A DNA stretch of 64,000 bases, taken from assembly GCF_000003815.2 (NCBI RefSeq), contig NC_049997.1, positions 6,850,168-6,914,167 of the forward strand, in the 5' to 3' direction. The notes below the pieces were generated by a model. It was not told the origin of the DNA and made no database searches. It saw only the letters and a program-made list of their open reading frames with translations. Shown piece after piece: positions 1 through 64,000 of this stretch. This stretch comes from Branchiostoma floridae (taxonomy: Eukaryota > Chordata > Leptocardii > Amphioxiformes > Branchiostomatidae). The translations under genes and the position numbers were made by a program. Position 1 is the first letter of the stretch. Every line of letters begins with the position of its first letter.

Positions 1-329
1 AATAAACTGAATCTAAAGTTGATTTAGTAGAAGTGTACAGGAAGTTGATTGAATGAGTGATTCAATAAACAGCAGATAAATAGAAAGGCTGCATGGTGTT
101 GGGTAGATCTTCTTGCCATGGCGACGCTGGTCTCAAGAACCGTACTTGTCCTGAAGAAAAACGGATACAAAACAGTCAGACATGAACAACACAAACTGGT
201 GTCATACTTAGGCTCGAAATACTTATTTCTGCATACTCTGGCGCAGGTAGCGTTGAAAATTACCTGCACCAGAAAAATTTTACCTGCACCACTCTGAATT
301 TAGGAACCATTGCTATTTTTTTTCTTTCA

Positions 330-975
330 CATGATCATAGCCTGCTCATCACATGATCATCACGTGATCAGAACCTGCTTGTCTCATGATCATCACATGA
401 CTATCACATGATCAGAGCCTGTTTCCCACCTGTATGGTATTAACAACACCGTTGACTAGGGTGGCAATTCTGGCCGAATAATGTTACTATCACATGATCA
501 TCACAATTAATCACATGATCAGAGCCTGCTTGTCACATGATCATCACATGATCAGATCCTGTTCATCACATGATGATCACATGATCAGAGCCTTCTCATC
601 TCATGATCATCACGCGATCCTAGCCTGTTCCTCACCTGTATGGTATTAACGACACCATTGACTAGAGTGGCAATTCTGGCAGCAGTTGACTTCACCCCCT
701 CCTTGAGTTGGGATCATAATATTACTATCACATGATCATCACATGATCAGAGCCTTCTCATCACATGATCATCACATGACTATCCCATGATCAGAGCCTG
801 TTTGTCTCATGATCAGTCCTCACCTGTATGGTATTAACGACACCGTTGACTAGAGTGGCCATTCTGGCGGCAGTTGACTTCACCCCTCGAGTTGGGATCA
901 CAATGTTACTACATGTATCACATGATCAGAGCCTGCCATCACATGATCATCACATGACCAGACCATGTTCCTCAC
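330..975 (-). repeat. Minisatellite repeating the donor edge of ARFGAP exon 13
   Basis: Three degenerate copies of the exon 13 3' edge plus its splice donor start near 427, 630 and 818, in addition to the real one at 971. Each holds the complement of the VNGVVNTIQ codons and a donor, separated by runs of the palindromic motif catgatcatcacatgatcag. The copies extend 45-80 nt into exon sequence. In the direction of transcription the decoys lie downstream of the true donor. Confidence 0.85.
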
Positions 976-3900
976 CTGTATGGTATTAACGACACCGTTG
1001 ACTAGAGTGGCCATTCTGGCGGCGGTGGATTTCACCCCCTCCTTGAGTTGGGACAGGTCTGGGCCGGCCATGTCTGCGGCGCTCCGTGACGACTGTCGTG
1101 GCCTGTCCTCACCAAACAGGTCTGCGCTGGAGATGGACTGATTCCCGCTGAACCGGTCCAATCGCTGCTGAACCTCAAACTGAAATGAGGAAAAGCATGA
1201 ATCACTACAGGCCAGTAGAAACAGTCTCCTGGCTCCCGGGATTTGATTCCAAACCCGACAGCTTACTAACCCAACCCCAACACCGCGACGCTATGTTTGA
1301 CTGTAGACTATAAACTCTTCTCTACTTTGCTCTTGTTATTTTCTTCAGCCGGTAAGCGCCTACCCATATAAATTGTTCATTGTCTAATCGGTCCAAGATC
1401 TGGTCCACTAATTCTTTTCAGGTTTTTTCTTTTGTACCGGTCAGACAAGAAAAAACGGTTTTGTACCAGTACAGCCCTAAGTCAATTGCTCTATCACATT
1501 ACAAATAATCGGCACTTTTTGACAACAAAGAGACAAGAGCCTACCTCTGGTTTCTCCCTCCCGAAGAACTGGTCTGAAGAGATGCTCTTGGCATTGGCAA
1601 ACTTGGTCTGTGCCGCGTCAGTCTCGGAGTAGGACATTCCGACTGGCTCCTTCCTTCGGCTGGTCCTGGGAGGAAAATTTTTAAAATCAGAATAAGTAAT
1701 CAATTCACAGGATACATCAATGAAGCTTAGACATCCAGGTGACAAGATATGTCAAATAGCGGTTACTGAAGCAACTGGATATGATTTAGGAAATGGTCAG
1801 ACAAAAACAATATTCAGATCCCAAATGGTTCAACTGTGTATTTCTTTGCAATATACATAATGCAAAATGCTTCAGCATTTGATATCCAATATAATAGGCA
1901 CTTGTGAGGCCCACTTTCCACAGAAGCAAATTAAAAAGGCACAATAAGCATGCAATATCTCTGTTCCTTTACAATGCATGTACATGTCTATCTGTGTATT
2001 GCTCAGCTCAATGTGCAAATCTTGGTGTGCACACCCCTACAGCCTGTCTTGTACACACCTCCCTCCACCACTACATGCAGTGCATTACTTAAGCCCTTGT
2101 CACACAGTATTTGTGGATTGCCAGAACGTTGCCTGGCTGACAGAGGGTCACTCAGATTTTTTTTCTGAGAATCTACCACATACAATGTATGTAGACATTG
2201 ACTGTTCCCTAAAAATTGCGCAAGAGAACACCAGGTCACCATGTATTACTTCCAGAAACATCATTAAGACCTGGCAAACTCGTCAGCTGATCAATTTTGC
2301 ACTGTGTGACAGGGGCTTTATACCCAGCACCTCTGCGTTTTTGCAGGCTTTTTTGTGTATGGAGTGGTACCTTTCATCCAGTTCGGATTGCCACTCTTCT
2401 TGTGTCATGTCTTCTCTAGAATAGGTGGGTGATTGGTAGATGTAAGTCTTACAACTTGTATGTAGTTGTAGAACAGGGCTGTCTCAAGGTGAAAATTATT
2501 TTCTGCCCCACTGTTTTGGCAGCACACATGATCATTTTTGTTTGTAAATCTGACATTATTTCGTTACACCAGTCATGAAGCTCAGATTTTTTGAGGATCA
2601 ATTGTTTTCTGTTCCAACCAGCAATTTATTAGCCCCAAAATGGACGGAGGGGTCCTAGAGACAGCTCTGGTGTAGTATCTTATTTCTAAGAGTACTAGAT
2701 TTACTCTACATGTGTTTTGTGTACGGTTTTGCATTACTCTCTAGCTGTAAGTGCAAGTCTAATTTTTTTTTCACAATCACATGGTTATCACATAATTTTT
2801 ACAGTTATCACAATGATTTTCACATTGTTGGTATTACATGGTTATTACATGATTTTCAATTATCACATGATTTTTACATGGTTATCGATATCAATGGGAA
2901 CTTTCAAAAGGTCTAAGGTCATAATTAGGCTTTTCTGTCAAGTTGAATCATTAACTTTATGCAGTCCTTCATAGAAAGAACCAAGGAAAAAAAATTCTAA
3001 GCTGTTTGTATCTAATGGTTTATCATAAGACAATAAGACTTAAGACATCATGAATGGAAAAATTATACCAACCTTTCCCTGGATGGGGCAAAGTCATCTT
3101 CCCTCTTCCTGTCTATCTTCTCCCACTTCAAATCACCCAGTCCGTCATCGCCATAGTTACCTCTGTCCCGGCCGCGGTCTCGGAACGGGTTGTCATTATA
3201 TCTGTGGTGTTGAAGAAACTCTGGTGAGATACCATTCTAGTCGTTCTGGCCACTTTGTCAAAAACGTACTTGTCTAAGTAAGAAATAGCTGCTAAGCTAG
3301 ACAGGGAAATTTCGAAAAAGCCATCATAACCCCTTCTCTACCCCTTTTTGGCGCTGTTTATGTTTAATGATGCTTTTCTTACATACAAATGAATGAAATA
3401 AGACTCTTTGAATGAAAATTGCACACTATGAAAGAAAGAAAGATTTTATTGTTACTCACTTAGGGGGTCCGGAAGTGTAGCTGGATGCAAAGTCGTCGAA
3501 ACTGTCAAAGTCGTCACGATCACGTTCCTTTCGTGAGGACGACACGGGCGTGACCTGGTCAATCACCTTCATCTCTTGGACCGAGTGGGACACGCCACTG
3601 GAGGAAATCACATGATCATCACATGATCAGGGCATGAGCATCACATGGTCAGGGCATGAGCATCACATGGTCAGGGCATGTATGAGCATAATGCCATCAC
3701 ATTACATTCTGTTCTTTTCAGAGCCTGACTCACAGCCACTATATATACCTTGAGGAGGATTTGCTAAACCAGCCTGAGGTTTCTACTTTTGTGGGTGTGG
3801 CCAATAACCAGCGGTCAGCCAATCAGAGAACTGTCTAAATGATTTCTTTAGGTAAAACTGATTATCTGATTGGGTAACAGCTGGATAGAGTTCACAATCA

Positions 3901-6900
3901 CAAAAAAGTTCCTTTATTTACTTCAGAGCAATTTGTTACAAACAATCACTGCATGGCTAATATTTGGGACAATTACACCAAAAAGCAGTTCCTCAAACAA
4001 CTGGATATGATTATGGAAATGGTCAGACATTTCGTCAGTGACACTGAATTTGGGACAATTGTTTTTGGAACTGCAAACTGTTTCTACTCTACAAAATACT
4101 AAGGAATGACATAATCATCACAAGTTTTATATCATAATCTAATCAGGCACTCACCTCCTGGTCCCAGCTATCCCCATCCCTAGTCTCCGGCCTTCAGGTA
4201 TAAGATGGCATATCTACACTAACACCTAGAGTAGACCCTCAATTTCAACAGACAACCTGCACTAGAAATAAGTGTGGTTTATCCATCACCTATCACAAAG
4301 AAGAAGAAGAAGAGTGCTCACCTCCTGGTCCCAGCCATCCCCATCCCTAGTCTCTCGGCCTTCAGGGATAAGGTGGCATACCAGGTATCTACACCAACAC
4401 TTACAGTAGACCCCCAATTTCAACAGACAACCTTCTGTACCAGCAATACTAATAAGTGTGGCAGATCCATCAACTGACACAAGGAAGAAGAAGAAGAGGG
4501 CTCACCTCCTAGTCCCAGCTATCCCCATCCCTAGTCTCTCGGCCTGCTTTGCCTTGCGGGGGTCCGATGCCTTCAGCTTTTCCTCCTGCTGTTTCATGTT
4601 CTTACTCATGTTCATGTCTTGGTAGGCTAGGCGCATGGACTGGACCCTAATGTCATAGAAGAAGCAGAAATAGTGTTAAAGTTAGAATATTAGACACCAA
4701 GCAAGATTCAGAACTTAAACAGTGTCTCCTTCTGCTGTTTCATGTTCTTACTCATGTTCATGTCAGGGTTCTAGCTAGTGCATTTTAGCGTAGTGGGCCA
4801 CTACGCTAAAATTTTTGACCACTACGCTAAAATAAGGGCCACTACGCTAATTTTTAACTAGTGTAGTGGTGCTTTGCTATCATTTGCTTGTTCAACAATG
4901 TCTAATCAATGTCTGAACAATGAAAAATGATGATATGCCACTCACAACTGACCCCAAAATCCTTCAAATTACATGTGATGTTAACAGAGTGCCAACTTTT
5001 AACTCTACATTTTCAAAATGACCCCCTTCCACACCAATCTCCTGATTGGTCGCTTCACTACCATGCCATTCCCACTACGCTAAAATAAAATCCTGGCTAG
5101 AACCCTGCATGTCTTGGTAGGCCAGGCGCATGGACTGGACCCTAAAATCACAGGAGAAGCAGTTAGATAAACTCTACCTTTCAGAAATCGTCTTTAAATA
5201 CAACACAGGGTATTTGGTATCACCCGAGGTATGGCCTGACCGCGGGTAGCATCGCTAGAGTTCCAACCTACAGGAGGTCATGTCAGGCCAACTCGAGGAA
5301 ACTTAACTTTATTGCAAAGAAGAGCATAAGACGCGACATCAATGCACATGGCTTCAACAACTTATTTCGTTGAATCAAACAAAAGTTAAACAGCTGTTTC
5401 AATTTTCAACAGCAGCGCACGCAAGCAGGTTACAATCATTTGAATTGAAGTATGGAGCCCTGGGTCATACTGTAAAATATAGACTGTTTGAAACACCGAT
5501 ATTGGGATTTTATAGATATGGTTTATCCCACAATAGAAAATATCAAAGATTTGATACTTACATGGGGGTCTCTTTGCTCTCTTCTTTCTTGACCTGAGCA
5601 TCCATCTCAGCTTTGAGCTTGTCCTGCTCCAAGGCTTGTTTCTCGATCGACTTGAAGTCCTTCTTGACTTTCTGTGCACCCAGTCCTCCCTTCTTAGCTC
5701 CCAACTGGATAAAAACAACATCATCTTTGTTATCTATGAAAAGTACACAACACAACTAGTACTATGCTTTTTTAAAGAGTAACCAACTGTCCATATCATA
5801 ACATCAAAAAGAATCCAGCTGGTCCACTGGTGCACTACTCTTCCATAGACCATTCATTATTGATTCATTATGCTATTTATTGATTCCAATTGATTTTGCA
5901 TTGTGCCAAGTCTCGCAGTCTTTAAGGTAGCAGAACACAGTATTAGTGGGCGAACCCCGGGGTGTATGACGCGGGTACATAAAATAGTACGGATAAACTT
6001 GTTGAAGGAGAGGTAAAAAGCCTTATTTGAGGGGCAGCCAGATATAACCTGTGCTACGTGGTCACGGAAGGTGTCGACTCTGAGACTGCATGGTTTGGAT
6101 TGTGAAAGTTTTCTATTTTGTGTATAAATGCGCCCCATTACGCAACTGCCTTTCTAGCGTGAGCCGGCTGCAGTTCTGTGATCTCCGCAGAGGGGCATTT
6201 CAAAGAGGGCGTGAGAAGACGATACGCCGACAGTATTTTTTTGTTTTTTAATATATTGTGGCTTGTACCTTCAACTCAAACATATCCAATTTTGGTATTC
6301 CAAAAGTGCTCCCTACTATATTTTTCATTGCGTCGAAGCTAGTCACCTTGAGGCCCTTAACTATAGAAATCCCCATAGGCCGAAAACTGTGTTCTGCTAC
6401 CTTCAATGTGTATTGTACACAACATCAGCAGGGTGCTGCCTTAATCATAAAAGATTTTACATACCCCAGATTTTGTTTTCTTGGCACTGGCTGGTTTCCT
6501 GGTGCCTATAGTGGGCTTGTGACTTTCTGAAGAGGGGAGAAAATAAAGGACTTAGTAAAGTATTTTCAAAACTAAATCATTGTAAAACATTTCTTTTGCA
6601 AAGCCATTCAGATGCTTGACAGAGCAAAGCTCATGAGGAGATTTGCAGCTCTATAGTGCACATTTTCTCATCAAGGGTAGTTAGAGCTACATGCAAGCAA
6701 GAATGATAGCATGGAAAAAGCACAAACTTAGTGTCTGAAAAAGAGAAAAACTGATCAGCAAATACTTCAAACCACTGGAACAAGAAAAATTTTAATCAGG
6801 CTTGCAATTGTTGGCACAAACCAATGCGAATAACGTTCTGAAAGAAACAGATTTGGCAAGCCAATAAAACAGTGGTTTATTTCAGCTCTCCAAATGCACT

Positions 6901-9900
6901 AGTACTGGGTTGTCCCTTAAAAGTACAGGGACAGTACATTTTTAATAGCAGGGATGGAGAGCAGTGTTAGTAAAGTATGATGCTGAAACTGCAAAACGAA
7001 ATGTGAAAGGTGGATAGAAGCTAGAACAACAGTATCAATAGGCCAACATGAACACAAAAACAGATGCATACTGAGCAAAAAGTGTATACAATACTACAAA
7101 CATTCTTTGGCTACATCCAGAACAGGTGGAGAAAAAATAAACAAAATAATCAGTTCCACCAGCAAGCAATACTTAAACATCTACAAACCACCCGACCCCC
7201 TCCAATGAAACCATTGCTTTGAAATATGATCACAAAGGAATCAAAACACGTTCTATCTCAACATCTGTGGTCCCATCTGATATATACTTGAGAGAAGCAA
7301 AAACAGTTTCTTTCCATAATTTGCATCAAACTGCATATAGACAGTTCCTTTTCGGTTTAAGTCTTTTGAAACTTTCTGCTTCTCCAACTCAAAGTTTAAG
7401 AGTTGAGATATGTAAAGGATTTTTAGACATCAAGGTAATCAAATACAGAATACACAGTCACTGACAAAAGATAGCGCTGAATCGTTTGACCATGTACAAA
7501 ATGTATCCAGTTTCTTGCACATAAAAGCAAAGACGGGAACAATAGGGGGGAGGGTAGGTAGGGGGGTTTGCAGACATGCACTATTCAGGGTTCTAGCCAG
7601 GATTCTATTTTAGCGTAGGGGTAATGGTAAGGTAGCCAACAACCAATTAGACGGATGGTGTGGAAGGGGGGTCTTGGCCCTTCCACGGTGAGATTTTGAA
7701 AATGTAGAGTAAAAGTTTAAAACGTTGGCATGATAAGGGTACCAGTGAGGGGACTTACTGTAACTCTGTTGACATCACATGCAATTTGAAGGACTTTTGG
7801 TCAGTTTGGAGGGGCATATCATCATTTTTCATACATTATACTTGATTAGACATTTCAACAAGTAAATGATAGCAAAGTACAACTACGCTAGTTGAAAATT
7901 AGCGCAGTGGTCCTCATTTAAGCATGGTGGTTGCAAATTATAGCGTAGTGGCCCGTTACGCTAAAATGCACTAGCAAGAACCCTGCTATTCACACGGCTC
8001 ACGGTGCGACCTGAGGCTAGCCTGTGTCCTGACAGCAGGGCTGCCTCTGGAGTTGGTGTCAGAGCTGCTAGAGGGCGCACATAAATGGTAACAGTGAGTG
8101 GAGGACTGAACCAAAAGCACAAACCTGCTGCAAAGCAATTCAGACTTGTAAGCAGGGCTGTATCCAGCTTTTAATTTTTTTTCTGTCCCACATATTGTAA
8201 AGGATGTTGTTGCTTTTTGTTGTTAATCTGTCATTTAAGCTTCGAAAATACATTTTAATCAATTTCGTGTCATATTTTTGGACAGACAGGATAAATTTTT
8301 TCTATTCCAACATGCAAATTTCCATTCCAGGTTGGAGGAATAGGTCTCAAAGACAACCCTGTAGGATGCAGGGCTGTATCCAGCTTTTAATTTGAATTTT
8401 CCTGTCCCACTCTTTGCTAGGGAAGATGTGGAGTTTCTCTATAGCATGCCTTGGAAGGCAATAACCATGAATAAATGTGTGGAGCATTGCAAAGGAAAGG
8501 GACATATGATTGGAATTTGGAAGCCTGTTAATTTTCAACACTAAATCAGTTACTTATGAAATATACTTTCTGTTGTGAAGTCAAGATTATTGGACGAATG
8601 AGGTGAACTTTCTCATCCCAAGAAGCAAATTTCTAGTGTCCCGGCATGTCCTGGAGACAGCCCTGTCTGCATGTAAGACGACAGTAATTCACAGACACAA
8701 ATGTGCAAAAAGAAGCAAATCTTCACACTGACACAGTTTCTATCAGTCTGTAAAAAAATACATTGTATTCCTTTAAAACATAACACAGCTGTTTGTAACT
8801 AACCTGCAGTCAGCTTGGCTGCTGTAGGGGACATGCTCAGGGCTGCATGGACATCTGGTGCCCGTCCGTCCGCATCTTCTGCTTGTCCAAGAAAGACTAT
8901 GGTTAGTGTGTTAATATACTAATTTCAAGTGTTGTAACAAATGATTGCTGAAGTTACATTTCTTGGCACAGTGAAAGATTATGCGCTCATCACAAAATGA
9001 ATCGTCTTTCATTATGTTACTGCAGTTGTTTCATCCATGAACTCAAAAACAACGCGAACCCTCGACTTAACTTGGGTGCCATCCTCTGCAGTAACCATTG
9101 GCTCAATCTTTTTGCCGACAAACATGGCTCCAAGACCATGTTTAGCCAGGGAAAAGATTTAGCCAGTGGTTACTACAGAGGATGGTAGCCAGCAGGGTTG
9201 TTATAAATCCACTAGCCCGATTGTCCTGGGCAAATGAAAGTAGTTCAGGCAAGTGAATTTTCTATGTACTTGCCTGATAGGACAAGTGAATTTTAGAAAA
9301 CTTGTCCATCCCTGCCCAGGCTAACCATGAAAACATTTGGACAAGTGAGCAGTCATTACCTGATTCTTCTGCCTTCTTCCCATTGGTTGGCATCTGTATC
9401 GGAGTGGACAGGGCCGACCCAACCAGACTGGGGGCGGCGGGCGAGACGGGCGCCACTTTTGTCCCGTTCACGTGCTCGTCAAAAAAGTCGACCTCCTTGT
9501 GTTCAGGCGAGGTGGGCTCGTGCATGTGCCCGTGTGTGTCAATGTGGAGCTGTGGGGGACAGTTTGGTCAGACAAACAATGATTATTTTATGTCGATGTA
9601 GGTTAGACAAAACACATCCAGGTAATAAGATACACCAAAAAGTAGTAACTCAAGCAACTGGATATGGTTTTGGAAATGGTCAGACATTTCGGATAGAATC
9701 CACTATCCTTCGTCAGTGACATTGAAACGTCTGACCGTTTCCAAAACCATATCCAGTTGCTTGAGTAACTACTTTTTGGTGAATGATTATTGTACGTAAT
9801 TATTGTCATTTCAATAAACATTTTGTGATAAAATGTAGTTTAGATGGGAAAGAGGTTGATCCTTGTGTTCAGGCGAAGTGCCCTGTGTCAATGTGGAGCT

Positions 9901-12900
9901 GTGGGGGACAGTTTGGTTGATCAATACGTAAATATTATAATTTCTACTCCTCTCGCCAATCTACCGAGTGACTGTCCAGTAGGTTCATGCTGGTTAAGTC
10001 ACACGCCTTTATTCTTCCTGACACAAGATTTCTTTGGTCTACCATGGCCTGACTGCAATTTATCAGAATTAGGATTGTGCCAGTATTACAAGTATATCTA
10101 TAAAATTTCTTACGACAAAAAAAAATCAAGGTATCACAACTTACATAATGTAGGTGTTGAGTCATTTCAACTTGAGAAGGATCAGAGTACTGATCGAAAG
10201 CTTGTTGGTAAGCACTTTATTTTGTGCATGGATATCTTAAAACTGTAACATAAGGTATCACACCTGTGTTCCATATTTCCTCATGGCGGCAGAAGCCAAG
10301 CCGTGTAACTTGTCCTTGTACAAGGTCGCGGCACGACTGTTGTACTTCATCTTGGCGTCGTTAGTCGTGCAGCCGTGTTGGCGAAAAAACTGCTCCTGTA
10401 AGTGTAAACATGATGTAAGAACGGTGAGGAAAGAACACTGTTACAGTAGATCTTTATTCTCGTACAGATACAAAAAACTTTGGAAACAAGAAAGACTTGC
10501 TAGAGTCTTAGAGAAACAAGAATAAGAGGAAGTACTGTAAATAGAACAAATAAAGATGTAATGTTCGCAATGGTTTTATTTTCACAGTGACTGCTTCACT
10601 GCAAACTTAAAACCGCCACCAAAATTTTTGGTCTATAGTCTACTGGCCTTCCCCCTTGTCTAAGCACTACTGTACATCAGTATTGTCATGTATGTATTAG
10701 AGCACTATGTACCTAGCTTTTCAAACTGGCTGTCCTAAATAATGGCATCATCATTATCATTGGTTGGCATCGGTATTACAATCATGTGACTTAGTTGTAT
10801 TGTTTTATATACAAACTTAAAACTGCTGCATACACTCCATTTTCCCACTACTGCAGATTTTAATCCCTGCAAACTTAAAGCCTTTTAGTTTACACTTATA
10901 CATATAGCCGGCTGTACTTACAGCATGGGCATTCCCGCCCGCCTGCATACAGCGCAGCTGGTGCCATGTCCAGTTTGTGTCCAGCTGAGTGGACCTGTGT
11001 GGGAGATAACACTGTCAATTACAAATGTAGTGATACAAGTATATACTTAACTAGCAGAACTTAAGTCTTAAAATTCATGATTGCAATGAAATGGACAATA
11101 CTTTGGCAAGTAGACTCAAATTACTGCTGATGTAAAGTAGTCTTTACTTGTCGTTTGGCAATTGTTTGACAAAAGTCCAAGGAGGTAGTGTAATCCATAT
11201 TACTTCAAAGTATTAGCAGTTACATTTTACAAGCTATCACATGTTATGATTATTGGTTGTACTTTTATTAAGTTGATTTTTAAAACAAACAAAAAGTGAA
11301 AATGAAAATGTTTAGTTTCAAACTTTTTGACAAAGACATTTGCCATATGAATCACTGTTGGAAGGGTGTGGTCTGACTGATGAAGTGTTACAGTCAGCAT
11401 TTGACCTTTGCAGAAAGACTACATGTACATTGTTTCTCCTCTACATAAACATGAATTTTCTTTTTCTTAGACTAATAGTTTTGGGCATACAGTTCATATG
11501 TGAGAACTGTGCAGTCATTAATTGAAGTAAATTGAACTTAATTTGTTTCTTATGTTCTTGAAAAAAGCCCCATCCACTCCAGGAAACCACACCATTCTGT
11601 TAGACATTCTGTCAATACTAGACTTATGCCTGTGTCAATGGGAAAAATTATCTAAGCAGCCACCACAATGTGGTCATATTCTGTGGCCCGGGGTCCTTAT
11701 GTACAGGTGGTGACTTGTATGTTTGACAGTCATGCTGTGTATTTAGCATGACTTTTGTACCATCAAATTGGACAACAAATCCTGAACACTCTTTGTATAA
11801 TTGGATTACAAGATGACGTCAAATGACTAACAACACAACCAGACTATGTTAACCCACCTGACAAAGGACAGATGCACACCCAGCGAGCGGTGAGTCGCTG
11901 AGCAGTCAATGCACAGGAAGACCCCATAGGTCACGGAACTCCATGTCGGGTTATTGGCTTGACAATCAAAACATATCTGGACAACAACAAAAAATACACA
12001 GCCATGTGGATTACCTCTTAATAAAGTTCACATATACATGTAGAATGGACATGTACATTCATGATGTATCATTATATGAAATACTATTATTACTATTATT
12101 TATCTATTTAGATAGGACTTCTCTTCACATTTGCACAAAAGAGCAACAACTTCAGAAGTCAGCATATACCCTACCTATGATTCTATTAAACAAAGATTGT
12201 AAAGATATGAACTGGCATTTGTGGTTGTATTGTCCTGAAATGGACTTCGAACTTCGAAATGGACTGACTACAAAAACATATGTTTGTAAATAGTACTTTG
12301 AAACTGATTTTAAACACTAGAACTTTTAAAGCAAAACAGAACAATATAACTAATACTAATAGTTTGTGAGATAATTCAAATGAGATCAAGAAAGAAGCTA
12401 TACATATGTACGAGCGCTTGAATGGATGGATAATGTAGACAGCCATTCATATTGTATAAGGTGCGAAATTTCGCAACTCGAACTAGACCTCATTATAATA
12501 ATAAAGTCCATTGTACGCTCTTTGGCTTCTGTGACTTCAACGACAGCTATTTTTGGCTTGTTTCGACCAATATCATGTGTTCTACCTTTTGAGTAAATTC
12601 AGGGAAATCTTCAGACAAAAGAACAGGACTAGGATAAAAGATTTACCTAAACTACGTCACGAATTTTGTCTATCAAACCCGGACCATACCGGCTTTTTTC
12701 TCATCCCTCGACCAGGTATCTGTGAAAAATGGCGTATATACGCCATTGCTCTGCGACTGACCAAATAACAAGCACGTTGTTTGTATCCCCAAGTCTTCCT
12801 CAAATTTACGGACGGTAGAGTCAAACAAATCTTACCTTATTTGTCGGGATAGACCGAAGTTTCTTGAAGATTGCGGCGATGTCTTGCTTGGTAGGGTCGG

Positions 12901-12904
12901 CCAT
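976..12904 (-). CDS. ARFGAP2/3: ADP-ribosylation factor GTPase-activating protein 2/3 (3' end incomplete)
   Basis: This gene encodes the COPI-associated GTPase activator that stimulates GTP hydrolysis on Arf1 at the Golgi. Coding exons inferred from GT/AG sites and unbroken phase: 12904-12836, 11976-11858, 10994-10922, 10395-10264, 9549-9360, 8881-8804, 6526-6465, 5704-5562, 4646-4506, 3597-3460, 3201-3073, 1659-1545, 1179-976. They give 531 codons and no stop, against about 516-521 residues in the human proteins. The N-terminus [18 protein letters not shown] is followed by the ArfGAP zinc finger C25-x2-C28-x16-C45-x2-C48-x4-R53. A Lys-rich linker (KPTIGTRKP, then [16 protein letters not shown]) follows. 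Two C-terminal Glo3-type motifs, ISSDQFFG and ISSADLFG, mark the ARFGAP2/3 subgroup rather than ARFGAP1. In the human proteins only a few residues follow the sequence that ends here at NTIQ, so the terminal exon probably lies left of the window or in the repeats before 976. Three exons (5, 9, 13) have duplicated junctions. Confidence 0.93.
2475..2668. mobile_element. Short terminal-inverted-repeat element, CAGGGCTGTCTC family
   Basis: The left end reads CAGGGCTGTCTCAAGG and the right end CTAGAGACAGCTCTG, which are imperfect inverse complements. Relatives of about 200-230 bp lie at 16759-16960, 21803-22028 and 28389-28608, and a doubled copy sits at 8155-8665. There is no coding capacity. The CAGGGCT start resembles hAT-type ends, but no clean 8-bp target duplication is visible here. 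Confidence 0.6.
4150..4505 (-). repeat. Tandem repeat of the donor edge of ARFGAP exon 9
   Basis: Two units of about 165-180 bp (4150-4317 and 4318-4500) lie beyond the true donor of exon 9 at 4506. Each carries the complement of the [11 protein letters not shown] codons, the donor, and an intron tail ending in an AAG-rich tract. Donor dinucleotides are preserved in both decoys. Confidence 0.8.
4715..5145 (-). repeat. Duplicate copy of ARFGAP exon 9, split by a transposon
   Basis: The stretches 4715-4763 and 5108-5145 together match the 5' half of exon 9 (the [17 protein letters not shown] region) and include a second acceptor. A 344-bp element at 4764-5107 sits in the middle, so this copy cannot serve as an exon. 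The intact exon 9 at 4646-4506 must be the one used. Confidence 0.8.
4764..5107. mobile_element. CAGGGTTCTAG terminal-inverted-repeat element
   Basis: The ends are CAGGGTTCTAGCTAG and its inverse CTGGCTAGAACCCTG. CATGT lies immediately left (4759-4763) and right (5108-5112), consistent with a 5-6 bp target duplication. The interior has the family signature of repeated 'tagcgtagtgg' and 'ccactacgctaa'. It is non-autonomous, with no transposase reading frame. It lies inside a duplicated ARFGAP exon copy. Confidence 0.8.
5924..6403. mobile_element. Inverted-repeat element in ARFGAP intron 7
   Basis: AAGGTAGCAGAACACAGT on the left and ACTGTGTTCTGCTACCTT on the right are perfect 18-bp inverted repeats enclosing about 480 bp without a transposase frame. 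No convincing target duplication is visible, so the superfamily is left open. Confidence 0.65.
7586..7985. mobile_element. CAGGGTTCTAG terminal-inverted-repeat element (second copy)
   Basis: The ends CAGGGTTCTAGCCAGG and AGCAAGAACCCTG are flanked by CTATT on both sides (7581-7585 and 7986-7990). The 'tagcgtagtgg' interior matches the copy at 4764. It lies in ARFGAP intron 6. Confidence 0.78.
8155..8665. mobile_element. Two adjoining CAGGGCTGTATCC elements
   Basis: Two units start CAGGGCTGTATCCAGC near 8155 and 8370. The compound ends GTCCTGGAGACAGCCCTG near 8665. They are same-family relatives of the elements at 2475, 21803 and 28389. No coding potential is seen. Confidence 0.55.
9635..9779. 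mobile_element. Hairpin element, 'caactggatatg' family
   Basis: Arms of about 50 bp (9635-9685 and 9729-9779) are nearly perfect inverse complements, built on ccaaaaagtagtaactcaag and ggatatggttttggaaatgg. This is the most abundant repeat in the window. Full or partial copies lie near 1730-1810, 3970-4080, 15265-15370, 18040-18135, 21122-21312, 23565-23605, 35170-35350, 41820-42000 and 49315-49400. Confidence 0.7.
9860..9912 (-). repeat. Stray copy of the ARFGAP exon 5 acceptor edge
   Basis: A partial copy of the first 40 or so bases of exon 5, with its acceptor and some upstream intron, lies about 310 bp upstream of the real exon. The hairpin element at 9635-9779 sits between them. It is degraded (internal deletion) and unlikely to be spliced. 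Confidence 0.7.
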
Positions 12905-13400
12905 CTTGGAACTATGCTACGTCACCAAATTTACAGGAAGTGACCAGACGGTCAAAGTTTTCCACCCCTTCGACAAAAGAAGTCAACACTGTAGGTAACT
13001 CGTAACGCAATTATACGATTAAACTGCCTTACGGTAACATTTTCGCTGGTTTTACCGCGTTTTTCAGTATTTTTGGGCTGTCTTCTTGAGGTCAATGACC
13101 TGATATTACGTACGGTGTGCGCTCATTGGCTACTTTTTGCCGCAAATGAAATACAGGAAATGGATAGATTTTACGACAGTGATAACTTGCGGCTCAGATT
13201 TTGCGATGGAATTTCTTCAGTAGTTGCGTCACTTCCGTAAACAAAGTAGCGTCCCCACAAAAGACGCTGCAACACTAGTAGGCTCAAAGGTCGGGGTTTT
13301 GTTTTCCTTCCAGATCATTCTAGCACCTTCGCCGTGTTTTTCCCTCCCACGTTCGAAACGGTTAGGTGTATTTGTGCCTCAGCAACCGTCTTGACAAGAG
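12905..13400. promoter_or_regulatory. Divergent promoter region, ARFGAP2/3 and TCP11L1
   Basis: The ARFGAP ATG (minus, 12904) faces a probable non-coding TCP11L1 first exon that ends at a good donor, AAGAG/gtgagc, at 13400. The interval holds AGGTCAATGACCT at 13089-13101, a perfect inverted repeat of the nuclear-receptor half-site with a one-base spacer. An inverted CCAAT box lies near 13122. The ARFGAP start sits in CCAAGATGGCCG, a YY1-like context. The exact TCP11L1 start site cannot be seen. Confidence 0.6.
13089..13101. promoter_or_regulatory. IR-1 nuclear receptor palindrome
   Basis: AGGTCA-A-TGACCT is an exact inverted repeat with a 1-bp spacer, the arrangement bound by RXR heterodimers of the FXR/EcR type. 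It lies about 190 bp upstream of the ARFGAP start codon, in the presumed shared promoter. Function is inferred from the motif alone. Confidence 0.5.
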
Positions 13401-14709
13401 GTGAGCGTCGTTTTTTTCTCAATTTCTTGTCGTTTTGTGATGTTTTTAAGTGCCCGCAGCTGAACAGCTGATCTGTAAGCGTACCCCCACTGGTGGGGAA
13501 ATTCCTGGGCGTAGAAATGTTTTGATCGGTCCAAAAATAACATCAGGGTTCGCCTTTCTGGTAGCATGACGTTCTATTTTGGACAGGGAATCCTTTCATT
13601 CAGTTGCCAAGGCGGATTTAAAGACAAGATATGCAGAACGACAGATTTATTTTGAGGTTTTTGAAGCTGACAGACGCTTTTAATTACATAACCAGACTAC
13701 AACATATAATTACCGACACTGGTAATTTTCCACCCCTTGTCACTTCAAGAAATTGCAGTCAGTGTGTCCATCTGTATTATTGTTTGAAACCGAGTTCCTT
13801 GTCATATCTATTTATGGCTTTAATGATTGATAATAATTTCCTGTTTTCCTTGACATTTTTGTAGTCCAGCTGTTCTATGTAATCTGAATCCACTTATGGA
13901 AAATAGGCGGAACTAACTGATTGATTGATTAGTGTTTACACAGATTAACTAATTAGTAATGCCTTATCATTGGGCCAACCTCTTTTGTTTTTCCAATTAT
14001 GAAGAAACCTATGCAATATAATTTATAATAAAGCTGATAGGCAGAGAGAGAGGTGAATAGGCAGATGGGTATAGGGTAACCCTTAACTGAGTCACTTGTG
14101 CAAATATTGTGTGTGACTCATCTATTCAGTATTAGAAGGTGATTCCATCTTTTTAACATTGGCTATTCAGGTAATGTTGAACAGAAATGCTACATAAAAA
14201 AGGTACAGCAGTGCTTCCAAAAATGACAAAGCTTGACAAAACTGATACGTGATAGAATTTTTTCCAAGGTTTGGCTTAAATGACTAGTATTTATGTTGAT
14301 AGGTGATAGCTATATCCTATCTAGTTGTAGAATGAATGGTCTCTTGATGATTTAGTATCTAGTTCAAGGTTTTATTTTTATTACAACTCAAAAGCTCAAT
14401 CCCGATGTGTCAGGCAAAGAAAAAAATGTTTACTTGAATGATTTGGAGTTGAATTCAATTCTCTACAGCTTTACAAAGCCACTGGTTATGAAAAATACTA
14501 TTTCTGTACTCCTACAGTCCCAGTAACTCTGCTGCGTCACATTGTTTTGGTCACGTCCGCTCCCGTCATTACGTCACCTTGACTTCAGCAGGGAAAATCA
14601 ATGAGGTAATGGAGCCTGTTTCCTCTGCATGCTGCGCACATGGCACAGACGGCCAGTAGCCTGTGTTTACACAATCTCTTGCTGGCTGGGGTTAATGACC
14701 CCCTCCCTG

Positions 14710-14787
14710 AGCCTGACTAAAATCGCGCTCCTAGGGCGGCGGCAATACTATAGGGCTGGCCGCCAGGAGCGCGATTATAGTCAGGCT
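14710..14787. mobile_element. Short hairpin element in TCP11L1 intron 1
   Basis: AGCCTGACTAAAATCGCGCT on the left pairs with AGCGCGATTATAGTCAGGCT on the right around a 30-bp GC-rich loop. Partial relatives start near 21723 and 47530 (tagcctgatttaatcgcgct). Confidence 0.6.
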
Positions 14788-14873
14788 AAGACGGCCAGCT
14801 GTGTTGATAAACATTGGCAGGTGAAGGTCCTTTCAGAAGGGATCATCTCATCATTATGCCAAAAAGCTCAGTT

Positions 14874-15260
14874 AGGCCTAGGAAAAAAAATGTTGTGTTT
14901 CCTGTTTCAGTCCTGAAAAAATTAGGGTCGGTAGGTAGGTATTATCTTTTTTTTTGTGTTTTTTTTAGGCTGGCCAAAACTCTAGTGATACATATCACAA
15001 TACTGTTGAACAAAGTAAACTGAAATGCATGATGACACTTGTCTTTCAATGTCAAACTTTAATTTTGTGCATGATAGATACGTTTATCCTTCATTAGATG
15101 GGACAAGCAGTGTCTCTACTTGAATAGGAAGCAGGCTAAATAAAAATTCTATCTGGAAGCTATGTGACTCCACTGCCCAACCCAAAAAAAAGTCTAGGGT
15201 TGGCAGGTTTTTTTAGGGTAGGTAGGGAAACAGGAAACACAACATTTTTTTCCTAGGCCT
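14874..15260. mobile_element. TAGGCCTAGG inverted-repeat element
   Basis: The left arm TAGGCCTAGGAAAAAAAATG is mirrored by a right arm ending TTTTTTTCCTAGGCCT. Both arms continue into a shared block that includes 'tgtttcctgtttc'. The element is about 387 bp with no reading frame. A second copy, split by a later insertion, lies at 50556-52681. Confidence 0.7.
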
Positions 15261-16974
15261 TACTCAAGCAACTGGATATGATTTTGGAAACTGTATGATT
15301 TTCCAAAGTAATATCCAGTAGCTTATAATGAGTAACTGCTTTTGAGCATATCTTATTACCTGGATGTGTAACCTTCATCGAGGTATCACTTTGTGATACT
15401 AGAAAGATATTTTTGTTCTTGGGCAGCCAGCATTAAATTCTTCTCTGTTTGTCATTCGCTTTGATGGAGACAGTCCTACAAAGAAATTTACAATATGTCA
15501 TTGTTTACAAATTTTCATCATTTTGTTTAAATTTTGACTTTCTTATATCTTAATTTTGACTTTCTTATATCTTAATTCACACATTTTTGTCTGTGTTGCT
15601 ATCAAGGTTGAGGAAATTATCTTCAAGTTTCATAAAAAGAAAAATTCTGTCAAATGATGGAATGACAGGTGCTGGCTTGAGCCCTGTTGGGTGAAACTTT
15701 ATCAATTTGAATCACAGACTGTGTAATAACTACAGTGAAGTTATTACAGTTTTATGACCCAATGTTATGATGTATGAGTGTCACTGAAACTGGAACTGCT
15801 CTGCCAATAGGTCAGGTATGTCCCTGTTTGAGGTCAGGGCCAATGGCATTCACAGATACGTGCCGTGCACTCAAATACTGTTGATTGTATTGGCAAGATT
15901 TGATTTTGAAGTCCTCCTTGTCAGGTTTATTCTAGTTATAATTGCTGTTATAATAAATCATACTTTAAGTGATTGTACAGTAATTGTTTCTGGGGAATGC
16001 TGAATTTGTTGATGAGTTTGATTTTTCCTACTGCAGCTATTTTAATGGGAATTAGAGAGGTATATGAATGGGGTAGAAAATTTAGTTTTCCCTTCCATAA
16101 ATTCAAAACCACACTTACTGTCCTTACCAATCTAACATCTTGTCTATTTGACTTTTATCAGTCTTTACTTGGAAAGCTGTGATAAAATCTGTCTGTTTGA
16201 AGCAATTTGTTATCATCAAGATTTTAAATGAAACCAGCCATTCCCTTTTGATACGACTTAATCAGATTTGCTGACAAGCATTTACACTTTGATAGATTTC
16301 TTAACCATGTTCCCTTATCAAATGGATTGCAAAAAGAGAAATCAAACATTGTCAACAAAAATGAGTCCATCTTTTTTCACCATGGATACTTGAGTATTTC
16401 TAAAGCCCTCTAGTCTTCACTATTATTGTTCAGCACTGTACTGTTGTATAGAAACTACAGCAGCAGTGATCTCTATATTTAGCTCTCACCATGGCAACAG
16501 TGGGGTGTGCGGTGTACTTAACATTACTGTGTCGTCAGGTCCGTTATCATCAGTTCATCGCTGCCAGGGTTGTTTAACCTCTACATTAGCTCTAGCAAAA
16601 ATCAATACACTCAAGGTTGTCTGACCTAGCTTTCAGCCCAGTGTTGGTGCCTGTTGGGAGAACATAAAAATTCTACTTAGCACTTACTGTCAAGAAAATG
16701 TGAAGGCAAATTTAGTAGGCTGTTCATTTATTTTCTTTCTGAATCTTTTTCTTTTTGACAGGGTCGTCTCCAGGACATGTCCCTTTGTACCAGGATGAAA
16801 ATTTTACCCCATCTTTCAAAATATCTTTAAACGACACGAAACTGGTGATAGAAGTATTTTTTAACTTACTGGTAAAAAGAAGAATGAGAGGTTTAACAAT
16901 GAAGGGTTCGCAGACAATGTCAATGAGGATGTAGAAATTATAGCTGGAGACAGTCTATTAACCTAATCAGGGTT

Positions 16975-17345
16975 CTCAGAATGTTTTAGTATAGTGGAGG
17001 GGCTGGCAAAGATAACCCGAAGCGACGCGCTGTTTCATGAAAATGGGTTCATTTTGCAATGACAGAGGGTGTCAAATACTACAAGTATAATATATTATAG
17101 CGATTCCTTTGCTGTGAAGTGGCTAAACGACTATTGTTTTGATCATCGCCCATTCACAAGTTTTTGCAGACAATGCCGACTGGAAAAGTGACGCCACTTG
17201 GCACAAAAACTATGAATTTTCATGAATTTTAGCAAAACTAACCAGGAAAATAGGGAAGAAACACATTGAATTTCAAAAGTAGTATAGTGGTGCTGGGCTA
17301 GGAGTATAATGGAGGGCCGCCGTTATTCCATCCTCTGGGGAGGAC
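16975..17345. mobile_element. Remnant of the 'gggttctc...tatagtgg' repeat family
   Basis: It begins CAGGGTTCTCAGAATG and shares an internal block (caaatactacaagtataata and neighbours) in inverted orientation with 38903-39676. Its right end is degraded. It lies in TCP11L1 intron 1, where otherwise (13401-17513) I see only repeats and no exon. Confidence 0.5.
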
Positions 17346-17572
17346 TCTGTAATTTATCTAGTCTATCGAGTCTTAGCCAGGCTCTCTTTGGGGCAGCATG
17401 AAGCTCTCTGCCGCTGGGGAAGTTGTTTATTTTGCATTCAATAGAAACTAGCAAACTGCAGGGCACAGCAAACTAGAACAACTCAATATAATAGTAATCT
17501 TTTGTTTTTTCAGAGGTGGTTTTGACTCGCCCACATCTTAAGTGTTCATCAAGGTAACCAATCACAGATTCC

Positions 17573-20500
17573 ATGATGCCCAACAACAACCAATCGGATG
17601 AGAGCAAGAACTCATCCAAGGATGTGGACATGCCGCCTATTGGAGATGGTCAGAATTGAACTTACTGCTTTTTTCTGGAAGTCTATTTACAGCATTGGAA
17701 ATATACAAAAGTATATGTTGATGTGAATCTAGCTATAGTATAGTACATGTTTAATACAAGTTTATAAAGTGTAGCAACCTATAGGCTGATTTGAGCTTCT
17801 CATGAGTAGATAAAGGTTCAAATACAAACAAAAAAGTAAAGCTCTAGCCAACAAGCTTTTGATTGGTCCTCTGGTCCTTCTCAAGTTGGAATGACCCAAC
17901 GTCTACATTTTGTATGTCACATGATGATGATGATGTCACATGACCTGCATGGTTAATTATTAAAGGATCAGAGGATTGATCGAAAGCTTGTTGGTAAGAG
18001 TTTTACTTTGTATACAGAAGAAGCACATACAATCTCCACAACACGCCAAAAAGCAGTTCCTCAAGGAACTGGATATGATTTTGCTTGAGTAACTACTTCT
18101 TGGTGTATCTTATTACCTGGATGTCTAACCTTCATCGACAAATCTCTACAACAGTATTGTTGTTAATTAATAATTTACAGGCCCTGAGTCCCCAGAGTCT
18201 AGTGAAAGTGACGAGCTGGCGTCTTCATCCGAGGGAGAACTGTTTGGGAAGCGTCGCCGCATGGGCATCCCTGTCAGCAGCCCCTTCAAAACTCCCCCGG
18301 GAAGCCCCTTCAAGATGCCCATGACCATCCCTTCTCGTAAGTCGATCTTATTTCGAGTTGGAAGTTTTGAAGATAAAGGTAACTGAGGAAGCCCAATAGC
18401 ATTCTTTAAGCCGTAGGGGCAGTAGATTTTTATCCTCTGTGTCCAGGCCTCCAGGGCATGGTATTGGACCAACTCTTTCCTTCCACCACATTTTATAACA
18501 CAATACATCCCCAACGTCAGGTACCCGTTTTTACACCTGGAGGAAAACTGCGTCCAAAGAACACAACAAAAAGACAAGAATGTTGCTTCTGCTAGACCAG
18601 CCACTTAGCCATTTATAATCAATGAATAAGGAGTCTAATGTTTTACAAGGATGAAACTGATCTAACTCTGTGAGAAAATAGACACCCAAGTATTGCTGAC
18701 AATTGTCAAATCTTATTCATATGTATACAGTCATCTGTAAATTTCTGTATTTCCACTCAATTCTCATGTGCAATGCATCTTTTAATCACATGATGATAAT
18801 CACATGACAATCACCTGTTCCCCAGCCTCCCCTCCCCAGTGGATCTCCCTGGAGGAACTGATGACTGTGTCCAACGGGGTGACTAACATGGCGCTGGCTC
18901 ATGAGATCGCTGTTGACAATGACTTCCGACTACAGAAGTACATGCCACCTGAGAACAGGTAACAGTAATAGATTTGAACATCTGATAAAAATCGTCCCAT
19001 CTTGAAACCTCTCAGTAGCAAACTGTGAAATAGATGCTTATTGAAACTGTCCTTGGTGCTGAATGATGAAGAGTTCTAGGTTCAATACTTATTGTAAAGG
19101 CAAGACTAGTGATCAGTGATCAGTGCCATCTTTGATGCAGGTCTCTTAGATATTATGGATTCTTTCCTTGGTGCTGAATGACAAAGGGTTGTAGCTTCAC
19201 TTCTTTTTGAAAGGCTAGGAAAGGACTTAAGTCTTTAAAATAGTATAGAAAGACAGTGCACATCAGTGTATTTGTAACTTTTTCTTTAACTGTGCAGTGT
19301 TTACAAATAATTTTTCAGTTTTAAATCATTATGTTGATTTTTTTCTTAGCGTTGAGAAGCAAGTGAAGGAGACGGTGCACAGGGCATTCTGGGATGCCTT
19401 GCGAGACGAGCTAGCAGAAGAACCGCAAACTTTTCAGCACGCCATCAACTTGTTGGGAGAGGTGAAGGAGGTCAGTGCCTTCTTTCTCATCTTTGCAACT
19501 GTTATATTACCTGAGGATTACCAATAGCTTGCCTTTTGTGCAGTGCTGCTTTCCTTATTACTTCAAATACTGTTATCCTAGGCCATAGAGGCATGTTCGG
19601 GCATGACGCACCCGCCATGACACATGAGTCAGGGGTAGGAGGAACCCCTTGCATCCTTGGTCGGAAGTCCTCCTAGGAGATGGAAAACTCCAAACAACAA
19701 ACCTGCATCTGCTAGGGCCGTCTTACACGTTGCAAACAGTTGCCCCTGTAGGACTAGTGCGCCAGTGGACGAGAGGGTGGAGAAGGACGTGCACACCCCT
19801 CCTTCACCATAAAAACCCAAGTGCAGGCCAGGCAGACGGGTCGCCTTAAACCCGTCTGCCTACCATTGTGTTCCGAGACAGACGGATGCCAAAAAACTGT
19901 TATCCTAGAGCAGAGCTCTAGCCAGCTCGAATTTTTTTTCCGTCAGCCAATTCCAATCGTCTTGAAAACCGCGAAAATTGATTTTCCCTATGACCCAACA
20001 AAGTAGTAGATGTTGCCATTGAGACCTTGAAAAACCGGTTTTAATGAGTATGCAAAAGGGCGCCGACACACATTGTCAACAATCATATCATTGGCAATTG
20101 AAAGCAAACAGTGTGTGGCTTTTACTGCCGTGGACGGCGTCCCCAAGCTGCTTGTAGCTTCCACCAAGGATTTTTGTCCGTCAAGGTTGACGGATTGGTT
20201 TTAAAATTTTTCCATCAGACGCAGCAAATTTCCGTCAATTGGCGGAAAAACGGAAGCTGGCTAGAGCCCTGTCCTAGAGTCACATTTCCAAAGTGGGGCC
20301 TGACTGTCGGAATGTCAGAAATAAATGCTTGTATTCAGGAGTATACGCAAATTATGGCCATGACCAATTTTCCTTAACTCTTAATGTCTTAAAGGTAATT
20401 TTAGTTTCTGTAGACTGTCTGACCAGGTACCAGTTTGGAAATGGAATCCTAGCATAATGTGCAGTGATCATGTGATGATCACATGCTAACCATGCCCTGT

Positions 20501-23500
20501 TCACATGACCTACAGATGCACATGTCCATCCTGCTTCCCTTGTTACATGCAGTGATCATGTGATGATCACATACTTAAACCATGCCTTGTTCACATGACC
20601 GACAGATGCACATGTCCATCCCGCTGCCCCATGTTACATGCAGTGATCATGTGATGATCACATGCTAACTATGCCTTGTTCACATGACCGACAGATGTTC
20701 GTGTCCCTTCTGCTGCCCCATGTTACATGCAGTGATCATGTGATGGTCACATGCTAACCATGCCTTGTTCACATGACCGACAGATGCTCGTGTCCCTCCT
20801 GCTGCCCCATGTTACATGCAGTGATCATGTGATGATCACATGCTAACCATGCCTTGTTCACATGACCGACAGATGCTTGTGTCCCTCCTGCTGCCCCAAC
20901 ATTCCCGGCTGCGTGCCCAGATCAACGAAGTCCTTGACCTTGACCTGATTGCACAAGAGGCGGAGCACGGCGCCTTAGATGTGAATCGCTGCGCCCGGTT
21001 CGTGATCGACACCATGGGTCGGCTTTGTGCCCCGGTCCGTGACAAGGACATCGAAACTTTACGTGAAGTTGATGGAGCAGTCAACATGTTTAAGTAAGAA
21101 ACATTTTGTGTTTGAAGTATTGCCTAAAAGCAGTTACTGAAGCAGCTAGATGTGATTTTGGAAGTGGTCAGACATTTGAGATAGCATCCACTATCTTTCG
21201 ATCTTATCACTCTTTCCAGTGGCACTGATGAAAGATAGTGGATGTTATCTAAATGTCTGACCGTTTCCAAAATCATATCCAGTTGCTTTTCAATGAGTAA
21301 CTGCTTTTAGGCATATCTTATTACATGTACCTGGAACAAAAATCACTCTCAAATGTTAGTGATCAAATAGTTGTGATGATGAAATTTTAGCGGTTGAATA
21401 GACTGCTAAAATCTAAAATGGCTGAAATTGAATCAATGTTAACAAAATTTATCAAGAATTGTAATAATTATTAGTAATTGGTGTCTAGCATATTCACGTG
21501 TTTTGTTTGTTTTTCTAGGGAGATTTTCCGTGTTCTGGAGCTGATGAAAATGGACATGGCCAACTTTACCATCCAGTCGATGCGCCCGACCATCCAGCAG
21601 CACAGCGTGGAGTACGAGCGCAAAAAGTTTCAGGAGTTCATCGACAAACAGCCGAGTACGTTGAGCCTAATGTTTAGTTTAGTTTTAGTCTTTCCTGCTC
21701 TAGATGGTGTATATGGTGCGTAGCCTGATTAAATCTTGCTTATAGCAGCCTGGCCAACATCTGAGGGTCCAGTTACAGCCCTAGACAGCAGAGTTTGTGT
21801 TACAGGGCTGTCTCCAAGACCTGTCCCTCCCTCCCAGGATGGGACTTTGCTTGTAATTTTATGGGATAGAAAAAAATTCATCCTGTCTGTCCAAAACTCT
21901 GTACTTCATGACATGAAATTGCTGAAAATATATTTTTGTAAGTTTAATAAAATGACAGATTTAACTGACAACATGGGCTCCCAAACAATAAGCGGGACAG
22001 AAAAAATGAAGAGCTTCAGACAGCCCTGATATGGTGGCACCCATCTCTGTTTCAATAGCCCTTGGGCCACACAACTTTAAATTTGTATAATCACTATGGC
22101 AGGGGGCTAGTACACTGGTAGTGGTGTGTGTTCAACTCCAATATGAGTGCTAAGCAGAGAAAGTCTTTGAATCAATAGAACTCATGACCCAGTGCATGAC
22201 TTAAAGCTTAATGTTTCCCCCTTTTTCCTTTTCAGATGGTAGTTGTTTGTGTTAAACTCCCAGATACTGATTGTTAAGCAGAAAAGCAGTGTGTACAATT
22301 CAATTTAAAGTCTTTGACTTGGTCTAGATCAAACTCATGACCTACTAAATGACTAAGGTTAATGTATCTCCCTTTTCTTTTGCTGTTCAGATGCCCTTGA
22401 AGTCACCAAGACATGGCTGTACCAGGCTGCCGAGGAGGCAAAGGCTTCACATCTCCCCTCAGGACCAGCTGAAGGGGCAGCAGCAGCAGCAAAGGTCACC
22501 CCCATGGATGTGTTGGGACATGCCTACATCATGCTGCTCAAGTGGGAAGAGAGCAAACCATTTCCTGAGGTCAGGGGTGTTTTCTTAAACAAATGTTTCA
22601 TGTATCTATTCATTTATTTGTATAACGGAGAATGTCAGGTACTTAGCTACAGTCAGCTACTCAGTGGCAGTTAATAGCTGGTGCTGCTCTGCATGCTTGC
22701 ACTGATCACATGATTTCTCTACCCCTAACAGACAGTTCTGATGGACCAGGAAAGACTCGCAGAGATCGGAATGAAGTGCCGACAGATCACCCTCATTGCT
22801 TCCATCCTGCTCATGACATGTCATAATCATGTCTTAACCATACATTGATCACATGGTGGTCATGTGTTGATCATGCATTGATCACATGATTCCTCTACCC
22901 CTTACAGACAGTTCTGATGGACCAGGGGCGACTAGCGGAGATAGGAGTGAAGTGCAGACAGATCACCCTCATCGCTTCCATCCTGCTCACGACATGTCAT
23001 AATCAAGTCTTAACCATACATTGATCACATGGTGGTCATGTGTTGATCATGCACTGATCACATGATATCTTGACACCCTACAGACTGTTCTAATGGACCA
23101 GGGGCGACTGGCAGAGATAGGAGTGAAATGCCGACAGATCACCCTCATCGCTTCCATCCTGCTCATCACGCACAACGTCGTCGGGGCTGCCCTAGCTGGA
23201 CTGCAGGAGTTCGGCGAGAAGCTGAAAGGCACCCTGGGAGTTCTGCTAGGGGATATGCAGGAAAGGTCGGTTTCTAGGTGGAGATTTGGTTATCTCTGAA
23301 GATACATTTTCACTGGTGCTTGGATGTTGACTTTTGAATATACTAAAAAGCATGATGTAGTCTGCCTGCCTACCTCAGCTTAGGCCCTGTGAAGGGCATT
23401 AGATTCTTGATCTGGTCTTCCCAATTTATTGGGGGGACTTTCCTGGGTTCTGCAAACTCCTTGTCTTCATCTCTTTGTATATCAATTCATAGGGTAATAT

Positions 23501-24773
23501 AAAACCTGCTCTTCGACCAGCCTTCCTCAGTGTCACTAACAAAACACCCTTGGATGCTGTCTGAAACGTCTGACCGTTTCCCAAATCACACTCAGTTGCT
23601 TTTTTTGCGTTTGCAAACTCCTGGTGGAATACTTTGTTCACCAATGTTTGAGGTGGTCTCCTTATGACATGATCAAACGATCTTAGCCTTCTTGTCTGAG
23701 AAAGACAAAATTAATGAGTAACAAGAATAGTCCTAGTACTTTTCACTCTGTTGACTGATAGTTTCTCAATTTTGTTTGTTGCAGTTCCTTTAATGTTGAG
23801 GAGGCACTCAAGAACATCTCGGAGCAGGTGTGTAAGGAGGTGGATGAGTGTCTTGAGACTCATGGATTTCCTCGACTGGACGAGAAGAGACTGGACATCC
23901 TGAAGGTCCAGGTGAAGGGTGCGGCCAACCCTGACAACACCATCCACAACCTCATCAGTAAGTATGCCAGTCATGTGATTTGCATGTGATGGTCACGTGA
24001 TGCGCATGTGATGGTCACGTGATGCGCATGTGATGGTCACGTGATGTGCATGTGATGGTCACATGATGTGCATGTGATGGTCACATGATGTGCATGTGAT
24101 GGTCACATGATGGGTATGTGATGGTCACGTGATGTGCATATGATGGTCACATGGTGTGCATGTGATGGTCACATGGTGTGCATGTGATGGTCACATGATG
24201 TACATGAGCCAATTATATATGGGTTGTAGAAATCCTAGTCAGTCCACTGCTGATTGTCACTATCAAAGGAATAGATAGGAATTCAGATAGGAATTCTGGT
24301 TCTAGCTTGGGCCACTCTTCAATTCACTGTCATTTCTGGTTTGTGTGGCTTGTTGTTGAGCATCACTGGATGTCTTTCTATATGTTTGTCTAGTCCTGCT
24401 TAAATGCATCTTAAAGTATACATTTGATGCTGACACCACTTCCTCTTGCAAGTTGCTCCCTGGGCCCCCAGTAATAATTTTGTCATTGAGGTAAAGTACT
24501 GTCATGTCACTTCTTGAGTTTCTTTTTCTAAAGTTTTTCTATTTACTCCATGTAGCATCCCGAGTCTATGGATTCATCCAGTCCGTGATCACAGCGCCAA
24601 ATCCCGCCACTCAGGCCAAGGTGCCGGGCGGACTAACCGCGGTGAAGATAGAGCTTTTCGAAGCCACAGCGCGAGTCCTGCGAATCGTCCAACACAACAA
24701 CGCCGTGTTCGGTCCGTACTACGCTGACATCATCAGCGAGCTCCTCCCAGCAGCCAATGAGCTGTCAGATTAG
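17573..24773 (+). CDS. TCP11L1: T-complex protein 11-like protein 1
   Basis: Member of the Tcp11 family; its molecular role is poorly defined. Coding exons: 17573-17648, 18181-18336, 18826-18958, 19350-19470, 20873-21093, 21519-21655, 22391-22569, 23084-23265, 23785-23957, 24556-24773. All have GT/AG sites and compatible phases, giving 531 residues, against about 509 in human TCP11L1. Two adjacent ATGs open the frame; I took the first (17573). The N-terminus is acidic and Ser-rich ([20 protein letters not shown]). The Tcp11 domain follows, with [20 protein letters not shown] around residue 90. Later landmarks are [24 protein letters not shown] and [19 protein letters not shown]. It ends PAANELSD. 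An untranslated part of exon 2 starts at 17514, and a non-coding exon 1 ending at 13400 is likely. Exons 6, 9 and 11 have duplicated edges. TCP11L2 is the alternative vertebrate co-ortholog. Confidence 0.94.
19911..20271. mobile_element. hAT-like element with 8-bp target duplication
   Basis: The ends CAGAGCTCTAGCCAGCT and AGCTGGCTAGAGCCCTG are inverted repeats. TCCTAGAG is present exactly at 19903-19910 and 20272-20279, an 8-bp target duplication typical of hAT. The element is 361 bp and non-autonomous, in TCP11L1 intron 5. A relative lies at 49942-50195. Confidence 0.85.
20450..20872 (+). repeat. Minisatellite repeating the acceptor edge of TCP11L1 exon 6
   Basis: Four units of about 88 bp precede the true acceptor at 20872. 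Each unit carries CATGTGATGATCACATG, a branch/acceptor segment ending gaccgacag, and the first 25-30 bases of the exon (MLVSLLLPQ codons), then breaks off at 'tgttacatgcag'. Divergence from the real exon grows with distance. Confidence 0.9.
21122..21312. mobile_element. Hairpin element, 'caactggatatg' family
   Basis: The outer arms gcctaaaagcagttact and agtaactgcttttaggc enclose the same inner arms as the copy at 9635. It is about 190 bp long, in TCP11L1 intron 6. Confidence 0.65.
21803..22028. mobile_element. CAGGGCTGTCTCC element
   Basis: Ends CAGGGCTGTCTCCAAGACC and CTTCAGACAGCCCTG. It is 226 bp, AT-rich inside, in TCP11L1 intron 7. Same family as 2475 and 28389. Confidence 0.6.
22690..23083 (+). 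repeat. Tandem repeat of the acceptor edge of TCP11L1 exon 9
   Basis: Two 177-bp units, with decoy acceptors at 22730 and 22907, precede the real acceptor at 23083. Each carries the first 80 or so bases of the exon (TVLMDQ to ASILL codons) with few changes, then diverges at 'atgacatgtcataatca' into a run of TGATCACATG motifs. The decoys lack the second half of the exon and its donor. Confidence 0.9.
23960..24205. repeat. 22-bp minisatellite in TCP11L1 intron 10
   Basis: About eleven head-to-tail units of catgtgatggtcacatgatg with variants, starting just after the donor of exon 10. It is the same palindromic motif that seeds the exon-edge arrays, here without exon sequence in the unit. Confidence 0.9.
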
Positions 24774-25015
24774 TCACTGTCTGTGCATGAGTGTATCATG
24801 TGATGTTCATGTGATCGTCATATGATATTCACATGATCTGGTTGACCAATCATATTCAGCTAGTGGCAATGACATCATCAGCGGGCTCTTCCCAGCAGCC
24901 AATGGGCTGTCAGATTAGTCACTGTCTGTGCATGAGTGAATCATTGATATTCATGTGATCATCATATGATATTCACATGATCTGGCTGACCAATCGTATT
25001 TCAGCTAGTGGCAAT
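24774..25015 (+). repeat. 3' UTR duplication that includes the TCP11L1 stop-codon region
   Basis: A unit of about 145 bp covering the last 45 coding bases, the TAG and following UTR is repeated once downstream. The copy's PAANGLSD-stop equivalent ends near 24918. It contains catgtgatcatcatatgat palindromes. The second copy lies wholly in the 3' UTR. Confidence 0.85.
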
Positions 25016-26265
25016 GATGTGGTTGTCTACTTTTAGATGCGGTGGTATACCATAGTCTACTTCTAGATACATCTATATGTATATAAGACATAAGGTGTCC
25101 AGTCAGCTTAATGAATGCAGGAATGTATGTCTTGCATAAGATAGAGGGGAAACAGCATTCTTCAAGCATACTTAAACTCCTCCTAAATGTATTTAAGGGC
25201 ACCGTTGCTTTTATTACAAGTTATGACAAATGTTTGGTAGAGAGCACATTTTCTAGACTGGAATCCGGAAGGAAAAGCATGGATATTTTCTCTATCAGAA
25301 AGATATATCATTGGTTTGCAATGGTAGGAAAGTCATGGTATGATACATGTATGTCGACGGAGATCTATATTGTCTTTAAACCATTAAATATTTATGGATG
25401 ATGATGCCAATTCTACTGCGGCATTTGAAGAAGTACCTGTGAGAGTAGACCACTAAAATTGATCACCAGAAGGTTGCAAAATTAAAAAAGTTTCCAAGAG
25501 AATTGACCATATTTTTTCCTGAGAATCTAATAAACCCCATCACATTGAATTCAGGCTTCGTTCCTGCAAAAATCGGCCGATCACTGGTTGACAGAAAACC
25601 TAGCACATGCTTTGTGACAGGGCCTTAGACAAGTGGAAACATGTTTGGCAAAGCAAAAACTTAGCAACCCCCTTGGATGTGCTGTTGTCTGGTAATGTTT
25701 TAATGGTGAGGATGTGCAACAACTGTCTAGGTCTGTGCTTCATTCGTAGCTTTGGGATAATGACAGCTCAGAGACGGTATTCGACCAGTTTCCACTTTAT
25801 TTGTCCTTCTCAAGAATGACAGAGATCGGAACACTCCTGTCTAGGTCTGTGCTTGTTTGTATCGGACTAGCTACATTTGTACCTCAGAGTTTCCAGAAAA
25901 TCGTTGATGTCCCCATACTAATGGGTCATATGTGTTAAAGCTTGGTCTTTGCCTTGTTTGGATTGTGTAATGATGTGGAGAGTAGAGAACAAAATGTATT
26001 TTCGATACTACAGTTACTACGGTATTTGAGACTGGACAAAAAGACTGATAAAGAAGCAATAGCTGAAATGCACACTAAGACGGAATGCCATATTCACAGG
26101 CATTTTACGCACCGCAACCTACTGAGACTGCCTTCTGCCATGAAGCTTGTGTTTGATACAGGGATAGGTAACTATGAGAAGGTTAAAGACACTGGAAGAT
26201 GGACAAAAAGAAAGATATTGTTATTGTTAGCATGAAAGTTCATCTATGTTGGTAAATGACATTGT

Positions 26266-26458
26266 GGAAAAGACTAAACTTTACTTACCCAACATCACGT
26301 TTAATTGGGACTTACCCAAATTTTCGTCATCAAAACGTCACGTCCGGAAGCTACAGCAGACGGGTCCATTCCGTGAACAAGGCTGACGGAGTCGGCTGAA
26401 AATGTGGGGTAAGTCCCAATTAAACGTGATGTTGGTTAAGTAAAGTTTAGTCTTTTCC
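26266..26458. mobile_element. Inverted-repeat element with 50-bp arms
   Basis: The arms begin GGAAAAGACTAAACTTTACT and are mirrored at the right end by AAAGTTTAGTCTTTTCC. They continue through 'catcacgtttaattgggact'. The element is 193 bp with no reading frame. Target duplication is not clear. Confidence 0.75.
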
Positions 26459-26628
26459 AAATATTGTTATTGTGGCCGACTACTCTCTCTTCGCAGCCAG
26501 GGGCTGAATTGCAAGGAGCGTACATTTGTATGTGGCTAAATCGCATGGGTCTGTAATGGCAGCCTGTTCACAGCACCTAGTGACGTCAATATACAGTAAT
26601 TGCCCAAATTGTGGCTGTTGGTCCGTAA

Positions 26629-27008
26629 GGCCATACCAATTTAATTTCTTGGTTCTCGGATTTCCCGAGCCATTTTTTTCCGATTTGGAAAAAAAAATAG
26701 AATTAGTCCCAAGAATAACATTATAGGTTTTGCTATCGCAGACCTGTAAAAAAACCCATTCCAGGGGTACATACTGCTGATAAACCAATAATAAAATATC
26801 CTTTCATTCAGAACAGTGGTATCAAATCAAAGGCAGAGATTCATTGGATAAATCATGCCATGAAAAGCTGCAAACTTGACTACTAACATTTTTTTTTGTG
26901 TGTGTGTTATATAAGCCTCATATGTTTATCTCAGACTTTTTGCAAATTTTTATTTTTTTCGACATTTCTGAAAAAATCCGAGAACCAAGAAATTAAATTG
27001 GTGTGGCC
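26629..27008. mobile_element. Harbinger-like element flanked by TAA
   Basis: Inverted ends GGCCATACCAATTTAATTTC and GAAATTAAATTGGTGTGGCC (one mismatch) continue for about 35 bp. TAA lies on both sides (26626-26628 and 27009-27011), the 3-bp TWA duplication expected for PIF/Harbinger. The element is 380 bp and non-autonomous. Confidence 0.75.
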
Positions 27009-27926
27009 TAAGGATATGAACCACTCACAGCGGGAAGGACCCCTACTCTTTTCGATAAGCGTGGTGGGTACTTTAAAGTGATCCTCAATCACTGGACGTC
27101 CATTTGGCGTCCTATACGAGGGACATCTTAACTGTAGCCAGTTACTCATTTCCACTTGAGTGAAATAAGGATTTGTCTGATAGCAGGTACAACTACATGT
27201 ACAATGAAATGATGTTGCCTAGAGACTTAATAGCATAATTCTTTTGTACAAGTTTAAGATTTAAGTTATTCGACTTTTTAATAGCTTTAACTGATTAGCA
27301 ACTTCTGTCACTAACGTACTGTATTCGCAACTGTTATTGAAGTGGACCAGCATTTTTTTTACTGAGTTTGTATTTTACATAAATGACTTGGTGGATTATG
27401 AATCCATCATGACTTTGTTGCAAATAGTGAGAAAAGTTAAGTATTGTATTTTGCATTGAAAAAAAACAAACTTTTGATTTAGTAAAGCATATTTTTCATA
27501 CTGTTGCAGCTTGGGTGTTTGAAAGTCGTTGGTGTATGCTGGTATACTAAGAAAGACATTGCCAGTATGTGCGTTGTAAGGCTAAGAAACATTGTCAATG
27601 TTTATGCTTGTAAATACGTTTTATGTGAAGTTTCACTTGTTTTGTGTTCCATATGGTGCTCATTGTGAACCTTTAAGATTTTCTTTTAAAAGCCCAAACG
27701 TAAGGTTGAAAAAGTGTTTATCTTGTGTCAGATATAACTGAAATACTTAAAAAAAGCATGTCATCTGTATACAATAGTTATAGGTTTCAAAGGTGTTTTT
27801 GGTGTATGTTAGAAGCTAAACATTCAATGTACCACATGTGCATATAGATGATATAGTCTAAGATATCACATTGTAATTATGTAAGGTTGAGATTATGATA
27901 CAACCATCAAGTGGTGGTAGGGTGAA

Positions 27927-27932
27927 AATAAA
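27927..27932 (+). terminator. Likely TCP11L1 polyadenylation signal
   Basis: AATAAA is followed about 25 bases later by a T/G-rich stretch (tgtttgtctgtgattcttg). It is the best signal I noticed before the ACTR6 3' end, implying a 3' UTR of about 3.2 kb. An earlier site cannot be excluded. Confidence 0.4.
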
Positions 27933-28388
27933 GTGGAAGTATACAAGATAAAATGTTTGTCTGTGATTCTTGTCTTTAAGTGCTGATTAATAGGAAATAG
28001 GACTCAAATACGACTTAAATAGCCCTGTATGGCATAATCTGGACCATAATTCAGGTTTGCAGAGTGTAGTTAACACAACAAGACAAAGGTTTGTAGAAGA
28101 AATGTATTTGCTACTATTTGGTCCAAATTGAAAAATGCATAATCTTTCTCCATAACAGAACAATATTAAGGAATGTTTCATAACATGATGGTAGTTATGC
28201 CAAGCTGTTTTACTGAATTGTTAGAGGTACAAATAGGCCATCTTAAATGCTTTGTGAAAAGCTGTATAAAAAAAGGTACACATGTATTGTAGGGTTACCT
28301 TTGCGTAAATATGTATGTACATTAAACAGCAGTTCTGTTTCTTTTGGCCAGAAGCGCCAGCTGTTTTTGGAGTTTACAAAACGAAATA

Positions 28389-28608
28389 CAGGGCTGTCAC
28401 CAGCTTTACATTTATTTCTGTCCCACTAATTGTTTGGGAGCCAATACATTGTTGATTTTCATGGTTGATTTTCATCCGTTATTAATAAATTTTCAACAGT
28501 TCCTTGTTATGAAGCTCAGATTATTGGGACAGATGGGGTGAACTGTTTTTCGTGCCAACAAATAAATGTTTGTACAGGGACAAAGGGCAGGTCCTGGAGA
28601 TGGCCCAG
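28389..28608. mobile_element. CAGGGCTGTCACC element at the ACTR6 3' end
   Basis: Ends CAGGGCTGTCACCAGC and GTCCTGGAGATGGCCCAG. It starts 47 bp past the ACTR6 stop codon. On the minus strand it supplies a possible AATAAA (complement of TTTATT near 28406), so the element may provide the ACTR6 polyadenylation signal. Confidence 0.55.
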
Positions 28609-28654
28609 TTTTGTAATAAGCTTTGCCTTAGCACCCAAAATACACAACATATAA

Positions 28655-31600
28655 TCAAACATCAAATTTCTCTGAACAGATGTTCTGTCCATATTCATCG
28701 TACTGTTGCCTAGTAACCAGCATCTTGTCAAAGCCAGCTGTGTTGCTAAGGGCGACGCCCGCCTCCCAGGCATACGTGATTGGATGGTCGGGCTGGTGAA
28801 CTTTGACCTCCAGCTGCTGTGGCACCAGTGCTCTCAGGTCTGAGAATCTGTTGAAAGTACGAAATAATCATCTTCATCTTAGTAAAACATGCCAAATTGT
28901 AAGACCTTTCTTAACTTTTTTGACACAAAGCAAAATCAAATATTTCTCCTGTGTTTAACATACTAGAAAAGAGAAGTACTACAGCACTTTGGTAGGTACA
29001 ACTGCAAACTGTTTCCATGATTTTTTTCCTAACACATTTAAATAGATGATATCTATCATTATTATCAATCTTCTTTGAACCCTTTTTTCTTAGTACCTTG
29101 GCCTCGTAATACAAACCATATCCATTCTTGGTACATTCCTCCCAAAGTATTCAAGCCTACTGTTTTTCCTTAAATTTGTTTACTAAGATTCTACATGTAA
29201 CTATAGATTATCATGTAGATATATTAATATTAAAACTTACACTCTTTCCTTGAACCCAGACAATAGTGCATTTCCTCCTGTCAGTATGATGTTCATGTAC
29301 ATATGGGGGTGCATTTCTGTGGAAAAGGGAAAATGCCTATAAGTTATCATTCAAGTCATAAATAGCAAAATAACTGAACTACCTGGGTAGCCAATTTAGT
29401 ATTGAAAACAGTCTTACATTGATACATTACATGATGTAAGATTTGGGGTCAGTTGTGGTGGGGAAGGCAGAACAATAACAAAAAAACAGGGTGTACTATA
29501 GCAATCATTTCATTGTTGAATCTATACACCCCCGTTAAACTCCAGCTCCGGCCCGCACGGTCCAGCTCCAGCCCGCACGGTCCAGCTCCTGCCCGCACTG
29601 ATTCCAGCTCCGGCCCGCACGGTCCAGCTCCGGCCCGCACGGTCCAGCTCCTGCCCGCACTGATTCCAGCTCCGGCCCGCACGGTCCAGCTCCGGTCCGC
29701 ACGTCCCAGCTCCGGCCCGCACGGTCCAGCTCCGGCCCCGCACGGTCCCTTTTTCACTAAAGAATTGGCCAAAAAAGTTTAAAAGTTGCCCGTTTTAAGA
29801 AAATTCCGGGACGACATGCAAAACTTTTTAGCGCATTCGTTGGTTAACATGTTTGCCCATCCTCTGACCGAATATGACGGCCCAAGACCCGCTGGTTTTT
29901 GAGATTACCCCATACCTCCCGTCGCGCTACCATAAGTCAGGCGCACCTAGGCGTAGAACGCCATGGTCAAGGAAAGTTTCCACTTTACGCACAGAAGGAA
30001 CGCACGATCTTGATAAATACAGATAACATTAATAACATGATTGTCCATTTTCACAACTTCAAACGGTGGTCCATGACCCAGTTCCTCTTGTGACACCCAT
30101 CATGCCCCTGACTGACTTCTATGTGGCTAACAAAAATGCCTATGATAGAGACTATTACTTGCATGTGGCTAACATAATGCCCATTCTAGAGACTTACTCT
30201 CATGTATGGCTAACAAATTGCCCATTCTCGAGACTACTTACTTATTAATGGCTAACAAAATGCCCATGCTAGAGACTACTTACTTGTATATGGCTAACAA
30301 AATGCCCATTCCAGGGACTTACTCATATATGGTTAACAAAATGCCCATGATAGAGACTATTTACGTAATTACTTGTATGTGGCTACTACAAAATGTCTAT
30401 GCTAACAACAATATATAAATATCAGGATGATGCATATAACCTCATATCTATAGATGCTTACAAATTAACATGCCTGATATACATGTATACAATGGAAAGA
30501 GTTGTTGTACTTTTATGGTGAGCACATGAGCAACAAATGAGATGTATTGGTCATGCCCAAAAGTTTGTTTATTCTGAAGAAAGTTGTGTAACAGGGGTTT
30601 TTTAGTTTTGGTTATGCCAATTGCTGTTTACAGATTGTTGTTAAACATATTGAATAGATGTGGGACTAGATAAATGCTTGTCATGCAATCAAGCCTATCA
30701 TGTATATACAGCTTAGCCTGAACATAACAGAAAATGAATGAAAGTGTTAGCAGGGACAAATTAATGTATTTTCAAATGCACATTGCTCCTGCAGTTGTAA
30801 ACAAAATCATCATGATATTAATGTTATCTGTATTTATCAAAGATCGTGCGTTCCTTCTGTGCGTAAAGCGGAAACTTTCCTTGGCCATGGCGTTCTACGC
30901 CTAGGCGCGCCTGACTTATGGTAGCGCGACGGGAGGTATGGGGTAATCTCAAAAACCAGCGGGTCTTGGGCCGTCATATTCGGTCAGAGGATGGGCAAAC
31001 ATGTTAACCAACGAATGCGCTAAAAAGTTTTGCATGTCGTCCCGGAATTTTCTTAAAACGGGCAACTTTTAAACTTTTTTGGCCAATTTTTTAGTGAAAA
31101 AGGGACCGTGCGGGGCCGGAGCTGGACCGTGCGGGCCGGAGCTGGGACGTGCGGACCGGAGCTGGACCGTGCGGGCCGGAGCTGGAATCAGTGCGGGCAG
31201 GAGCTGGACCGTACGGGCCGGAGCTGGACCGTGCGGGCCGGAGCTGGAGTTTAACGGGGGTGCTATAGTACTGTAATAATGCAGAAACTTTCGCGGTGGT
31301 TTTATGTTCACGGTTTTTGCAGCAGACAGTTTTCACCAAAAACTTAAGAGACACAGTGCATGGTGCTACCGCGCACTTAAAACCACCGCAAATAGTCCTT
31401 TCTTTCCGCCACCGCAAAATTAAATCCCTGCGAACTTAAAAGCATTTACAGTAATCCACCGTTGGCTAAACAGATACCAAGTGCGTAAAATTGCTGCCCT
31501 GTCCGCCAATCAGAACAATTGTTGCTCGCACCTTCCGGGCAGGCTTCCACAGCATGCACAATGGCTTCTGGGATACCCATTTCCTGGATGCCGATGTCAG

Positions 31601-34600
31601 AGGGGTGGAAGAGCACTTCTGGAACAGCGAACCTCTCGTTGGCCATTCTGATGATCTGCTCACCTCCCTTGTATTTTCCAGCATAATTCATCTCTTCTAA
31701 AGGCTGCAAATTGGAAAGGAAATGAAGATTTTAACAGCTGATAATTTAGGCAAACCATACTTTCACTAATACATACATGTGCATGAATGTGGCCACCTTT
31801 TGTCAGTATTGACCATGGTAAAATCCTAATTGATATCAGCCCTACATCTTTGGCAATAGCTAAACTGAGAACAACAGTCTCTGCTAGGGCTGGGTATCGG
31901 TACAGTGTACCGGTACAAAACCGGTTTTTCTTCTTGGACCGGTCCGAAAAAACCGGACCTGAAAAAAATCCGTGGACCGGATGTTGGACCGATTCGAAAA
32001 TTCACGTCAGTAAGAGACTATCGCTACTGGCGATCTTCGGTCCAAGACCAAGACTAATAATATATTACGACCAAACAGAGCTGCTACATGCAGCTGTAAA
32101 TAATATCTCGAAGTTAAAACGGTTAAAGGATGTATCAATAGACGGAGATGTCAGTTAAGGTACTTAGTTTTGAGTAAGTGTCAACAGTGGCTAGCCTACA
32201 AATTTAATAAGTGGCTAGTGATGCGACACATGTATATACTTGCACTGGCGTAAATTTACACTTGCCTAACTTGGGAACAAAAATGACAACCAAGTAAACC
32301 GCAAATCAAGTTACCTATATATTTGTCGCTCCGTTGTGCCCATATATATATATATACTTAGCTTATTTCCTTGAGCTTGAATAGCCGAAATCCACCATAC
32401 AACGACAACAACACCTGGCGATCGCCGCGCAGCAAAACAAACGAGATCATTTTGATTCAGGCAAAAGAACCAGTATTTAAAAACATATCCGTTTCCTTCC
32501 TGCATATTAGTTGTTTGAGTATAGATAGCTATCATTCCCATCTACAGTTAAACACTCATAGAGACCTGTGTTTGAATCTGTCTCTCCAAAATTTCATATG
32601 CATGACATAGTACTGCTGTTCTACTGTAATCAGGTCCAGGTTCAGGTCCGGACCTGGACCTGATCCTCTGGACCTGAACCGGACCTGGACCGGACCTGGA
32701 CCTGAAATTTCTGTACCGGTACCCAGCCCTAGTCTCTGCCACATCGGACATATATGCAAGCTGGCTCTGGTCAGTTGCAAAGTTCTGGTTCTGCTTTTCT
32801 TTTGCCATTTGCATCAGTCTGGCTAGTGAGATACCCCCTAAGAAAAGACCAACACTCCCCTATGTGTCATGCCCAACGAAGGGTTTTGCCTGTTAAGGAA
32901 TAGATGTAGAGGTGGACAAATTTGTAGTCGGAGAATTACCTACCTTCACATAACCTCTCTTGATTTGTGAAAAGTCTGGTAAAACATAGTCTCTCAGGAC
33001 AGTGTTGTCTTTCCCTCTGAGTCTGCAAAAATTAAAATGCAGCTTTAAATTTCAGATCCAATAAGATAAAGTCATTAAAGTCTCTCTTTAATTTAAACAA
33101 TATTTAAACAATCTACCATAAATTTGAAACGTTTTGACCAAAAGTTTGTACTTTGATGCAAAACGGTAACATTCACTTTTCTGGAGAATCTCAATGTTTA
33201 TCTAAGTCCCTGAGGGTCTGGGGAGGGCATCCACCTTCCATGGTGTATTGTTTTACGGAATTGTTAGTTAAAATGGTGCATTCTTAAGTATCCTGAGGGG
33301 CAAAATTACTGTCAGAGAGGTCACAGTCTTCAAGTGCTAGCTGCTTCCCTGGTCAATCAGAGTTTCATGCTTGTCAGAGGACCTGCTCCCCAGTGTAAGG
33401 GTGTCTAGTGCGTCCAATTTCTTAGTATCTTTAGAACAGCGCGTCCAAATGACGCCTGAACGCAAGCCTGGCTAAAAGCCTGCATGACTTACTTGGCAGT
33501 CTCCATGTCCCTGTAGAACTGTGAGGAGACGTAGCAAACGTCCTCCTTGACCTGGTTCATCACGTACGTCTCGTCCAGAACGTGCAGCTGTCGGTACGAG
33601 ATGATCTCCTTCAGGTGATTGGTCAGCATCTTTCCTCCAACATTCAATCTGAAAAAATTGTAAAAGACATAAAACCTCAGTAAAATATTTGTAAATTTCT
33701 GATTATATTATGGAATTCTTTCACTGTCAGACAAGACACAGAGTGTTTTAATTGTTAATTCCTGGGAATATTTGAGTGGACCGAGTACACTGAGTGTTAG
33801 TCAGTGTATGATTCTCAGGAATCTCTGTGGAACGAGTACACACTGTTTGAGTTCATAGAGTCTGATTTTAGTATGACAAAGTACATGTAATACTGATTTC
33901 AACAAAAAGTCGATGGCCTATCGTCCATGGTCATATCTATACAGTAACACTCATGAATGTAACTAAAAGCTATATATGGTGAAAAATATGGTTGCAAGTG
34001 AACAGTTTTAGAATATTGTTATTAACTGTTAATCTGCCTACTTATTCCATTTCCATAGTCTCTATCAGCCCTTTGGCTAGTTGAACAGCCCAACCAATAA
34101 ACAAATAAACAGAAAGGTATGAAAAAAATAAACAGGTTGACACAATGAACGAACCTTCTTATGCCATCCTTCATCTTCTTGCCCCTACAGTAGGGTGTGA
34201 TGTGTGTGAAGGAGTACCCAGTGTCCACCACTACACAACACAGCGGCTTCTTCTGCTGAGCACTGCTGTACCTGTGGGCACTCCAGGTGGAGCCTGAAGG
34301 AAAGGGGGACATGTGATTATCACATGATCATCACATGATCATCACATGACCATCACATGACCACATGGACCAAAATTATGTTAGGTGTGACAGGTGATTC
34401 AGATTTCATACTCTGAGTAATATAACCAACTGCTGCCGCACTCCGTGCCTGCAAACTGGTGTGTTACGCTGAAGGGTGCTTATCACAGGTATACAGATAC
34501 AGATACAGAAGCTGATGTGTTAAACAAAAAGGCAGTTATACCGCTTGTACAGATACAGATACAGATTCAAAAGCTAGTGTGTTATGCCAAAGGGCAGTTA

Positions 34601-37557
34601 TATCATCTATACATTCAAACACAGATGTTGCTAGCCTGCCATGTCATAGTTTGGAAAAATAATAATCGACTCACCGTTTGCCCTCTGTAGTGCCTTAAAC
34701 TGATATTCTTCAAAGAAGATTTCATTCATGGACTCTTGGATGGAGGTGAAGTTGAAGAAGGGTTCTGTTACCATGGCAACAGTGTCCGCAAAGTTTACCT
34801 GTAAGAAAGATTGGGAAGATGTGATTTTCAGCTAATCCATTATACATTCCAATTAAGAGTTTAGTTATTTACAGTACATTACACTGACTTTTGAAGGAGA
34901 CAATTTGAGCAAAAATGCTGTATAGCTCACTACAACTCACATTCAGGACATCTTTACTGAAGATGTGGTCCCACACTTGTCTCTGGACATCCCAGTTCAC
35001 CAGGTAACCCTGGAAAAAGTGAAAACAAGTGCAAAAAATGACATGACTTCTGTGCACAACACAGTGGAATACTTGTTGAATAGTTAATGTCAAAGATGTG
35101 TTGGAAATTGGAAAACCAAACTAAATTCAAAACATGCCACATGCACTGATTCTGAAAGGTTGGAAATCAAGGTTACAAGATACATGTACACAAGATATCA
35201 GTTACTGAAGGCTATTAACTGGACACAGTTGGAAACAGTCAGATAGTCAACACTGCCCTTCTAGACTAGAGTAAGTGCAGTCTACAATTCTTGCTCAGTT
35301 TCTGACAAAAGGTCTAGTACATCTGACCATTTCCAAAATCTATCCAGTTGCATGAGTCACCCCGACCAATCGAATGGGGACATCCCTCGCGAATGTGCAC
35401 ACTCCTCTAGAAAAGAGGACACTCCTCGACTTTCAAGGGGACGCTCCTCTGGGCAAGGGGATGTTCCTCCCTCAATTAGGGGACGCTCCTCCGGAAATGG
35501 TATGTTTACCGGGCATAGGGGACGTCCCTCCAACACCCCCGCCGGCCCGTGGAATCGGCCGAAAACCCGACAAATCTCTTTCTAGTTCATCTAAATCACA
35601 ACATCCAAAACTTTAACCCCGTCAGTGCTCTCGACAAACATGACACCTCGCCAGGTAATGATAGTTTTTGATTAAAAATTGAGGCATGTTGGAAATAAAG
35701 CTGACCGCCGGCAGAACATCACTTCTCTTCAGTGTTTTAATGGCAGCGTATCGCACGCCCGACAAGCACAACATCGAGTTTTAGCCTAAATATCCGCGTG
35801 CTTGTCGAGTTTTAAGGCCTCCCTCCCTAACACACGTACATGGGAGAAGTTTCTAACACGATGTCAGACCAAGGACGTTATATCAGACGTAGTTATTCGG
35901 GATTTTTTGTACAACGCGGCTACATGGCCCGATACCGATCCGTGTGCTTGTCGAGACAGGCTTCCCTCCCCAGCACACGTACGGGCGCCCGGTTCTCTGT
36001 CACGGTAAACCGTAGTTATCGGGCGTTTCCAGTACACTGCGGCCGTTTTACAGGCCATAACAGAACACTACGTCTGACATAGTTTCAGAAACTTCTCCCA
36101 TGTACGTGTGTTAGGGAGGGAGAGGCTTAAAACTCGACAAGCACGCGGATATTTAGGCTAAAACTCGATGTTGTGCTTGCCGGGCGTGCGATACGCCGCC
36201 ATTTTAAAACACTGAAGAGAAGTGATGTTCTGCCGGCGGTCAGCTTTATTTCCAACATGCCTCAATTTTTAATCAAAAACTATCATTACCTGGCGAGGTG
36301 TCATGTTTGTCGAGAGCACTGACGGCTTTAAAGTTTTGGATGTTGTGATTTAGATGAACTAGAAAGGGATTTGTCGGGTTTTCGGCCAATTCCACGGGCC
36401 GGCGGGGGTGTTGGAGGGACGTCCCCTATGCCCGGTAAACATACCATTTCCGGAGGATCGTCCCCTAATTGAGGGAGGAACATCCCCTTGCCCAGAGGAG
36501 CGTCCCCTTGAAAGTTGAGGAGTGTCCTCTTTTCTAGAGGAGTGTGCACATTCGCGAGGGATGTCCCCATTCGATTGGTCGGGGTGATGAGTGCTAGCTG
36601 TAATCTTGCGCATTCTGTATAATCATATGATACTGAAAAGTGATAAGCACTGTCAGAAGAAAGTTAAAAACTTGATTTTGCCTGACCTTCTGGAAAGGTA
36701 AGACGTAGAAGAGCCCAGACAGGTCCTTACACTCATCAATTTGGTTCCCAACAAACGTCTTCCTCCTCTCGGCTTTAGACTTCATCACACAGTTGGGGAT
36801 CAATCTGGAGCAGAAAATAAGCATGTTCGTGGTTTTGAGTATGCATATCCTATAACTTTTATAAGAAGTCTCATTAACTTAATAAGACTTAAAATGATGT
36901 AAATTGTACCTCTGCTATATACTTTGTCTGATCCTTGCCTTTTGCCTCATGAATTAAATGAAAAGCAGCCTACAGGCTGGTAAGAGCTTTCATGAATAAA
37001 CAAAGGTTCAAATCAAAACCAAAAAAAAAATGTGCTGCAACATGAATTGTGGGTAATATGTCAAAGGTGAAGGCCCCTGAGACATAAATAAATCACGGCC
37101 GGACATTGTTGTGCAAATTGATTAACCTAATTTTAATAGGGAACCATCCTGAAATATAACGTTATACTGACTATATTATATATAATATATATCATAATAA
37201 TAATAGTTCAAACCTATGATCGTGTCAACGTACAACAAATTATGTTATTGACAGGATAATCCTGCCAGCAGTACATACGATGGGCACTATTGGCAGGATC
37301 ATCCTGTCAATAACAGAACTTTTTGATAGTATGTGCATGATGCCACTTTCTAGTTTTAGTTCCCAATTCAGAGGCTCACAGCTGCCCAGTATCGCTACAA
37401 CAATCTATCAGAACTACAGATAACACACTGAACTCTCTTTTTATCAAGTAACATAAGAATTTATCACTCACCTCGGCTCTTTTTCCGTAGAAAACCCCAC
37501 TTTTGCCGTGTAAGCTCCATTGTCCAAAACCAAAACAGGCGCCATTTTTCCGTCCAT
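28655..37557 (-). CDS. ACTR6: Actin-related protein 6
   Basis: Nuclear actin-related subunit of the SRCAP/SWR1 complex, which exchanges H2A.Z into nucleosomes. Coding exons: 37557-37472, 36804-36687, 35009-34941, 34798-34675, 34293-34155, 33648-33493, 33022-32944, 31703-31532, 29316-29241, 28847-28655. Phases agree throughout and give 403 residues, against about 396 in human ARP6. Actin-fold landmarks are [17 protein letters not shown] (phosphate loop 1), [53 protein letters not shown] (phosphate loop 2), [32 protein letters not shown] (adenosine motif) and the terminal EKFDV. Translation may start at the first ATG (37557) or at the second four codons later, which matches the human start better and sits in AAAATGGCGCC. 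Introns 2, 7 and 8 hold large transposons, yet no exon edge is duplicated, unlike the neighbouring genes. Confidence 0.96.
29527..31262. mobile_element. Foldback element A with ~0.45-0.5-kb inverted arms
   Basis: The arms (about 29527-30033 and 30822-31262) are inverse complements. Each begins CACCCCCGTTAAACTCCAG, then a GC-rich array of the 20-mer AGCTCCGGCCCGCACGGTCC, then about 280 bp of near-identical unique sequence. The copy number of the 20-mer differs between arms (about eleven left, seven right). CTATA lies on both sides (29522-29526 and 31263-31267), suggesting a 5-bp target duplication. The centre holds a 42-bp tandem repeat (30080-30400, 'ggctaacaaaatgcccat'). No transposase is seen. 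It lies in the ACTR6 intron between exons 8 and 9. Confidence 0.88.
31269..31453. mobile_element. TACTGTAA element
   Basis: The ends TACTGTAATAATGCAG and GCATTTACAGTA are inverted. The interior has the family signature of 'ttcgcggtggtttta' and 'aaaaccaccgcaaa'. A sister copy lies at 48848-49024, and decayed pieces lie at 10535-10900. Confidence 0.7.
31885..32731. mobile_element. hAT-like element, TAGGGCTGGGTATCGG ends
   Basis: The ends TAGGGCTGGGTATCGGTAC and GTACCGGTACCCAGCCCTA are inverted. GTCTCTGC is duplicated exactly at 31877-31884 and 32732-32739, the 8-bp size of hAT. The 847-bp element contains ggacctgaacc-type simple repeats near its right end and no transposase. It lies in ACTR6 intron 7. 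Confidence 0.88.
34450..34625. repeat. 72-bp minisatellite in ACTR6 intron 4
   Basis: About two and a half degenerate units, each with 'acagatacagatacag' followed by 'gtgtta...aagggcagttat'. No exon sequence is included. Confidence 0.65.
35358..36586. mobile_element. Foldback element B with 0.5-kb inverted arms
   Basis: The left arm (35358-35870) and right arm (36075-36586) are nearly perfect inverse complements around a centre of about 200 bp. They start CACCCCGACCAATCGAATGG. ATGAGT lies on both sides (35352-35357 and 36587-36592), a 6-bp target duplication. The subterminal region is an irregular GC-rich series of 'ggggacgctcct' units. Open frames through the arms are mirror images of each other, as expected for a repeat rather than a gene. 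It lies in ACTR6 intron 2. Confidence 0.88.
37243..37316. repeat. Short perfect hairpin in ACTR6 intron 1
   Basis: GTTATTGACAGGATAATCCT on the left pairs with AGGATCATCCTGTCAATAAC on the right across a loop of about 25 bp. It could be a tiny inverted-repeat element. No flanking duplication is evident. Confidence 0.5.
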
Positions 37558-37686
37558 GGACCAGCCCAGTTTACGGCAGAGTATAGTGTAGAATTTTACG
37601 ACGTTGCTGTAGTTTACGACAAACATACGGCACAAACTGACCAATCAGGAGAGACTTCGTCATCGGTCTTTTCCAGCTGATCCAAG
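37558..37686. promoter_or_regulatory. 129-bp bidirectional promoter, ACTR6 and TMEM258
   Basis: Only 129 bp separate the two start codons on opposite strands. The interval has no TATA box but contains a CCAAT box (gaccaatcag near 37649) and a doubled 'tttacgac'. Both start codons sit in YY1-like contexts (AAAATGGCGCC for ACTR6, CCAAGATGGTGG for TMEM258). Confidence 0.7.
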
Positions 37687-40600
37687 ATGGTGGGTTGATG
37701 TTTACTACAGAAACTGTTCACAATCCGGCTTGTATCGCTGTTTTTCTGCGTCATCTTGCTACATCATGCATTGCAATATGTTATTAGGAATATGTAGAAT
37801 GTTTTTGCTTGACTTTTTTGCTCCTTTATGCTGTGTTATTCGTGTTCTGTGGCTGTAAAGTTGGGGGTGTGAGTCCAGGATATGCGAAACTGTCTACGTG
37901 TCACTAGTTGATCAGCTGTGCGTTGTTTGTGTTGTACAAGCTCTGAACAACTTGGATCTAACAAATGCATTAAAATCTACACCATGTATAAACATTGTAG
38001 GGTTGTTTTCATGCTGTTTAGCCAATAATCGAAGACCTATATTTTGTAAGTTTATAACGGTGCCAACTTGTGTAATACAATGTATAATTTGCCCCTCCTC
38101 CTTTTAGAAGCAAGTGAATATTTTGGAGCACCAAAAGTATAGACCACTAGAAATTTTCTTTCCCATATGCATGCACTTCAGTGCATAAAGACTCAAGAGC
38201 TTTGGCTTCAGTATCAAATTGTTTTACTCTGTATCTCTTAGCCCACATTTCTTCCAATAAAAATCTTATCATATATTCTGCTACTGTTATAACATATAAA
38301 CTGTACATAACACTGCCTGAGTATGTCAGGTGCACTAGCCGTTTACGAAATCCTCTAATTAGACCAACTCAGCCTCAAGTTTGACACTTTAAGCAGTAGG
38401 ATCTTTCAACGTATTAACCATGCATTTTCCTTACAGTCGTCATCCCTTAACTTAAGTCCATCGCACCCACGTCCACACCTCACCCTGGTGCTGCTGGGTT
38501 TTGTGTAGTTGTAGTTGTACATGTAGATGATGAATGTTTGTGTTTCCCTTTTAGTCGTCCTCCCTGGAGTCCATGGTGCAGTACATCAGTCCGGTGAACC
38601 CGGCTGTGTACCCTCATCTCACCCTGGTGCTGCTGGGTTTGTGTAGTTGCTGCTGGGTTTTGTGTAGTTCCCGCTGGGTTTTGTGTACATGTAGATGATG
38701 AATGTTTGCGTTTTTCCCTACAGTCGTCCTCCCTGGAGTCCATGGCGCGGTACATCAGTCCGGTGAACCCGGCGGTGTACCCACACCTCACCCTGGTGCT
38801 GCTGGGTATCGGCATCTTCTTCATGGCCTGGTTCTTCGTGTATCCTTTCTCATGGCTGCATATCTGGATGTGTGCAATCACTCATGTGTATATCTATGTA
38901 ATCAGGGTTCTCCCCAGAGAGTGGAATAAGGGAGGCCCTCCACTATCTTCTCTTCTTCATCGTGTCATCACTATACTGTCCCGCTCCAATACTCCACACA
39001 CTGCCTTCCTCTGGGGGTCAAAGCTTCCAGGTCTTCCTTGGTGCATGGTTCGGACAGGAAAGGGCAGACAAGAAGATGTTTCATAGTCTGCTCCTGTCCG
39101 CAGTCACAAGCAGTCTGTCCACCTGGGCTGAGACCCCACTTTGCCATGAGGGTCTTGCATCTACCTGTGCCTGTTCTAAGGCGGTTGAGACATGACCAGA
39201 TTGGCCATGTCTCCTCTGCTCCTGGAGGAAGAGATTCCTTTGGGGCGAGGTTAAGTCTGTGTGGTCCACTATACTCTCTGCCCTCCACTATACTCTCAGC
39301 CAGCTCCACTATACTAGTTTTCAAATTTAGTGTGTTTCTTCCCTATTTTCTTTGTTAGTTTTGCTAAGATTAATGACAATTAACAGATTTTTGTACCAAG
39401 TGGCATCACTTTTCCAGTCAGCATTGTCTGCAAAAACTTGTGAATGAGCAATGATCAAAACAATAGTAGTTTTGCCACTTCACAACAAAGGAATAACAAC
39501 AGTATATTATACTTGTAGTATTTGACACCCTCTGTCATTGCAAAATGAACCCATTTTCATGAAAGTGCAGGGCGTTGATGCGGGTTATTTTTGCCAGCCC
39601 CTCCACTATCACTCACACTCACTATCCATGGTTAGATTATACTGCTGCTGGGTAAAAAATTCTGGGGAGAACCCTGATGTAATGCATAAGCAGACAGTCA
39701 TGAAGGGTAATATGTAAAGGCATGAGTTTGGCTTGCCTTGGTCAATAAGAAAAAGATTAGATTGACTGTGATGAAACCATAATTTATATCAAGCCAACAA
39801 CATTGGTTATGGCTAAATAATCCTATGCAATCATGACAGTGTCAGCCATATACATGTAGGACACATTTGTAACCTCAGTTGCAAAGTTCTTTTCTGCATA
39901 TCCACATTTCTTGAATTGGCAAGAGTGCAAGTCACTTAGATTGTATAAGTATGCTTCAATCTTGTATGAAATGATTTATTTTACAGTAAAAAGAGGTGGA
40001 ACCACAGAAATTGTATATTGTCATGTTACAAGAAAGGTGTGTAATTGGATATAGAGTTCTGCATATGATGGTAACTCCAATAGATCCTTCTGACTTCCAA
40101 CTTGTACCTTGGAGGAGATGAGGATACTAGTTTTACTGATGCAGCAACTATAATATTGATAATTACTATTCTCATATATCAGTTTTCAAACCAGGAAGTC
40201 AAATAGCTTCTGGTAGATAACTTCTCTGTTGGTTTGAATTTCAACGAAACCTTTGTAGAGTACTTAATGCAAAGGATAGCTTGAAAGTTCCTATTTGTTC
40301 AACGTGGTAGAAATTATTCTGAAGTAAAGTTGAACTGGAATTTCTAACACAAAATTTGGACCAAATTTTTGACTGTCGAACTAGTCTAAATGTGAACTTT
40401 TTCTAGACTTTGAAAGCTAAGAAACCGAGACAGGAGCTGGGCAGTGGAAAATTTGGTCAATATGTCCAGTTTTCATTTTTAAACTTTTCTCAGGAAATTA
40501 TGAAAGGGCAAGGGTTACTTCAGTATTCTCTGGATGTGAAGTGTTCCTTAATTAGTTCTCTAGGTATGAGGTGACATCTAACAAGTACACCCGTGACCTG

Positions 40601-40690
40601 TACAAGGAACTGCTGGTCTCTCTGGTGGCCTCCCTGTTCATGGGCTTTGGAGTGCTGTTCCTCTTACTCTGGGTTGGGATATATGTATAG
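37687..40690 (+). CDS. TMEM258: Transmembrane protein 258, oligosaccharyltransferase subunit
   Basis: Small two-helix subunit of the ER oligosaccharyltransferase that N-glycosylates nascent proteins. Exons: 37687-37689 (the ATG alone), 38724-38839 and 40564-40690, giving 81 residues against 79 in human. From [13 protein letters not shown] onward the protein is close to the vertebrate form. Helix 1 is about residues 24-42 ([17 protein letters not shown]), then a conserved [19 protein letters not shown] loop, then helix 2 ending [10 protein letters not shown]. Exon 1 is inferred: ATG is followed directly by the donor gtgggt and joins in frame to [10 protein letters not shown]. If that is wrong, translation could start at the internal ATG (38742), which would give MARYISPV. 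Intron 2 holds a LINE fragment and other repeats; the acceptor edge of exon 2 is duplicated upstream. Confidence 0.93.
38462..38723 (+). repeat. Partial duplications of TMEM258 exon 2
   Basis: A decoy copy at 38557-38640 has an acceptor and the codons from SSSLES to LVLLG, then runs into 'tttgtgtagttg', which gives an in-frame stop. A shorter fragment (ccacacctcaccctggtgct) lies at 38471. Both carry the shared tail 'acatgtagatgatgaatgtt' that also precedes the true acceptor, so the unit is tandem. Confidence 0.85.
38903..39676. mobile_element. CAGGGTTCTCCCC repeat containing a LINE fragment
   Basis: The outer ends CAGGGTTCTCCCCAGAG and TCTGGGGAGAACCCTG are inverted repeats. ATGTAA lies close to both sides. 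The right half is related, inverted, to 16975-17345. The LINE-derived piece annotated separately occupies 38965-39325. Confidence 0.65.
38971..39324 (-). pseudogene. Non-LTR retrotransposon pol fragment
   Basis: The minus strand encodes a piece with [22 protein letters not shown] followed by CDCG-x2[10 protein letters not shown] (given here in two parts). This arrangement is typical of the C-terminal end of reverse-transcriptase polyproteins of non-LTR elements. No RT catalytic motif is present, and the frame is open for only 117 codons. It is a dead fragment inside TMEM258 intron 2. Confidence 0.75.
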
Positions 40691-40719
40691 CAGGTGCGTT
40701 TCTGTGTTGTGAATGGTTT

Positions 40720-40965
40720 GGTAGTAGCAGTATCCAGTTAGTAATAATTGTAGTAGTTATAGTATCCAGTTAGTAATAATTGTAGTAGTTGTACTATCCA
40801 GTTAGTAATAATTCGAGTAGTAGTACTCAGTTAGTAATAATTGTAGTAATAGTAGTAGCAGTATCCAGTTAGTAATAATTGCAGTTGTAGTAGTATCAGG
40901 TTAGCAATAATTGTAGTAGAAGTATCCAGTGAGTTAGTAATAATTGTAGTAGTAGTAGTAGTACC
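40720..40965 (+). repeat. Minisatellite in the TMEM258 3' UTR
   Basis: Seven or so units of 30-40 bp built on 'tatccagttagtaataattg' plus a variable (tag)n tract start 30 bp after the stop codon. Confidence 0.85.
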
Positions 40966-41390
40966 CTTTCATAATTGATTGTTCATAAAGTTTCCAAATG
41001 GTGCTGATTTACTTTTGCTTTTTTCTAACTGTTTTATTTTTTCTTTCTGGTAGTAACCACAAGAGATGCAGCTATCATTTCGCATTTCGAGAAGGAACAT
41101 TCCAGGCCGGACTGCCACACTGAGCAAACCACCATCATCTCTCGTCTGCCTCAGCACTGTGTTCAGAGACTTCAAATCAAGAACTACGGACACTATGATA
41201 AAACTTATAAACCCAATGATCTGAAACAATGTAACAAATGTATGCAGCATTTGTGCATTAAAACAGAAGCAACATATTGATATGAATCATAGTAGATATT
41301 ACTTGTAGTAATTTTTAAGTAAGGACACACCATGTAAAAGACATAAATGCAAGTGACTTGACTTGATTTTTTATTATGTCTTTACTGATG

Positions 41391-41396
41391 AATAAA
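41391..41396 (+). terminator. Likely TMEM258 polyadenylation signal
   Basis: AATAAA 700 bp past the stop codon is followed by a T/G-rich stretch (ttgttttgattgttattt). A near-identical 55-bp context (tgatgaataaataggtttat) recurs in the same orientation at 47094, beyond the second DIPK2-like gene. Confidence 0.45.
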
Positions 41397-42054
41397 TAGG
41401 TTTATTTGTACAAACATTACTCTTGTTTTGATTGTTATTTATTTTGATTGTTATTTAGTGTTCATCTTGATTCAGAACATTGAAATCCAGACATTCCTGT
41501 TGAAGTGTACATTCCCCTAGAAAAGTGAATTCTCCTCTACATAAACTTGGTAACTCCCTTTCAAGATTGTGTAAGTCTCACTCGAAAAATCCTACTCCAA
41601 GACACAAATGATATCATCTTTACCATATCCTACAAGGTAGCTAAAATGATCAATTGTACAGTGCCTTTGCTAACACACAGTGTGACACCATTGAGTGTTT
41701 GCTATGTTGATGATGGCATATGACAGATGTAACGAGAAGAAAAGCTCAGAAAACATGATCATTAGAACAATAGATTTTCATGAATGCAATATTAGTTGAG
41801 CAAAACATACTGATACATCGATGAAGGTTAGACATCAAGGCTATAAGATACACAAGATCTTTAATTGTGAGAGTTGTCACATCTAGTTGACTCGATGGCA
41901 TCAACCTAGCCTTGAATTTTTTTCTTGCATTTAACTAAAATTTGTCATTTTTACACAGATTTGTAGTTCAGCAACAGACTGAAACATCTGACCGTCTTCA
42001 TATATTATCCATGTTTAGCAACCTGTCTTGTGCAAAGCATACAAATGTTTGGCA

Positions 42055-43377
42055 CTAAAAAGTCATTCGCAAGATCTTCTGTAACGTCATGACTGCGTTC
42101 AGTCGACCTCCAGGATGAGTCTCCTCAACACATTGTCCAAGTGCGCCCTCTAGCGGCCCCCTTATTTCATCAGGGGCGTCGTGCAGTAGACCTTTGTCCG
42201 TGGGGGCCCATTTTACATTTTGCCCATCTATGTATTCCTTTATTTGTCCCCATTTCCGCCACTCTGGATGTTTTTGCAAGTCGGACAAAATTCGAGCACA
42301 TACGTTGGCATACATCATTGGTGTGTACTTGAGAATGTCCTCACATTGGTACTGGTCGCTGAAGAATAGTTTCTTCTGGAAGTCCATGTAACACGGCTCG
42401 TTGCAGGTCCCATCCTCTTCTTGATGATTGACAACTGTTTGCCTGTCAATCACCAGAACGTCATCAAAATCGATCAGCCGAACACGACCGCGGATGTCGA
42501 CTGCAAAGTTTTGGAAAGTCACATCCAGGGAAAACAGAATCCAGTCCGGGTCCTTTTGGCGAAGCGTATCCACTAGCTGCAACAACTGTACTGCGATGTC
42601 AGCTCGAACTTTCCAGGGGGATTCTATGAAAGTGTCCAGCATCCTCCCTGCGTGTTCCACCACAATAACTCTCCCGCAAGCACCATAGAACTTCGGAAAG
42701 GGCCAAGGCGTTGGGGACTTTGTTGTAAAATAGCGCAGCAAGACCGCCTCTTCGTTGATGAGAAGAGAGGTAGAGAGAAACGCACGCCCGATGAGATCAT
42801 CGTTGGTCATTTCTGTAGTTTCTTTTCCGACGTACAACTTTTTCACTTCTTTCAGAAACCTATCAGATAGACAAACCGGCAAAACTGACTTTTCCGGGCG
42901 CGAAATTCTCCAGCTTCCTCGCAAAAAGGGGATCTTCAGAGCAACGTCGGTCACCAACGTGGTCTCTATGATAAAAGATGAAGGGTTACATTCCTTGGGA
43001 CGTGCCGAAGATCGGCAAATAAACTTCTCATATCTCTTCCACCCCACCGCATCGCTCAGGGTTTTAGCGATCACCTGAACGTCTCCAATCTTCCCTGTGG
43101 AAACTATTCCTTTCTTCCAACTCCTGCCTGACTCCGGGCGCACTGTCGCGAAGTTACCCCGATGTAGAAGCTCATAGGTGTCCCCAAAACACGCCGGACA
43201 TTTTTCCTTCTCTGCCCAAGACATGTCCACGTCTTCTGTCGCCGCAGGTCCCATCTGATCATGACAAGCCTTATAGACGAAAGCAGCCATCAGAAGAACT
43301 CCCAACAGCAGCGTTTTCTTGCCCCTCGTGGATTTTCGGTCCAGCAGAACGCGACAAAAGCGCCAGACAGTAGTCAT
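42055..43377 (-). CDS. DIPK2-like divergent protein kinase domain protein (PIP49_C), copy A
   Basis: A single uninterrupted 440-residue frame. A Lys/Arg-flanked hydrophobic segment (about residues 21-36, KTLLLGVLLMAAFVYKA) looks like a signal anchor, placing the rest in the Golgi/ER lumen or outside the cell. The match to DIPK2A/DIPK2B (HASF/DIA1 family) rests on CPACFGD (60-66), WPFPKFYGACGRVIVV (225-240), LFSLDVTFQNFAV (281-293), RLIDFDDVLVIDR (300-312) and KGLLHDAPDEIRG (395-407), in the family's order. K105 in QVIAK may be the beta-3 lysine; D285/N290 and D303/D305 stand where catalytic-loop and metal-binding residues would be. Vertebrate DIPK2 genes have introns while this one has none, so a retrocopy origin is plausible. 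Its inverted partner lies 1.9 kb away, head to head. The exact substrate is unknown. Confidence 0.85.
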   Translation of the reverse strand: MTTVWRFCRVLLDRKSTRGKKTLLLGVLLMAAFVYKACHDQMGPAATEDVDMSWAEKEKCPACFGDTYELLHRGNFATVRPESGRSWKKGIVSTGKIGDVQVIAKTLSDAVGWKRYEKFICRSSARPKECNPSSFIIETTLVTDVALKIPFLRGSWRISRPEKSVLPVCLSDRFLKEVKKLYVGKETTEMTNDDLIGRAFLSTSLLINEEAVLLRYFTTKSPTPWPFPKFYGACGRVIVVEHAGRMLDTFIESPWKVRADIAVQLLQLVDTLRQKDPDWILFSLDVTFQNFAVDIRGRVRLIDFDDVLVIDRQTVVNHQEEDGTCNEPCYMDFQKKLFFSDQYQCEDILKYTPMMYANVCARILSDLQKHPEWRKWGQIKEYIDGQNVKWAPTDKGLLHDAPDEIRGPLEGALGQCVEETHPGGRLNAVMTLQKILRMTF

Positions 43378-44096
43378 GACTATAAACCAGTGTCATAAAC
43401 TCACTGCACCCTTGGCAAGACGACAATGCGCCGTCAGTCCTTCAGCCTAAGGGCAATCCAACAATTTACCAGAAAGAAAATTTAGGAAAGTTGAACATAC
43501 AGTTGCAAGAATGAGGTAAGGGTAATACGACATGCAGGCGTGGATCTTCTTCACTAGTACTGACGAATTCTCAAGAGTGTAAGTGTTTGTCAGGGACGCC
43601 GGCGTTTTGCAGTTGTCTAACTTGGTGTAAGACAATGGTTGTCCAACAGGTTTGTTATGTTTACTCGAACGGGGACATCTGGCGATGCCAACAATGTGTT
43701 CTTCTCCACTCGACTGAGCCATTCAGTGAGTGAAGTTCTGCTGTGGTAATGCCCATATATGTGTGTGCATGCGCGTATGAATGAGTTTGAGTAAGAGTAA
43801 ACAGATCACTAGTTGGTGAGCCTAGAACCATACCACTGTCTTGACAACTTAACTTGCTATTGATTACAAGCATTTCTCGTCTCTAACTTGAAAATAGATA
43901 AATAGCCTTTGCAAGCAAATTCTAGGTACGAATTACTACTCAGTAATATGTCAAAGGTAAAGCCCCCCCCCCCCCCCAACAAAACAAAGTTAACCTGTCT
44001 GGACATTGTTATGCAAATCGAAACAATTTTTGAGACATTGATGTTTTCTTTTACATGGCCTTTACCTTTGCAAATTTGGCGTTACCTAGCATTCCT

Positions 44097-44223
44097 TACT
44101 CTCCAAGCAGAGGTCGAGTCGCGGAGATATACTAGTAGTCGAAAAAAATACAGCGGAGGAGCGGCTCTCTATTTTTTTCGACTACTAGTATATCTCCGCG
44201 ACTCGACACCTCTGCTTGGAGAA
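44097..44223. mobile_element. Near-perfect hairpin element with 10-bp target duplication
   Basis: CTCCAAGCAGAGGTCGAGTC through 'gtagtcgaaaaaaata' is mirrored by the right half with one or two differences. TAGCATTCCT occurs exactly at 44087-44096 and 44224-44233. A 9-10 bp duplication suggests a Mutator-like mobiliser. It lies between the two DIPK2-like genes. The arms are so similar that insertion is probably recent. Confidence 0.88.
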
Positions 44224-44894
44224 TAGCATTCCTGTCGTCGCACATGCGTTCAGATCTGTGAGAGCATACTTCATGCTTACCTTCACATGTTCAAGAACAC
44301 AAACTGGTGATATTTAGTAAACACTTACTCAAACTCATTCATACACACACACACCATATATATATATATATAGGCATCACTACAGCAGAAGTTACTAGTA
44401 TCTCACTGAGAGACAACCAAGAGAAGAACCAATTGTTCCTCCTGTTCGCATCGCTAGATGTCGCTTTTCAAGTTAACAAACCTGTTGAACTACCTGCCTT
44501 GTCTTAATATGTTATTAAGTTCAGCACAGCTTCTAATGATGGGGTGTTGGACACAGCATAGATAAAAAAAAAACACCTGTTGGACGACCTGCCTTGTCTT
44601 TTTACACCAAGTTAGACAACTACAAAATGCCGTGTTTGTCAGAAACATCTACATTCTTGGGGATTCGTTAGTAAAGAAGGCCTTTGCCTGTTAGCCTGGG
44701 TACCATTCTCCGCTGGTCGGCTTTGGGGTGCTTTACCTGGCCCAGTGCTAAGGCACCGACCGGCTTCTGTCAGCCTGTCTGATTAGCTGCCCTTTGAGAT
44801 TTGGCCGACAGAGCTTGTAGCCGGCCTTTGTACTTACGCCGCCAGCGAGACGAAATCTAACCAACCCCGTAAGAACTCCCCCGGCCTGCGCTAA

Positions 44895-45060
44895 TTAACT
44901 GTACGGGCCCGCTACGCCTACAGCACCGAAGAGCATCTCGAGCGCCTCGATGGTATGATACAAAGGGCTACCGCTTGTCGTGTTACTAGTACTTCAGCAG
45001 CATACATGAGAGAAGGTGTCCGCCTGATCTTCGCTCTTCATGTGAGGTACCTGCGATTCT
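44895..45060 (+). pseudogene. Possible non-LTR retrotransposon remnant
   Basis: One frame reads RYAYSTEEHLERLDGMIQRA, which resembles the region after the reverse-transcriptase core in many LINE polyproteins. Too short and broken to classify. Confidence 0.3.
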
Positions 45061-45286
45061 CCCGGTGTTTATCTAGTCTAGAAAAGCGTTCTAGTTGGAC
45101 ACTACTGTTTCGATACTCTCACCTCATTCTTTGTACATGACTTGTACGTTTACAAATTTACCGTCCCAATATTTTCTGGCAAAGAATTCTATTTTATTTG
45201 GATTGTCCTCAGGCTGAAGGACTGACTGAGCACTGTCGTTCAGCCAAGGCCTAGGGTGCAGTGAGTTACAAAACTTTTGTTCTATC

Positions 45287-46601
45287 ATGACTACCATCTG
45301 GCGATTTTGTCGCATTATGCTGGACCAAAAATCCACGAGGGGCAAGAAAACCCTGCTGTTTGGAATTCTGCTGTTGGCTGTTTTTGTCTATAAAGCTTGT
45401 CAAATGGGACCTGAAGACGTGGACATCTCTTGGGCGGAGAAAGAAAAATGTCCGGCGTGTTTTGGAGACACCTGTGAGCTTCTACATCGGGGTAACTTCG
45501 CGACAGTGCGCCCGGAGTCAGGTAGGAGTTGGAGGAAAGGAATAGTTTCCACAGGGAAGATCGGCGATGTTCAGGTGATCGCTAAAACCATGAGCAAGCC
45601 GGAGGCGTGGCGGAGATATGAAAAGTTTATTTGCAGATCGTCGCCACGTCCGAAGGAATGTAACCCTTCATCTTTCATACTGGAGACAATGTTGGTGACC
45701 AACGTTGCTCTGAAGCTCCCCTTTTTGCGAGGAGCCTTTAGAATTGCGCACCCGGACTCTAAGCCAGCCTTGCCGGTTTGTTTGTCTGCTGGGTTTCTGA
45801 AAGAAGTGAAAAAGTTGTTTGTCGGAAAAGAAAGTACAGAAATGACCAACGGGGATGTCATCAGGCGTGCGTTCCTCTCTACTTCTCTTCTCATCAGCGA
45901 AGAGGCGGTCTTGCTCCGCTATTTTACGACTCAGCTGCAGTCTCCGACGCCTTGGCCCTTTCCAAAGTTCTATGGGGCTTGCGGGAGAGTAATTGTGGTG
46001 GAACACGCAGGGAGGACGCTAGACGCTTTCATAGACTTCCCCTGGAAAGTTCGAGCCGACATCGCAGTACAGTTGTTGCAGCTAGTGGATACGCTTCGCC
46101 AAACGGACCCGGACTGGATTCTGTTTTCCCTGGATGTGACGTTCCAAAACTTCGCAGTCGACAGCCGAGGTCGGGTTCGGCTGATCGACTTCGATGACGT
46201 GCTAGTGATTGACAGGCGAACAGTTGTCAATCATCAAGAACAAAAGAAGGTCTGCAACGAGCCATGCTACCTGGACTTCCAGAAGAAACTATACTACAGT
46301 GACCAGTACCACTGTGAGGACATTCTCAAGTACACGCCAATGATGTATGCAAACGTATGTGCCCGAATTTTGTCCGACTTGCAAAAAACATCCAGAGTGG
46401 CGAAAATGGGGAGAAGAAAGGGAATACATAGAGGGGCAAAATGTAGACTGGACCCCCACGGACAAAGGTCTACTGCACGACCCCCCTGTTGAAATAAGGG
46501 GGCCGCTAGAGGGCGCAATTGCACAATGTGTGGAGGAGACTCGGCCTGGAGGTCGACTTAACGCAGTCTTGAAGCTACAGAAGATGTTGCAAATGACTTA
46601 G
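45287..46601 (+). CDS. DIPK2-like protein, copy B, with a single-base frameshift
   Basis: Inverted paralog of the 42055-43377 gene, also intronless, with the same order of motifs: CPACFGDTCELL, QVIAK, WPFPKFYGACGR, LFSLDVTFQNFAV and RLIDFDDVLVIDR. The frame from 45287 stays collinear with copy A up to about residue 366 and then leaves it at a run of six A (46383-46388) where copy A has five. It terminates at 46492 after 401 codons. The missing tail, including KGLLHDPPVEIRG, continues in the next frame to a stop at 46601. Either this copy makes a protein with an altered C-terminus, or it is a young pseudogene, or the extra A is an assembly or sequencing error. A few indels distinguish the two proteins (for example copy B lacks residues near 39-46 of copy A). 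Confidence 0.82.
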
Positions 46602-46753
46602 TGCCAGACATCTGTATGCTTTACACAAGACGCGGGTTGCTCTAGCCTCCATAGCAGGCTCTCTGATTTGCATAACAATGTCCAGACAGGGTAACTTTGT
46701 TTTCTTGGGGGGTGGGGGTGGGTTTACCTTTGACATATTACTGAGTACTAGTA

Positions 46754-46920
46754 CAGTAGAAGCCGCTTAATTGCACGGCCTATTTGCCAGTAAATTTTGT
46801 GCAATTATCCGGATGGTGCAATAATGCGAAGCTATCTAATTGGACCGCACCGGTTTGGGATTCCGTGCAGTTAACAGAAGTGTGTGTTAATCCGTTGTGC
46901 AATTAACTGGATTCTACTGA
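46754..46920. mobile_element. TA-flanked inverted-repeat element
   Basis: CAGTAGAAGCCGCTTAATTG on the left and CAATTAACTGGATTCTACTG on the right are imperfect inverted repeats, with TA at the left edge and GTAC near both ends. About 167 bp, downstream of DIPK2-like copy B. Confidence 0.5.
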
Positions 46921-47956
46921 GTACCTAGACTTCGTCCCACATGCATTCTGATCTCTGTAAGAGCGCTTATCTGCTTGCAAAGGCTACCTATCTATTTTCA
47001 AGTCGTTAGAGATGAGAAATGCTTGTAATCAATAGCAATTTTTAAGTTGTCAAGACAGTGGTACATGGTATGGTTTGTCTAATATGTCTTTATTGATGAA
47101 TAAATAGGTTTATCTGTACAAAAGTTACTCTTGTCATGTTTACAGTGTTGGCAAGTGGCTAGCACATTGTATGTTACTTGGTATTCAAGCTGGTCCTGAC
47201 GTGTACTGCACTTTTTGGTTCTTGTTGAAATTAGCTGAATTTAATTGGTGAATTGCAATCTTGTTGGCTAACATTGTTTACAAAATGGCACGTAATTTTG
47301 ATCAAAAGTGTTGAGTTTTTTTGCTATTCTGAGATCGTAGAGTATAAACAAACAAATTACAAGATTTACTGTTCCTAAGACTTTCCTAGGCCATGTTGAT
47401 TTGATTATATGGATTACATCCGCATGCACATAATTTTTTGGCTGTTTCCACAGAGAAAAGAAAGTTTTCAACAGCTGCAAAATGAGCAAATATATTCTGT
47501 AGATCACAAAACAATTATTGGAAAACGTTAGCCTGATTTAATCGCGCTTCTCAGGCCCGTCGTACATTGCCGCGCCGATCCGCGGGGAGGAGTCTACAAG
47601 CTCCGGATAGCGGAGTTTGCGTTACACAGACTAGGAAAACGTATGGGGGGCAAACTTTTTTTATCTGCATGCTCACATCAATTTTTTGGTTCCAGAGGAT
47701 GTCATTCCGTATGATCAAATAAACGTGGCCTTATCTAAAGTATTGACCGTTTTTTGCTATCCACTGTAGAGTAAAACATCCAAATGATAAGACTTATTCA
47801 ACCCAATCTTTTAAAATCATGGGCAGACTTAGCTACACTTAACTTGGCCTGAAACAATTACCTAACCATTACTATTTACTGATTAAAAACATCAAACTTG
47901 ATAAATATTATCATATGACTTCAAAAAGTAGCCTGGTGTCCCAACGTATCATATCT

Positions 47957-48478
47957 NNNNNNNNNNNNNNNNNNNNNNNNNNNNNNNNNNNNNNNNNNNN
48001 NNNNNNNNNNNNNNNNNNNNNNNNNNNNNNNNNNNNNNNNNNNNNNNNNNNNNNNNNNNNNNNNNNNNNNNNNNNNNNNNNNNNNNNNNNNNNNNNNNNN
48101 NNNNNNNNNNNNNNNNNNNNNNNNNNNNNNNNNNNNNNNNNNNNNNNNNNNNNNNNNNNNNNNNNNNNNNNNNNNNNNNNNNNNNNNNNNNNNNNNNNNN
48201 NNNNNNNNNNNNNNNNNNNNNNNNNNNNNNNNNNNNNNNNNNNNNNNNNNNNNNNNNNNNNNNNNNNNNNNNNNNNNNNNNNNNNNNNNNNNNNNNNNNN
48301 NNNNNNNNNNNNNNNNNNNNNNNNNNNNNNNNNNNNNNNNNNNNNNNNNNNNNNNNNNNNNNNNNNNNNNNNNNNNNNNNNNNNNNNNNNNNNNNNNNNN
48401 NNNNNNNNNNNNNNNNNNNNNNNNNNNNNNNNNNNNNNNNNNNNNNNNNNNNNNNNNNNNNNNNNNNNNNNNNNNNNN
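47957..48478. other. Assembly gap
   Basis: 522 consecutive N. Open frames spanning this stretch are artefacts. Nothing can be said about its content. Confidence 1.
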
Positions 48479-48847
48479 ATGTGACCACTTTTTGCTGGTC
48501 CCTTATAATAAAGTTATATAGTTTTCCATTGACACACAAGCATTAAGCATCAGATTTTAAGTGGTCTTCTTGGGCAAGTTTGACTGTAAATGTAGTTATC
48601 ATAGCTTATAAGAAATACTTTGTGGCATAGGAAGTGCAGTTTGTACATGTATCAATCAGTTTGTGTTTGTCACTGAATTTTTATCTTCTTTCCCTTGGCA
48701 CATCTTGCACATTTTTATTATAGGGAGCAAATTTTCGAAACTGTACAGTACATTGATTTACTTCTGCAGGGTCTACTTTTCAGTAGGAGGGATAGGGCAT
48801 TTTTGCAGATTTTTAAGCCACAGTGAAACCAATCTGAAGTACTGTAG

Positions 48848-49024
48848 TACTGTAAATGCATTTAAGTTCGCGGAGATTTAATTTCACGGTAGCAGGAGAA
48901 AGGACTTTTCGCGGTGGTTTTAATTTCGCTGTAGGACCATGCACTGTAGTCTCTTACTGTTATGTTACGCTGCCCCGAAAACCGCGAACATTAATCCACC
49001 TCGAAAGTTTCTGCATTTACAGTA
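48848..49024. mobile_element. TACTGTAA element (second copy)
   Basis: TACTGTAAATGCATTTAAG on the left and TCTGCATTTACAGTA on the right, with 'ttcgcggtggttttaatt' inside. It is 177 bp, the same family as 31269-31453. Confidence 0.75.
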
Positions 49025-49646
49025 ATACAATGGAAACACACATTCTTGCTGTCAGGTTTTCGCAATGGAGAGCCACAGCAAATGTTTGGCAATTTACAGT
49101 ATTATTAAGACATTATTCAATGTGAAACTGCTACCCAACATCATAAGAGTTAAGAAGAAAAAGCATGTGGGAGACAGATTATAAGAAGGGCTGTACAATG
49201 GGAGGTAGGTCTCTTATGTACATGTTATCTTTATCTTTGAGGTACACTGTACAGTTAACTTGATTTCGTTAATCATTTCCTTATGTAGCCTATAATTCCT
49301 GATGTATACATTGATGAGGGTGAGACATCCAGGTAATAAACAAGAATAATGACTGGATAGATTTTATGACTGGTCAGACGAAAAGCTATCTGGGTATTTG
49401 AGTAACCATTACATTATATCTTGTGCAAAATATATGTATTTCAGAATATATAAATACTGATTAAAGTATTAATGGCTGCAATTTTAAGGTATACAATGGC
49501 AAGAATCCAATACATACACATGTAGTGTGTGTGTGTGTGTGTACAAGAGGGGTAGTTACCATCAAATGGCAATCATACACCCCTGCCCCACTTTTTCCCC
49601 TGATGCATGTCTTGGTCAACTCATGGTGAGAACAAAAACTGCTCCC

Positions 49647-52600
49647 TCACATCATACCAGAGAAGAATTTGGCGTAAATCTTGGGATGGTGTCTCCAGAA
49701 GTCGTTCAAGCGGCGCTGCTTCTCCTTGACAGTCATCTTGGTGTGGTCCAGGATGCCGTTCATCATGTCGACCAGCGCTTTCTCCGTCTCCGTGATTGCC
49801 TGAGCCTCGTACTCCTGTATCGTGATTCGCTTGCAGAATCCTACTGCTACAAGGGAGAAGGTCACATTTGATCAGGAATACAAGGGAATAGGACAATTTT
49901 TTTTTCATACAGCAAGTAATACGTTCACCTCCAACCGGTACCAGGGCTCTAGCCAGCATGAATTTCTTTCCTTGTCTAAATTCTATTGACTGAAAAATTA
50001 CCAAAGACTTATTTTTCTGTATTTCAGACATTGTTCAATTACAGGCCACCGTTTGGGGGTGGTTTGTTCAAATTTGTTTATTCTTAAGTGTTTATCCACT
50101 GATTTTTGTCTGTTGAGGTCAAAAGGATCTTAACATTTGTTCTGTCATGCGCAGTATAGTTCTGTCAAATGATGGGGTGCTGGCTACAACCCTGTATGCA
50201 CTATTTTTGCAAGGAAACGACTACATTCACTTCCAACCCTTCAATTTTAACAACAACATGAAATACACCGGTTAGGAATTCTTTTTGTACAGCTGAAACA
50301 CGTATATTCAGTTCCAACCATTATAAAACATGCATAATTCAAAGTCAACATAATTTTCTATCAGAGAACAGAGGTAAAAACCTTCAAACGTTTGTTATTG
50401 TTGAATGAAAGAATAAATATTCCATTTATGCCCTGAGAGATCAACTTGCTCACACAACAAATCACCTTAAAATAAATGAGAGAAGAGTTGTATTAGTAAG
50501 TGACCAGTTAAACATTTTGGATCCTTATTTCTGTGAAACATGCATGAAGATCAGTTAGGCCTAGGAAAAAAAATGTTATGTTTCCTGTTTCCCAACCTAC
50601 CCTAAAAAAACTGCTGACCCTAGACTTTTTTTGGGTGGGCAGTGGAGTCATAGTTTCCATTTAGAACTTTTATTCAGCCTGCTTTCTATTCAAGTAAAAA
50701 CACTACATGTCCTATCCAGGGTTCTAGCTAGGATGAAATTTGAGCGTAGTGGTACAGGCGAGGGAGCGAAGCGACCAAGCGCGAGGGCGCGAAGCGACCG
50801 AGGGGGGGATGGTGTGGAAGGGGGGCGTTCCCCCCTGCCACGGTATGGAGCTTTTGGAAATATAAAATTGAAATGAGCCATTCTTAGGGACCTATAAAAG
50901 GAAAATTGTTGTTTTCTCAATATGTATTCTTGATGGGTAATTCTTATACTTTTGCATCTTGTCACTGTGTTACCCTTAAAAAGGACCTTGTCACAAGATC
51001 TTAACTCATACATAGAAACAAAAAATTAACAGGTAAACCTAGAAACAGGTAAGTAACATCATTTTACTAAAAGTTACTAGAGAGTCAAATCAAAGTTAAG
51101 AATTAATTTCAAAAGTCTTTAATCATTTCTACATACATTTCCAAATTTGCTTAGACTTCCTCAATGTTCCTCCATTTCCATACAATGTTCAGAATACTGT
51201 ATTCAATTTCATGGCAGTGGGAACAATGTTTACAATACTTGAATAAAGAATGGCTACATCACACTGCCAAAATCTTAACATGTTTATCAATGTAAGCCAC
51301 TCTACCTCTCTTGTAAATCAATTCCAGAAATTTAGTGAGAGAAAGAACACAGAACACACTTAACATTTTACACCTCCCCCTACATGTCATATCGTATTGC
51401 TGATTCCTCTGCAGGCACTACCGGAAGATAGAAAGAAAACACGTTCCTTTGAGACACACCAAATATGGTTTAATGTATTCATCTATGAGGCGGGACCCTC
51501 CAGGGAAATTCATTCCCACGGCTTGTATGCACAATGCTCCTCCCACTGCACTGGGGCCGTGCTGGCGGCAAAACTTTTTAGAGGCTAAAGAGACTTGACT
51601 CCACCCACTGCACTGGACAGTATCTGGCACCAGCCTGCTGGCAGTGCAGACTCCGCCCTTTTGGGGGTGTTGTCTAGTCAGGTTTACTTTTGGGGAGGAC
51701 AAACGGCCTTTGGAATTTCCAAAACAAAGACTGAACTGACAATATCTGATGATTACATGACAAAAACAAATGCTCATAAAGCATATCTGATGGTAACAGT
51801 GCTCCAACTTTTTAAAAATATTTCACATTATATATTGTTAGTTTAGTTTTTACTTTGATAAAATGACCAAAAGTATCTGCTACTGTGACGAACTTTTTCA
51901 ACAGCCTCCCACCGCCTGATCGGGATGTGCCAAGTGTATGAGGGACAAGTGTCTGATTATTATTTTTTCTATCCTTAAAAATTATTAATGCAGTTTAGTG
52001 AGGGTAGGCGCGCAAGTTACGAGGAAAAAGCGTTGAGGACGAGGAGGAAACGTATTTGTAGTTGTAGTTGTTCAAGTTCCACGAAAAAGATTGTCATACA
52101 AGGACACTCCCTCGGCAAGTCGTAATAAGCCAGTCTAGCCCAAATATGGCTCTGGGCTTGCCACATATGGGAGGGCAACATGAAGACCCGCCTCGGCCGT
52201 GCGTTCTGTGCACATGGGACCTGATAAGTCACGCCAGGCAGCGCCCACACATGTATTTGTGTTTTGCTCATTGCGATTCCCTCTGAAACAACTGAAACCA
52301 GCGTTTTTTTACATTTGATCTGGCATTATTGCACAAATAAATACAGTCAAAATGCCGCTACTTTGTATTGAAAATAAGCGTAGCAGCCCCAAAATGAGCG
52401 TAGCGGTCCAAAATTTTAACGTAGCGGGCCGCTACGCAACTTTGCGCTAGCTAGAACCCTGCTATCCAATGAAGGATAAATGTATCTGATTATGCACGAC
52501 ATTCAAGTTTGACATTGAAAGACACTTAGTGTCCTTGTGCATTTTAGTTTACTTTAAGTGTATGTCACACTAGAGTTTTGGCAAGCCTAAAAAAAATTAC

Positions 52601-55600
52601 TATAATCTTTATAATTACCTACCGACCCAAATTTTTTTTCAGGACTGAAACAGGAAACACAATATTTTTTCCCTAGGCCTTATCATCATGACAACAATAG
52701 GTACCTGGCAAAGAGGGGTTCCTCCCTGCAACTGTAAGAAGTGCACAAGAACACAGTAAGCCTACAAAGCCATTATATACATAGAGTTCTTAGTTCAGGT
52801 ACAGACTCAAGTAGGCTGCATTCCTGTAGCACCTGTCATATAGTAGATGCAGACTTTGTTTTTGTCAGAAAATCTACCCCCTAACATTTGTCAGGGCTCA
52901 TCAGTGATCTGCAAACTTTGAAATGTGCGCATTGCTGTCAAAATGTCATTTCAACTTGTTCAAGCTTACAGACTCATCAGCCAACTGATTTTCTTGCTTT
53001 ATTGTGTCAAATAAGCTGTTCCAAAACTTAAATGCTAAAAAAAACGGTAACAGTAAAATGCAGCCTACTTGAGTCTGTACAGAAAGTATCACACACGTGA
53101 CAGTAGTAAATACAAGTAGTTATTATCGTGCACTTAAGACTGTTCGAATCTTCGTGATCCAAGTCGGACAGACGTGACGTGCAGATCTATGATCTTGTGA
53201 TCCAAGAAGGTGTAGATCCAAGAAGATGGTGTTATTTTTCTTAAAGATTGTCGTGGCTGATTTGTCATGCATTCCCTGATTGGTGAACATGCAACACGGG
53301 CAACACCCTTATAAGGACCAGGACTGTACCACTTCGCCATCAAGCAGGGGGAGTATCTAAGCCAACCCCCTGCTATGACAGCACAGCGGCGCCTCCTAGC
53401 ACCCAAAGGATGTACTGCATGCAGGGAGGAACGCGAAGCTTCACTCACCCTTACCTAGGGGGATGTCTTCAGGTTTAGCCCCTGCGCGTAAGGACTGGAT
53501 TTTCATCTCAACAGCTTCCTTGAGGTCGGGAGGAATCTGGAAGATCTCGCGGTGGTTGTCCACCATGTACATGACAAGCTGTTCGGTCTGGCCCTTGCCG
53601 AGAACAGGGTTTCGCACGACAGCCTTGGTGAAGGCTCGACGGATGGATGTTCTGTTGTCACACTGGGATAGTGTACAAAAAACATGCGTTATTTCAACTA
53701 CTTCGCATCCTTCTAAACTTAAGTTGGGGGATTGCAGACTGCCAAGAGTTATTTTACCATCTGATTTCTCCCGGGGCTCCTTGTACCTTTCACATCCAGC
53801 ATTTACACAATTCTAGTTGTAAACTTTGTTTAAAGTTATCTGGTGAAGATGCTCCTAGTGAGGATCTCAGCCAAGCATGCATCCAGGTACCATTAAATTT
53901 GGATGCACTGTTTTAAGTATAACTTCCCAGGGATGCTACTATGTACTAGTACTAGGTCACTTGTAAGTTAGTTACATTTGTCTCTTACAGTAATTTTGCC
54001 CCTCAGGATACCTTAGAATGCACCATTTCAACTTAAAATTCTCAAAAACTTGACACCATGGATGCACCCCTGCAATACTCTTGCCTGTATCACTTGCCGC
54101 AACTCTTTAAGAAATTCAGACACCGTATCATAAAATCCTAGCCAGAAAAAGCCTGTTCTCATCTTATTGTGGTTAGACTAGCTGTGTGTTGGTGGAACAC
54201 AGTGCCATGAAGCGCAGTAACCTCCTCATACGTACAATTATCATTACAAATGTCTAACAACAACCTTGCCTTTCACCTTATTGTGAAAGAGAAACTGTGT
54301 GTTGGTGGAACACAGAGCCATGTAACGCAGTAGTATCCTCCTACGTACGATCATCATGACAAATGTCTAACAACAACCTTGCTTCTCACCTTATTGTGGA
54401 AGAGGAGCTGTGTGTTGGTGGAACACAGAGCCATGAAGCGCAGTAGTATCCTCATCATACGTACGATCATCATTACAAATGTCTAACAACAACCTTGCTT
54501 CTCACCTTATTGTGAAACAGAAGCTGTGTGTTGGTGGAACACAGAGCCATGAAGCGCAGTAACCTCCTCAGCTCCTCCCTGCTCTCAGAAGGCAGCAGCA
54601 GCAGCACCAGCTGTAGGGCCTTCACTGCCTGGGCTAGCTTACTCTTCACTGGGGAGAGAAATAACAAATTCAATAAGCAAGAACAAACTTTTTGTAGGGG
54701 CTGCACCCATGAAAAGACCAAATACTTGACAGTTTGCTCAATGAATGTCATTGATTATTTAAGAACATAAGTTTTTCTTTAATTGCTGTGTTATGTTGCT
54801 TGTTCACAAAAGAATCTTTGTCAAAAGGTCATGGGTAGCAGTGGCACTAAAAAGTTGACAATATCAAAAACAGATGAAACTTTTTTCCAGTAAGATAATA
54901 CAGAACTGTTTCAATTGTCATGTGATAATCATATCATGCAATGATCATGTGATGCCTGAGAAACTAACCAATCAGCCCAAAGACAGTCACATGTACATCA
55001 AACAGCCGATTGGTCAGCAGTAGGTTTGCATATAGGTGGGTGTAGTATCATGTGAGGATCATGTGATAATCATGCCATGATCATGTGATAATCATGTGAT
55101 GTCTGAGAAACTAACCAATCAGCCCCAAGACAGCCACATGTACATCAAACAGCCGATTGGTCAGCAGTAGGTTTGCATATAGGTGGGTGTAGTATCATGT
55201 GAGGATCATGTTGTAATCATGCAATGATCATGTGATAACCATGTGATGCCTGAGAAACTAACCAATCAGGCCAGGACAGCCACATGTACATCGAACAGCC
55301 GATTGGTCAGCAAAGATTCGTGCAGGTGTATGTAGCATCATATGCAAACATGTGATGGTCATGTGATAATCATTCAATGTTCATGTGATGTCTGAGAAAG
55401 TAACCAATCAGGCCCAGGACAGCCACACGTACATCAAACAGTTGATTGGTCAGCAGCGACTCGTGAAGGTGGGTGTAGCGTCATCATGTGATAATCATGC
55501 AATGATCATGTGATAATCATGTGATGGTCATGTGATAATCACGTGATGGCTGAGAAACTAACCAATCAGGCCCAGGACAGCCACATGTACATCAAACAGC

Positions 55601-58600
55601 CGATTGGTCAGCAGAGGTTTGTCTATGTGGGTGCAGTATCAAATGTAAAGCATGTGATGGTCATGTGATAATCATGTGATGCCTGAGAAACTAACCAATC
55701 AGGCCCAGGACAGCCACATGTACATCAAACAGCCGATTGGTCAGCAGAGGCTCGTGAAGGTGGGTGTAGTGTCATGTGATGATCATGCAATGATCATGTG
55801 ATAATCATGTGATGGTCATGTGATAATCATGTGATGCTTGAGAAACTAACCAATCAGGCCCAGGGCAGCTACATGTACATCAAACAGCCGATTGGCCAGC
55901 AGAGGCTTTTGCAGGTGGGTGTAGTGTCATGTGATAATCATGCAATGATCATGTGATAATCATGTGATGCCTGAGAAAACCAATCAGGCCCAGGACAGCC
56001 ACATGTACTAGTACATCAAACAGCCGATTGGTCAGCAGGGGCTCGTGAAGGTGGGTGTAGTGTCATGTGATGATCATGCAATGTTCATGTGATAATCATG
56101 TGATGGTCATGTAATAAGTATGTGATGGTCATGTGATAATCATGTGATGCCTGAGAAACTAACCAGTCAGGCCCAGGACAGCCACATGCATACATCTAAC
56201 AGTTGATTGGTCAGCAGCGGTTCATGCAGGTGGGTGTAGTGTCATCATGTGATAATCATGCAATGATCATGTGATAATCATGTGATGCCTGAGAAACTAA
56301 CCAGTCAGGCTCAGGACAGTCACATGTACACATCAAACAGTTGATTGGTCAGCAGCGGCTCATGCAGGTGGGTGTAGCATCAAATGTAAAGCATGCAATG
56401 TTCATGTGATAATCATGTGATGGTCATGTGATAAGTATGTGATGGTCATGTGTTCATCATGTGATGCCTGAGAAACTAACCAATCAGGCCAGGACAGCCA
56501 CATGTACATCGAACAGCCGATTGGTCAGCAAAGGTTCGTGCAGGTGTATGTAGCATCATATGCAAACATGTGATGGTCATGTGATAATCATTCAATGTTC
56601 ATGTGATGTCTGAGAAACTAACCAATCAGGCCCAGGACAGCCACATGTACATCAAACAGCCGATTGGTCAGCAGAGGCTCATGCAGGTGTGTGTAGTGAT
56701 CAGCGATGGCCTGGTAGAGGGAGAGTTTCCATTCGCGCGTGTCGGCCGCGGTGTCGCTAAGCTTCATCCCGATCGTCTCCGGCATGAAGTCCAGACACGA
56801 CAGGCCAGAGGTTATCCAGGGGTCATGGGTCAAGAAATAACTGGACATACGGAAAAGACGAAGCATTAGGGTTTCACAAACCTTGAAATGAAAACATGAC
56901 TCAATTTATAAAGTTATCAGTTGTTTTATTTTGTGTATTCTTTTCTTTCTACTGTCAATTACCAATATCTTATAACAATGCACAAAGTTGCCCAAGAAGA
57001 CAACTGAGGGAATTATTAAAATCTGGTCTATATGAAGTCTTCAAATGGTCACTATACTATGTCTATAGAGAGAATTCTTAATGTTCACATTGGCAAGATA
57101 GAAGTGGTCACTTTTACAGGTTTGACTTTTGTTGCTACTACCAATACAAACTCCGTCCCAAGACAGAAATTCGCTTATTAAGATGAAAGAAAATATAACA
57201 CCATCCATCCCAAAAATCTGAACTTCATGACATTAAACTGTAGAAAATCTATTTTCACGTTCTTAAAGTTTTAACAAGAACAACACAGGTAGATAGATGA
57301 AGACTTACTTGATGCTGTCGCTGTCAGAATCCGAGCTTGCCGTACAGGTGTTGGAGATGACCAGGCCTCGCCGCATGCTGAGTCGGTGCTGCTTGGCTTC
57401 GCTACACATGCTGAGGATGCCGTCCAACAGGGGGAGCTCCACAATGGTCAGGAGTTTCACCAGGGTCATTTCCTTCCAAACCTCGTCTAGGACTGAAAGG
57501 TCTGAAAATTAGTACAGCAGGAGACAGCACAGGGTTAATCGGAGGCAGCAGCCAGAGATGGAATGACAGGATGAATGGATAAAATGTAGAATGGTGGAAT
57601 GAATGAGTGAGTGCTTCAACAAGTGTTGAATGAAGGTACATGGACATGTATAACACATTTGAGTTGTGCAAGTTGGATGGATGAAACAATGATTGGAATG
57701 AATGAGTGCTTGAATGAATGTACATGGACACATTTCAGTTGTACCAACATAAAGACAATATTGAGACGTATGGATGAAAGCATAATGATGAAAGAATGGC
57801 TGAATGGAGGGGAAGGGTGCACATGCAATATTTTGAACACACACTTTCAAGTACAAATATTAAAGTTGCAGTTGATCATATATTACTTTTTCACACAACA
57901 AAAAACAAGACACACTTACACAAGCCCACACATGCAAAAAAACTATATATAATAGTATTAATACCTAATTTTTCATAGAGGTAACCACAACATTTGAAAC
58001 TTTTTCCAAAGACAGTTGTAATTGTATCTTTGATGCTTGTACACTCAAAAGCAGAATTTTATTCACATATCTGCTTTGAATCTGTGGAAAACCCTACCAA
58101 AAGCTGTTGGTCTTGCAAGCTAGATTGTGAGGGGTAAAGTTGGTCATGGATCTATATAGCCTGTTGTGGATTCCCCTACTGTACTTGGTGGCAACAAGAA
58201 GTGGCAAACTGTTTGTAACATATACTAGTTGGACATTTACAGGGTTGGGATAGGTAAGGGAAAGTCAGGGAGGTTGGGAGATATACTACTACCTATAATT
58301 ACGCATGGCTCCATGTCATCTAATGACAATGCCTCTTTTGTACTTAGCAGCAAGGTGGGCACACAATAGAATACAGAATGGCTAGTAGGGTAGAATGGGT
58401 AAAGGAATGACAGGGAGGTTGGGAATATAACAAACCTGCGTGGGATATACTACAGGATGAGCCATTGCTGGCCAAACTGCTGGTGGAAGACCAGATGGAC
58501 TCGGTCTCTTGGCTGTACGTCTCGCCGAACAGCTCGCGTAGGATCTCGTCACTGGTTGCCATGGCGAGGGTGTTCTGGATCACACCTGATTCGTCCTCGT

Positions 58601-61600
58601 CTGATTGGCTGAAAAATACATGTCATAAAAACACTGTAAATTGATAAAAAAATAGCAGTCTGTAATTCTAGCGGCTGGGACAAGGGAATACTAGTAGTTC
58701 ACGGTTCAAATTCTAACATTGTGAACAATGTTAAAATCAACATTATGGAAAATTCAATTTCTGCATCATATCTGCATATCTGAACAGAAAGCCACAATTG
58801 CACAAAAACACAGTAAATTTCCTGTCATACATGTAGAACATGTGCCCCTCTCACCTGTCTTCACTTGACATTGCCACATTCTCCTTGCCATCTGCCGACT
58901 TACTGGCTTTTGTGAACCTACATTTTGTGAGTGCAAGAGAGTTAAATCACACACACCGAAAAGCAGTTAAAACTTAAAGTAGAAATAACCAGAAAAGATC
59001 AAAGAATGCACCAGCAGTACAAGTATGCAGTATGCACTTACAAAAGTCAAATCGATCAGTCCTATCCAAAACAATGACATATCTTTTGACTTGGAGATAA
59101 TTTTCTTCTATATAAATTCTAACCTACTGAATTGGAGGTGCAATTTCTTCTATCCAGTTAAATTTCAGGGGTTTAATATGGTTCACCTGTATAGTTTGCT
59201 GTTGCTGTCATCGAATGGTCGAGACTTCCCCTTGGACTTTGCCTTCATACCCACAGGCTGGAACACTCCATTGTCCATCAGCACCTGTTTCAATATACAG
59301 ACCAAACTTCAATAAAGATCAGGTGAATGCTACAAACAGCCACAATCCCTTTTCAATACTGATTAATGTAGCCAAGTCACAAAAATTGACAGATGCCATT
59401 CAAAAGCATTTAAAGCTTACCCCCTTTGTGCCGTAATACTATTAGTTTGAATCTTCTTACTTTAATTTTCAATCTTTGTGAAAAAAAATCTCATCAACTT
59501 GTACAAGTTTTGAACTCTAATGAAGCTATGTGAATCCTGTGAGGATCATATGGGTTATCTATTCATAAAATAAAAAAAAATAAAAACATGGACTGTATAC
59601 CAGTTCTCTCTCTCTCTTGTACTCTGTCTGATACTAGTACAGTCAAACCTGTCTATAGCGGCCACTCAAGGGACTGGTCAAAATTGGCCACTATAGAGAG
59701 GTGGCCACTATAGAGAATATGCTAATTAATTGACCACAAGCAATAAGTTACACATGGTTTTAGTACCCACTGATCTTTATTCACATAATACAGTACTGTA
59801 CATGTACTGCAATGATTTTACACTACATGTATTAAGAAAACAAAAGCTATAAAAAGTTTTAAATGTTCTACAGTTGATATTGTCAAAGAGACCGGTATCG
59901 TCATATTTCTTTGATCTTTTGTCTTGTATCCTTTGATACTTCGCCGTCCGTGTGTTCCCTCCCGCGTTCACACGTCAGGTTCGCCCATTATGCTAATGTG
60001 GTACTCACAAGAAAAGTCTCGTCATTTTAGACTTATCTCTTAATAAATGTAAGAATAAAATCCACCATAGTCTGAAGTTCATATCATTTTGTCTTTGTAA
60101 CAATTCATTTAGAAAGTTTTTGTGATAAAAATTAACCTAAGCGATAGTGTATTAGAACGTAACTTTAACGCAATTTACCTCTGTAATATTGGTGTCGTCT
60201 ATTGACCTTATATGACCTCGCTTGTCGGCGGGTATGGGTAGCGCCAGTTTTGTTTTGAAAATAAATCAAAGAGGTTTTAAATCCGGCGTAGGGTGACGAT
60301 ACGGCAGCTGTATATGGCCGAACGCGTGCCGAAACATAGATCAGCGGTCCGCGTGGCCGTAATCGGCAGTGTTTTTGTACCTGCGGGACCGGAAATCGTG
60401 TGGCCGTGGCCGCGTTGGACAGGTGGCCGCTAAGCCTATTTCTTAATCATTACGAATCCAAGGGACCGACAAAAAGTGGCCACTATGGGCAGGTGGCCGT
60501 TATGCAAAGGTGGCCGCTAATACAGGTTTGACTGTACGTACCTGGCACAGTCTGATAACTTTCATCCTTGTGATATCGCAGGCCCCGAACTGAAAACTGT
60601 TGTCCTGTAGGTACATGAGCAGCACACCGACAGCACCAACTGCCACTGAGACAAATCTTGTCATGTCTGTCTCTTGGATTAACGTGAAACATTGAGTACG
60701 TACCTGACACAATCTGATGACTTTCATCCTGGTGATATCGCAGGCCCCAAACTGAAAACTGTTGTCCTGTAGGTACATGAGCAGCACACTGACAGCGTCA
60801 GCTCCAGCGAAACAGTAATACTAGTACGTACCTGACACAATCTGATGACTTTCATCCTGGTGATATCGCAGGCCCCGAACTGAAAACTGTTGTCCTGCAG
60901 ATACATGAGCAGCACACTGACGGCATCAGCGCCTGTGAAGCAGTGTTGATGGTACTTCAGACCCCGCCGGTGTCTCCGCACATTTGCGTGCTCCTGGAGG
61001 TGGTGGATGATTCCATTCCAGATCTGTGTTGCCTTGAAGGGACCTGTTAAAGTAATAGGTGTTACAAAATCATGGACAGACAAAAGATGACAAATTGTAA
61101 TCTTTACTACCATTGTGGTAGTACATGTACCTGCAATGACTCAAGTCAATTTAATGGCATCTTTTGCACTACTTATCCTTCAACTTTTTTCAGGCCATGC
61201 AAGTTGACAAATTTTGCTCTTTGTTTTTGTGACTGTGGTGCAATCTACAATTGACAGATACATTTGAAAATTGTCTTAAACATTATCTACTCTCAAGTCT
61301 TGAATGATTACTTACTAAGTACTAGTCTGCTCCAAATGTCTACTGCAAATTTTTCTTTTTTAGATAGGAAGATTATTCAAGGTTGTGATTACCTGATGCT
61401 ATTACCAGTACAGAACTTTATCATTTTGAACAGAAATGATGCTACAAATGTAGGTTAAATAGAGGATATTGTCTTCTTCTTTCGCAGTCTAGTCCCAGGA
61501 GATCCAGACACCCTTTTTGAAAAGAACATTAAATTTCCAACAACACAAACAAAATCTAAGACGTACATAAATTACTTATAAACTTCTGACATCACAAAAT

Positions 61601-61976
61601 GAAATCTCCATCTTCCTAGATACACATCATGCTACAAAGATTCTGCAACCGATACACATACAAGTAGTCTGGCCTCTGCCAATTCACGCCCATTCAAACA
61701 GACAAAAGGAAAGCCCTTCTCTGTTTACTAAGAGCGGTTCTTGTAAACGGACCACCAACCGCCACTGACACAAATCTTGTCATGTCTGTCTCTTGGATTA
61801 ACGTACTTACCTCTCAAATCTCGGGGGTTAACTCACCCAGAACATCTCTCCTTCATATCTAAGACTGTTAGCACTATATTCTTAGGAAAAAGGGATTCGC
61901 AAAAAGTCAAGAAAGGGTAAAAATCGTCGAAAATGTCCAACTTACCGAAGGACTGACCACTTGAAGCTGCCGCCAT
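49647..61976 (-). CDS. DEPDC7: DEP domain-containing protein 7
   Basis: DEP-domain protein whose role is not well defined; DEP domains mediate membrane or receptor recruitment. Coding exons: 61976-61946, 61043-60832, 59284-59187, 58917-58855, 58608-58436, 57492-57309, 56840-56623, 54648-54506, 53662-53455, 49846-49647. Phases agree throughout and give 509 residues, against about 511 in human DEPDC7. The DEP domain fills exons 2 and 3 (residues about 12-115), from GPFKATQIWNGIIHHLQ through RMKVIRLCQ and VLMDNGVFQPV. Other family landmarks are VLDEVWKEMTLVKLLTIVEL, EPLLTNRLFDVHVAVLGLI, SREELRRLLRFMAL, GQTEQLVMYMVDNHREIFQI and the ending FWRHHPKIYAKFFSGMM. The donor edges of exons 2, 7 and 8 are tandemly duplicated. 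Confidence 0.95.
49942..50195. mobile_element. CAGGGCTCTAGCCAGC element in DEPDC7 intron 9
   Basis: Ends CAGGGCTCTAGCCAGCATG and TGCTGGCTACAACCCTG. Relative of the hAT-like element at 19911, but no clean target duplication is visible. Confidence 0.6.
50556..52681. mobile_element. TAGGCCTAGG element split by a later insertion
   Basis: The left part (50556-50716) and right part (52462-52681) match the two arms of the 387-bp copy at 14874-15260. Removing the 1745-bp inner element and one copy of its duplication leaves about 376 bp, which agrees with the solo copy. Confidence 0.75.
50717..52461. mobile_element. CAGGGTTCTAG element (1.7-kb member), nested
   Basis: Ends CAGGGTTCTAGCTAGG and GCTAGCTAGAACCCTG, with CTATC on both sides (50712-50716 and 52462-52466). 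It is the largest of three readable members of this family. It has 'agcgtag' repeats near its ends and no intact transposase frame. It sits inside an older TAGGCCTAGG element in DEPDC7 intron 9. Confidence 0.8.
52802..53077. mobile_element. TA-flanked 276-bp inverted-repeat element
   Basis: CAGACTCAAGTAGGCTGCAT on the left is mirrored by ATGCAGCCTACTTGAGTCTG on the right, with TA immediately outside each end, as in Tc1/mariner-type elements. Non-autonomous. Confidence 0.8.
54165..54505 (-). repeat. Tandem repeat of the donor edge of DEPDC7 exon 8
   Basis: Three units of about 112 bp follow the true donor (54506) in transcription order. Each carries the complement of the last 70 or so exon bases (RFMALCSTNTQLLFHNK codons) and intron sequence with 'acgtacgatcatcat'. 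The two nearer decoys keep a GT donor; the farthest (near 54165) has lost it (GT to AT). Confidence 0.88.
54905..56622 (-). repeat. Long minisatellite repeating the donor edge of DEPDC7 exon 7
   Basis: Eleven decoy copies of the exon 7 3' edge (LLTNRLFDVHVAVLGLIG codons) plus donor occur, with decoy exon-end blocks starting near 54967, 55112, 55260, 55402, 55561, 55694, 55848, 55979, 56163, 56302 and 56478. The real edge is at 56623. Units are 130-180 bp, separated by runs of catgtgataatcatgcaatg and relatives. It is the largest array in the window. Confidence 0.93.
57540..57815. repeat. Degenerate tandem repeat in DEPDC7 intron 5
   Basis: Imperfect 'gaatgaatgagtgcttga' and 'aatgaaggtacatggacatg' units recur three times. 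Low-complexity sequence with no exon content. Confidence 0.6.
59640..60534. mobile_element. TA-flanked element with CAGTCAAACCTGT ends
   Basis: CAGTCAAACCTGTCTATAGC on the left and TAATACAGGTTTGACTG on the right are inverted repeats, with TA outside both. Subterminal 'ggtggccactatagag' blocks repeat at both ends. It is 895 bp with no transposase frame; the end type is common among mariner-like elements. It lies in DEPDC7 intron 2. Confidence 0.82.
60541..60831 (-). repeat. Two extra copies of the DEPDC7 exon 2 donor half
   Basis: Copies at about 60541-60640 and 60707-60800 follow the real exon. Each repeats the codons for LLMYLQDNSFQFGACD and RMKVIRLCQ and ends in an intact CAG/gtacgt donor. 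In both, CTGCAG of the real exon reads CTACAG, which creates a pyrimidine-AG context (catgtacctacag) that could act as an acceptor in frame. Confidence 0.88.
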
Positions 61977-62323
61977 CGTTCTTAGTTTTCCCGTCGTGCA
62001 GTTCGTGGGATGAGTAATTATCGCGAAATCTCGCGAGACTTTGTCGTTCGAGATGGTGAAGGCCCAAAAACGCAACTCATAGTTACGTTTCCTTTTGAAC
62101 GTTAAATGACCTATATTGCCATATTTAACGTATCACATTCAATTTCAAAATATAATGATTATATTTTGACATGATTTTGACAACAAGGTAGTATAAGTCA
62201 GTTTAAAAATGCTTTGGCGTTTGGAACATCTTAATAGTCGAACAGCGTTTGGTGCGCGCATCGCTACACGCCGGTGAGAGAAAAATCTAGAAACATCCAC
62301 CAGCACCGTTACCAGCTAGCAAA
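61977..62323. promoter_or_regulatory. Divergent promoter, DEPDC7 and an unidentified gene
   Basis: A 347-bp region between two start codons on opposite strands. TCTCGCGAGA at 62029-62038 is the palindrome recognised by BANP (and earlier attributed to Kaiso) in many TATA-less vertebrate promoters; it lies 53 bp upstream of the DEPDC7 ATG. The DEPDC7 start is in ACGATGGCGGC, a YY1-like context. Confidence 0.6.
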
Positions 62324-62326
62324 ATG
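62270..62326 (+). CDS. Possible first exon of an unidentified gene (start codon only)
   Basis: A GC-richer leader ends GCTAGCAAAATG followed at once by a strong donor, gtacgt. The arrangement mirrors TMEM258 exon 1. No continuation exon could be recognised between here and the right edge, so the product is unknown. The leader start is a guess. Confidence 0.3.
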
Positions 62327-64000
62327 GTACGTTTTGATGAATATTTTCAACTTTCCTCACTACAATAACCTTAAGCTGTTACTAGTGTATTACCCTGTAT
62401 CCTCAGATTTTTAGGTTTTATGGATTTTGCTTATTTTTTCCGCGTGAAATTTGTGCAGTGCACGTGGGGCAACTGCATGTCTTTCTTTGGTGCCCCCCTC
62501 CCCATCACTTTTTCCTCAACAAAAATTCTGTAATTTTTGGCGTGTGCACAAAGTTGGTCACATTTCCTACCTCTGTATCAAAATTTGTGTCCTTGGGTAA
62601 AGGCACACGCCACTGGAAGCTTTTTGGGTTGTGCTGAGAACGTTCTGAGAATGTTCTAGAAAGAACCAGACTGCTGTCCAAATTTGGACATGAATAATTT
62701 TTTTTATTGCACAAGATGTCTGTAAAAATGTGGCTTTGTGCTAAAAAAATATTTTACCTTAAGTTCACACTGACAGTACTCACATTTTAAGGTGAGCTGA
62801 AACTGGGAGTTTGGGCATCTCAGAGCTCGCTGTTAAAACAACACAAGTAGTGCAGTGCAAGAGTCTGTGGAAATGTTCTCGGATATTAATATTATTATGT
62901 ACTACTACAACTAGTAAGTTCGTAGTTAGAGTCCACTCTGAGCCACCACAAGTATTTGACGATTTACAGTACAAATGTAGTAAGGCATGTAAATTTGTTT
63001 GGTTGCAATATGAAATGCTCGACCTCAAAGTTAAACTCAAAGCAGCCTACTCAAAATTTAAAACATATTCGATATTAAAAGTGACGGAATGTATGTCCTC
63101 AAAAAGGCTATAGGACTGTGAGAGTTTGTATTCCACAGGCCACCTTCCTGCACACCCGTGCCTTACTGTAATCACTCCTACAGGGTTGGGTTCAGCCCAG
63201 CCTGGTAGTGTGAACATGTCAGTGTAGGTGGTGCAAAGGAAGGAGAGAAACTGTCCACTCACTCCAGACATGGGAACGAGGACCTCTTTCTTAATGTCCA
63301 CTGACTGTACCTGTCTGGAGATGGCACAGATTTAACTTCTTCTTCTTTGGATTCAGGCATCTGCCTTCAACTGATTGAAGATTATGCTGCCTGTAATGTG
63401 AAGGTCTACTGCAAAGCGTGGAAAGAAACTGAGTGGAAAGAAACTTCATCTTTTGAACACAAGAATTCTCTGGGGAAAAAAAGGACTGGAACTTAGTTTA
63501 TCACAGTTTGTGGCTGAGGCTAAAAGTAAAACTGTTCACTATTGTAAGACCATATTGGAAAATCACAGGGAGAAGAAGAACAACATCACGTAAGAATTGC
63601 ATGAGTGAAGACTGGAATTCTACAGGCCTGAAGCAAGGCTGTAAAAGCCTAGAACTTTATTACTCACTTTACTTTTTGCCGGGGCGCCGCAGGCGCCCGG
63701 CTTTGTCCCCGGTTTAATGGTTCGTCCTTGGATGGGTCTGCTATGGTCGCAAAATGTACCGTGCGTTTTTACGACAATTCTCAGCCCTTCTCAGCCCTTC
63801 AAATAAACGCAATGTACCGTGCGTTTTTACGACAATTCTCAGCCCTTCTTAGCCCTTCAAATAAACGTTGTAAGAATACTGTTTATCCATGACCTCTACT
63901 CGTACAGAAAACATTGCAGCGCTCATTAGCAAAGTCTAGGAAAGGGGAATGTTTCTTGATTTGCAGAAAAACACTGGTCATGTAACATTTGAGGAGTTGT
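62327..64000. other. Stretch with no recognisable gene
   Basis: Presumed intron 1 of the gene starting at 62324. It contains a GC-rich hairpin (gccggggcgccgcaggcgcc, 63679) and a 58-bp direct repeat at 63753-63868 (aatgtaccgtgcgtttttac twice). Short open frames show no family signature. Confidence 0.5.
63753..63868. repeat. 58-bp direct repeat
   Basis: Two head-to-tail copies starting aatgtaccgtgcgtttttac and ending 'cagcccttcaaataaacg', almost identical. Confidence 0.8.

Follow-up and report, generated by a model that had tools for sequence, protein, structure and literature searches.

The window analysed here is a 64-kb stretch of amphioxus DNA (C19:6850168-6914167, taken from one assembly only, of 513 Mb in 431 contigs) that contains 522 N and carries the neighbouring genes ARFGAP2/3, TCP11L1, TMEM258 and DEPDC7. 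The splice edges of the four genes were set by frame- and phase-consistent joins together with splice scores, and exons are numbered as in the earlier note on this DNA. Several of the edges discussed below lie in or beside regions matched by profile searches. The spliced TCP11L1 product matches profile positions 1-435 of the 436 of Pfam Tcp11 (E 1.2e-118), continuously over both of its duplicated acceptors (exons 6 and 9), and the match of DEPDC7 exons 2-3 to DEP crosses the duplicated exon 2 donor. The match of TMEM258 exons 2-3 to chain 6s7o_C (E 4.6e-41) starts exactly at the duplicated exon 2 acceptor, and the match of ARFGAP exons 2-5 to ArfGap stops short of the duplicated exon 5 acceptor. 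For the rest of the duplicated edges (four in ARFGAP, and those of DEPDC7 exons 7 and 8), the definition comes from open frame and splice scores only.

An edge was counted as duplicated when a direct duplicate of at least 30 bp and at least 70% identity was present within 3 kb and extended at least 12 bp to each side of the edge. By this test, 10 of the 54 modelled edges in the window are spanned by a local direct duplication. All nine splice edges named as duplicated in the earlier note are among them, the tenth being the acceptor of ARFGAP exon 9, and the TCP11L1 stop codon, also named there, does lie in a two-copy unit. No duplicate was detected by the same test at the ARFGAP exon 1 donor, the ARFGAP exon 2 acceptor or the TCP11L1 exon 2 acceptor. 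The earlier note mentions arrays of this type at the amphioxus Adh locus, and the literature indeed names them 'mirages' (PMC3087553, PMC3902484). The features are as follows:

327-1053, minus strand: ARFGAP2/3 exon 13 donor mirage; functional edge 975/976, with decoy donors in the intron at distances of 152, 340 and 546 bp
4150-4545, minus strand: ARFGAP2/3 exon 9 donor mirage; unit 184 bp, functional edge 4505/4506
4613-5162, minus strand: ARFGAP2/3 exon 9 acceptor with a lone dispersed copy at 5108-5162; edge 4646/4647, absent from the earlier note
9526-9917, minus strand: ARFGAP2/3 exon 5 acceptor with a lone dispersed 40-bp copy at 9878-9917; edge 9549/9550
20460-20898, plus strand: TCP11L1 exon 6 acceptor mirage; 89 bp x 4.9, functional edge 20872/20873 in the last copy
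22698-23169, plus strand: TCP11L1 exon 9 acceptor mirage; 176 bp x 2.7, functional edge 23083/23084 in the last copy
24725-25017, plus strand: TCP11L1 last-exon unit with the stop codon and 3' flank; 145 bp x 2
38473-38807, plus strand: TMEM258 exon 2 acceptor mirage; edge 38723/38724, decoy acceptors 169 bp and (partial) 287 bp upstream
54156-54570, minus strand: DEPDC7 exon 8 donor mirage; about 113 bp x 3.6, functional edge 54505/54506
54912-56702, minus strand: DEPDC7 exon 7 donor mirage; 11 decoys at a spacing of about 130-183 bp, functional edge 56622/56623
60534-60944, minus strand: DEPDC7 exon 2 donor mirage; two decoys lie 128 bp and 290 bp downstream of the functional edge 60831/60832

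Eight of the ten duplicated edges lie in tandem or near-tandem arrays whose units include an exon part, the splice site and an intron part, as in published mirages. The acceptors of ARFGAP exons 5 and 9 have one short dispersed copy each (43 and 55 bp aligned, 350-500 bp off), and these are neither minisatellites nor tandem in the manner of mirages. The exon part of the duplicated block measures 24-113 bp, a wider range than the 25-80 coding bases first given, and the location of the edge within the unit varies among arrays. Both kinds of edge are affected, as had been claimed, with the junction inside the unit: the 21 edge families found in this analysis comprise 12 donors and 9 acceptors. 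Mirages also mislead gene prediction: in the DEPDC7 exon 2 array, two exons were predicted within the repeats by our own gene finder.

A search for decoy splice sites yields 86 matches in 20 arrays. The score equals or exceeds that of the functional site in 69 of them, and 83 are placed to the intron side of that site, the other three being spurious distant matches; with all five spurious distant matches removed, the counts become 69/81 and 81/81. Decoys are situated downstream of donors and upstream of acceptors, and therefore the exon-joined site yields the shortest exon. The exon-joined copy is the one that preserves the protein frame. The statement in the earlier note that no other copy remains functional is a prediction from this geometry.

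The window also contains repeats of other kinds. An 11-bp minisatellite, ATCACATGATC, occurs at 326-3672, 18785, 20466-24982, 34319-34362 and 54943-56607, with 74 matches at no more than one mismatch versus 1.9 expected. Exact copies number 28 in the window and 0 in 271,850 bp of other loci, and an exact pattern search of the whole genome finds the dimer at 14 places, three of them in the window, so this is a regional repeat family. The 11-mer is present on both strands inside several junction arrays, including the intron part of the ARFGAP2/3 exon 13 donor mirage. A 22-bp intronic minisatellite (23970-24206) begins no more than 5 bp from the donor of TCP11L1 exon 10, for which there are two candidates, and its unit includes no useful length of exon. 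Two GC-rich arrays of 20-bp units (29541-29748 and 31103-31248) stand about 1.4 kb apart, each the reverse complement of the other, a layout reminiscent of the two termini of an inverted-repeat mobile element.

For comparison, 33 gene-bearing loci outside the window were selected without regard to repeats. Twenty 10-kb regions form the random set, of which 13 with gene models (38 exons) were used and seven had no model that was used; in L024, the one exon retained was picked by hand. The myosin set started from eight loci, from which L035 was removed as a near copy of L032, leaving seven. The kinesin set comprises nine loci of ten regions, the C2 exon having been left out deliberately with its repeat already visible in the match list. 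The ArfGap set was drawn from L001-L008 and contains four loci, L004 being part of the window, L005 having no model, and L007 and L008 being left out for their overlap with L002. The myosin, kinesin and ArfGap loci were located by profile matches. The gene models are home-made throughout, and the minimum coding score for keeping an exon was 10 for the random and myosin loci and 6 for the kinesin and ArfGap loci. Myosin loci were picked for exon density and kinesin loci from the match list, so these sets are not random, yet they were picked with the sequence unseen. L032 and L035 (on C11 and C9, respectively) have near-identical predicted exons, which points either to duplication in the recent past or to a haplotype placed wrongly.

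The short tandem duplications of splice edges are real in the window and recurrent in the other loci sampled. The 20 random regions contain 39 local duplication families, and among the 38 exons of this set there are two donors with clear arrays (L013 and L022) and one acceptor (L019) with a dispersed copy 75% identical. The names EGF-like for the L013 exon and calcium-channel-like for the L022 exon, like the name AGAP-like, come from reading the peptides and not from profile matches. The first units of the L013 array (8566-9326, minus strand) are 57 bp long and in frame, and the exon, whose end was placed by hand at the first repeat boundary, might read through several repeats; the array consists of either donor decoys or real protein repeats. 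L022 has an additional donor (at 9347) with 9 bp of exon inside the unit, which falls below the 12-bp cut and is excluded from the counts. One myosin gene (L031) has three duplicated edges on two exons, including the acceptor of a myosin-head exon, where about 21 decoys follow one another every 50 bp (1132-2233). Most units of that array read ...TACAG/GTGAGAG..., the decoy acceptor being followed directly by donor-like sequence, as in a zero-length-exon or ratchet-like site. Further cases are an ArfGap donor with five decoys (L002), two duplicated donors of one kinesin gene (L041), and one exon of L001 with both edges duplicated, one of them only 71% identical. The C2 kinesin exon has two extra partial copies of its start, as judged from match coordinates only. 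No comparable row of partial copies was seen by eye among the 142 myosin matches, in which short exon parts would escape notice.

Whether edges are hit more than chance depends on the unit of counting. Per position, 10 of 53 window edges are covered versus 8.9 expected under circular shift (sd 2.7, P=0.41). Coverage of the edges (10/54 in the window, 3/76 in the random set, 3/56 in the myosin set) compares with 12-22%, 5-10% and 2-7%, respectively, of intron positions 100-500 bp away, and position-level enrichment is thus absent in all three. Since one edge array also covers much intron, a family-level test was adopted in which each family is collapsed to a single founder unit and then placed randomly in the collapsed gene. 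This test supersedes a count of array ends relative to edges, which was uneven but confounded through the inclusion of both copies. Outside the window (33 loci), 11 of 27 duplication families span an exon edge versus 4.31 expected (P=0.005). The excess is also present among families at least 85% identical (9/17 versus 2.81, P=0.0025), and those at least 90% identical give 4/11 versus 1.53 (P=0.07). Window families span edges in 10 of 18 cases versus 2.33, a count from an ascertained stretch. None of the outside sets is significant taken singly (P 0.06 to 0.27), and the 11 edge-spanning families are clustered (three in the L031 gene, two in the L041 gene and two at one L001 exon). Relative to the 208 modelled edges outside the window, they amount to about 1 in 20; if the sample is typical, extrapolation would give thousands of duplicated splice junctions genome-wide.

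The reading we favour, with a probability of about 0.7, is that tandem duplications of about 40-180 bp, of an end-joining type, arise frequently and would be tolerated at exon edges as splicing uses the exon-joined site. Segments of this size would duplicate in tandem throughout genes and their flanks. The probable routes are the repair of staggered breaks, through end joining or fill-in, and replication slippage on a few bases of homology, and some duplicates may later expand as minisatellites. When a unit straddles a splice site, the gene models suggest that the exon-joined site, giving the shortest exon, would be chosen under exon definition, and that the extra copies, being on the intron side, would be spliced out. 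Duplications that enlarge the coding sequence would presumably be removed by selection. The edge copies of the window would then be what can be seen of duplication going on across the whole genome, in which edges are favoured no more than 2- to 3-fold. In six young duplications with two copies, the period is 58-163 bp and the homology or overhang at the joint is -1 to 5 bp (values up to 15 in either direction would have passed the filter); such short joint homology would fit end joining, fill-in of staggered breaks or slippage, and not recombination between long repeats. No block containing a whole modelled exon occurs among the 66 families. Some observations count against this reading. One duplicated block (4581-4618, its copy in an intron) lies entirely within a coding exon, and the family-level edge excess, with and without masking (see below), is unpredicted by purely random placement.

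That excess may itself be an effect of persistence and detection, in that a conserved exon part would keep edge-spanning pairs alignable about twice as long as intron-only pairs, an explanation to which we give only slightly less than even odds. In seven of the ten window arrays, the exon part of the decoys is closer to the functional copy than the intron part is. Because a conserved functional exon keeps edge-spanning pairs detectable for longer, functional exons were masked before detection, which leaves 7 of 24 outside families spanning an edge versus 3.23 expected (P=0.046) and 6 of 16 in the ascertained window versus 2.00 (P=0.016). Masking thus lowers the outside excess from 2.6-fold to 2.2-fold, with P rising from 0.005 to 0.046, as the persistence effect would have it; against it, part of the excess survives both masking and the restriction to families at least 85% identical. 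What the outside loci show is a modest excess of families at edges, 2- to 3-fold, which becomes borderline without the detection advantage of conserved exons.

The surviving part of the excess suggests preferential origin at exon edges, and a shared mechanism starting there, as raised in the earlier note, is possible; the overlap of repeats with splice edges exceeds random placement per family in the 33 outside loci and does not do so per position in the window, the random set or the myosin set. Edge arrays would then be the product of a hotspot and not a random share of duplications, caused for instance by breaks or replication trouble tied to co-transcriptional structures or to nucleosome phasing at exons. 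The unmasked, at least 85% identical and masked counts, together with the ascertained window count, speak for a hotspot. We nevertheless consider it rather unlikely, given the absence of a per-position excess, the result at 90% identity, the inconsistent position of the edge inside the unit, and a small sample with home-made models and eleven families clustered in few genes. The quantitative form of the idea, that short tandem duplications are seeded about 2-3 times more at exon-intron edges than at random gene positions, is about as unlikely. If true, edge seeding would continuously supply the lineage with spare splice junctions beside its exons, a lasting reservoir for the gain and sliding of introns and for instability at exon ends.

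It is much less probable that the decoys are selected as spare or alternative splice sites, recruited on contraction of an array or used in minor isoforms. GT/AG is retained in 29/29 window decoys and in 76/76 decoys of 16 arrays versus 63.7 expected, and an array-level count, which omits two arrays without a long enough decoy, gives 15/15 versus 10.05 (P=0.0015). Retention above that of neighbouring dinucleotides is not obviously predicted by pure decoy neutrality; however, the comparison is biased because the functional copy never changes those bases, whereas the positions used for reference vary in it too, and units within one array are not independent. Changes confined to decoy lineages (eight arrays with at least three decoys, one array with two decoys being omitted) hit the splice dinucleotide once versus 2.5 expected (P=0.28) and codon positions 1 and 2 31 times versus 44.3 (P=0.02), the latter in favour of selection. 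Constraint on decoy splice sites, apparent in the raw retention, is not upheld in the decoy-lineage-only counts, and the claim was dropped. Mismatch rates between functional and decoy copies (0.040, 0.038 and 0.137 at codon positions 1, 2 and 3; 0.090 in the intron) are as would be expected with a functional copy under purifying selection and drifting decoys. Finally, it is hardly credible that the arrays are artefacts of assembly or haplotype merging, even with the N present in the window, a draft-genome misassembly of a globin mirage (PMC3087553) and a PGBD5 array whose repeat number was unequal between two assemblies (PMC3902484), since the copies diverge by substitutions and indels, and the globin array was rebuilt from trace data (PMC3087553) and the PGBD5 sequence confirmed by resequencing (PMC3902484).

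Mirages have been published gene by gene in amphioxus, for Adh3, troponin C, the globins BflGb6 and BflGb9, and PGBD5 (PMC3087553, PMC3902484), and globin RT-PCR and Adh3 data suggest that they leave splicing undisturbed (PMC3087553). Published mirages share with the window arrays the tandem units across an exon-intron boundary, whether at a donor or at an acceptor; many of their units retain AG/GT, and the globin and PGBD5 units measure about 60-160 bp (PMC3087553, PMC3902484). Unlike the published cases, the window has ten edges in four neighbouring genes of 64 kb, two of them with single short dispersed copies. A genome-wide measure of edge enrichment was not found in the literature searched, which mostly excluded subscription journals. 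Amphioxus VCBP3 introns contain complete or partial exons similar to adjacent exons, some with canonical splice sites (PMC2632668); these fragments resemble those of the window, although their repeat structure is unstated in the relevant passage ('data not shown', PMC2632668). Intron gain by tandem duplication, to which the AGGT duplication model belongs, is a related system. A potato gene gained an intron via a duplication crossing an intron-exon boundary, with the same geometry as the window duplications (PMC4974935); the potato duplication produced a new spliced intron (PMC4974935), whereas those of the window are known from sequence. The window arrays belong to an already named class and are locally dense, and what the present analysis adds to that class is a small measurement of edge spanning in loci outside the window.
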